Source: Bacteroidales bacterium (GTDB lineage: Bacteria; Bacteroidota; Bacteroidia; Bacteroidales; UBA932). From it: a stretch of DNA of 36,363 nt. Both the position numbers and the translations under genes were made by a program. Of the stretch, positions 1 to 36,363 are shown piece by piece. The stretch's first letter is position 1. The number at the start of each line of letters is the position of its first letter. Under the pieces are notes generated by a model. That model had not been told where the DNA came from. It did no database searches and saw only the letters and a program-made list of their open reading frames with translations. The stretch lies in assembly GCA_017477465.1 (NCBI GenBank), contig JAFUVU010000008.1:1-36363 (forward strand), in the 5' to 3' direction.

Positions 1-440
1 ATCCGCTTGTACTGCACGTCCATCAGCACCTGGCCCCAGATGCCCACCAGCGACAGCAGCACCGCCAGCAGGGAGAACAGCCACACGGCCAACCGCAGGC
101 GCTCCTCGCCACTGTACAGGTTCTTGCCGATGGCATCGTAGAACTGCACCTCAAACGGCATCGTCGGGTCCATCTCCATCAGCACGCCCTGAATCTTGTC
201 CACGGCCGCCAGACGGTCTGCCCCTTCCGTCAGCCGGAGATAAGCGAACGGCATGGTGTGCCCCTTCTCGGTATGCACCTGGAACGCCACCGGAGAATCT
301 GCCTTGCGCATGGAAGTGATGTTCACGTTATTGATGAATCCCACAATCGGTGCGCCATCGCCGAATTCATCGGCATACACCTCCATCTCAGCGCCGTGCG
401 CCTTGAGATCCTGCGTGAACAGGATGGGGCCGAACTCGCC
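1..440 (-). pseudogene. FtsX/MacB-type ABC transporter permease, 5'-truncated fragment running off the left edge
   Basis: On the minus strand, 440 down to 1 is one open frame without a start codon; it continues beyond the window. The readable part is a soluble stretch (GEFGPILFTQDL ... MPFEVQFYDA) followed by a hydrophobic helix and the segment LVGIWGQVLMDVQYKR. This resembles the helix and loop of MacB/FtsX-family permeases, which work with an ABC ATPase in the inner membrane. Homology stops near 440, where plus-strand DUF1016-like coding begins, so the first membrane helix and most of the extracytoplasmic domain are missing. No promoter or ATG is visible. A deletion remnant is the simplest reading; a chimeric assembly join is an alternative. 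The family call is fairly secure, the status as a pseudogene less so. Confidence 0.55.
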
Positions 441-454
441 ACTGTGAGGCAGGG

Positions 455-620
455 CGGTTCCATATCGCCCGAACTGGTATTCAAAAGCCCCTACTTCCTG
501 GACTTCACCGGCCTCAAAGGGTATTACACCGAACTGCCCGACAAAGACCTTCTGAAAGCCCAGCTCCAGAAACAAATCGCTCAGGCGAAACTCAGGCTGG
601 AGAACCACAACGACGAGTAA
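455..620 (+). pseudogene. DUF1016 (YhcG-like) nuclease-family C-terminal remnant
   Basis: The plus frame reads SISPELVFKSPYFLDFTGL, a good match to the start of the PD-(D/E)XK-type domain of DUF1016/YhcG proteins. After KGYYTE it jumps directly to LPDKDLLKAQLQ, which looks like the extreme C-terminus of the same family, and stops at 620. The catalytic nuclease core (normally well over 100 residues) is therefore absent, and so is everything upstream. The in-frame ATG upstream at 258 lies in antisense permease sequence and is not a credible start. I read this as a doubly deleted relic: the 5' end was lost at the permease join, and the core was lost by an internal deletion. Confidence 0.45.
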
Positions 621-654
621 ACAAACACGCCTGTGCATCCCTGCCACCTCCGTA

Positions 655-690
655 TGAGGGAAGTGAGGGATGCGAGGGAAATAAGGGAAG
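655..690. repeat. G-run repeat, copy 1 (four 9-bp units)
   Basis: Four imperfect 9-bp units (TGAGGGAAG, TGAGGGATG, CGAGGGAAA, TAAGGGAAG) place four GGG runs six bases apart on the plus strand. That spacing could in principle form a long-loop G-quadruplex. A near-identical copy lies at 4110-4145, on the other side of the LuxR/lipoprotein cassette. The rest of 621-835 shows only two short inverted repeats (ACGTCT/AGACGT near 695-712; CCGTCGT/ACGACGG near 765-807) and no gene. Confidence 0.8.
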
Positions 691-835
691 TGTAACAACG
701 TCTACGAAGCAGACGTATCCATCGGCCCGGGGTCAACCATCTGCCTATGTTGGTATCATCTTCCCGTCGTAACGAAATCCGCCGCCCTCCGGATAGGAAG
801 ACGACGGAAATGCTATATGTACCCTAATGTGGGGG

Positions 836-2044
836 TTACTCGATGAGTCCCCGTCTGGCCATCTCCGTGGCGAATGCGGCGGCGTTGTGGACGTCCAGCT
901 TGGCGTAGAGGCGTTTGCGATACCAGAAGATGGTATTGACGCCTTTGTTCACGGCCTGGGCAATTTCCTTGGTGCTCTTGCCTTCCACCAGCAGGCGTGC
1001 AATCTGCTTCTCCTGCTCGGTCAGGACAATCTGGCCGCCATCCGGTGTCGATGCCTCCGGCCGCATTTCCTCAATGGTCTCCTCCAGCACGGCCGATGTC
1101 TCAGTGAGTTCTTGCTTTGTTAGTCTGAGACGACGGACCAGAAGCGTGCCGGCCAGAGAGAGAAGAAGGACCAGGAATGAAACGATGGCAAGCATCCGGG
1201 CGCTGCGGTAGAGTTCCTTGTGGGCGGCGTTCATCACGGCCAGGTTGTTGGCGCGACTGAAGGCTTCCTCCCGTTCATGATTGCCGAAGTATTCATCCGC
1301 TTGTGTAAGGTACTCCAGCGCCTTGGCGGTCTTGCCGGATTCCTGATACCAGCGGCCCAGGCCATAGAGGGCATGGGCGATTATCAGGGAGTCTCCGGAC
1401 TGCTGGGCAAATTTCAGTCCCAATTCATACTCCGGCTTCGCTTTCTTGAGGTCTCCGGCATCAGCGTAAACCTCGCCGATGTTTCGGTGCAACGTGGAGC
1501 AATCTTCCCACCATTCCCATTTCTCGAAGACTTCACCGGCCTTGGCGTAATAGTGAGCGAACAGCTTCAGTGAATCCTGAACGGCGTAGAAGTTACCCAG
1601 CGTGCCCCAGAGGCGCGACTGCATGGCCTCCAGGTCGTGCTTGTCCGGATTGTCCCAACTTGCCTCCATTTCAGCCAGTGCATCAGATGCTTGGGTGTAA
1701 TAGAACCGGGCGCTGTCCAACTGCTCTTTTGCCCAGAAAATCTGGCCGATCAGTATGGAATTCCTGTAGATTGATTTGCTGTCGCCGGAGAATCCGGCAG
1801 TCTGGATGGCCCGCTGCGCATAATAGATGGTGCGCGGACTGTCCACCTGAAGGTAGCCGTAGGCGATGTCGTAGCAAGTCTGGCAATAGTCGTCCTGCTG
1901 CTCACGAGGCGCCGCTTTCAGTGCTTCTGGCGTCCAATGGCTGATGCTGCGCTCCAGGGAGTCCAGGTCACGACCCCGGTGGTCCCTGTAACCCCAGGCG
2001 GCCACGGGGGTCAGCATCAGTGCAAGCAGAAGAATTCTTTTCAT
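836..2044 (-). CDS. TPR / transmembrane / LuxR-type HTH regulator
   Basis: About 402 residues. A signal-like N-terminus (MKRILLLALMLTPVAAWG) is followed by a helical repeat region of TPR type (roughly residues 60-270). One membrane helix (MLAIVSFLVLLLSLAG) and a short coiled linker precede a C-terminal LuxR/GerE helix-turn-helix (LTEQEKQIARLLVEGKSTKEIA ... YRKRLYAKLDVHN). The architecture suggests a periplasmic TPR sensor with a cytoplasmic DNA-binding tail, a layout common in Bacteroidota; the ligand and targets are unknown. I choose the ATG at 2044 over the one at 2062, because a TATCTTTG box at 2050-2057 lies between them, leaving exactly 5 nt before the start. It is last in a minus-strand cluster with two lipoproteins and a second, very similar HTH. 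Confidence 0.8.
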   Translation of the reverse strand: MKRILLLALMLTPVAAWGYRDHRGRDLDSLERSISHWTPEALKAAPREQQDDYCQTCYDIAYGYLQVDSPRTIYYAQRAIQTAGFSGDSKSIYRNSILIGQIFWAKEQLDSARFYYTQASDALAEMEASWDNPDKHDLEAMQSRLWGTLGNFYAVQDSLKLFAHYYAKAGEVFEKWEWWEDCSTLHRNIGEVYADAGDLKKAKPEYELGLKFAQQSGDSLIIAHALYGLGRWYQESGKTAKALEYLTQADEYFGNHEREEAFSRANNLAVMNAAHKELYRSARMLAIVSFLVLLLSLAGTLLVRRLRLTKQELTETSAVLEETIEEMRPEASTPDGGQIVLTEQEKQIARLLVEGKSTKEIAQAVNKGVNTIFWYRKRLYAKLDVHNAAAFATEMARRGLIE

Positions 2045-2049
2045 ACTTG

Positions 2050-2057
2050 CAAAGATA
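2050..2057 (-). promoter_or_regulatory. -7 promoter box for the TPR/LuxR gene
   Basis: TATCTTTG on the minus strand matches the Bacteroidota -7 consensus TAnnTTTG, 5 nt from the ATG at 2044. It overlaps the last codons of the upstream lipoprotein gene. No good TTTG -33 box is seen 19-21 nt upstream, so strength is uncertain. Confidence 0.5.
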
Positions 2058-2058
2058 A

Positions 2059-2904
2059 TCATTTATAGTCAGGAATATCTTTGGCTGTGGGTTTATCCGT
2101 GAAGGAAAGGACTTCATACGGAGTGGTATCCACTTTTCCGGCGCTTGTATCGCCCTTAGAGTGCATCTTGTAAATGAAGCCGTATTCCTTGTCCACATAC
2201 GCCGTCCGGTAAAAGGTAATCCGGGAGCCGCCGGCCATTTCGTCAACCTTTTCCTCGATGATTCGGCAGGGACGGTCGCAGATGGTTCCATCCGTGGTCT
2301 TCTGGACGGTGGCAGCAGAACGTTGCTTCGCTATTGGAATTTCCTTCCCGGACACAAGCTGATATGCCAGACACTGGCCAAGAGATGTTTCCTTATAGGG
2401 ACTAGTGGAGACCGCCCTTCCATTCTTGAAGCGCTGCTTGGTGGTGCAGCGGTCGGAGTATTCATACACGTCGGTATATTGAACCCTACCGAGTACCGTC
2501 TGCTGTATCCAGGCCTTGTTGCCAATCCTAGTGACAATGTATGTGGCGTCTCCTTCTGACTTGGTTACATTCGCGGTAATATACACGTGCTTGATCACCT
2601 TGAACGAGAAATCTTTGGAGTACCAGGCATCCGGTTCCTGAATATCGTCCTGTACCTCCTCGTGGGTAACCGTCACATTGGGCTGATTGAACCCTGTCGT
2701 GTCCAAATTGCCAGTCTCAATGGCATCATCCACGGCGTCTGCAAGTTTACCGAAGAATTCCTCCATAGCGGAGACGGCAGCCTGCAATTCATCTTGGGGA
2801 TCTTGGGGAGGCAACGCTTCGGCGTTATTCCCGCGCGTTCCTCCCGTCCATTTGCAAGCGGACAGGAGGATCATCAGGGATAAAGCAAAAAGAAGTTTCT
2901 TCAT
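2059..2904 (-). CDS. Lipoprotein of unknown function
   Basis: About 281 residues, with a clear lipoprotein signal: MKKLLFALSLMILLSAC places the lipobox cysteine at residue 17. The mature protein starts with a short low-complexity linker and then has beta-rich segments (for example WIQQTVLGRVQYTDVY and SRITFYRTAYVDKEYGF). These vaguely recall LolA/DUF4412-like single-domain lipoproteins, but I do not recognise a family. The start could also be the GTG at 2907; the ATG at 2904 gives the cleaner signal peptide. It begins 6 nt after the FISUMP gene stop, and its 3' end overlaps the promoter of the next gene. Co-location with two LuxR-type proteins suggests envelope sensing, which is inference only. 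Confidence 0.75.
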   Translation of the reverse strand: MKKLLFALSLMILLSACKWTGGTRGNNAEALPPQDPQDELQAAVSAMEEFFGKLADAVDDAIETGNLDTTGFNQPNVTVTHEEVQDDIQEPDAWYSKDFSFKVIKHVYITANVTKSEGDATYIVTRIGNKAWIQQTVLGRVQYTDVYEYSDRCTTKQRFKNGRAVSTSPYKETSLGQCLAYQLVSGKEIPIAKQRSAATVQKTTDGTICDRPCRIIEEKVDEMAGGSRITFYRTAYVDKEYGFIYKMHSKGDTSAGKVDTTPYEVLSFTDKPTAKDIPDYK

Positions 2905-2910
2905 CACGGG

Positions 2911-3633
2911 TTACTTTTTGACAGCACGGATGGGAAGGCCGTTATACCGGTACTCCATACCGACCGTCTTGGCCTTGACATCGAACCTTCTGCCATACTG
3001 CTCCACATAGACGATTTCTTCACCCCCCAGGAAATTCGTCCCCTTCTGGGAATACAATTGGTTGGTCCAGTAGGAGGTAGTCTTCTCGCCACGAACTTTC
3101 TCTCCTTGCTTGGAGCCGCCGTAGGGAATGCAGATGCTGTTGCCGTTGGGGCCGACCAGTTGGATTCCATGCTCCCAATACTTGATCTCGCACTTGTCCA
3201 TCAGTTCCTGGGCTTCCTCCGGGGTGGGCATACGCCACCCGTCGCCGAAGATGGCAGTCGCAGCGTCATCTTCAGGAAGAAGGGTGGCCTGGTTATCGGC
3301 CTTTGCCACGTCTGCATCCACGAGGGCGTCAGCCTTGAATGCATACTTGATCCAGTTGCCGTTTGCATCACGGTGCTTGTAGTTATTGGCAAGATAGCTT
3401 GCCTTCGACTGGACTTCTCCCCAGGCGAAATAGTCACCTATTTCCCATTCGGACTGGGCCCCCACGTTGCAGGAGGCCCATTTGACACTCAGCCCCAGGT
3501 CAACGGCCTCGACGGATGCCTTGGCAGCCTTCGGAGCATCCGAATTCTCTTTATTCTTGTTGTTAGGGTTGCTTCCGCAGGAAACGGAAGAGAACATTGC
3601 CAAACAAATGGCGAGAGTCATGATTTTTTTCAT
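2911..3633 (-). CDS. FISUMP-domain lipoprotein
   Basis: About 240 residues. MKKIMTLAICLAMFSSVSC is a lipoprotein signal with the cysteine at residue 19, followed by an Asn/Lys-rich spacer. The mature part carries hallmarks of the FISUMP family (Fibrobacter succinogenes major paralogous domain): VDLGLSVKWASCNVGA, GDYFAWGEV, DGWRMPTPEEAQELMDKC, and a C-terminal GLPIRAVKK. Function is unknown for the family; members are secreted or surface lipoproteins, often in multigene sets. The start at 3633 is preferred because the longer frame (from 3681) would overlap the HTH gene ending at 3662 and would bury the signal peptide. It lies in the same transcription direction as its neighbours, with short gaps. 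Confidence 0.8.
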   Translation of the reverse strand: MKKIMTLAICLAMFSSVSCGSNPNNKNKENSDAPKAAKASVEAVDLGLSVKWASCNVGAQSEWEIGDYFAWGEVQSKASYLANNYKHRDANGNWIKYAFKADALVDADVAKADNQATLLPEDDAATAIFGDGWRMPTPEEAQELMDKCEIKYWEHGIQLVGPNGNSICIPYGGSKQGEKVRGEKTTSYWTNQLYSQKGTNFLGGEEIVYVEQYGRRFDVKAKTVGMEYRYNGLPIRAVKK

Positions 3634-3661
3634 AATAGTGTGATTAGTTGATGAATATGCT

Positions 3662-3889
3662 TTATAGAATACCCTGCGCAAAGGCCTTGGTCAAGAGCTC
3701 TGCCATATTATGGACTTTGAACTTCTTGTGAAGCCGCTTCCGGTACCACTTAATCGTGGGCGGTTTGAGGCCCATCGTATCGGCAATCTTTTTGGTGGAT
3801 TGTCCGGCGGCAATCAGTCGCAGGATGGCGACTTCCTGGTCCGTCAGGGAGATTTGGGAAGTGGCTTCATCGTGTTCCATAAGGCGCAT
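3662..3889 (-). CDS. Small stand-alone LuxR/GerE-type HTH protein
   Basis: Seventy-five residues consisting almost only of a LuxR-type HTH: LTDQEVAILRLIAAGQSTKKIA, then a recognition-helix stretch TIKWYRKRLHKKFKVHN. There is no receiver, TPR or membrane segment, so any signal must come from a partner protein or from its own dose. The HTH is strikingly close to the C-terminal HTH of the TPR/LuxR protein three genes downstream: both share STKxIA, WYRKRL and VHN at the same spacing. They may therefore bind the same sites. The first ATG (3889) and a second one (3880) are both possible starts. A -7-like TATTTTTG lies at 3905-3912. Confidence 0.8.
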   Translation of the reverse strand: MRLMEHDEATSQISLTDQEVAILRLIAAGQSTKKIADTMGLKPPTIKWYRKRLHKKFKVHNMAELLTKAFAQGIL

Positions 3890-3904
3890 TTTAAAAAACC
3901 ACTA

Positions 3905-3912
3905 CAAAAATA
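3905..3912 (-). promoter_or_regulatory. Possible -7 box of the LuxR/lipoprotein cluster
   Basis: TATTTTTG on the minus strand fits TAnnTTTG and lies 15 nt before the ATG at 3889, inside a very AT-rich block (3893-3990). No TTTG -33 box is found at the expected distance. Apart from the G-run repeat at 4110-4145, I see nothing else in 3890-4148. Confidence 0.35.
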
Positions 3913-4109
3913 TACAAAAATTTTCCGAAAAACACCACATAAATATGTGGAAAATGCGTTGTTTCACCCCTTTTTTGCTTCAAAATGAACAAAAAATGGG
4001 TCTAAAGCAATACTTTCCTTGGAGGGCATTCTTATCGGCAATCAATATGGGAAAGTTCGGCTTCTTCCAGAAATAGCAGAAAAAACAGCGCATTCCCACG
4101 CCGTCCGTC

Positions 4110-4145
4110 TGAGGGAAGTGAGGGATGCGAGGGAAATGAGGGAGA
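4110..4145. repeat. G-run repeat, copy 2
   Basis: Same four 9-bp units as at 655-690, with two or three differences in the last unit (TGAGGGAGA). It is in the same orientation as copy 1, so the LuxR/lipoprotein cassette lies between two direct repeats about 3.4 kb apart. On its right side the sequence changes at once into the 3' end of an amidase gene. Confidence 0.8.
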
Positions 4146-4148
4146 TTT

Positions 4149-4319
4149 CTATGCGGCTGTAGCCAGGTAGCGGCAGATGCCGTCGACGTGAAGGTTGACG
4201 ATGCGCTGCTGGCCGTCGGCGGAGAGGAGGAAGTCGCAGTCGGGTTTCGCGTCCATGAAAAAGTTCTCCACAAGGACTGCTGGCGGAAGGGAGTGGCGGA
4301 GCAGGTAGAAGTCGGCCTC
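4149..4319 (-). pseudogene. N-acetylmuramoyl-L-alanine amidase, C-terminal fragment
   Basis: The minus strand encodes EADFYLLRHS, PPAVLVENFFMDAKPDCDFLL and a terminal IVNLHVDGICRYLA. This is the characteristic end of Amidase_3-type N-acetylmuramoyl-L-alanine amidases (the PAVLVENFFMD stretch includes the family's conserved glutamate). It ends at a normal stop at 4149. Homology begins abruptly near 4319, where the opposite strand starts to encode a response-regulator tail. The zinc-binding N-terminal half is missing, so the product cannot be active. Confidence 0.6.
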
Positions 4320-4418
4320 CAGGTCCTCATCACCCGCCTCCGTCACCGCTTCTCCAAAGATCCCCGCATCCAAATCCTGAACGTCAGAGGCGTCGGCTAC
4401 AAACTGATCGCAGAATAA
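4317..4418 (+). pseudogene. OmpR-family response regulator, C-terminal fragment
   Basis: The plus frame from about 4317 reads LQVLITRLRHRFSKDPRI and NVRGVGYKLIAE before the stop at 4418. This is the recognition helix and wing of an OmpR/PhoB-type winged-helix domain. Everything upstream in the frame is antisense to the amidase fragment. The receiver domain and most of the DNA-binding domain are absent. The stop lies 2 nt from the stop of the next minus-strand fragment. Confidence 0.6.
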
Positions 4419-4420
4419 AC

Positions 4421-4520
4421 TCAGCGAGGGAGTCCGTACACCTTCACATCCATCGCCTTTCCGCCCTTCACCACGGCCCCGGCCTTAGTCTCCTCCAGCC
4501 GGAAGCCATTCTTCTCCCGC
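4421..4520 (-). pseudogene. Unrecognised 3' gene fragment (possibly acetyltransferase-like)
   Basis: The minus frame reads EKNGFRLEETKAGAVVKGG, then MDVKVYGLPR and a stop at 4421. The KNGF motif recalls the end of GNAT-type acetyltransferases, but this is weak. Two in-frame TAG codons just upstream (near 4525-4535) show that the frame does not continue, so only a tail is present. Confidence 0.3.
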
Positions 4521-4523
4521 ACC

Positions 4524-4622
4524 CGGGCCTACTACCTGGATGCCGTCACCGACTCCTTACCCGAGAATCCCACCCACGCCTACCTCCTCCTCGTCCTGCA
4601 ACCACGACCACAAGCACATTAA
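4524..4622 (+). pseudogene. Unrecognised 3' gene fragment
   Basis: The plus frame reads RAYYLDAVTDSLPENPTHAY and then LLLVLQPRPQAH, with a stop at 4622. It looks coding (acidic, then hydrophobic, then a basic tail) but I cannot assign a family. It is back to back with the minus-strand fragment ending at 4421, so again two 3' ends point away from one join. Confidence 0.25.
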
Positions 4623-4755
4623 CGTCCGCGCAGAAGTTGTAAACAATGGTTTTGTCGACTTCGTGGGACGGCTGAAACCGAATCCCGCCTTACTGGAGGT
4701 ATACCATAATGTGCTTCAAGACATTCGTGGAGACCAAATTACAAGGCAAGAAAAA
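4618..4755 (+). pseudogene. Possible serine site-specific recombinase C-terminal fragment
   Basis: The plus frame reads NVRAEVVNNGFVDFVGRLKP, then NPALLEVYHNVLQDI. This resembles the helical region after the zinc ribbon in large serine recombinases of Bacteroidota. It overlaps the previous fragment by a few bases, and the frame runs into the terminator of the tRNA gene. There is no catalytic domain. If correct, it would fit a mobile element once integrated next to tRNA-Leu; the assignment is tentative. Confidence 0.3.
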
Positions 4756-4790
4756 ACCGGAACCTCCAAATTCTTCTGGAGATTCCGGTT
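4751..4790 (-). terminator. Rho-independent terminator of tRNA-Leu
   Basis: On the minus strand the arms AACCGGAA..CTCCA and TGGAG..TTCCGGTT form a stem of about 13 bp followed by six T residues (4756-4751). It lies directly downstream of the tRNA 3' end. Confidence 0.8.
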
Positions 4791-4793
4791 CTG

Positions 4794-4878
4794 TGCCCAG
4801 AGCGGGAATCGAACCCGCACGTCTTTAAGGGACACTGGATTTTGAGTCCAGCGCGTCTACCAATTCCGCCATCCGGGC
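4794..4878 (-). tRNA. tRNA-Leu (anticodon CAA)
   Basis: Eighty-five nucleotides form a full class II cloverleaf: acceptor GCCCGGA/TCTGGGC (one G-T pair), D-arm with AATTGGTAGA, and anticodon stem-loop CTGGA-CTCAAAA-TCCAG giving CAA. A long variable arm with a GTC/GAC stem and a T-arm GCGGG-TTCGATT-CCCGC complete it. No CCA is encoded. It stands at the border between the fragment-rich region and the core genes, a typical place for integration. Confidence 0.93.
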
Positions 4879-4969
4879 GTGGTGTCTTTGGAGACAGGAT
4901 TGCAAAAATACGGTAAATTCGCTTAACTGCCAAATTTTTCGGTCATCTTTGCATTACTCGTCCGATTTT

Positions 4970-5116
4970 TATAACGTTGTCCTCCCAAAAGCGGTAAATG
5001 ACATGCCGCACTATTGTTACACCTTTGTGAAACTCGGCCCTTCAAACCTATTCATTGACGGTAAGGTAGATTTGGACTTCAACACCTTCAGCGCAGGTCT
5101 GTACTACAGTTTCTAA
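4970..5116 (+). pseudogene. Outer membrane beta-barrel protein, C-terminal remnant
   Basis: The plus frame contains HYCYTFVKLGPSNLF and ends with DFNTFSAGLYYSF and a stop at 5116. The alternating pattern and terminal aromatic residue are those of the last strands of an outer membrane beta-barrel, as in the small barrels at 29297 and 34226. No signal peptide or N-terminal part exists between the tRNA and this stretch. It is followed by a strong terminator, so the 3' end is intact and the 5' end lost. Confidence 0.45.
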
Positions 5117-5139
5117 GCATATATTGCACAGAATCTTAC

Positions 5140-5173
5140 AACCGTCGCATTCATGGATGCGGCGGTTTTTTTT
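5140..5173 (+). terminator. Rho-independent terminator
   Basis: AACCGTCGCAT and ATGCGGCGGTT form an 11-bp stem with one G-T pair and a 6-nt loop, followed by eight T residues. It would end the former outer membrane protein gene. Its T-tract overlaps the -33 box of the aroB promoter. Confidence 0.85.
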
Positions 5174-5201
5174 GCGGTGCGCTTAATTTGACTTATCTTT
5201 G
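5171..5201 (+). promoter_or_regulatory. aroB operon promoter
   Basis: TTTG at 5171-5174, then 19 nt, then TATCTTTG at 5194-5201: a textbook Bacteroidota -33/-7 pair. The aroB ATG follows after 6 nt, so the transcript is probably leaderless. Confidence 0.75.
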
Positions 5202-5207
5202 TAGTCT

Positions 5208-6257
5208 ATGGCCAAGAAAAACGGAATACTGCTTGCCGATGGTGCCCTCTCATCCCTCGCCGCCCTTCTGGAAGGCGAGAAAGAAGTGTATCTCATTTAT
5301 GATGAGAATCTTACAGCCTTCGCAAAGGAAATTTCCGCAGCTGTTCCGTCCATTCGTAAAAGCATTGCGCTCAGCACATCCGAAGAGCTGAAAACCATGG
5401 AAACAGTGCTGGCCATAGAGCGTCAGCTATTGCAGGCCGATGCAACCCGCAACGCCCTCCTTCTCGCCCTCGGCGGAGGCATAACCACTGATATAACCGG
5501 TTTTGTAGCAAGTATTTATAAGCGCGGCGTACGCTATGCCAATATCCCCACGACACTTCTTGCGCAGGTGGACGCTGCCATCGGCGGCAAAACCGGGGTC
5601 AACCTGGACGGGTACAAGAATATGCTCGGGAGCTTTCTTCAGCCTCAGTTCACTTACCTTTGTCCGGAGGTCCTGCGCACGCTTGGGCAGCGGGATTTTC
5701 TGGCAGGAGCGGCGGAATTGTTGAAGACTTTCCTGATTGCCGATGGGGGGAGGTACAAGGAGGCGGTGAGATTCCTCGACTGCGCTCGGAAAGACAAAAG
5801 AGGTGATCGGAATGACAAGGAATTGATGGGTTTGATTTGGGAGGCGGCGCAGATTAAGGCTGGGATTGTCGAGAGGGATCCTTTGGAGCAGGGGGAACGG
5901 GCCGTGCTCAACCTGGGACATACCTTCGGCCATGCCATCGAGCATCAGGCGCAGCTCTGCTGCGACGATATCCGTCACGGCGAAGCGGTCGCGATGGGCA
6001 TAATCATGGCGGCCCGCCTGTCGGAGGCAATGATTATTGCCGAAAACGGCCTCGCAGACACCTTAGTGGCCGATTTTAAATCCATCGGCCTGCCTGTTAA
6101 GAGTCCGTATCCGCTCGATAGCCTTAGGGAAGCCATGGAAAAAGACAAGAAATCGGCCGGGGGCAAGGTGAAGTTTATCCTTCCGCTGAAACCGGGCGAA
6201 GTGCGCATAGTTCCGCTCTCGCCGGCCGAGGCCTGTGAAATTCTGTCCAAAATATGA
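5208..6257 (+). CDS. aroB: 3-Dehydroquinate synthase
   Basis: 349 residues, normal for AroB. The enzyme converts DAHP to 3-dehydroquinate, step two of the shikimate pathway, using NAD and a divalent metal. The NAD-binding stretch LALGGGITTDITGFVAS, the block PTTLLAQVDAAIGGKTGVN and the metal-ligand segments GAAELLKT, LNLGHTFGHAIE and RHGEAVAMG are all present. The segment DCARKDKRGDRNDK (about residues 192-205), between helices, is encoded by two pieces of a dispersed intergenic-type repeat (5770-5817) and is probably an insertion in a surface loop. First gene of an operon; its stop overlaps the aroDA start by 4 bp, suggesting translational coupling. Confidence 0.96.
   Translation: MAKKNGILLADGALSSLAALLEGEKEVYLIYDENLTAFAKEISAAVPSIRKSIALSTSEELKTMETVLAIERQLLQADATRNALLLALGGGITTDITGFVASIYKRGVRYANIPTTLLAQVDAAIGGKTGVNLDGYKNMLGSFLQPQFTYLCPEVLRTLGQRDFLAGAAELLKTFLIADGGRYKEAVRFLDCARKDKRGDRNDKELMGLIWEAAQIKAGIVERDPLEQGERAVLNLGHTFGHAIEHQAQLCCDDIRHGEAVAMGIIMAARLSEAMIIAENGLADTLVADFKSIGLPVKSPYPLDSLREAMEKDKKSAGGKVKFILPLKPGEVRIVPLSPAEACEILSKI
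5770..5817. repeat. Dispersed-repeat fragments inside aroB
   Basis: GATTCCTCGACTGCGCTCGG (from 5770) and GATCGGAATGACA (5805-5817) resemble the two ends of a short palindromic repeat that I know from intergenic DNA of many bacteria. Here it is read in frame within AroB. Identification rests on memory of the motif, not on a search. Confidence 0.5.
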
Positions 6258-8260
6258 TTTGCACATCCATACAAAATAAGGAACTGTCTGATATTCAGGC
6301 GCTTTTGGAAACGCTCGAGATGGCCGAAATCCGCCTCGACCGCTGCGCCTTGGACGACGAGCAAATCGACAGCCTCTTCTCCGAGTCCGACGTCCCGCTC
6401 ATCGCTACATGCCGGATGAGTGAAGAACCTCAGGCCCCGGAAATCCTCGAACGTGCCATAGCCGCCGGCGCAAAATATGCCGACCTTGAGATAGAAGCCC
6501 CCGCCGCCGTCGGCCGACGTATCCGTCAGGCCTGTCGTGAATGGGGAACAGTGCTCATCCGCTCGTATCACAATTTCACTCAGACTCCTTCGCTGCCTGT
6601 CCTTCTGTCAATACTTGAGCGGGCGCAAAGCTTTGGAGGAGAAGTTGTTAAGATAGTTACTACCGCCACTTCAAAGGCCGACAACGATACCATTGCCGCT
6701 CTTTACAAACATGCCGCCCCCGGCACGCTGGTGGCATTTTGCATGGGCGAAGAGGGACGCGAATCCCGCCTGGAAGCCCTCCGTCAAGGGGCTCCGTTTA
6801 CGTACGCATCAGTCTCAGAGGATGATGCAACGGCCCCCGGACAGTGGACCACTGCGGCTATGCGAAAAGCAGTCTATGGAGATTTTCATTTCGTAAAGTC
6901 TCCTGTGCTTCCGATGCCATCCTCAAAGAGCTTCGCCCAGCGTGCAATCATAGCCGCCGCCCTTGCCGATGGCGTTTCGCACCTGTCCGGCTACTCTCCC
7001 TGCGGCGACAACGAGAGCGCAATCGCCGTAGCCAAAGCCCTGGGAGCCGATGTTAATATAGAAGGCAACCTTTTGACCATCAAAGGTATAAATGCTTCAG
7101 AGAATTGCCTTTCCCTGGACTCTGTCCATACCGGAGAATCGGGACTGCTCACGCGCCTTACCATACCTCTGCTGTCGGTGATTTCGTCCACTCCGGTGCA
7201 TGTTAGCGGTGAAAAAACGCTCCTGAAGCGTCCCCTTAGCGAGGCCCACGATATCATGGCGGCCTTCGGCGTCCGTTTGTATCCGGAAGCCACTGCGCCT
7301 CTTACCGAAGGAAGCGACATTTCTGGCGAAAACGCCAGAAAATCAGATTGTTATCTTCCTCTTAAAGTTGCAGGCCCGCTACTTTCAGGCCGTGCCGATG
7401 TCTCCGGTAAAGGCGGTTCTCAGCTTATTTCCGGTCTTCTGGCCGCCTTGCCGCTCAGCAAAGACAAGTCGGTCCTATACGTGCATGACCCCAAGAGCAT
7501 TCCCTACCTCTTTATAACAGTAGATGTGCTCAAAAAATTCGGCGTCAAGATAAGTTCCGAAATGGAAGGCGGCGACGACTTCCTCGAAACCCAGGACTGG
7601 AATCTCTGCACGGGAGTCACCTTCCGCATGCGCGGAGGGCAGAAGTACAAAGCGGCGGACTTTGCCATAGAGGCCGACTGGTCCGGCGCCGCCCCGATTC
7701 TTGTCGCCGGCGCAATCTTCGGCGACGTGGAGGTAAGCGGCCTTGACACCTCCAGCCTCCAGGCCGATATCTCCATCCTTGATATCATCATGCAGGCCGG
7801 AGCCAGCATGTCGCAGTTGGACGAGCCCACGGGCAGCATTCATGTCTGCCGCGCTCCGCTAAGTCCTTTCACGGCCGACCTTAACAACTGCCCGGATCTT
7901 TTCCCAATAGTTGCGTTTCTTGCCGCTTTCTGCCCGGGCGAGACCCGTCTGACAGGCGTAGAAAGGCTGCGTCACAAAGAAACTGACCGTGCCGCCGCAA
8001 TAGAAAAGGTGCTTTCCATGATGGGAGTCGATGTAGTGGTAAACGGCGATGAAATGGTGGTCACCGGTACGTCTTTAACCCAAAGACTCGCTACTGGCCA
8101 TCTTCTTAAGGGTGGCGTTTACCCTTCCTTCGCCGATCATCGCATGGTAATGGCCATCAAAGTGGCTTCTTTAGGCGCCGACGGCCCGATAACGCTTGAC
8201 GACGAGTCCTGCGTCGCAAAATCATTCCCTGATTTCAATGATATTTTCGATAAGCTATGA
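6254..8260 (+). CDS. aroDA: Bifunctional 3-dehydroquinate dehydratase (type I) / EPSP synthase fusion
   Basis: 668 residues with two enzymes. Residues 1 to about 205 are a compact type I dehydroquinase: AEIRLD substrate motif at 24-29, catalytic His106 in SYHNF and Schiff-base Lys133 in VVKIVTTA. From about residue 210 comes EPSP synthase: the PSSKSFAQR segment with the active lysine, NNCPDLFPI with the catalytic acid, LRHKETDR, and FADHRMVMA near the end. The two catalyse steps 3 and 6 of the shikimate pathway, not consecutive reactions. Type I dehydroquinase is more often fused to shikimate dehydrogenase, so this pairing is unusual. The linker is short. Start ATG overlaps the aroB stop, and the stop overlaps the aroC start (ATGA in both). 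Confidence 0.92.
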   Translation: MICTSIQNKELSDIQALLETLEMAEIRLDRCALDDEQIDSLFSESDVPLIATCRMSEEPQAPEILERAIAAGAKYADLEIEAPAAVGRRIRQACREWGTVLIRSYHNFTQTPSLPVLLSILERAQSFGGEVVKIVTTATSKADNDTIAALYKHAAPGTLVAFCMGEEGRESRLEALRQGAPFTYASVSEDDATAPGQWTTAAMRKAVYGDFHFVKSPVLPMPSSKSFAQRAIIAAALADGVSHLSGYSPCGDNESAIAVAKALGADVNIEGNLLTIKGINASENCLSLDSVHTGESGLLTRLTIPLLSVISSTPVHVSGEKTLLKRPLSEAHDIMAAFGVRLYPEATAPLTEGSDISGENARKSDCYLPLKVAGPLLSGRADVSGKGGSQLISGLLAALPLSKDKSVLYVHDPKSIPYLFITVDVLKKFGVKISSEMEGGDDFLETQDWNLCTGVTFRMRGGQKYKAADFAIEADWSGAAPILVAGAIFGDVEVSGLDTSSLQADISILDIIMQAGASMSQLDEPTGSIHVCRAPLSPFTADLNNCPDLFPIVAFLAAFCPGETRLTGVERLRHKETDRAAAIEKVLSMMGVDVVVNGDEMVVTGTSLTQRLATGHLLKGGVYPSFADHRMVMAIKVASLGADGPITLDDESCVAKSFPDFNDIFDKL

Positions 8261-9378
8261 ATACTTTTGGTAATAAATTCCGTGTAAGCATATTTGGAGA
8301 ATCCCACGGACCTTTCATCGGTGTCACCATCGACGGCGTCCTTCCGGGCCTTCCCTTAAATGCGGACGATTTCGTTCAGGATATCGCCCGTCGCAAGCCC
8401 GGTGCCCAGGGCACAACTCCCCGCAAGGAATCGGACATTCCCGAGATTGTGTCCGGCATTTACGAAGGTCATGCTACCGGCGCTCCCCTTACTATAGTTT
8501 TCCGGAACGAAAACACCCGTTCGGAGGATTACGAATCCTTCCGAAAGAACCCTCGCCCCGGTCATGCGGACTTTACGGCCAATCTCAAGTTCGGCGGTTT
8601 CAATGACCCTCGCGGCGGCGGCCATTTCAGCGGGCGGCTTACCCTGCCGATTGTAGCCGCAGGCGTCGTAGCCAAAAAGATGCTCTATTTCGCAAAATTC
8701 CATGCAGTCCTCAAAGAGGTCGGCGGCATTTCAGAACCATCGGCCTGGACCGATGCCCTTAAGGCAGCAGAGGCGGAAGGCGACTCCCTGGGCGGTGTTG
8801 TCGAGTGTGTCGTGGCCGGGCTTCCTATCGGCCTTGGAGAGCCTTTTTGGGACAGCGCTGAGTCGCTTATTTCGCACGCAATCTTCTCTATTCCAGGCGT
8901 TCGCGGCATAGAGTTCGGCGACGGATTCCAGGCCGCCGCCATGAAAGGCTCGGAGCATAACGACCTTTTCCCGGAGCATCACTGCTGTCATTCTGAGCAA
9001 AGCGAAGAAGGGCACCACTGCTGCCACGGTGAGCACGAAGAAGGGCACCACTGCTGCCATGATGAAGAAGGCTCCGATCACGAATGCTGCCACGGAGAGC
9101 ACGATGAGGAGCATCATTGCTGCCACGAAGAGCAGGGGGAAGAGCATCACTGCTGCGGCAGTCACCATCGGCCACAGCCTCCTGTGACTAACCATGCAGG
9201 GGGAGTGAACGGCGGCATAACCAACGGCAACCCGCTGGTGTTCCGCGTGGCGTTCAAGCCTACTTCCAGCATCGCCAAGGCCGGAATTCCCGGCAGGCAC
9301 GACGTCTGTTTCGCCCTTCGCACTCCCGTTATAGTGGAGGCTATGGCGGCTATAGTCCTTGTAGATTTGGCTCTTTAG
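8257..9378 (+). CDS. aroC: Chorismate synthase with His/Cys-rich insertion
   Basis: 373 residues. The enzyme makes chorismate from EPSP using reduced FMN. The N-terminal [15 protein letters not shown], the block RPGHADFTA ... [13 protein letters not shown], the stretch [30 protein letters not shown] and the C-terminal GRHDVC ... VEAMAA are all family-typical. Between LFP and TNHAGG, where homologues have a short loop near the FMN site, lies an insertion of about 70 residues (240-309). It contains six CC pairs in HHCC/HECC blocks separated by Glu/Asp-rich spacers: 12 Cys and about 20 His. Flanking motifs are intact, so the enzyme core should still fold. The promoter of sufB lies in its last 20 bp. 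Confidence 0.93.
8974..9168 (+). repeat. In-frame tandem repeat coding for HHCCH-Glu-rich units in aroC
   Basis: Six imperfect units of 33-36 bp, each around CACCACTGCTGCCA, keep the frame and encode (E/G)HHCCH-x-E-x-x-E-E. The first unit contains TGTCATTCTGAGCAA plus AGCGAAGAA (8986-9009), which resembles a common dispersed intergenic repeat. Later units diverge at several bases but keep His, Cys and acidic residues. Confidence 0.9.
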
Positions 9379-9389
9379 CCGTATCTTTG
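9358..9389 (+). promoter_or_regulatory. sufB operon promoter
   Basis: CTTG at 9358-9361, 20 nt, then TATCTTTG at 9382-9389, and the sufB ATG exactly 5 nt later. The box overlaps the aroC 3' end, so suf can be transcribed apart from aro. No terminator separates the two operons. Confidence 0.6.
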
Positions 9390-9394
9390 CAAAT

Positions 9395-10837
9395 ATGTCA
9401 GAGAGCGAAAACATCATAAGGGAATTCACTCAGGGAGAATACAAGGAAGGCTTTGTTACGGATGTAGAGCAGGAATTCATCCCGAAAGGCCTGAATGAAG
9501 ATATTATTCGCCTGATTTCCAAGCGCAAGCAGGAGCCGGACTGGCTTCTGGAATTCCGCCTGGACGCCTTCCGCAAGTGGCAGGCCATGCCCATGCCCGA
9601 TTGGGCGCATCTGGACATGCCAGAAATTGATTTTCAGGATATTATCTATTACGCGGCGCCCAAAAAGGATAAGGATCGTCCAAAGGAAATCGACCCTAAA
9701 CTCGCAGAAACCTTCGACAAGCTGGGCATTCCCCTGAAAGAGCGCGAAGTGCTTGCCGGCGTGGTAGCAGTTGACGCTGTATTCGACTCAGTATCAGTCA
9801 CTACAACCTTCCGTAAAACTCTGGCCGAAAAAGGCATCATCTTCTGCTCCTTCTCCGAGGCCGTAAAAGACCACCCGGACCTGGTCCGGAAGTACCTTGC
9901 CAGCGTAGTCCCCGCCAGCGACAATTTCTTCGCCGCTCTCAACAGCGCAGTCTTCTCCGACGGCTCATTCTGCTACATCCCCAAGGGTGTCCGCTGCCCC
10001 ATGGAACTGTCCAGTTACTTCAGAATCAACGCCCGCGGCACAGGCCAGTTCGAGCGTACCCTGATAGTGGCCGACGAAGGCTCCTACGTAAGCTACATGG
10101 AAGGCTGCACCGCCCCAATGCGTGACGAGCAGCAGCTCCACGCCGCAGTAGTCGAGATTATAGTCGAAAAAGATGCCGATGTCAAGTACTCCACCGTCCA
10201 AAACTGGTATCCCGGCGATGCCGACGGCCGCGGCGGAATCCTGAATCTTGTCACCAAGCGCGGCATCTGCAAAGGCGAAGGCAGCCACCTCAGCTGGACG
10301 CAGGTGGAAACCGGCAGCGCCATCACCTGGAAATACCCCTCCACCATCCTTAAAGGCGACTACAGCAGCTCGGAATTCTACTCCGTAGCCGTAACCAACA
10401 ATCATCAACAGGCCGATACAGGCACCAAGATGATTCACCTGGGCCGCGGCACCAAAAGCCGTATCGTGTCCAAAGGCATATCGGCAGGACAAAGTCAGAA
10501 TAGCTATAGGGGACTGGTCAGGATGGGGCGTAACGCTCTGAATGCGAGGAATTTCTCCCAGTGCGACAGCCTGCTTATCGGCTCCCGCTGCGGCGCTCAT
10601 ACTTTCCCTGTGATTCAGTCGCAGCAGCCCACCGCCACAGTAGAGCACGAGGCCACAACCTCCAAAATCAGCGAGGATCAGCTCTTCTATTGCAATCAAA
10701 GAGGCATCGGCCCGGAAGAGGCTGTAGGCCTTATAGTTAACGGCTACGCGCGCGAGGTTTTGAGCCGGCTGCCGATGGAATTCGCAGTCGAGGCCCAGAA
10801 ACTTCTGCAAGTTTCCCTTGAAGGTTCCGTAGGATAG
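9395..10837 (+). CDS. sufB: Fe-S cluster assembly scaffold protein SufB
   Basis: 480 residues, the usual SufB length. SufB is the scaffold subunit of the cytosolic SufBC2D complex that builds Fe-S clusters. Recognisable segments are [50 protein letters not shown], the beta-helix core ([19 protein letters not shown]), [12 protein letters not shown] and the late [16 protein letters not shown] with conserved cysteines. The N-terminus [19 protein letters not shown] is typical. First gene of sufB-pnuC-sufC-sufD; the ATG sits 5 nt after a -7 box, so the transcript is probably leaderless. No sufS or sufE is present in the window. Confidence 0.96.
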
Positions 10838-10844
10838 CACTACT

Positions 10845-11468
10845 ATGCTTGACATCGTCATATTCACCCTGGCCGGACGTCCGGTACTGCTGATAGACTT
10901 CATATCCAGTCTGTTAGGCCTTACCTGCGTGTTCCTGGCCGGGCGCAATTCAAAGTACAATTTCTGGGTTGGCTACCTTTATACGGCAGCACTTTTCCTT
11001 CTGTTCTGGAACCGGAACCTGTACGCCAACCTGATTCTGCAGCCGCTGTCACTGGCCATAAACATCTACGGCCACTACCGCTGGACGCATCCAAAACCGG
11101 AAGAAACGTCGGACGGTAAAAGCCTTAACGTGAGTCAGTTAAGCTGGAGCGAGCGCCTGATTTGCATAGTTTCGGTGCTGCTCGTCGCCGGTCTTTGGGG
11201 TTTGACCCTCGACCGCCTTTTCCCGGCCGATCCGCACCCCTATCTCGACACCTGCGTCACGGTGCTGATACTCATGGCGCAGCTGCTAAGCGCCCTCAAG
11301 AAATGGGACTGCTGGATAGCCTGGCTGCTTGTCAACATAACACAGATAATCCTGCATATAAGCGTCGGAAATGTAATGATGTCCATCGTAAGCGCCCTGT
11401 ATCTGATAAACGGACTGTGGTCGCTGCTCACCTGGGTAAAACTTTATAGGAAAAACAATCATGCTTGA
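10845..11468 (+). CDS. pnuC: PnuC-family vitamin/nucleoside transporter
   Basis: 207 residues with about seven hydrophobic helices. The paired motifs of the PnuC family are visible: FWVGYLYTAALFLLFW early, and WIAWLLVNITQIIL with YLINGLWSLLTW late. PnuC proteins are facilitators for nicotinamide riboside; close relatives in Bacteroidota carry thiamine (PnuT) or riboflavin-type substrates, so specificity is open. The gene starts 7 nt after sufB and overlaps sufC by 8 bp, so it is clearly co-transcribed with the Suf machinery. That placement is unusual and may mean that vitamin or NAD supply is co-regulated with Fe-S assembly. Confidence 0.85.
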   Translation: MLDIVIFTLAGRPVLLIDFISSLLGLTCVFLAGRNSKYNFWVGYLYTAALFLLFWNRNLYANLILQPLSLAINIYGHYRWTHPKPEETSDGKSLNVSQLSWSERLICIVSVLLVAGLWGLTLDRLFPADPHPYLDTCVTVLILMAQLLSALKKWDCWIAWLLVNITQIILHISVGNVMMSIVSALYLINGLWSLLTWVKLYRKNNHA

Positions 11469-12195
11469 AATACGTAATCTGCACGCCGGCATCGGCTCAA
11501 AAGAAATACTTAAAGGAATCGACCTCAGCATCGGCAAAGGCGAGGTGCATGCCATAATGGGGCCGAATGGGGCGGGCAAATCCACGCTCAGCGCCGTGCT
11601 CACAGGCCGTTCCGATTACGAAGTCACCGAAGGCACGGTGCTCTTTAATGGCGAAGACCTTCTTGCAAAAACGCCCGAAGAGCGCGCCTGGGCCGGCCTT
11701 TTCCTAAGTTTCCAATATCCCATCGAGATACCCGGCGTCACCATCACCGCCTTCATGAAGGCCGCCATCAACGCAAAGCGCAAAGCTAACGGCCTCCCGG
11801 AACTGAAAGCGGCCGATTTCCTGAAACTCCAGAAGGAAAAGATGGCCCTGGTGCGCATGAAGCCCGAATTCGCCCGCCGCGAAGTGAACGTCGGCTTCTC
11901 AGGAGGCGAGAAAAAGCGCAACGAAATTTTCCAGATGGCCATGCTTGAGCCCACCCTGAGCATCCTTGACGAAACCGACAGCGGCCTGGACGTAGATGCC
12001 CTGAAGATTGTGGCCGATGGAGTGAACACCCTAAGAAGCCCCGAGCGCAGCGCCATAATCATAACCCACTACCACAAGCTTCTGGAGTATGTACAGCCCG
12101 ACGTCGTGCATGTTCTCAAAGACGGCCGCATAGTGACAACTGGTGGCCGAGAGCTTATCGAAGCAATTGAAAATAAAGGATTTGACCAGTTCTAA
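11461..12195 (+). CDS. sufC: Fe-S assembly ATPase SufC
   Basis: 244 residues, normal for SufC, an ABC-type ATPase of the SufBC2D complex (soluble, no membrane partner). Walker A is GPNGAGKST, the Q-loop FLSFQYPIEIPGV, the signature FSGGEKKRNEIFQ, Walker B LSILDETDSGLD, and the H-loop IITHYHKLL. The DETDSGLD sequence and the extended signature are SufC-specific. The ATG lies inside the end of pnuC; sufD follows after 3 nt. Confidence 0.97.
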   Translation: MLEIRNLHAGIGSKEILKGIDLSIGKGEVHAIMGPNGAGKSTLSAVLTGRSDYEVTEGTVLFNGEDLLAKTPEERAWAGLFLSFQYPIEIPGVTITAFMKAAINAKRKANGLPELKAADFLKLQKEKMALVRMKPEFARREVNVGFSGGEKKRNEIFQMAMLEPTLSILDETDSGLDVDALKIVADGVNTLRSPERSAIIITHYHKLLEYVQPDVVHVLKDGRIVTTGGRELIEAIENKGFDQF

Positions 12196-12198
12196 GCC

Positions 12199-12846
12199 AT
12201 GGGCCACGGAAAGTACATAGATCCCTTTAAAGATGTCCGGTCGCAGCCGGACATGACGCCCCCTACCGCCCCCGTCATTGCCGGCTTGACCGGCAATCTC
12301 TATACGGTCAAGGCTGGCCAGAAGCTCAACCTTCAATTCGTTGTGCTTCCCGGCGAAAGCCGGGACATAGACGTAAGCATAGACCTCCTGGGCCCGGGAG
12401 CCGAGGCCCACATCAAAGGCCTTTACCTATGTGGCGGCAGCGAAAAAGTGAACTTCCGCATCCTTATGCACCACCGCGCTCCCGGATGCCACAGCACGCA
12501 GATAATCAACGGCATAGCGGGCGGCAACTCGCAGGTCGGCTTCGGCGGAACAATCGTAGTCGCTCCTGACGCCCAGCAAACCCAGGCCTATCAGGAAAAC
12601 CACAACATAGTCCTCTCCGACGAGGCCAAAGTAGATACAAAACCCCAGCTGGAGATATATGCCGACGACGTAAAATGCTCGCACGGAGCCACCGTCGGCC
12701 AGCTGAATGAGGACGAGCTATTATACATGCGCTCCCGCGGCATTCCCTTCCAGGAAGCCCGCATCCTGCAGATGCTTTCCTTCCTCTCGCCGGTAATCCC
12801 CGAAGGCCGCGAAGCCGAAATTGAAGCGGCAGTCCGCTCATTATAA
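12199..12846 (+). CDS. sufD: Short SufD-like protein (C-terminal SufBD core only)
   Basis: 215 residues, about half the usual SufD length (roughly 430). From residue 36 (TVKAGQKLNLQFVVLPGES) to the end it matches the right-handed beta-helix and C-terminal helices of SufD: NGIAGGNSQVGFGGTIVV, HNIVLSDEAKVDTKPQLEI, CSHGATVGQLNEDELLYMRS. The N-terminal helical domain is missing. The first 35 residues are largely encoded by two palindromic repeat units (12232-12300), for example PVIAGLTGNL. This is either a truncated but working SufD that can still pair with SufB through the beta-helix, or a decaying gene. The intact frame and tight operon spacing favour function. The stop codon directly abuts repeat element 1. 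Confidence 0.85.
   Translation: MGHGKYIDPFKDVRSQPDMTPPTAPVIAGLTGNLYTVKAGQKLNLQFVVLPGESRDIDVSIDLLGPGAEAHIKGLYLCGGSEKVNFRILMHHRAPGCHSTQIINGIAGGNSQVGFGGTIVVAPDAQQTQAYQENHNIVLSDEAKVDTKPQLEIYADDVKCSHGATVGQLNEDELLYMRSRGIPFQEARILQMLSFLSPVIPEGREAEIEAAVRSL
12232..12300. repeat. Two dispersed palindromes within the sufD 5' end
   Basis: Unit one (12232-12257) has GATGTCCGG and CCGGACATGAC as arms. Unit two (12274-12300) has GTCATTGCCGG and CCGGCAATCT as arms. Both follow the plan GTCAT-stem-loop-stem-ATCT, also seen at 25015-25040. They are in frame and code for the first third of the short SufD N-terminus. Confidence 0.6.
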
Positions 12847-12955
12847 CCTTGACACGGATTCCCGTGATCCTCAATCACTTATGAAAATCAAGTGTGACTT
12901 TTTGCCACACTTGATTTTCGTATTTTGCTGAGTGACAGTTACTTGCGTGTCAAGG
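12847..12955. repeat. Nested-palindrome element, copy 1
   Basis: 109 bp beginning directly after the sufD stop. Outer arms CCTTGACACG and CGTGTCAAGG pair perfectly. The inner hairpin arms are AAAATCAAGTGTG (12884-12896) and CACACTTGATTTT (12906-12918), with loop core GACTTTTTGCC. The right outer arm overlaps the 3' end of ispE (12939-12955) and encodes its last residues and stop. Confidence 0.9.
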
Positions 12956-13772
12956 CGAAAAGGGCGCTGCCGCTGCCGCTCATCGAGGCGTAGGCGGCGC
13001 CTTTGGCGTATAGGCCGGCCTTGATTTCCGCGAGCCTTGGGTGGCGCGCGAAGACCGTGGCCTCGAAGTCGTTCACAAGATCCTGCCTCCAAGTGTCGAG
13101 CGGCTGGGTCAGCACTTCGCGCAGGGCCTTGTCAGGGATGCGGGGCGTTATTCCGCGGTACGCATCGGCAGTTGAGACGCTAATCCCTTCAGGGATAATT
13201 ACTTCTATATTATAGGCCGATAGATCCAGATCAAAGGGCTGGAGCACTTCGCCGCGCCCGCTTCCCAGCATAGGGCGGTTGTAAATGAAGAAGGCGCAGT
13301 CGCTCCCAAGGCGCGCGGCGTATGAGGCAAGAGCGGAGTCGGCGAGGCTGAGCCCGGCGAGTGAGGCGATCATCCTCAGCGCGAAGGCAGCATCGGCCGA
13401 TCCGCCTCCAAGGCCGGCACCTACCGGCGAAAGCTTTTCCAGGAAAATTTTCATCGGCGGCAGGTCAAAGTCTGCCGATAAAAGGCTGTATGCCTTGACA
13501 GTGAGGTCTTTAAGCGGATCCCAATCCACGCCTTCCCTTCTGGCGATGGTGATCATCAGCTTTCCGTCGGGGGTGACGTCCTGCGCCAGGGTGCCGTACT
13601 TCTTCTTCAAGTTAGCGAGGGTGCGGGAATAGTCGGTGCCGAGGACAATTTCCAGAGAGTCGGATATGCCAAAGTACGGAACGAAGAGCGTTTCCAGGTT
13701 GTGAAAACCGTCCTCTCTCTTTGAGAGAACATTCAAACCGAGATTTATTTTGACGTTTGGATGCGTTAACAT
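12939..13772 (-). CDS. ispE: 4-diphosphocytidyl-2-C-methyl-D-erythritol kinase
   Basis: 277 residues. IspE phosphorylates CDP-ME in the MEP (non-mevalonate) isoprenoid pathway. Typical GHMP-kinase features are PNVKINLGLNVLSKREDGFHNLET at the N-terminus (substrate motif with the catalytic lysine), the ATP-binding loop PVGAGLGGGSADAA, and YASMSGSGSALFAL near the end. The ATG at 13772 is chosen over the upstream one at 13829 because a TAACTTTG box ends exactly 5 nt before it and homologues begin close to the PNVKIN motif. The final LTRK and stop are encoded by the right arm of repeat element 1, so the original C-terminus has been replaced or shortened. Confidence 0.94.
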   Translation of the reverse strand: MLTHPNVKINLGLNVLSKREDGFHNLETLFVPYFGISDSLEIVLGTDYSRTLANLKKKYGTLAQDVTPDGKLMITIARREGVDWDPLKDLTVKAYSLLSADFDLPPMKIFLEKLSPVGAGLGGGSADAAFALRMIASLAGLSLADSALASYAARLGSDCAFFIYNRPMLGSGRGEVLQPFDLDLSAYNIEVIIPEGISVSTADAYRGITPRIPDKALREVLTQPLDTWRQDLVNDFEATVFARHPRLAEIKAGLYAKGAAYASMSGSGSALFALTRK

Positions 13773-13777
13773 ATTTA

Positions 13778-13785
13778 CAAAGTTA
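13778..13785 (-). promoter_or_regulatory. -7 promoter box of ispE
   Basis: TAACTTTG on the minus strand, 5 nt from the ispE ATG. The region between it and the divergent lipoprotein gene (13786-13898) shows no clear plus-strand promoter. Confidence 0.55.
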
Positions 13786-13898
13786 CTCAGAATTCGGTTA
13801 AAACAGATAAAAAGCTTATAAAACAACACTTTTTTCTAGCCGATTCTTGGATTTCAGGAGCGCATTCGCCACCTTGTCGGCAACAAAAAGTGCCCGCC

Positions 13899-15080
13899 AT
13901 GCGAAAATGGATCCTTCTTTTTCTGTTTTCCGGCGCCCTCGTCAGTTGCCGGAAACCCCTGTTCGACCCGCCTCGTCACACTTACAATCCCGGGAGAGGA
14001 AAGCAAGAATCAGCCCGGGAAGGTGAAGAGCCGCCCCTGTCTGCCTCGAGCCATGAGGTTTGGCAAACCGCCCTCTGCTTTCCCGACAGCGTCGAGTGGC
14101 GGAAAGGCTATACCGAAGGTGCGGGGCTGCTGCTCCTGAAAAGCGGCATCCCTCAAAAAGTGCTTCCCGCCGGCCCCCAGGTCACTGCCGACCACCATCG
14201 TTTCCAGGCCGGACACCTCTGGAGCGACTATACCGACGGTTTCTCAACCTTTGTTTGCTGCGACGGTGAGGAGCGCTTCCGCTTTGCCGGCGAGGAGCAT
14301 CTTCAAGGCTTTACGGTGCTGGACGGCGCGGTGCATACGCTGGGCCAATTCCCCGGCGGAGGCTTCTGCTATCGCATTGACGGACAGCCGGTTTTCACCG
14401 ACAATGCGGGCTCCCTCCTCGGCAGGGCGACAGATCCCGACTGGCCCGGCGGAGCCTTCTCGGACGGAACATATTATACCTACAGCGTGCCGATTATGCT
14501 AAACGGCCAGCCCGCCAGGGAGTACAAAGTGATGCACGGAGGAAAATTGGTGAAGGTGCTTCCGCCGCAAAATGGTGTCCAAGTGCTTGATGTAAGGGTG
14601 CTTGGCACTCAAGTGTTCCGCCTGGAAAAGCGTGGTGCCCAGCTATATTTCGCAAGTGACAAGAAACTGCAGGCCATCCCGGCAGGCGGCCAGAGCCTGG
14701 TAAATGTCGATGAGGAAATGCTGGTCAAAGGTTATACGAAAGGAAAGCCCAACCAGTACTGGATGCGCGGCATGACCGGCCTTCGTTATTGCTTCCAGTC
14801 CAATCGCGAAATCCAGTCCCTGTTCGTGGACAAAAGATTGAAAGCCGCCATCGTCCTGGACAGCGAAGGCTGTGTCTTGACTGCCGACGTAGAAGATGAT
14901 TTAACTACCTTTCCGGCAGAGACTTATGTCTTGAAAATGGAGCGCTGCGCCGCCTTTAGGGACGACTGCTTTGCCTTGGCGCTGACCGCCGATTACGGAA
15001 ACGAACATCTGGTTCAAATCGGGGATAAAGCCGTTCCCGTGCAATTTAACGGCTATTTCACAGGAATCTATTTCGAATAA
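13899..15080 (+). CDS. Lipoprotein of unknown function
   Basis: 393 residues. MRKWILLFLFSGALVSC is a lipoprotein signal with the cysteine at residue 17, followed by a Pro/Glu-rich linker to about residue 50. The mature part has repeated short beta segments with Gly and aromatic residues (for example LWSDYTDGFSTFVCCDG and GQFPGGGFCYRIDG), suggesting a beta-propeller-like fold. I do not recognise a family. The ATG at 13899 is preferred to the GTG at 13890. It ends 3 nt before comM, so the two are probably co-transcribed, though nothing in comM explains a link to the envelope. Confidence 0.75.
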   Translation: MRKWILLFLFSGALVSCRKPLFDPPRHTYNPGRGKQESAREGEEPPLSASSHEVWQTALCFPDSVEWRKGYTEGAGLLLLKSGIPQKVLPAGPQVTADHHRFQAGHLWSDYTDGFSTFVCCDGEERFRFAGEEHLQGFTVLDGAVHTLGQFPGGGFCYRIDGQPVFTDNAGSLLGRATDPDWPGGAFSDGTYYTYSVPIMLNGQPAREYKVMHGGKLVKVLPPQNGVQVLDVRVLGTQVFRLEKRGAQLYFASDKKLQAIPAGGQSLVNVDEEMLVKGYTKGKPNQYWMRGMTGLRYCFQSNREIQSLFVDKRLKAAIVLDSEGCVLTADVEDDLTTFPAETYVLKMERCAAFRDDCFALALTADYGNEHLVQIGDKAVPVQFNGYFTGIYFE

Positions 15081-15083
15081 GTT

Positions 15084-16643
15084 ATGATAGTCAATATTCA
15101 TGGAGCTAAATGCATAGGTATCAACGCAATACCTGTAACTGTAGAAGTAAACATCACCCTTGGCGTCGGCATCCACCTGGTAGGTCTGGCCGATGCGGCG
15201 GTAAAGGAAAGCCTGCTGCGGACGGTAACGGCCCTCCAGGCGCGCGGCTTCCACGTGCCTGGGAAGAAGATAGTCATAAATCTGGCACCCGCCGATCTTC
15301 ACAAGCAAGGCAGCGGCTACGACTTGCCGATAGCCCTGGGCATCATTGCGGCATCGGCCCAACATTCTCTTCCAGGCTTGGAGAAGTATCTGATAATGGG
15401 CGAGTTGGGCCTCGACGCCAGCATCCGTCCCGTGAGCGGTTCCCTGCCGATGGCGGAGCTGGCGCGACAGCTCGGGTACAGGGGGTGCATACTGCCGGAG
15501 GTATCGGCCCTTGAGGCGGTGGACTGCACGGGGGCGGAAATCTACGGCGTCAAAAATCTGGACGACGTGCTGCGAATCCTGGACGAAGAAGAGGATGCAT
15601 CGGACCTGCTCATCTGGAACACGGAAGCATACAGGCAGGCAATGGAAAAGCCCCGCAGCGACCTAGCCAACTTCATGGACTTTGCCGATATCATCGGCCA
15701 GGAAGGGGCGAAGCGAGGGGTGGAAATCGCATCGGCCGGGCAACATAATGTTCTTCTTCTCGGTGCTCCGGGGAGTGGGAAAAGCTCTATAGCTAAGGCA
15801 CTTGCGGGTATCCTGCCGCCCATGACTCTGGAGGAAAGCCTTATCACTTCCAAAGTCTATTCAGTAGCGGGCCGATCCTCCGGCGGCGTCGGCCTTCTGC
15901 GCACGCGGCCGTTCAGGGCACCGCATATATCGGCCTCAAAGGCGGCCATGCTAGGCGGCGGAAGCGGGGAAAACATTCTGCCCGGGGAAGTGTCCCTGGC
16001 CACCAACGGCGTGCTGTTCCTGGACGAATTCTGCGAGGCTCCGAAAGGCACTCTGGAAGCGCTTCGCGGACCGCTCGAAGACCGTCGCGTCATAATTTCC
16101 CGCCTCAAGGCTAAGGTCGAATACCCGGCTTCCTTCATGCTTGTCGCGGCCTCAAACCCTTGTCCCTGTGGCTATTACGGCGAAGGCGACCGCTGCACCT
16201 GCTCCCCCGGCGTGCGCCTGGCATACCTTTCCAAACTGTCGGGCCCGATCATGGACCGCATCGACCTTCAACTATGGATTCATCCCGTTCAGACATCGGC
16301 CCTGGTCCGTGGCGGAAAAGGGGAGTCATCGGCCGATATTGCCGCGCGCGTGCTGCGTGCCCGCCAGATACAGAGAAAGCGCTTCGAAGGCAGCGGCATC
16401 TTCTGCAACGCCGAGATGAATTCCAAGCAACTGGAAAGATTCTGTCCGCTGGATGATGAGTGTAAAGAATTGCTGGAGAGGCTGATAGACCGCCTCGGCC
16501 TTAGCGCCCGCGCCTTCACCCGCATAGTCAAAATGGCCCGCACCATCGCCGACCTCGCCGCCAGCCCCGACATCCGCCCCGAGCATCTCTCAGAAGCCTC
16601 CAGCTACCGTTTCCTTGACCGCAGAAATATACTGGAGTTGTAG
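15084..16643 (+). CDS. comM: ComM/YifB-family Mg-chelatase-like AAA+ ATPase
   Basis: 519 residues, typical of the family. The N-terminal domain (GVGIHLVGLADAAVKESLLR; KIVINLAPADLHKQGSGYDL) is a Lon-protease-like fold. The AAA+ core follows with Walker A LLLGAPGSGKSSIAK, Walker B GVLFLDEF, sensor and Mg-chelatase segments (FRAPHISASKAAMLGGG; AASNPCPCGYYG with a CPCG motif). A C-terminal lid with LSARAFTRIVKMARTIADL completes it. In other bacteria ComM is a hexameric helicase that helps integrate DNA during natural transformation. No other competence gene is visible here. The hicA promoter begins within its last codons. Confidence 0.93.
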   Translation: MIVNIHGAKCIGINAIPVTVEVNITLGVGIHLVGLADAAVKESLLRTVTALQARGFHVPGKKIVINLAPADLHKQGSGYDLPIALGIIAASAQHSLPGLEKYLIMGELGLDASIRPVSGSLPMAELARQLGYRGCILPEVSALEAVDCTGAEIYGVKNLDDVLRILDEEEDASDLLIWNTEAYRQAMEKPRSDLANFMDFADIIGQEGAKRGVEIASAGQHNVLLLGAPGSGKSSIAKALAGILPPMTLEESLITSKVYSVAGRSSGGVGLLRTRPFRAPHISASKAAMLGGGSGENILPGEVSLATNGVLFLDEFCEAPKGTLEALRGPLEDRRVIISRLKAKVEYPASFMLVAASNPCPCGYYGEGDRCTCSPGVRLAYLSKLSGPIMDRIDLQLWIHPVQTSALVRGGKGESSADIAARVLRARQIQRKRFEGSGIFCNAEMNSKQLERFCPLDDECKELLERLIDRLGLSARAFTRIVKMARTIADLAASPDIRPEHLSEASSYRFLDRRNILEL

Positions 16644-16668
16644 AATGTTAGAAAAAATACTATCTTTG
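16637..16668 (+). promoter_or_regulatory. hicAB-tsaE promoter
   Basis: GTTG at 16637-16640, 20 nt, then TATCTTTG at 16661-16668; the hicA ATG follows after only 2 nt. The transcript would start at or within the first codons, so initiation on hicA may be inefficient. Confidence 0.55.
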
Positions 16669-16670
16669 CA

Positions 16671-16859
16671 ATGAAGTACTCGGAAATACATAAGAAGTTG
16701 CGAGAAGCGGGGTGCTATATCTTGAGAAACGGGGCTAGTCACCCTGTGTGGAAGAGTCCTATCACAGGTAAAACATTCCCGACAAGTTATCATGAAGCAA
16801 AAGAAGCAAAAAAAGGAACCGTAAAAGAAATTGGAAGATTATCCGGAGTATCCCTATGA
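16671..16859 (+). CDS. hicA: HicA-type mRNA interferase toxin
   Basis: 62 residues with the double-stranded-RNA-binding-like HicA fold: MKYSEIHKKLREAGCYILRN, then GASHPVWKSPITGKTF carrying the catalytic histidine, and a C-terminal GTVKEIGRLSGVSL. HicA cleaves mRNA and tmRNA when not neutralised by HicB. The gene overlaps hicB by 4 bp. Base composition is clearly more AT-rich than the flanking comM and tsaE, consistent with later insertion of the pair between them. Confidence 0.88.
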   Translation: MKYSEIHKKLREAGCYILRNGASHPVWKSPITGKTFPTSYHEAKEAKKGTVKEIGRLSGVSL

Positions 16860-17266
16860 GAACAGTAACTGCCATTATTGAAACAGGTCCTGACCACAAG
16901 TTTTCCATTTACAGTTGTGGTGCTGACAATCTACCCTATGGTGTCCTTGGAACCGGGGATACCATCGCAGAGGCTAAGAAGGATTTTATGATTGCTTACC
17001 AAGAAATAAAGGAAACTTTCCTAGAAAGGAACGAAACGTTTGAAGAAGTCACTTTCTCATTCCGTTACGATATCCCTTCATTTCTTGAAGAGTTTGCTTA
17101 TGCATTTACCTTGGCAGGCCTGGAAAGAATAACCGGTATTAATCAGAAGCAGTTGGGACATTATGTCAGCGGATATAGAAAACCATCGCAAAAAACCATT
17201 CGTAAGATGGAAGAAGGAATCCATCGCTTCTGTGAACAATTAGGCATGATCCATTTTGCATCATGA
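16856..17266 (+). CDS. hicB: HicB-type antitoxin
   Basis: 136 residues. The N-terminal partial RNase H-like fold (IIETGPDHKFSIYSCGADNL ... GTGDTIAEAKKDFMIAYQEI) binds the toxin. The C-terminal half carries a helix-turn-helix (ERITGINQKQLGHYVSGYRKPSQKTI) for autoregulation. Order toxin-antitoxin is the usual HicAB order. Its stop overlaps the tsaE start by 4 bp, so tsaE translation may depend on antitoxin translation. AT-rich like hicA. Confidence 0.88.
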   Translation: MRTVTAIIETGPDHKFSIYSCGADNLPYGVLGTGDTIAEAKKDFMIAYQEIKETFLERNETFEEVTFSFRYDIPSFLEEFAYAFTLAGLERITGINQKQLGHYVSGYRKPSQKTIRKMEEGIHRFCEQLGMIHFAS

Positions 17267-17688
17267 ATCATTCAATCAATATCGCCTCTATCGAGGACCT
17301 GCCCCGCGCGGCGGCGGAGTTTTTGGAAGCTATCGGCCAGAATAAGCTGATTGCTTTTTATGCGCCGATGGGTGCCGGCAAAACCACCTTTACGACAGCC
17401 GTTTGCAAAGCGCTGGGCGTCCAGGAAGACGCTATCAGTTCTCCGACTTTCGCCATCGTGAACGAATACCGCGCTGCCGGTGGCCGGCCGATTTATCACT
17501 TCGACTTCTATAGGATAGAAACTCCGGCCGAGGCGCTGGACATCGGCCTTTACGACTATCTGGATTCCGGCGAGCTCTGCCTCATGGAATGGCCGGAAAA
17601 CATCGAACCCCTCCTCCCGGAAGAAACCCTCCGTGTCCAAATTCAAGTCTCCCCAGACGGCACCAGAACCCTAACCTGGGCCTCCTAA
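17263..17688 (+). CDS. tsaE: tRNA threonylcarbamoyladenosine biosynthesis ATPase TsaE
   Basis: 141 residues. TsaE is the essential ATPase that resets the TsaBD complex making t6A37 in ANN-decoding tRNAs. Walker A is YAPMGAGKTTFTTAVCKALG, followed by SSPTFAIVNEYR, YHFDFYRI and LMEWPENI with the Walker B-like acidic residue, all in the expected order. The ATG overlaps the hicB stop. The stop codon directly abuts repeat element 2. Confidence 0.95.
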   Translation: MNHSINIASIEDLPRAAAEFLEAIGQNKLIAFYAPMGAGKTTFTTAVCKALGVQEDAISSPTFAIVNEYRAAGGRPIYHFDFYRIETPAEALDIGLYDYLDSGELCLMEWPENIEPLLPEETLRVQIQVSPDGTRTLTWAS

Positions 17689-17797
17689 CCTCGACACGCA
17701 AATAGCTGATACTCAGCAAGATGCTGAAATCAAGTGTGGCAAAAAGTCACACTTGATTTCTGGAAGTTGTTGACTATCAGGAGGTTGCGTGCCACAG
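17689..17797. repeat. Nested-palindrome element, copy 2
   Basis: Starts directly after the tsaE stop. Outer arms are CCTCGACACGCAA and TTGCGTGCCACAGG. The inner hairpin is GAAATCAAGTGTG (17726-17738) with CACACTTGATTTC (17748-17760), loop core GGCAAAAAGTC. Sub-palindromes of the CTGA-n3-TCAG type flank the hairpin on both sides. Confidence 0.88.
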
Positions 17798-17800
17798 GGC

Positions 17801-17840
17801 CACGCTGCCACGCTGCCACGCTGCCACGCTGCCACGGTGC
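17801..17840. repeat. 8-bp tandem repeat (CACGCTGC x5)
   Basis: Four exact CACGCTGC units and a fifth with one change (CACGGTGC). It lies between element 2 and the 3' end of the EnvC-like gene and is non-coding. The short array could vary in copy number. Confidence 0.85.
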
Positions 17841-17853
17841 GAAGAAGCGGAAA

Positions 17854-19065
17854 TTAGTCCCGCAGCCAGGTTTCCGGGTTCTGGGGGGTGGTGCCTTTCC
17901 AGAGTTCGAAGTGGAACAGGTCTTCGCCACCGATGGTATCGACTATGCCGACAACATCGCCGGTGCTGACTTTCTGGCCGACTTTGACCGCCACGCTCTT
18001 GAGTTTGGAATAAAGGGTGAAATATTCCCCGTGGCCAACCAGGACGCACTGATTGTAACCGGGCAGCACCACGATCTGTGTCACTTTGCCGTTGAAGACT
18101 GCCTTTGCCTGTGCACCGGACTTTACGGCCAGCGTAACGCCATTATTCTGAGGCAGTTCCACGTTTTGGTAAACGGGGTGATTGTGCTTCCCGAAGCGTT
18201 CAACCACAGCGCCTTCCACCGGCCATGGCAGCCGGCCCTTGTTGGAGGCGAATTCGTTGGAAAGCTTGGTATCGACAACTGTGGATGTGGTCTTGCCGGG
18301 AGCCTTGCCGCCGGATTTGCCGGATGATCCCTTCGCCGCGGCCGCCTGCTGGCGGATAAGCTCGGCAATGCGTCTGTTCAGGGCCTCCTTCTGCCGATTC
18401 TTCTCCTGCAGCTGGGCCTGATACTTCTTGCGGTCCTTGTCAAGCTGCGACACCAGCCGGGACGCGTCGGACTCTTCCCCCTTCAGATGTTTGCGCTCGA
18501 GAGCAACTTTGCTGCGCATATCGGCAGCCGATGCCCTGAGCCCGTCCAGCCTCTCTTTCTCGACGGCCAGCTGTGCCGACATCTCCCGAAGTTCCACGGC
18601 CTGGCGGTTCATATCGGCCGACAAGCCGCGAAGATAACTTGCCCTCCGGAGCCCCTGGCCGATGGATTCGCTGGCGAGGATGTACATGTACCACAGCCTG
18701 CTGTCGCGGTTTTTGTACGCCCCGCGCACCAGCCTGCCGTAGTAGAGGGCCAGCGTGTCGTGCCTTGCCTGGAGGCGGTCCATCTCGCGCTTGCAGACGC
18801 GCAGCGAATCGTCCAGAAGGCCGATGGTGGCGTCGCACCCGGCGATGAGCTTTTCGCGCGCCTGGATCTTGCTCCGCAGTAGCGTCAGGTTCCCCAGGGC
18901 GGCTGTATTGCTTTTGGCATTCTGCTCCAGCTTGCGGTTGAGAAGGGCGATGTCTTTTTCAAGCTGAGCCCGCTGGCTTTCCAGTCTTTTCATGGAAGCC
19001 TTCTGCCCCCACAGGGGGGACAGGCTCAGCACTAGGGCCGCAAGTATGCAGATGACTTTTCTCAT
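17854..19065 (-). CDS. EnvC-like murein hydrolase activator with degenerate M23/LytM domain
   Basis: 403 residues. After a signal peptide (MRKVICILAALVLSLSPLWG) come two long coiled-coil stretches (about 22-110 and 160-245), a low-complexity Gly/Ser/Lys linker, and a C-terminal LytM/M23 domain (about 285-403: LPWPVEGAVVERFG to LFHFELWKGTTPQNP). The metal-binding residues of active M23 peptidases are incomplete: the HxG...D region reads GKHNHPVYQNVE, and the later HxH is replaced by YSKL. In EnvC and NlpD this degeneracy goes with a role as amidase activator at the division site. Its ATG overlaps the stop of the TPR gene by 4 bp. Confidence 0.88.
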   Translation of the reverse strand: MRKVICILAALVLSLSPLWGQKASMKRLESQRAQLEKDIALLNRKLEQNAKSNTAALGNLTLLRSKIQAREKLIAGCDATIGLLDDSLRVCKREMDRLQARHDTLALYYGRLVRGAYKNRDSRLWYMYILASESIGQGLRRASYLRGLSADMNRQAVELREMSAQLAVEKERLDGLRASAADMRSKVALERKHLKGEESDASRLVSQLDKDRKKYQAQLQEKNRQKEALNRRIAELIRQQAAAAKGSSGKSGGKAPGKTTSTVVDTKLSNEFASNKGRLPWPVEGAVVERFGKHNHPVYQNVELPQNNGVTLAVKSGAQAKAVFNGKVTQIVVLPGYNQCVLVGHGEYFTLYSKLKSVAVKVGQKVSTGDVVGIVDTIGGEDLFHFELWKGTTPQNPETWLRD

Positions 19066-20693
19066 TTTTCAGGCGTCAGGCGTGCTGCCTGCGAGCGGTA
19101 AACCTTGGCAAGATCCCCTTCTCCAAGGGCTTCCAACACTGTGGCGTAGTGGTTCAGGATAACGGCGCTTTCCTTGCCTCCATAGAGCATTGCGTGCTTG
19201 AAGAAAGGCTTGGCTTCCAGGTCTTTACCCATCAGGTGCAGTATCCAGGCAAAGGTGTCCAGATAGGTGGCGTTGTCGGGTTCCTGCTCGATGGTTTTCT
19301 TGCTCATGGAGTATGCTTTCTTCAGCTTCTTTCCTTCTTCGCTGAGGTAGTAAGCGTAGTTGTTGAGAACCGGTGCGTAGTTCGGGTTCAGCTTTAGCGC
19401 TTTGTCGTAAGCCTTGTAAGCGGCCTTGGAATTGCCCTTCGAGTGATGCGCATCGCCCATCATCGACCAGGCGCTAACGCATATCTCCTTCTCCTTGGGG
19501 TAGTTGCTTATCAGGTACTGGCAATTGCCGATGATGGCGTCATAGTCCTCCAGATTGTAGTTTGCCATGTTGGCATAGTCCAGGAAGGCCAGCTCGTGAA
19601 AACGGTCGAAGGCCGCAATTGAGCGGTCCCTAAGCTCCGTCCAGCGCTCGCGGATGCTGAGGTACTGAACGTAAGCGGCTGTCTGTGAGATGCTTTCGGG
19701 GAATAAATCGGCCCCTTTGCGGAACCATTCGCCAGCCGTGTCCTGCCGCCCTGTAGCATAGTAATAAGTGCCGATGGTGCTGATAAGCGTACTGTCGGAC
19801 GGATGCATCTTGCCGGCGGTGATGGCTAGAGAGTCGAAGCCCGAGAGGTGCAGCTGGATGATTTTAGGATCCAGGCTGCGGGTCAGATTGTTGATGTACA
19901 GGCTTTTGGATGCAGCCGGAATATCCTCCGAGCCGAAGAACTTCTGAAGCGTTTCAAAGTACTGCGGATATCGGCGCTGATGCCGGTGCACTTCGGACAT
20001 GCCGAGAAGGGCAGGGACGTAACCGCTGTCCAGGGCCAGTGCCTCGGAATAGCGTGCCTGCGCAAGCGAATCGGAGAATTCCGCGAGGTAGTAGTCGCCC
20101 AGAATGGACAGGACTGTGGGGGAAGAATACTCTTCGTTGAATTTTTCGAGGATGGCGGCACCCCGGTCCTGCTTGCCCATGGCGGTGTAAACATCGTACT
20201 GGGTGCGGACTACTTCCTCCGACGGACCGCGCTGCTTTTCAATATCGGCAAGGGCTTCCAGGGCCTTGTCGTACTTCTTTTGCGAAAGGTAGATGTCCAG
20301 AAGCTCGTACACTGAGCTCAGCTGGTCGGGGAAATCTTTGACGAGCTTTTCGTACAAGGCAGTGCCTTCCTCCGCCTTTCCTGCCGACAGGTAAAGCCTT
20401 CCGAGCGAGCGCCGATACCAGAAATTGGTACTGTCCAGCGCCACCGCCTTCTCCATTGCCGACAGGGATGCATCCAGCTCCTTGGACGCTCCTTCCGTCA
20501 GGGCAAGGTAATACCATACGGCGTCGTTGTCCGGCGCCGCTGCCGACAGGGTCTTCAGCAGTTCCCTTGCCTGTTTTATTTTACCGTCGCTGTATAACTG
20601 CACTGCATCCACCAGATTGGCTTCCACCGACTGGGCGGCGGCGCCGATGGCTGTGAGGCACAGCAATATGACTGAAAGAAGCCAGGCTTTCAT
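19062..20693 (-). CDS. Periplasmic/outer-membrane-associated TPR protein
   Basis: 543 residues: a signal peptide (MKAWLLSVILLCLTAIGAAAQ) and then TPR-type helical pairs over nearly the whole length (for example AVWYYLALTEGASKELDASL; KAAYKAYDKALKLNPNYAPV; LDTFAWILHLMGKDLEAKPF). TPR proteins of this kind often scaffold envelope complexes, and co-transcription with the EnvC-like gene suggests a cell-envelope role, but the partner is unknown. A much longer open frame extends to 21029, but it runs through the promoter and antisense to the sigma gene. A TATTTTTG box ending 5 nt before the ATG at 20693 fixes the start. Confidence 0.85.
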   Translation of the reverse strand: MKAWLLSVILLCLTAIGAAAQSVEANLVDAVQLYSDGKIKQARELLKTLSAAAPDNDAVWYYLALTEGASKELDASLSAMEKAVALDSTNFWYRRSLGRLYLSAGKAEEGTALYEKLVKDFPDQLSSVYELLDIYLSQKKYDKALEALADIEKQRGPSEEVVRTQYDVYTAMGKQDRGAAILEKFNEEYSSPTVLSILGDYYLAEFSDSLAQARYSEALALDSGYVPALLGMSEVHRHQRRYPQYFETLQKFFGSEDIPAASKSLYINNLTRSLDPKIIQLHLSGFDSLAITAGKMHPSDSTLISTIGTYYYATGRQDTAGEWFRKGADLFPESISQTAAYVQYLSIRERWTELRDRSIAAFDRFHELAFLDYANMANYNLEDYDAIIGNCQYLISNYPKEKEICVSAWSMMGDAHHSKGNSKAAYKAYDKALKLNPNYAPVLNNYAYYLSEEGKKLKKAYSMSKKTIEQEPDNATYLDTFAWILHLMGKDLEAKPFFKHAMLYGGKESAVILNHYATVLEALGEGDLAKVYRSQAARLTPEK

Positions 20694-20698
20694 AAATG

Positions 20699-20706
20699 CA
20701 AAAATA
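20699..20706 (-). promoter_or_regulatory. -7 promoter box of the TPR-envC operon
   Basis: TATTTTTG on the minus strand, 5 nt before the TPR-gene ATG. A T-rich stretch with TTTTTG lies upstream at closer than ideal -33 spacing. Confidence 0.5.
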
Positions 20707-20814
20707 CGGGTTTTGTCAAAAACTACCAAGAACACTTCCTGCTTTCTGATTTTTTTTCGAAATTTGTCTTTGGTAAAACAAAATCCGCGCCTTTTGAAAC
20801 GTTTTGGGACAAAA

Positions 20815-21390
20815 TTGCATCTATTAACTTGGACAAGGGACGAAGAGTCCCCGGGTGCGGCGTTGTCCCCGGAGCGTCTGGCTGCCGCCTGCAAAGATGG
20901 CGACAAAGCAGCCCAGAAGCGTCTGTTCGACGCCCTGGCCCCCAAAATGATGGCGCTGTGCCTTCGATACATGGGTAACAGGGAAGACGCGGAAGACGTA
21001 CTCCAGGAAGGCTTCATCACCTTGTTCACAAAACTGGACAGCTATGAAGGAACAGGTTCCTTCGAAGGCTGGGCCCGCAGGATCTTTGTCAATACTGCAC
21101 TCATGCATCTCAGGCGCACGGACGCGCTGGGTCTGAGTGACGATATCTCCGAAGCTCGCACAGTCTTCACGGAAGAAGCCACCCCGCTGCAGAAAATGGG
21201 TTACAAAGAGCTTATGCGGCTTATAGAATCCCTTCCGGCCGATGCGAGAACCGTTTTCAATATGTACGTCATAGAAGGATATTCACACAAAGAAATTGCC
21301 TCGCAGCTGGGATGCACGGAAGCCACTTCGCGTTCCAAATTACAGCGCGCAAGGCTTCGCCTGCAGGAAATGATAAAAGAAAGGAAATGA
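20815..21390 (+). CDS. ECF-type RNA polymerase sigma factor
   Basis: About 191 residues if the TTG at 20815 is used. Region 2 (LCLRYMGNREDAEDVLQEGF with the acidic helix, then FEGWARRIFVNTALMHLRR) and region 4 (LPADARTVFNMYVIEGYSHK, then EIASQLGCTEATSRSKLQRA) are clear. No ATG exists at a sensible place; a TTG at 20863 (175 residues) is the alternative. The longer frame back to 20527 is antisense to the TPR gene. A weak -7-like TGTCTTTG lies near 20765. The stop overlaps the start of the next gene (ATGA), the common arrangement of an ECF sigma with its membrane anti-sigma. Start position uncertain, identity secure. Confidence 0.87.
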   Translation: MHLLTWTRDEESPGAALSPERLAAACKDGDKAAQKRLFDALAPKMMALCLRYMGNREDAEDVLQEGFITLFTKLDSYEGTGSFEGWARRIFVNTALMHLRRTDALGLSDDISEARTVFTEEATPLQKMGYKELMRLIESLPADARTVFNMYVIEGYSHKEIASQLGCTEATSRSKLQRARLRLQEMIKERK

Positions 21391-22556
21391 CAGAAAAAGA
21401 ATTCGACATACAGGTAAGAAACCTCCTCCATGATGCGGAGGAAAGCGTTCCCGGAAGTGTCTGGGAAGCTGTCCGGGCAGGGATCGACAAGCCCGCCCGG
21501 AAGGTGGTTCCCCTCTGGCGCTGGGCAGGTGCTTCAGTGGCCGTTGCCGCCGCAGCGGTGGCTGCCTTCTTCGTACTTCGCCCTACGGCATCCCCTCTGG
21601 AGCAGATACAGCATTCCACCCCCGTCATAGCATCGGCCGAAAAACCGGTCGTGCAAGTTCCGGCAGTGCAGGATGTGCAGGCTATCCCGGTGCCAAAGGA
21701 AGTGCCGATGAAGGCCATCGTCGCCCCCGCCCCTGTGGAAGTCCTGGTGGAAATCCCGGAACAAAAGGCCGACGAATCAGAGCAAACAACTGTGAATGAG
21801 CATCATGCCGATGCAATCCCCTCTTCGGTGCCGTCGGCAGGGCTAAGCGAGCAGGAACAATACAACCGCCTTGCCTTCGAGCAGCGCCGCGACAAGGAGC
21901 AGCGTGGCCTGTCGCTTCTGGCATCGGCCAATATCCAAGGAAATCAAAGGGCGGAAGTCGGTACTGCCGGTCTGCCCCGCAGATGGTCCGCCCCTCTTTT
22001 CGGCGGCAGGGAAGGTATTTACAACGAAAGCCCGGAAACCAGCTTCCGGCTGCCATTCTCGGTTGGTATCGGCCTTAAATACAATTTCACATCCCGCTGG
22101 GCCCTTGGTACGGGCATCCGTTATACCAATCTCAGCCGCACCTTCGTAGGCGACTACATTTCGGCCGAAGGTTTTGCAATTACGGCAACGGATATCGACA
22201 ACCAGCAGCACTGGCTGGGCGTTCCGCTCAACTTTTATTACGACATCGTCAACCGCGGCCGCTGGCGCGTGCATGCCTTTGCCGGCGGTTCTGCAGAATG
22301 GCTGATAGACAACGACTTCCTTGTCCACTCGTCCCCCAAGGACATCCATCATCACGAGCGTGGCACCCTGCCCCAGTGGTCGGCTGCCGGCGGCCTTGGC
22401 GTAGAGTTCAAGATTACGCCTCTTGTGGGCATTTATCTCGATCCTAACTTCCGCTATTGTTTTGATTCAGAGCGCCAGCCGCGTTCTCTAAGGACCATTC
22501 AGCCGCTAAGGTTCGACATCGAAGCCGGCGTCCGCTTCACCTTCGGGGAGCGTTAA
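21387..22556 (+). CDS. Anti-sigma-like protein with C-terminal outer-membrane-type beta-barrel domain
   Basis: 389 residues. The N-terminus (about 1-45) is an acidic helical stretch as in ECF anti-sigma factors. One membrane helix follows (WAGASVAVAAAAVAAFFVL, about 49-67), then a Pro/Val/Glu-rich linker of some 110 residues. The C-terminal part (about 205-389) has the strand pattern of a PorT-like outer membrane barrel: LPFSVGIGLKYNFTS, WALGTGIRYTNLSRT, and a terminal RFDIEAGVRFTF. A single chain anchored in the inner membrane with a barrel-type domain in the periplasm or outer membrane is unusual mechanistically, though similar ECF-linked genes occur in Bacteroidota. The ATG overlaps the sigma stop. 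Confidence 0.82.
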   Translation: MTEKEFDIQVRNLLHDAEESVPGSVWEAVRAGIDKPARKVVPLWRWAGASVAVAAAAVAAFFVLRPTASPLEQIQHSTPVIASAEKPVVQVPAVQDVQAIPVPKEVPMKAIVAPAPVEVLVEIPEQKADESEQTTVNEHHADAIPSSVPSAGLSEQEQYNRLAFEQRRDKEQRGLSLLASANIQGNQRAEVGTAGLPRRWSAPLFGGREGIYNESPETSFRLPFSVGIGLKYNFTSRWALGTGIRYTNLSRTFVGDYISAEGFAITATDIDNQQHWLGVPLNFYYDIVNRGRWRVHAFAGGSAEWLIDNDFLVHSSPKDIHHHERGTLPQWSAAGGLGVEFKITPLVGIYLDPNFRYCFDSERQPRSLRTIQPLRFDIEAGVRFTFGER

Positions 22557-22622
22557 TGTTGAAAACTTCGCCCTCGGGTAACAAAGCCGTTACCGGATAA
22601 GTGTTTCTGAGTAGGAAAAATG

Positions 22623-22675
22623 GCTCTGTGGCTTGTTAATCAGCGAATTAACAGGTCACAGAGCGTTTTTGTTGA
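22623..22675 (+). terminator. Long-stem Rho-independent terminator
   Basis: GCTCTGTG-C-TGTTAAT pairs with ATTAACA-G-CACAGAGC (about 18 bp, two wobble-type mismatches, short loop), followed by GTTTTTG. It ends the sigma/anti-sigma operon 66 nt after its stop. Confidence 0.8.
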
Positions 22676-22719
22676 TAACTTTTTATTGCAAAATCATGGG
22701 AAAGTTGCGAGCTATAAAT

Positions 22720-22727
22720 TAACTTTG
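22720..22727 (+). promoter_or_regulatory. -7 promoter box of nrdD
   Basis: TAACTTTG at 22720-22727 with a leader of about 40 nt before the nrdD ATG. A small hairpin CTGGG/CCCAG lies in the leader (about 22733-22748). I see no convincing NrdR box pair. Confidence 0.45.
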
Positions 22728-22773
22728 TTTCGCTGGGAATATCCCCAGAACCGCTCACAACTGAAACTAAGCC

Positions 22774-24981
22774 ATGGTAAAACGTGTACTCAAACGCGAC
22801 GGACGCCGCGTCGATTTCAACAACCAGAAGATCGTAGCCGCCATCCTCAAAGCGATGGACGTAACCACCGACGGTGAAGATATAGTTCTCGCCGCACAGA
22901 TCGCCCACGACATTTCCCAGCTCGACAAGGAGGAAATGACCGTTGAGGAGATCCAGGACGTGGTGGAAAACCACCTCATGAACAGCCCCCGTCAGGAGGT
23001 TGCAAAAGAGTACATCCGCTACCGCAACAAGCGCAATATCGCCCGTAAAGCCCGCACGAACGAGATTTTCGAAACCATCATCGACGCGCAGGCCAACGAC
23101 ATAACCCGCGAAAACGCCAACATGAATGCCGACACTCCCGCCGGCATGATGATGAAGTTCGCCTCCGAGGCCACAAAGAGCTACGTTGACGAGTGCCTTC
23201 TGAGCGACCCCGTGCGCGAAGCCGTGGCCGGGAACTACATCCATATCCACGACAAGGATTACTATCCCACAAAGTCGCTGACCTGCATCCAGCACCCTCT
23301 GGACCTGATTCTGGAGCACGGTCTCAAGGCCGGGCACGGCGAGTCCCGTCCCGCAAAGCGCATCGAAACGGCCAGCGTACTGGCCTGCATTTCCATGGAA
23401 ACCGTCCAGAACGAAATGCACGGCGGACAGGCCATCCCCGCCTTCGACTTCTATCTGGCACCCTTCGTGCGCAAAACCTACGAAGAGGAAATCGACAAAG
23501 TGAGCGAGCTGGAAAATACCGATTATTCATTCCTCAAGACAGTTGCCATAGATGATTACCTGAAGCGCGACCTGGTGGGCCTTCAGGGCAAGGAACGCGC
23601 CATGCAGCATGCCATCAACCAGACTGTGGGCCGTGTACATCAGTCCATGGAAGCCTTTGTGCACAATATGAACACCATACACAGCCGCGGCGGCAACCAG
23701 GTGGTGTTCTCGTCCATCAACTACGGTACGGACACATCGGCAGAAGGCCGATGCATCATACGTGAAATCCTCAACACTACTTACGAAGGCGTCGGCAACG
23801 GTTCCACTGCCATCTTCCCCATTCAGATTTGGAAGAAAAAGCGCGGGGTAAGCTATTTGCCGGAGGATCCCAACTACGACCTCTACAAATTCGCCTGCAA
23901 GGTGAGCGCCCGCCGCTTCTTCCCCAACTTCCTGAATCTGGACGCAACCTTCAACCAGGATCCCACCTGGGATCCGGCCGATCCCAAGCGCTATGTGCAC
24001 GAGGTTGCAACAATGGGCTGCCGTACCCGCGTGTATGAGAACCGCTTCGGCCCCAAGACTTCCATCGGCCGCGGAAACCTCTCATTCACAACCATTAACA
24101 TTGTGAAGCTGGCCATCGAATGCATGGAAGAGAGCGACAAGGAAGCACGTATCGGCCGTTTCTTCGAGAAGCTGGACTGGGCCCTGGAAGTGAGCGCCCG
24201 TCAGCTCGACGAGCGTTTCCAATTCCAGAAGACCGCCCTCAAGAAGCAGTTCCCGCTCCTGATGAACGGCCTCTGGAACGGTTCCGCCAAGCTTGATCCG
24301 GACGACACTGTCGAAAGCGTCATCAATCAGGGAACGCTGGGAATCGGCTTTATCGGCCTGGCCGAATGCCTTATCGCCCTTGTCGGCAAACATCATGGCG
24401 AAAGTGAAGAGGCTCAGGAACTTGGCCTCAGGATTGTCACCTTCATGAGGGACAAGATCAACGGATTCTCCGAGAAATATCAGCACAATTATTCCGTACT
24501 GGCCACTCCGGCAGAGGGCCTGTCCGGCAAGTTCACCAAGCGCGACAAGAAGACCTTCGGCGTTCTGCCCGGCATTACCGACAAGGACTACTACACCAAC
24601 TCCAACCACGTGCCCGTTTACTACCACTGCACGCCGGAGCACAAGGCTCGCATCGAGGCTCCTTATCACGAGCTCACCCGCGGCGGTCATATCTTCTATG
24701 TCGAGATTGACGGTGATGCCACCCATAACCCTCAGGCTATCATGCAGATAGTTGATCTGATGGACAAGTACAACATCGGCTACGGCTCAGTTAACCACAA
24801 CCGCAACCGCTGCCTCGACTGCGGCTACGAAAACGCCGAAAAGGACCTCACCGAGTGCCCTCACTGCCACGGTCACCACATCGACACGCTGCAGCGCATA
24901 ACGGGCTATCTTGTAGGCACGACAGACCGCTGGAACGCCGGCAAACTGGCAGAGCTGAAAGACAGGGTAGTGCACAAGTAA
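22774..24981 (+). CDS. nrdD: Anaerobic (class III) ribonucleoside-triphosphate reductase
   Basis: 735 residues. NrdD reduces NTPs to dNTPs under anoxia using a glycyl radical. It has an N-terminal ATP-cone (VLKRDGRRVDFNNQKIVAAI), the NrdD core (HDKDYYPTKSLTCIQHPL; GGQAIPAFDFYLAPF; NTIHSRGGNQVVFSSINYG; FPIQIWKKKRGVSY), a C-terminal zinc site with Cys680, Cys683, Cys695 and Cys698, and the radical loop RITGYL with Gly711. Length and all motifs are complete. It is followed after 65 nt by its activase gene nrdG. No aerobic class I or B12-dependent class II reductase is seen in this window. Confidence 0.97.
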   Translation: MVKRVLKRDGRRVDFNNQKIVAAILKAMDVTTDGEDIVLAAQIAHDISQLDKEEMTVEEIQDVVENHLMNSPRQEVAKEYIRYRNKRNIARKARTNEIFETIIDAQANDITRENANMNADTPAGMMMKFASEATKSYVDECLLSDPVREAVAGNYIHIHDKDYYPTKSLTCIQHPLDLILEHGLKAGHGESRPAKRIETASVLACISMETVQNEMHGGQAIPAFDFYLAPFVRKTYEEEIDKVSELENTDYSFLKTVAIDDYLKRDLVGLQGKERAMQHAINQTVGRVHQSMEAFVHNMNTIHSRGGNQVVFSSINYGTDTSAEGRCIIREILNTTYEGVGNGSTAIFPIQIWKKKRGVSYLPEDPNYDLYKFACKVSARRFFPNFLNLDATFNQDPTWDPADPKRYVHEVATMGCRTRVYENRFGPKTSIGRGNLSFTTINIVKLAIECMEESDKEARIGRFFEKLDWALEVSARQLDERFQFQKTALKKQFPLLMNGLWNGSAKLDPDDTVESVINQGTLGIGFIGLAECLIALVGKHHGESEEAQELGLRIVTFMRDKINGFSEKYQHNYSVLATPAEGLSGKFTKRDKKTFGVLPGITDKDYYTNSNHVPVYYHCTPEHKARIEAPYHELTRGGHIFYVEIDGDATHNPQAIMQIVDLMDKYNIGYGSVNHNRNRCLDCGYENAEKDLTECPHCHGHHIDTLQRITGYLVGTTDRWNAGKLAELKDRVVHK

Positions 24982-25014
24982 CACCCCGCCATGCCCGCAA
25001 TTGGCCGTCAACTC

Positions 25015-25040
25015 GTCATGCCCGACCTGATCGGGCATCT
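25015..25040. repeat. Dispersed palindrome between nrdD and nrdG
   Basis: GTCATGCCCGA and TCGGGCATCT are the arms around a short loop. It follows the same GTCAT-stem-ATCT plan as the units in sufD. It lies 6 nt before the nrdG ATG and could fold over the start region. Confidence 0.6.
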
Positions 25041-25046
25041 GTCCCG

Positions 25047-25553
25047 ATGAAAATCAGAGTATTAGACATAATCGAGCAAACAATGGCCGACGGACCCGGT
25101 TTCCGGACGGCCATTTACTGTGCCGGCTGCTCCCACCATTGCAAAGGCTGCCACAACCCACAGAGCTGGGATTTTGACGCCGGCCGATGGATGGAAGTGG
25201 ACGACCTCCTTGACATAATCAAGGCCGATTCTATGTCCAACGTCAGCTTCTCCGGCGGCGACCCTTTCTACCAGGTCGAAGCTTTCACCGAGCTTGCCCG
25301 CCGCATCAAGGAAGAGACTTCCAAGACCATCTGGTGCTGGACCGGATTCACGCTTGAGGAGATTCAGTCATCGGCCCGATTGTCACAGCTTCTGCCTTGG
25401 CTGGACGTGCTGGTGGACGGCCCCTTCATCCTTGAACAGCGTGACACGGACCTCCTCTTCCGCGGCAGTCCCAACCAGCGCATCATCTACCTCCACGGCG
25501 CCCCTGCCGAAGACGACATCCCCGGCACCGTCCCCCTTGAACCCCTCCGCTAG
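25047..25553 (+). CDS. nrdG: Anaerobic ribonucleotide reductase activating enzyme (radical SAM)
   Basis: 168 residues, normal for NrdG. It generates the glycyl radical on NrdD using SAM and a 4Fe-4S cluster. The cluster motif is C-x3-C-x2-C at Cys28, Cys32 and Cys35 (CSHHCKGCHNP). VSFSGGDPFYQ and WCWTGFTLEE are SAM-binding and structural motifs; LVDGPFILEQRD and FRGSPNQRII follow as usual. The open frame extends 64 codons upstream into nrdD, but the extension translates a palindromic repeat; homology begins at the ATG at 25047. Its stop directly abuts repeat element 3. Confidence 0.95.
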   Translation: MKIRVLDIIEQTMADGPGFRTAIYCAGCSHHCKGCHNPQSWDFDAGRWMEVDDLLDIIKADSMSNVSFSGGDPFYQVEAFTELARRIKEETSKTIWCWTGFTLEEIQSSARLSQLLPWLDVLVDGPFILEQRDTDLLFRGSPNQRIIYLHGAPAEDDIPGTVPLEPLR

Positions 25554-25663
25554 CTCGACACGCAACCCCCTGGCTCTCAGCGAAATATGAAAATCAAGTG
25601 TGGCAAAAAGTCACACTTGATTTCAAGGAAATTGTTGATACTCAGACACTTTCGTGTCAAGGG
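25554..25663. repeat. Nested-palindrome element, copy 3
   Basis: Begins directly after the nrdG stop. Outer arms are CTCGACACGCAA and TTCGTGTCAAGGG. The inner hairpin is AAATCAAGTGTG (25591-25602) with CACACTTGATTT (25612-25623), loop core GGCAAAAAGTC. It is followed by the separate terminator of mdh. Confidence 0.88.
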
Positions 25664-25672
25664 TATGGACGC

Positions 25673-25699
25673 AAAAAAGGAGGGCCGATGACCCTCCTT
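25673..25699 (-). terminator. Rho-independent terminator of mdh
   Basis: On the minus strand AAGGAGGG and CCCTCCTT form a perfect 8-bp stem with a TCATCGG loop and a run of T. The loop contains one copy of the iterated GGCCGAT motif. Confidence 0.9.
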
Positions 25700-25721
25700 G
25701 GCTGTTTGTGCCGATGGCGGC

Positions 25722-26708
25722 TTACAGATTGGCGTTTTCCTTTTTCCAGTCTGCTACCTCGGGAACGATGCCGAGGGAGATGATCTCGTTGCGCATTTTT
25801 ACGAGGTGCTCGTAGGAAGCGTCGAGGGCGGCCATTTCTTCAGCGGTGCCCTGAGGGGCGGTGAAGTGGCAACCGGTAGCGTCGATAGTGGTGGGCATTG
25901 CCATCATGACGTTGCGATACTTGCCTTCGTTTACGTAAGTGCCTGCGGGCCAGGTGAATACCTCGCCGCCCATAGCGGCTTCGATCATCTTGACGGCCTG
26001 GTATGCAGGGCTCTGGAAGGAGCTGCGGCCGCGGAGTTTGATGATGTTGCTGCCACCCTGAATGGTGTTGTGCTTGATTTCTGCGAAGCGCTCTTCGCTG
26101 AGGCCCATTTCGGCAAGGGGTTTGCCGTCGATGAGAACCTGGGAGGCGAAAACTGCCATAGCCTCGCCGTGGCCGCCGTAGGTGTGGGCGCCGGTGACTT
26201 TGCACTGCTGTACGCCGAATTCCTGTGCCAGGGCTTCCTGCAGACGGGTGCTGTCAAGAGCGGCAAGGGAGGTGAGCTGCTCGGGCTTGAGGCCGGAGTG
26301 GATGAGGGCGGTGAGGGCGGTGACATCGGCCGGGTTGAAGATAACTACTACGAATTTGGCATCGGGGCAGTATTTCTTGATGTTGTCGCCGAATTCTGCA
26401 GCGATTTGGCAGTTGCCTTTGAGGAGGTCTTCGCGGGTCATGCCTTCTTTGCGGGGTGCTCCGCCTGCCGATACGATGTACTTGGCATCCTTGAATGCGA
26501 CGGCGGGGTCGATGGTGGCGGTGAGGTTGATACCTGGGAATGCGCAGTGATCCATTTCTGCGAGGACACCTTTGAGGCCGGGCTCGAAGATATCATACAG
26601 GCAGATGTTGGGAGTCAGGCCAAGCATGCAGGCGGTCTGAACCATGTTTGAGCCGATCATTCCGGCAGCACCTACGATAAGGAGCTTTTCATCAGTTAAA
26701 AATTTCAT
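25722..26708 (-). CDS. mdh: Malate dehydrogenase
   Basis: 328 residues. It interconverts malate and oxaloacetate with NAD in the cytoplasm; in anaerobic Bacteroidales it serves the reductive branch to fumarate and succinate. The N-terminal Rossmann motif is IVGAAGMIGSNMVQTA; the NAD-ribose acid is in LYDIFEPG; IVSAGGAPRKEGMTREDLL is the mobile active-site loop with the substrate-binding arginines; VVIFNPADV and GAHTYGGHGEAM (catalytic His) follow. The GGHGEAM form, rather than GEHG, is the Bacteroidota-type variant of the lactate/malate dehydrogenase family. It has its own terminator and a -7 box with a leader of about 40 nt. Confidence 0.93.
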   Translation of the reverse strand: MKFLTDEKLLIVGAAGMIGSNMVQTACMLGLTPNICLYDIFEPGLKGVLAEMDHCAFPGINLTATIDPAVAFKDAKYIVSAGGAPRKEGMTREDLLKGNCQIAAEFGDNIKKYCPDAKFVVVIFNPADVTALTALIHSGLKPEQLTSLAALDSTRLQEALAQEFGVQQCKVTGAHTYGGHGEAMAVFASQVLIDGKPLAEMGLSEERFAEIKHNTIQGGSNIIKLRGRSSFQSPAYQAVKMIEAAMGGEVFTWPAGTYVNEGKYRNVMMAMPTTIDATGCHFTAPQGTAEEMAALDASYEHLVKMRNEIISLGIVPEVADWKKENANL

Positions 26709-26751
26709 GACAATAAGTTATTTTCAAAAACATTCTTTCTTCAAAGGATTG

Positions 26752-26759
26752 CAAAGATA
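26752..26759 (-). promoter_or_regulatory. -7 promoter box of mdh
   Basis: TATCTTTG on the minus strand, about 43 nt before the mdh ATG. The -33 box is not obvious. It is divergent from the promoter at 26778-26810. Confidence 0.55.
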
Positions 26760-26777
26760 CGAATTTTCTCGCAGACA

Positions 26778-26810
26778 TTTGTTTTAATTGCAAAAAATGA
26801 GTTATCTTTG
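26778..26810 (+). promoter_or_regulatory. Promoter of the structured leader RNA / phosphopantetheinyl transferase
   Basis: TTTG at 26778-26781, 21 nt, then TATCTTTG at 26803-26810. Transcription would start near 26816, about 170 nt before the next gene. Confidence 0.6.
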
Positions 26811-26825
26811 TGTCGTAAAATTGTA

Positions 26826-26978
26826 ACGAATCGTATGGAGCCTCCCAGTCAGGTCAAATCCAATCAGTTAACGGGCGTCGGATCAGACGACCCTCTGTCG
26901 CGATTATCCACCACTTAAAACTAGGAACACCGGACCCTGCCAGGGTCTCCGGCGCTTTGTCGTATTCGTTCGAAATCC
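26826..26978 (+). ncRNA. Candidate structured leader RNA or small RNA
   Basis: Between the promoter and the phosphopantetheinyl transferase gene lies about 150 nt that can fold into a closed multi-branch structure. AACGAAT-CG (from 26825) pairs with CGTATTCGTT (26961-26970) as a closing helix. GGGCGTC pairs with GACG-A-CCC at about 26873-26893. CCGGA-CCCT pairs with AGGG-T-CTCCGG at about 26931-26952. There is no T-run after the last hairpin, so it could be a 5' leader processed or read through into the gene, or an independent RNA. I do not recognise it as SRP, 6S, tmRNA or RNase P. A 27-codon frame (26835-26918) lies inside. Confidence 0.4.
26835..26918 (+). CDS. Possible 27-residue leader peptide
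   Basis: ATG to TAA encodes MEPPSQVKSNQ ... LSRLSTT, with no signal peptide and no run of one amino acid that would suggest a classical attenuator. It overlaps the stem-loops of the candidate RNA, so the open frame may be accidental. It would start about 19 nt after the predicted transcription start. Confidence 0.2.
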   Translation: MEPPSQVKSNQLTGVGSDDPLSRLSTT

Positions 26979-26984
26979 TTTATA

Positions 26985-27623
26985 ATGGGACTGTATTTAA
27001 AGAAAAAACTTGACAACGAAGCCACCATCGGCGTGTGGCAAATCACAGAAACCGAAGAGGAACTCACCCAGCTGAGCGCCACCCCTTCGGACGAAATGGA
27101 AGAAATCTCTTTCATCCGCAGCGAATCCCTGCGGAAGCAGCGCCTTGCAGTACGCGCCCTGCTGAACACTCTCTTTGATGAAAAGGTTTACCTTAGCCAC
27201 CACGACAACGGCAAACCCTATCTGGAGAACAACCCCGTCAACATTTCCATTACCCATACAGAAAAATACGTCGCCGTAATCCTTCACGAAGAGGAAGACT
27301 GCGGCATCGACATCGAATCCCTTGACCGCGACTTCTCGGCAGTAGAGAAAAAAGCCCTCTCGGAAGACGAAATCGACGACCTTGAAGACGAAAAGCGCAA
27401 CGAACAGCTTGCCATCTACTGGTGCGCCAAAGAAGCTATTTTCAAGCTCCTGAGCCGCTACAGCGTAGATTTTGCCGAGCAGATCGAAGTCGAGCGCTTC
27501 CGCCCTCGCGGAGAAGGCGAGCTTGAAGCAACCTTCATCGACAAAAACGAAGACGAGCAGGAATTCGACCTGGAATACATGACCTTCGACCGCCACGTCC
27601 TCGTCTGGGTAGTAGGCGACTAA
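26985..27623 (+). CDS. 4'-phosphopantetheinyl transferase superfamily protein
   Basis: 212 residues, the length of Sfp-type enzymes, which load the phosphopantetheine arm of CoA onto carrier proteins. Motifs: VNISITHTEKYVAVIL (P1/P1a), CGIDIESLDRDF with the Mg-binding Asp and Glu, and YWCAKEAIFKLLS with the KEAxxK motif. The end is rich in acidic residues (KNEDEQEFDLEY). The partner carrier protein is not in the window. The gene has a long, possibly structured leader. Its stop lies 5 nt before repeat element 4. Confidence 0.88.
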   Translation: MGLYLKKKLDNEATIGVWQITETEEELTQLSATPSDEMEEISFIRSESLRKQRLAVRALLNTLFDEKVYLSHHDNGKPYLENNPVNISITHTEKYVAVILHEEEDCGIDIESLDRDFSAVEKKALSEDEIDDLEDEKRNEQLAIYWCAKEAIFKLLSRYSVDFAEQIEVERFRPRGEGELEATFIDKNEDEQEFDLEYMTFDRHVLVWVVGD

Positions 27624-27628
27624 AAAAA

Positions 27629-27735
27629 CCTTGGCACGCAACCGCCTGACAATCAACAAGATCCTGAAATCAAGTGTGGCAAAAAGTCACACTTGATTTT
27701 TATAATTGGCTGAGCTGTAGATATTTGCGTGCCAC
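27629..27735. repeat. Nested-palindrome element, copy 4
   Basis: Outer arms TTGGCACGCAA and TTGCGTGCCAC carry G-C where other copies have A-T (GGCACGC/GCGTGCC instead of GACACGC/GCGTGTC), a compensated change. The inner hairpin is AAATCAAGTGTG (27667-27678) with CACACTTGATTT (27688-27699). Confidence 0.88.
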
Positions 27736-27760
27736 GCTTTTTCTCTTTCATAAAAAGTAG

Positions 27761-27768
27761 TACCTTTG
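27761..27768 (+). promoter_or_regulatory. -7 promoter box of sdaA
   Basis: TACCTTTG exactly 5 nt before the sdaA ATG at 27774, implying a leaderless mRNA. A T-rich stretch takes the place of the -33 TTTG. Confidence 0.55.
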
Positions 27769-27773
27769 CGGCC

Positions 27774-28979
27774 ATGCATTCACTGAGAGAACTATATAAG
27801 ATAGGCATGGGGCCTTCTTCTTCGCACACGATGGGACCCAACAATGCCGCGCACATATTCGCAGAGCGTCATCCCGATGCCTGCCGATTCGAGGTCTTCC
27901 TCTACGGCTCCCTGGCCGCCACGGGCAAGGGCCACATGACCGATGTGGCCATCCTGGAAGCTCTGGAGCCGGTAGCCCCCGTCACACTGCACTGGGAGCA
28001 TGGGCACTTTCTTGAATATCATTCCAACGGCATGCAGTTCAAGGCATTCAGTGCCGATGACACCCTTCTGGAAGACTGGACCGTCTATTCCATCGGCGGC
28101 GGCGCCCTCTCGGAGGGACCGGGAAAGGAAATGAGCAAATCCGGCGATGTTTACTGGATGAACAGCCTATCCGAAATCATTGAATGGTGCGACAAGAACG
28201 GCCGCAGTATATGGGAATATGTGGACTTGTCGGAAGGGCCCGGCATCTGGGATTACCTGCAGGAATGCTGGGAAGCCATGAAGGAGTCCGTGGAAAGAGG
28301 TTTAAGTGCCGAAGGCCGGCTCCCCGGCCCGCTCAACCTCCCCCGCAAGGCGGCGGTGTATCATGTGAAAGCGCTTGGATATCAGCCCAATCTGCGCTCT
28401 CGCGGCCTTGTGTTCGCCTATGCCTTGGCAGTCAGCGAGGAGAACGCAGCCGCCGGCCGGATCGTCACAGCGCCCACTTGCGGTTCTTCAGGCGTGATGC
28501 CTGCGGTGCTGTATCACCTCGCCCGCGGCCATTCCTTCAACGACGAGCGCATCCTTCACGCCATGGCAACGGCCGGCATAATCGGCAATGTTGTCAAGCA
28601 GAATGCCTCCATTTCAGGGGCCGAGGTCGGCTGCCAGGGAGAAGTGGGCGTCGCCTGTGCCATGGCATCGGCCGCTGCATGCCAGCTCTTCGGCGGCAGT
28701 CCCTACCAAATTGAATATGCGGCGGAAATGGGCCTTGAGCACCACCTGGGCATGACTTGCGACCCGGTTTGCGGCCTGGTGCAGATCCCCTGCATCGAGC
28801 GTAACGCCTTCGCCGCCACCCGCGCCCTGGATTCCAATATCTATTCGACCTTCTCCGACGGACGCCACCGCATCTCCTTCGACCACGTCGTGGACGTGAT
28901 GAAGCGGACCGGTAAGGACCTGCCGTCCCTGTATAAAGAGACATCGGCCGGCGGTCTGGCGCTGAATTACAAGATATGA
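27774..28979 (+). CDS. sdaA: L-serine dehydratase, iron-sulfur type, single chain
   Basis: 401 residues. It deaminates L-serine to pyruvate and ammonia using a 4Fe-4S cluster. The beta-type N-terminal domain ([19 protein letters not shown]) and the alpha-type catalytic domain ([56 protein letters not shown]) are fused in one chain, as usual in Bacteroidota. The cysteines in APTCGS and CDPVC...PC are cluster ligands in this family. The ATG at 27774 is chosen over the longer frame because the conserved start SLRELYKIG follows it and a -7 box precedes it by 5 nt. A terminator hairpin lies 36 nt downstream. Confidence 0.94.
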
Positions 28980-29014
28980 ACACGCGCGCATGAGAGAGCG
29001 CATCGGCAATAAGA

Positions 29015-29048
29015 AAAGAGGACACCCTTGCTGTTTGGGCGTCCTCTT
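29015..29048. terminator. Terminator hairpin after sdaA, probably bidirectional
   Basis: AAGAGGAC-A-CCC pairs with GGG-C-GTCCTCTT around an 8-nt loop. The T-tract is better on the minus strand (CTCTTTTCTT) than on the plus strand (CTCTTTGTG). The rest of 28980-29296 is non-coding and AT-rich, with promoter-like boxes on both strands. Confidence 0.75.
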
Positions 29049-29103
29049 TGTGTACAACAATAAAAGGATCTAAAACTTCTAACTATATGGCGTTTGACTG
29101 ATA

Positions 29104-29135
29104 CAAAGGTAGGGGGATTTTCTCCGCCGGGCAAT
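29104..29135 (-). promoter_or_regulatory. Minus-strand promoter-like pair upstream of a terminator
   Basis: On the minus strand ATTG (29135-29132), 20 nt, then TACCTTTG (29111-29104). A transcript from here would run only about 80 nt to the hairpin at 29048-29015, so this could be a small RNA gene. No protein frame is evident. Confidence 0.3.
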
Positions 29136-29239
29136 ACCAATAAATAGGGATTAATGGCATTGCCGATACTAACATGTGGACTGCATATTTGTCAAAAAGG
29201 AGAAAATAAACCTATTTCGGCACATTTTTTGTCGATTTC

Positions 29240-29270
29240 TTTGCCGATTAGTAAAAAGTGCGTAAATTCG
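29240..29270 (+). promoter_or_regulatory. Promoter of the outer membrane protein gene
   Basis: TTTG at 29240-29243, exactly 19 nt, then TAAATTCG at 29263-29270. The leader to the ATG at 29297 is about 20 nt and A-rich, typical for Bacteroidota translation starts. Confidence 0.65.
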
Positions 29271-29296
29271 CACCCGCTTAACAAAATTCAAAAAAG

Positions 29297-29980
29297 ATGA
29301 AAAAAATTTTTGCAACTGTTCTCTCCGCAGCAATGCTGCTTATGGGAACCCAAGCCTTCGCCCAACTCTCCGTCGGCGCCGGCTATCTCAATTCTCAGAA
29401 CATCACCAAAGTTGGCGACAACGATCCTCGTAAAGTTGACATGAACGGCTTCTATGCCGGAGTTAGTTACAACATTCCCATTGTTGCAGGCCTCGGCATC
29501 GCTCCCGGTATTTACGGTTCGGCATCTTTTAATGGTCACGAAGACAAGGTAGCAATTTCTGCTGTGGAAGGCGCACGAAAGGCTACAACCACTGAAGTTG
29601 ACCTGAACGTTCCGGTAAATCTCACCTACAAATTCAATCTTACCCGTGACTTGGATTTATTTGTCTATGGCGGTCCCATCTTCCAGTATGCCCTTTCAAA
29701 TAAGACAAATTACAAATATACATCCAATGTCAACACTATACAGGGCGTTTTGGATGATGCTGTAAAAAACGGCCTCCTTCCCAAGCAGCAAGACAACTTC
29801 TCCGGTGACGACAACCCCATCAACCGCTTCAACGTTTATGTAGGTGGTGGTGCAGGCATCGAAGTGAGCGGCATCCAGGTCATGATCGGCTACGACTATT
29901 GCGTAACCAACATGGTAAAGACCGAGGACATGAGCTCCCACCGTTCCCAGATCAAAGTCGGCGTAGGCTACGCCTTCTAA
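29297..29980 (+). CDS. Small outer membrane beta-barrel protein
   Basis: 227 residues: a signal peptide (MKKIFATVLSAAMLLMGTQAFA) followed by alternating strands of an OmpA-membrane/OMP_b-brl-type barrel (LSVGAGYLNSQ; NGFYAGVSYNIPIVAGLGIA; LFVYGGPIFQYAL; NVYVGGGAGIEVSGIQVMIG) and a terminal IKVGVGYAF ending in Phe, as expected for barrel insertion. Probably eight strands. Function unknown; such barrels are abundant surface proteins in Bacteroidales. It resembles the minus-strand barrel at 34226-34831 in length and ending (KIGVGYIF), so they may be paralogues. The stop lies 1 nt before repeat element 5. Confidence 0.85.
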   Translation: MKKIFATVLSAAMLLMGTQAFAQLSVGAGYLNSQNITKVGDNDPRKVDMNGFYAGVSYNIPIVAGLGIAPGIYGSASFNGHEDKVAISAVEGARKATTTEVDLNVPVNLTYKFNLTRDLDLFVYGGPIFQYALSNKTNYKYTSNVNTIQGVLDDAVKNGLLPKQQDNFSGDDNPINRFNVYVGGGAGIEVSGIQVMIGYDYCVTNMVKTEDMSSHRSQIKVGVGYAF

Positions 29981-29981
29981 A

Positions 29982-30090
29982 CCTCGACAAGCAAATAGCT
30001 GAGTATCAGCAAATTATAGAAATCAAGTGTGGCAAAAAGTCACACTTGATTTTCATTATTGGCTCAGTGTCAGGGGGTTACGTGTCAAGG
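29982..30090. repeat. Nested-palindrome element, copy 5
   Basis: 109 bp. Outer arms are CCTCGACAAGCAA and TTACGTGTCAAGG. The inner hairpin is AAATCAAGTGTG (30020-30031) with CACACTTGATTT (30041-30052), loop core GGCAAAAAGTC. Sub-palindromes CTGAGTATCAG and TCAGTGTCAG flank it. Confidence 0.88.
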
Positions 30091-30114
30091 TTGGGCGCAT
30101 CCCTATTAATGGGG

Positions 30115-30160
30115 ATTGCTTTTGCGCGGCGGCTTGCGTACCTTTGCGCTTGCAAAGCGC
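30115..30160 (+). promoter_or_regulatory. feoAB promoter with a perfect inverted repeat at the start site
   Basis: ATTG at 30115-30118, 20 nt, then TACCTTTG at 30139-30146. From 30146 the sequence is GCGCTT-GCA-AAGCGC, a perfect 6-bp inverted repeat over the predicted transcription start. It could be an operator for a metal regulator or a 5' RNA hairpin; it is not a recognisable Fur box. Confidence 0.5.
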
Positions 30161-30171
30161 AATTGTAAACT

Positions 30172-32568
30172 ATGAAACTTGCAGATTTGGCAACCGGCGA
30201 AAAGGCCGTGATTGTTCGTGTGAATGGTCACGGCAGTTTTCGTAAGCGCCTCATAGAGATGGGGTTCATCCAGGGAAAGGAAGTGAGGGTGGTGCTTAAT
30301 GCACCGCTCAGGGACCCCATTGAGTACGAGATTATCGGCTATAAAGTATCCCTAAGGCGGGAGGAAGCCCGTCAGATAGAGGTCGTTACGGAGGAAGAAG
30401 CCCGCGAAGCCCTTGTAAGCGACGAACACCTGCAGGCCCTCCCAGGCGACATGGAAGATGCGGAAAGGCTTAACAGAGCCCTCGCCCATGTGGCCGAAGA
30501 GCGGCATCACAACATTCGCGTAGCCCTTGTCGGCAATCCAAACTGCGGAAAGACTTCACTTTTCAACATCGCCTCCGGCAGCCACGAGCACGTGGGCAAC
30601 TATTCCGGCGTCACTGTCGATGCCAAGGAAGGCCATTTCAAGTTCAAAGGCTACGATATCACCCTTGTCGATCTTCCCGGGACATATTCCCTCAGCGCCT
30701 ATTCCCCGGAGGAGCTGTACGTGCGCAAGAATCTTCTGGAAGCAATGCCCGACGTTGTGGTGAACGTAGTGGACGCCTCCAACATAGAGCGTAACCTCTA
30801 CCTTACCACCCAGCTCATCGACATGAACCTCAGGACCGTAATGGCCCTGAACATGTACGACGAGCTTCAGCACAAAGGCGACAAGCTGGACATCAAGCAG
30901 TTAGGCTATCTTCTGGGCATGCCTGTATGTCCGACGGTGAGCCGCGACGGACAGGGCATCCCGGAGCTTTTCGACACGGTCATCGCCATTTATGAGCAGT
31001 CGAATCCCAAGCTCTCGCGCCACATCCACATCAACCATGGGGCCGATATAGAAAAAAGCATCGGCAGGCTGCAGACAGTGCTCAAAGGGAACGAGCAAAT
31101 CCGCTCCCGCTACTCCACTCGCTACCTGGCTATCAAGTATTTGGAGGCCGATAAAGACGTAGAGCATATCCTGTCGGCAATCCCGGAATACGCAGCTTTG
31201 GAGCAGGCCCGCCGGGAGGAAGAGACCCGGATTCGTGAGCTTGTGGGGCAATCGGCCGAAAGTGCGATAGTGGACGCAAAATACGCATTCATCCAAGGCG
31301 CCCTGGCCGAAACCTACGAAAAATACCAGGAAGAGCGTCCCCGGCGCACCATCACCGACCGTATCGACGCCATCGTCACCAACCAGTGGGCGGCCTTCCC
31401 CATCTTCGTGCTGCTTCTTTGGTTCATCTTCTGGGCGACCTTCACCGTCGGGCAATATCCCATGGACTGGATAGACGCCGCAGTCGCCTGGCTGGGCGAA
31501 AAAGTGGGTTCCTGGATGGCCGATGGCTGGCTCCGCGACCTAGTGGTAGACGGCATTATCGCCGGCGTCGGCAGCGTGCTTGTGTTCCTGCCCAACATCA
31601 TGATCCTGTACTTCTTCATATCGATCATGGAGGACAGCGGCTACATGGCGCGCGCTGCGTTCATCGTGGACAAGCTGATGCACAGGATCGGCCTGCATGG
31701 AAAGAGCTTCATCCCCATGGTGATGGGCTTTGGCTGCAATGTGCCTGCGATTATGGCCACCCGCAGCATCGAGAGCCGCAAAAGCCGGCTGGTCACCATC
31801 GCCATCATTCCCTTCATGTCCTGCGCGGGCCGATTGCCGATTTTCGTGCTCTTCGCCGGAGCGTTCTTCCCCCATAATCCCGCCACGGCGCTGCTGGGAA
31901 TCTACCTTTTGGGCGTTGTGATGGCTATATTGTCGGCCCTTGTGCTGGGGAAATTCGTCAAGGACGACGACCTTCCCTTCGTGATGGAGCTTCCGCCGTA
32001 CCGCGTCCCCACCGGCAAGGCGATTTGGCGGCACACCTGGGAAAAAGGCAAGCAGTACCTCGAGAAGATGGCTACCACGATCCTCATCTTCTCCGTCGTC
32101 ATCTGGGCGCTGGGTTACTTCCCGCGTCATGAGGGCGCCACGACGGCTTATCAGCAGGAGCATTCTTATATCGGCACCATCGGCAAGACTATCGAGCCTG
32201 CGCTTGAGCCGCTGGGATTCAACTGGAAGATGGACATCGGCCTGCTGGCTGGTATCGGGGCTAAGGAATTGGTTATTAGCACTATGGGCGTCACATACGC
32301 ACAGGATGGCGAGGAGTACGAAGGCCTGGGCTCGGAGGATGATACTGCGTTGCAGTCGGCCCTTAAAGCTACGGTGCCCACTGCGGCGGCGCTGGCCTTC
32401 ATGGTCTTTGTGCTGCTGTATTTCCCCTGCATCGCCACCTTCGTAGCCATCAAGAACGAAACGCACTCCTGGTGGTGGGCGATCGGCCTCGCCGTATATA
32501 CCATCCTCGTCGCCTGGCTCTGCGGTTTCGCCGCCTTCCGCCTCGGCCTCCTAATCTGGCCGATATAA
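30172..32568 (+). CDS. feoAB: FeoA-FeoB fusion ferrous iron transporter
   Basis: 798 residues. The N-terminal FeoA SH3-like domain (about 1-75: MKLADLATGEKAVIVRVNG ... IEYEIIGYKVSLRREEA) is joined by an acidic linker to FeoB. The G-protein domain has G1 GNPNCGKTSLFN, G2 in NYSGVTVDAKEG, G3 DLPGTYSL and G4 NMYDE. The membrane part carries the two gate cores, with MGFGCNVPAIMATRS and GIGAKELVISTMGVTYA typical. It imports Fe2+ across the inner membrane under anaerobic conditions. The fusion is usual for Bacteroidota. The leader is about 25 nt with an inverted repeat at the start site. The stop lies 1 nt before repeat element 6. Confidence 0.96.
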   Translation: MKLADLATGEKAVIVRVNGHGSFRKRLIEMGFIQGKEVRVVLNAPLRDPIEYEIIGYKVSLRREEARQIEVVTEEEAREALVSDEHLQALPGDMEDAERLNRALAHVAEERHHNIRVALVGNPNCGKTSLFNIASGSHEHVGNYSGVTVDAKEGHFKFKGYDITLVDLPGTYSLSAYSPEELYVRKNLLEAMPDVVVNVVDASNIERNLYLTTQLIDMNLRTVMALNMYDELQHKGDKLDIKQLGYLLGMPVCPTVSRDGQGIPELFDTVIAIYEQSNPKLSRHIHINHGADIEKSIGRLQTVLKGNEQIRSRYSTRYLAIKYLEADKDVEHILSAIPEYAALEQARREEETRIRELVGQSAESAIVDAKYAFIQGALAETYEKYQEERPRRTITDRIDAIVTNQWAAFPIFVLLLWFIFWATFTVGQYPMDWIDAAVAWLGEKVGSWMADGWLRDLVVDGIIAGVGSVLVFLPNIMILYFFISIMEDSGYMARAAFIVDKLMHRIGLHGKSFIPMVMGFGCNVPAIMATRSIESRKSRLVTIAIIPFMSCAGRLPIFVLFAGAFFPHNPATALLGIYLLGVVMAILSALVLGKFVKDDDLPFVMELPPYRVPTGKAIWRHTWEKGKQYLEKMATTILIFSVVIWALGYFPRHEGATTAYQQEHSYIGTIGKTIEPALEPLGFNWKMDIGLLAGIGAKELVISTMGVTYAQDGEEYEGLGSEDDTALQSALKATVPTAAALAFMVFVLLYFPCIATFVAIKNETHSWWWAIGLAVYTILVAWLCGFAAFRLGLLIWPI

Positions 32569-32569
32569 A

Positions 32570-32678
32570 CCTCGACACATAAGTCCCTGTCCCTCAGCGA
32601 CTTGTTGAAATCAAGTGTGACTTTTTGCCACACTTGATTTTAGCATTTTGCTGATTATTAGGTGTTTGCGTGTCGAGG
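32570..32678. repeat. Nested-palindrome element, copy 6
   Basis: Outer arms CCTCGACAC and GTGTCGAGG pair perfectly (copy 1 pairs equally perfectly with T-A in place of C-G). The inner hairpin is AAATCAAGTGTG (32608-32619) with CACACTTGATTT (32629-32640), loop core in the GACTTTTTGCC orientation. The right arm contains the TTTG that serves as -33 box for nhaC. Confidence 0.9.
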
Positions 32679-32694
32679 ATTTTTCTTACCTTTG
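32665..32694 (+). promoter_or_regulatory. nhaC promoter, partly inside element 6
   Basis: TTTG at 32665-32668, in the right arm of element 6, then 18 nt, then TACCTTTG at 32687-32694. The leader to the ATG at 32718 is about 20 nt. Confidence 0.55.
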
Positions 32695-32717
32695 CAGTCC
32701 CCAACGAACTGTTGTTT

Positions 32718-34043
32718 ATGGCTATCCATACTGAAAATACCGAGCATCGCTCTACGAGCGGCAAAAAGATGAACGGCTGGCTGGCGCTGAGCCCCCTCTT
32801 TGTGTTTCTGGCTGTGTATCTGGCCGGCAGCCTGGTGGCGCACGATTTCTACAAAGTGCCTGTGGCTGCGGCGTTTATCATAGCATCGGCCTACTCTTTC
32901 CTGATTACGAAAGGGGTCGATAAGACCGACGACAAGATTGCCATCTTCTCCGAGGGCGCGGGCAACCGCAACGTGCTGATGATGATATGGATCTTTGTGC
33001 TGGCGGGGGCCTTTGCCGCTACGGCCAAGGATATCGGCGCCATCGACGCCACTGTGAACGCAACGCTGCGCGTACTGCCGGGCAAGCTCATCTATGCGGG
33101 CCTTTTCCTTGCCGCGTGCTTCATTTCCATGGCCATCGGCACGTCCGTAGGAACAATCGTAGCACTTGTGCCGATAGCAAGCGGCATAGCGGCCGAGACC
33201 TCAATCTCCCTGCCGTTCATAACTGCGATTATCGTCGGCGGTGCGTTCTTCGGTGATAATCTGTCGTTTATCTCCGATACGACCGTGGCGGCGACAAAGA
33301 CCCAGGGCTGCTCGATGCGGGACAAGTTCAAGGTGAACCTGTGGATTGCGGCACCGGCGGCTCTGCTGGTCACCGTGCTTTATGTGATCCTGGGGCTGTC
33401 GGTCGAGGCTGCGCCTGTTGCAGGGGCCGTCCAATGGGTGGGGCTGGTGCCTTACCTTCTGGTCATCGGCCTGGCGCTGGCGGGGGTCAATGTCGTTACG
33501 GTGCTGGCTATCGGCATCGGCGTTAATGGTGTTATCGGCTGGCTTACAGGCGCTTACGATTTCGTTGGGTGGATGGCTTCCATCGGCGGAGGCATAGGGT
33601 CGATGGGCGAGCTCATAATAGTGTCGCTGCTGGCCGGCGGTCTCCTTGAGATGATTCGCTACAATGGAGGCCTGCAGTTTATCATCGGCTCGCTTACGCG
33701 CCGCATTTCTGGGCCGAGGGCGGCGTCGTTTTCCATTGCCGGGCTTGTGTCGCTCGTGAATCTTTGCACCGCCAACAATACCATTGCCATCATTACCGTG
33801 GGGCCTTTGGCACGGGATATATCGGCCCGATTCAATCTTGACCCCCGAAAAACCGCCTCCATCCTGGACACCTTCTCCTGCCTGATCCAGGGCATCATTC
33901 CCTATGGTGCGCAGATGCTTATGGCGAGCGGACTCTCCGGCGTGTCGGCCGTCTCGATAATCGGCTACCTCTACTATCCTTTTGTCCTGGGCCTGGTGGC
34001 CATCCTGTCAATCCTCCTCCGCTTCCCCAGGAAGTACTCCTGA
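32718..34043 (+). CDS. nhaC: NhaC-family Na+/H+ antiporter
   Basis: 441 residues with about eleven or twelve hydrophobic segments. Family-typical stretches: ISMAIGTSVGTIVALVPIAS, GGAFFGDNLSFISDTTVAAT with acidic residues in the membrane, and LVNLCTANNTIAIITVGPLA. The protein exchanges Na+ (or, in relatives, amino acid anions) against protons at the inner membrane. I start at the ATG at 32718; the longer frame from 32670 translates the arm of element 6 and the promoter. The stop lies 5 nt before repeat element 7. Confidence 0.9.
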   Translation: MAIHTENTEHRSTSGKKMNGWLALSPLFVFLAVYLAGSLVAHDFYKVPVAAAFIIASAYSFLITKGVDKTDDKIAIFSEGAGNRNVLMMIWIFVLAGAFAATAKDIGAIDATVNATLRVLPGKLIYAGLFLAACFISMAIGTSVGTIVALVPIASGIAAETSISLPFITAIIVGGAFFGDNLSFISDTTVAATKTQGCSMRDKFKVNLWIAAPAALLVTVLYVILGLSVEAAPVAGAVQWVGLVPYLLVIGLALAGVNVVTVLAIGIGVNGVIGWLTGAYDFVGWMASIGGGIGSMGELIIVSLLAGGLLEMIRYNGGLQFIIGSLTRRISGPRAASFSIAGLVSLVNLCTANNTIAIITVGPLARDISARFNLDPRKTASILDTFSCLIQGIIPYGAQMLMASGLSGVSAVSIIGYLYYPFVLGLVAILSILLRFPRKYS

Positions 34044-34048
34044 TGCGC

Positions 34049-34157
34049 CCTCGACACGGAAATCACTGACTATCAGCGAAATATGAAAATCAAGTGTGAC
34101 TTTTTGCCGCACTTGATTTCAGGAAGTGCCTCACTGTCAGGGACTTGCGTGTCAAGG
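34049..34157. repeat. Nested-palindrome element, copy 7
   Basis: Outer arms CCTCGACACGGAA and TTGCGTGTCAAGG. The inner hairpin AAATCAAGTGTG (34087-34098) pairs with CGCACTTGATTT (34108-34119); the single change is G-T compatible. Loop core GACTTTTTGCC. A classical terminator for the opposing gene lies just beyond it. Confidence 0.88.
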
Positions 34158-34164
34158 GTGGGGC

Positions 34165-34202
34165 GAAAAAATACCCCCGTAAAGCGGAGTGCTTTGCGAG
34201 GG
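34165..34202 (-). terminator. Rho-independent terminator of the minus-strand barrel gene
   Basis: On the minus strand CCCTCG-C-AAAGC pairs with GCTTT-A-CGGGGG around ACTCC, followed by TA and a T-run (34171-34166). Confidence 0.75.
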
Positions 34203-34225
34203 CAGTTTTTTATATGGGCCGATGG

Positions 34226-34831
34226 CTAGAAAATGTAGCCGACGCCGATTTTAAGCTGATTGCGGTTGATTCCGAGGCGGGAAGTCGTGCTCATGTTCAG
34301 GAGGCCGAAGTCGAAGCCTACGTTGACGTGAATCATCTGGGCCACCTCGATGCCGGCGGCAAGGCCGAGGTACAGGTTGAAGGGATTGCGGGAAACTCCG
34401 GTGTTGTTGTCACCATAGAGCCTGTAGCTGTTGTTGCCATCCTTGGCGCGCAGGTCCAAACCATACTGTAGGGTGGGGCCGAAGAGGCCATAGATGCTGA
34501 AGTCGTTGGTTATCTCATAGGTGTAGCGTGCGTGCACGGGGATATTTATGCCGATTTCGCTGATGTTGTAAGGCAAAATAGCCAAATGCTCCTTGCCGAA
34601 GAGCAGTGAAAGGTTGGCGCCGGGTTCGACAGACAGACCTTCTACAAGATTGTAGAGGCTGATGTTGTACTTTGCGCCGAGGTATGCACCGTCAAGGCTG
34701 AAACCGTCGGCGGATGAGTCATTCCATTTGAAACTCTCCATGGCGTGCATGAAGCCGCCATCGGCCCTAAGCTGGGCATTTGCTTGCAGGCCAATTAACA
34801 TGGCAGCTGCGATGATTAGCAATTTTTTCAT
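34226..34831 (-). CDS. Small outer membrane beta-barrel protein
   Basis: 201 residues with a signal peptide (MKKLLIIAAAMLIGLQANA) and an alternating-strand barrel: SLDGAYLGAKYNISLYNLVE, IGINIPVHARYTYEI, FSIYGLFGPTLQYGL, FNLYLGLAAGIEVAQMIHV, and a terminal LKIGVGYIF. Same class as the 29297 gene; likely eight strands, function unknown. It is transcribed toward nhaC and has its own terminator at 34165-34202. A TAAATTTG box lies 37 nt upstream of the start. Confidence 0.85.
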   Translation of the reverse strand: MKKLLIIAAAMLIGLQANAQLRADGGFMHAMESFKWNDSSADGFSLDGAYLGAKYNISLYNLVEGLSVEPGANLSLLFGKEHLAILPYNISEIGINIPVHARYTYEITNDFSIYGLFGPTLQYGLDLRAKDGNNSYRLYGDNNTGVSRNPFNLYLGLAAGIEVAQMIHVNVGFDFGLLNMSTTSRLGINRNQLKIGVGYIF

Positions 34832-34868
34832 TTTCGTATTTCTGTTATAAGTTTTGCGTTCTGGAACA

Positions 34869-34876
34869 CAAATTTA
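34869..34876 (-). promoter_or_regulatory. -7 promoter box of the minus-strand barrel gene
   Basis: TAAATTTG on the minus strand with a leader of about 35 nt. No clear -33 TTTG is seen. Confidence 0.45.
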
Positions 34877-34927
34877 ACTATAATTTCGGAATAATTGTGA
34901 AAAAACGAGCCCGCACCCCTCAAAAAA

Positions 34928-35036
34928 CCTCGACACAGATGTCTCTGACTATCAGCGAAATATGAAAATCAAGTGTGGCAAAAAGACACACTTGATTTCA
35001 GGAAGTGGCTCACTGTCAGGCAGTTGCGTGCCGAGG
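34928..35036. repeat. Nested-palindrome element, copy 8
   Basis: Outer arms CCTCGACAC and GTGCCGAGG (one mismatch). The inner hairpin is AAATCAAGTGTG (34966-34977) with CACACTTGATTT (34987-34998); the loop GGCAAAAAGAC differs from the other copies by one base. It lies 6 nt beyond the stop of the minus-strand gene at 35043. Confidence 0.88.
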
Positions 35037-35042
35037 GGGCGG

Positions 35043-35608
35043 TTAGAAGCGGAGGATCAGGCCGGAGCCGTATTTTCCGTTGCCGAAGCTGAGGTATGCG
35101 CTGGGGGCTGCCTGGAGGTTGTAGTTTTCGGCAATCCAGTTGAGGCGCTTGCCGCCGATGGTTTTAAGCGGAATACCAGCACTGAGGGCAGCAAAGCCTG
35201 CGGTTGTGAGAGTAGCACCGGCGACAATGCCGAGTATGCCGAAGCCGGCCAGACTGTCCATCGATTCAATCTCTTTGTGGCCGTCGCTGTATCCCTGACC
35301 TTGATATCGCCGTTTGCAAGCGCTACGGAGGAGCCGATCATGGCAGCAACGCCAACGCCGGTGCCGATTGCACCGCCGAGAACGAGGCCCTTGCCCATTT
35401 TGTACTGCTTGCATGCACCCCTGTAGGTCTCGTCGTAAAGATCCTTGCCGATAACATAAGCAACCTGCTGACTGGTAAGCGCTTTGCCGTTTTCGTCAAC
35501 AAGGACGCCGTGGTCGTGTACAAGGCTTGAAGGAAGACGCTGTGCATTAGCGTTCAGGCTTACGAAGATTGCCAGAACGAGGCTGGCTAAAACTGTGAAT
35601 TTTTTCAT
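35043..35608 (-). pseudogene. Exported protein of unknown function, split by a frameshift
   Basis: The frame from 35608 has a signal peptide (MKKFTVLASLVLAIFVSLNANA), a variable stretch, and a Gly-rich hydrophobic segment (GLVLGGAIGTGVGVAAMIGS). Near 35295-35312 the protein-like sequence moves to another frame, which continues YSDGHKEIESMDSLAGFGIL, a second hydrophobic segment, GGKRLNWIAENYN, and ends YLSFGNGKYGSGLILRF at 35043. The tail of the first frame (to 35057) is low-quality Ser/Pro/Thr sequence. One missing base near 35300 explains the split; no classic slippery heptamer is seen. It may be a real mutation or a sequencing error. It starts 16 nt after the queH stop, so the two are probably co-transcribed. 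Confidence 0.7.
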
Positions 35609-35624
35609 GGTTTTGATAATTATT

Positions 35625-36197
35625 TCAATGGAGCGAAAACTCGCAGCCGCAGTAAAGCTGGTTGTAAAAGTTTTCTTCTCGGATTATTTCGTTTCTGCGC
35701 TCTTGGAGGCCGCCGCGCCGCCAGTTCTGAGGCCACCATGTAACCCCGCCCACCTGCGCGCAGGCCCATTCGCCGGCCTCGTTCACCTGCTCCAGCCTCT
35801 TCCACCTGGAAGAAGCCAAAGTGGTAGTGAGCACGTCGAAGCCGTTGTCCCGGGCATACTCGGCAGCGCGTAACAACCTGAATTTGAAGCATTGGAGGCA
35901 TCGGCCACCACGCTCCGGCTCCTTTTCAAGGCCGACGGCACAATCGTCCCAGGCCTTGTGGTCGTACACGTCATCGACTATCGGCACGCCCCACTTTTGA
36001 GCATAGCGTATGCATTCGTTAAGGCGATGAGAATACTCCTCGAGAGGATAAATATTTGAGTTTGAATAAAAAATGACTGGCCGAATGCCACGCTCCACAA
36101 GGCACTCCACTATAGCCCCTGAACAAGGGGCACAGCAGGCATGCAGCAGCACGCGGGAGCTGCCTCCGGGAACTTCTATGGACAAACTGCTTTTCAC
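35625..36197 (-). CDS. queH: Epoxyqueuosine reductase QueH
   Basis: 190 residues. QueH (DUF208) performs the last step of queuosine synthesis in tRNA, reducing epoxyqueuosine. It has LLHACCAPCSGAIVECL with adjacent cysteines, EPERGGRCLQCFKFRL with another Cys pair, TTTLASSRWKRLEQV, and WRRGGLQERRNEIIREENFY near the end, all diagnostic. The start is read as GTG at 36197: a TAAATTTG box at 36210-36203 leaves exactly 5 nt before it, the same spacing as in other genes here, and the frame upstream of the box has no homology. The longer frame (to 36278) would run through the promoter. Confidence 0.93.
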   Translation of the reverse strand: MKSSLSIEVPGGSSRVLLHACCAPCSGAIVECLVERGIRPVIFYSNSNIYPLEEYSHRLNECIRYAQKWGVPIVDDVYDHKAWDDCAVGLEKEPERGGRCLQCFKFRLLRAAEYARDNGFDVLTTTLASSRWKRLEQVNEAGEWACAQVGGVTWWPQNWRRGGLQERRNEIIREENFYNQLYCGCEFSLH

Positions 36198-36202
36198 AGG
36201 GG

Positions 36203-36210
36203 CAAATTTA
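36203..36210 (-). promoter_or_regulatory. -7 promoter box of queH
   Basis: TAAATTTG on the minus strand, 5 nt before the GTG start. From 36211 to the window end I see no gene; a plus-strand TATCTTTC near 36223 could belong to a divergent gene outside. Confidence 0.5.
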
Positions 36211-36363
36211 CGAAAAAATATGTATCTTTCCTCTATAAACCAAGATAAGACCGCTGTCCTTTGTTGGCGAGGGGACATCGGCGTGCGTCAGGGCAGACAC
36301 GGCCCCTGCACCTGGCATTTTGGCTGGTGCTTTCACAAGAATAATAAAACACTTTCCTCTACG

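Follow-up and report, generated by a model that had tools for sequence, protein, structure and literature searches.

A genome-wide family of 109-bp palindromic elements in a Bacteroidales bacterium, probably linked to RAYT-like transposases

The window, a 36,363-nt contig, carries eight copies of a nested palindrome of about 109 bp. A genome-wide search with a covariance model built from these eight, as the first-pass annotation had proposed, yields at least 73 credible copies in the 2.42-Mb genome. With a probability of about 0.8, the family is REPIN-like and non-autonomous, and depends for its spread and upkeep on a cognate RAYT-like (HUH/Y1) single-strand transposase. A RAYT-type transposase, also on the list of things to look for, does exist and is tied to the elements. 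Judging from its protein family, it would cut and join at the element ends; it would bind the half-sites as single-stranded DNA and would place the copies at gene ends. No event of transposition could be established, nor any footprint or target duplication, which counts against spread by a RAYT.

The element family in the window and in the genome

All eight copies reported for the window are present and, aligned in one orientation, have in common a core hairpin and outer arms, with a variable middle. The asymmetric loop had been described as A5 or T5. Both are seen, not as two kinds of element but as the two strands of one, so that the window copies split five against three by orientation. Five are on the plus strand (17689..17797, 25553..25662, 27629..27737, 29982..30090 and 34928..35036) and three on the minus strand, where their A5 loop is found (12847..12955, 32570..32678 and 34049..34157); all measure 109 bp except the 110-bp copy at 25553. 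The inner hairpin, thought to be strictly kept, is near-invariant, with one substitution in the copy at 34049 and one beside the loop in the copy at 34928.

A start 0 to 6 nt after a stop codon had been claimed for all eight and is found for seven, which follow a plus-strand stop at -1 to 5 nt. The copy at 12847 lies 0 nt past a SufBD-like gene, and the stop of a convergent GHMP-kinase-like gene falls inside it, at 12939; the copy at 17689 lies 0 nt past the stop of the TsaE gene. The alignment of the copy formerly placed at 25554 begins at 25553, the G of the TAG stop being common to gene and element (a one-base overlap), and an Ldh-like gene converges 59 nt on. The next two copies lie 5 nt past a phosphopantetheinyl-transferase-like gene (27629; matches below the cut-offs) and 1 nt past a gene for a TDE1717-like outer-membrane protein (29982; match below the cut-off). 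The copy at 32570 lies 1 nt past feoB, and that at 34049 lies 5 nt past an NhaC-like antiporter gene (match below the cut-off). The exception is the copy at 34928, where the adjoining stop belongs to a minus-strand gene ending at 35043, 6 nt past the other end of the element. In ten folds covering the eight copies, each one folds better than every shuffled version of itself (z between -4.1 and -10.7), as is expected of any palindrome. At Rfam gathering scores, nothing but one tRNA-Leu was found in the window.

The genome-wide search returned 147 cmsearch rows, corresponding to 74 places, of which one within a coding frame (C10:52965, 33 bits) was discarded; some copies may be missed, as 150 of 439 first-look candidates were scored. 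The host is a gut bacterium; its 14 named relatives, uncultured Bacteroidales or Bacteroidia, mark it as an uncultured member of the Bacteroidales and disprove an origin from Treponema, which TDE1717 family names had suggested. The near-constant length seen in the window extends to the whole set: 109 bp in 64 of the 73 copies, 110 in eight and 111 in one. Each element is built of two inverted half-sites, an outer arm ending in TAA and then CTGAnnnTCAG, around one core hairpin. As in a REPIN, the own-type elements are inverted-repeat doublets, numerous and mostly extragenic. Mean pairwise identity over the 73 copies falls from 97.4% in the core to 76.3% in the outer arms and 54.4% in the middle. 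The GT[AG]G tag at the foot of REPs is absent from the own-type consensus, and the exact own core gave no match in the genome-contig database searched, where near genomes may be left out. Integron attC sites were considered and rejected: a cassette array has a single gene for each site and a single direction throughout, whereas the elements occur in both orientations and 35 of the 73 lie between convergent genes.

An ordinary MITE of a DDE transposase, its old copies decayed, would also have inverted ends, many copies and sites that are empty in sister genomes. Decay, however, would strike all positions, whereas the elements keep a near-invariant core and, in 64 of 73 copies, one fixed length, and the linked genes look HUH/Y1, not DDE; this origin is disfavoured and hardly credible.

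The two halves behave as separate sites, since the halves of one element are less alike than the halves of different elements: half-to-half identity of the middle is 0.478 within an element and 0.541 between elements, and none of 5000 shuffles was as low. At nearly every varying pair, the paired fraction across the stem does not exceed that of shuffled partners, and several middle positions are worse. Covariation was not found, and selection on long-stem pairing was rejected. The compensatory changes across the stem that are typical of REPINs are thus missing. Nor are the ends the most conserved part and the spacer less so; the most conserved part is the core. It seems that perfect palindromes are avoided; the instability of long ones may be the reason. 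Fixed length, a variable middle and independent half-sites could also belong to binding sites of a chromosome-organising protein that happens to use palindromes. This is very improbable, given the uneven spread of the copies (eight in the 36-kb window contig, one in the 148-kb contig C56), the other core and arm of a close sister and the linkage to RAYT genes.

Placement behind stop codons

Gene positions in the own genome come from a simple home-made gene caller. By type of gap, 35 of the 73 copies lie between convergent and 29 between tandem genes, four between divergent genes and four at a contig edge, and at C15:43384 an open reading frame runs through the element. The statement that no copy lies in a divergent gap is therefore true of the window and fails for four copies genome-wide. 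Adjacency to stop codons, in turn, is a property of the own genome at large: 57 of 68 classifiable copies are no more than 10 nt from a gene 3' end, where random placement in the same gaps predicts 31.9 and reached at most 43 in 20000 simulations. In gaps with at least 60 nt to spare, 21 of 31 copies are this near to a 3' end (3.3 expected). TAA makes up 41 of the 53 stops that adjoin an element from outside, compared with 160 of 321 stops elsewhere (p = 2e-4). In the closely related sister genome G005 the bias is weak: of 34 isolated copies, 11.8 would be expected no more than 10 nt from a stop and 16 are. Among 64 G005 copies, six were called within genes, nine at edges, three between divergent genes and 15 in clusters; on its short contigs the gene calls are less sure. 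The stop-codon bias is real in the own genome but not general.

A terminator role of the core is plausible from its sequence: an A-tract, a stem and a T-tract would form a hairpin that acts as a terminator on both strands. Over the families, the cores are stable hairpins (mean -20.2 kcal/mol), and a T-rich stretch follows the core on its 3' side in 43 of 76 family strands versus 36 of 290 controls, the latter probably mostly gene sequence. In the own copies it is found on 145 of 146 strands, which share the core and are thus not independent. Such a bidirectional terminator core would make insertions behind stops harmless or useful, and the loss of less tolerable insertions, together with a taste for TAA, could produce the position bias.

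Alternatively, the host itself could maintain the elements as bidirectional terminators or mRNA 3'-end stabilisers, each copy selected at its gene and the RAYT incidental or domesticated. The placement behind stops agrees with this, above all between convergent genes (34 of 35 copies within 10 nt of a 3' end, 24.3 expected), as do the conservation of the core over the middle (97.4% and 54.4%) and the T-rich strands of the own copies, even if these are not independent. Termination, however, does not require a common sequence, and still each genome has uniform arms and a uniform core, which differ from one species to the next; the window sites are mostly empty in the sisters read, and the G005 bias is weak. 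Maintenance by the host is a possible, although doubtful, explanation. Translation control is less likely still. By analogy with E. coli, where the hairpins of REPs within 15 nt of a stop stall ribosomes (available text of PMC12306157), the elements might stall ribosomes at the gene end, and the 57 of 68 copies within 10 nt of a 3' end would suit this. According to the same text, only 446 of 4,072 predicted E. coli REPs lie within 15 nt of a stop, so that stalling is not a general purpose of REPs, and the weak bias in G005 also argues against it.

From constant length and position, the first-pass annotation had suggested a function rather than random insertion, a reading that is partly borne out. 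The position bias of the own genome is indeed real, but function and insertion are not mutually exclusive; site occupancy mostly differs in the sisters and the G005 bias is weak.

RAYT-like genes and the elements beside them

In the own genome, one gene, on C17, matches the Y1_Tnp profile, and a protein search from it found three related genes; the C9 and C8 genes were recognised by 42% and 49% identity to the C17 protein. Against PF01797 Y1_Tnp (cut-off 23), C17 scores 24.3 and two named C9-type relatives 25.1 and 28.8; the own C9 and C8 proteins reach 17.7 and 18.1. The sole NCBIfam match of each of the three own proteins is REP_Tyr_transpos, at 36.6, 32.8 (C9) and 32.0 bits and hence below its cut-off of 80; the four proteins read out on this model score 32.0 to 44.7 bits. 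That the C9 protein stays under the cut-offs of both models counts against the RAYT reading. All 14 named C9-type RAYTs, from uncultured Bacteroidales or Bacteroidia, match it (NF047646) at E<=0.01, the best at 5e-14. The C9-type proteins are 304-315 aa long, with the motifs DHxH and YxxNN, and HxH and Y118 are invariant across 23 aligned RAYT proteins. Past its Y1 region the RAYT extends by about 150 residues. A PDB search with the C17 RAYT alone gave no match, and a profile of the 14 RAYTs gave two weak ones, the best being the IS200-like 2ec2 at E 0.17. Among 149 genomes sampled over the order, only the own one yielded a relative of the C9 RAYT; relatives of the C17 RAYT occur in 42 of the 61 of the genus set. 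A gene of ~200 residues is conserved upstream of the RAYT in all 14 named loci and, among the other RAYT loci scanned, lies only beside C9-type RAYTs. Three of these companion proteins had no Pfam match above the cut-off, and a PDB search was empty.

The RAYT genes are physically linked to elements. The stop of the C9 gene is ~21 nt inside an own-type element; directly upstream there is none, the next being ~730 nt away. Elements with another core lie on both sides of the C17 gene (50.1 and 17.8 bits with model R1), and two elements with a third core, seen in the sequence round the gene, flank the C8 gene on both sides. In the genus, 44 of 63 unique RAYT loci are flanked by a palindrome resembling the elements, 31 of them upstream, 29 downstream and 16 on both sides, compared with 6 of 378 shuffled flanks; six of the 44 were judged doubtful by eye, and at 19 of the 63 the scan found no flanking element. 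At the 14 named loci, in a scan without shuffled control and with less than 750 nt of upstream sequence at two, an element is found at the RAYT 3' end in 11, further upstream in 11 and in at least one of these places in 12. As described for RAYT/TnpAREP genes, the gene is flanked by the repeats it serves. RAYTs and R1-detected elements also occur together: at a RAYT cut of E<1e-40, picked after the list was seen, 20 of 37 genus genomes have both, two only the RAYT, three only the element and 12 neither (p = 1.8e-5); at E<=0.001 the numbers are 22, 5, 1 and 9 (p = 1.4e-4).

Sister species and known systems

Model R1 matches in 24 of 61 genomes, 23 of the 37 of the genus (own included) and, weakly, one of 24 outside. 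The elements of the sisters keep length and skeleton, with different arms and cores, and G006 carries several families. G005 has about seventy copies (62 of 64 kept are 109 bp long). The initial 11 that were read, of which ten are not beside the RAYT, all have the same core as the element that ends the RAYT of this genome, and the same arm (CTGG) at least on one side. In an alignment of 38 families anchored on CTGAnnnTCAG, which favours the anchor columns, the positions most alike are A12, A13, T19, A27 and T34 (89 to 97%), with A12, A13 and T34 outside the anchor; variation is free at positions 6-10 of the arm and at most positions of the core stem. An anchor score of 5 is reached by 66 of 76 halves and 14 of 76 shuffled halves. 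Over these families, which were hand-filtered, RAYT identity tracks the similarity of the core (r 0.24, p 2e-4) and of the arm (r 0.13, p 0.013) in weak correlations; none is seen with the middle (r 0.08, p 0.12).

The occupancy of the window sites is mostly different in the sisters, which fits mobile elements. The gene end is occupied in none of seven sisters read for the phosphopantetheinyl-transferase gene, one of five for feoB and none of three for the antiporter gene, where a scan match in G005 (8 of 13 outer and 10 inner pairs) does not have the skeleton, so that the site was taken as empty; the remaining window sites read were judged empty. Behind feoB, the own genome and G019 have elements of different families and G005 has none. 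There is synteny between the own C9 locus and the C18 locus of G005, but the RAYT segment lies in opposite directions in the two genomes; the RAYTs are 55.6% identical, and four other G005 genes with long matches 81 to 93%. For 20 of the 64 G005 elements, an own element lies no more than 250 nt from the mapped place; another 13 match by a flank only and 31 not at all, in a search of about a fifth of the own genome, chosen around elements, which gives no genome-wide rate. In-place core swapping at shared sites is not supported: in 17 own/G005 pairs, in the orientation predicted from the flanks, middle identity is at background (0.492 vs. 0.500, P = 0.71). In the opposite orientation there is a small excess, found after the fact (0.538, P = 0.006, or 0.533, P = 0.02 when each own site contributes a single pair), and an inverted trace at these sites is possible.

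As a tentative proposal, the elements may carry a two-part address code. A fast-changing RAYT would read an outer word (about positions 6-10) and a core-stem word of about ten bases on a common skeleton (TAA, CTGAnnnTCAG); the code of a whole genome would change along with its RAYT, and in part this would happen at the same gene ends, while selection would keep the halves from forming a perfect palindrome. The genus, with dozens of transposase-element pairs on one skeleton with different keys, is a data set for RAYT target recognition, and also a test of the replacement of selfish-palindrome populations between close species and of the supply of terminators to the host.

A literature search, with most subscription journals outside its coverage, found no paper on such elements in this bacterial group. 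Among known systems, the REPINs of Pseudomonas fluorescens SBW25 are likewise inverted, hairpin-capable doublets, present between genes in tens of copies; every family lies next to a RAYT of its own, and there are some tandem clusters (available text of PMC3116915). Their 16-mer ends are invariant, with lower conservation of the spacer and frequent compensatory changes; here, on the contrary, the core is most conserved and compensation is absent or reversed. REPtrons of TnpAREP groups 2 and 3 also join a TnpAREP gene to cognate palindromes, but the GTAG motif is central to them in the part of PMC8266576 available, and the window family has no such tag. Some other families here have GTAG or GTGG in the arm. 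TnpAY1 subclass 2.6 / RAYT group 5 is likewise from Bacteroidetes, with genes flanked by "atypical secondary structures" that have copies elsewhere in the genome (PMC6006769, available text). By protein length and motifs, the features compared, its proteins, listed in that text at 179 aa with NH[LIV]H and YIH[QN]NP, are set apart from the C9 type (304-315 aa, DHxH, YxxNN). As the elements lack the REPIN features named above, they are not filed as standard REPINs, but as a variant of the RAYT-element kind.

Other repeats in the window

Further repeats are present in the window. One is a pair of 54-nt copies (635-688 and 4090-4143), 85% alike and with no relation to the ~109-bp elements; others are coding repeats with a period of 33 bp (9013-9177), lying within a predicted gene (8257-9378).

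Companion gene of the C9-type RAYTs

A conserved gene of ~200 residues is located upstream of the C9-type RAYT-like transposase gene at all 14 named loci (L240-L253) and at the locus of the genome itself (L039:11494-12135). None of the three companion proteins scanned gave a Pfam match above the cut-off.

Comparison with the sister genome G005

The segment carrying the RAYT and the element (L039:10331-12673) is inverted relative to the syntenic G005 locus, L127. Some further gene-order breaks, also near elements, are visible on G005 contigs C148, C184 and C49. For elements paired at matching sites of the two genomes, the similarity of the middles is slightly in excess in the orientation opposite to that of the flanks. 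Some elements in G005 stand next to each other in clusters, spaced roughly 124-155 bp start to start (C18:22038-22414, C148:8793-9156 and contigs C92, C180, C64 and C160).
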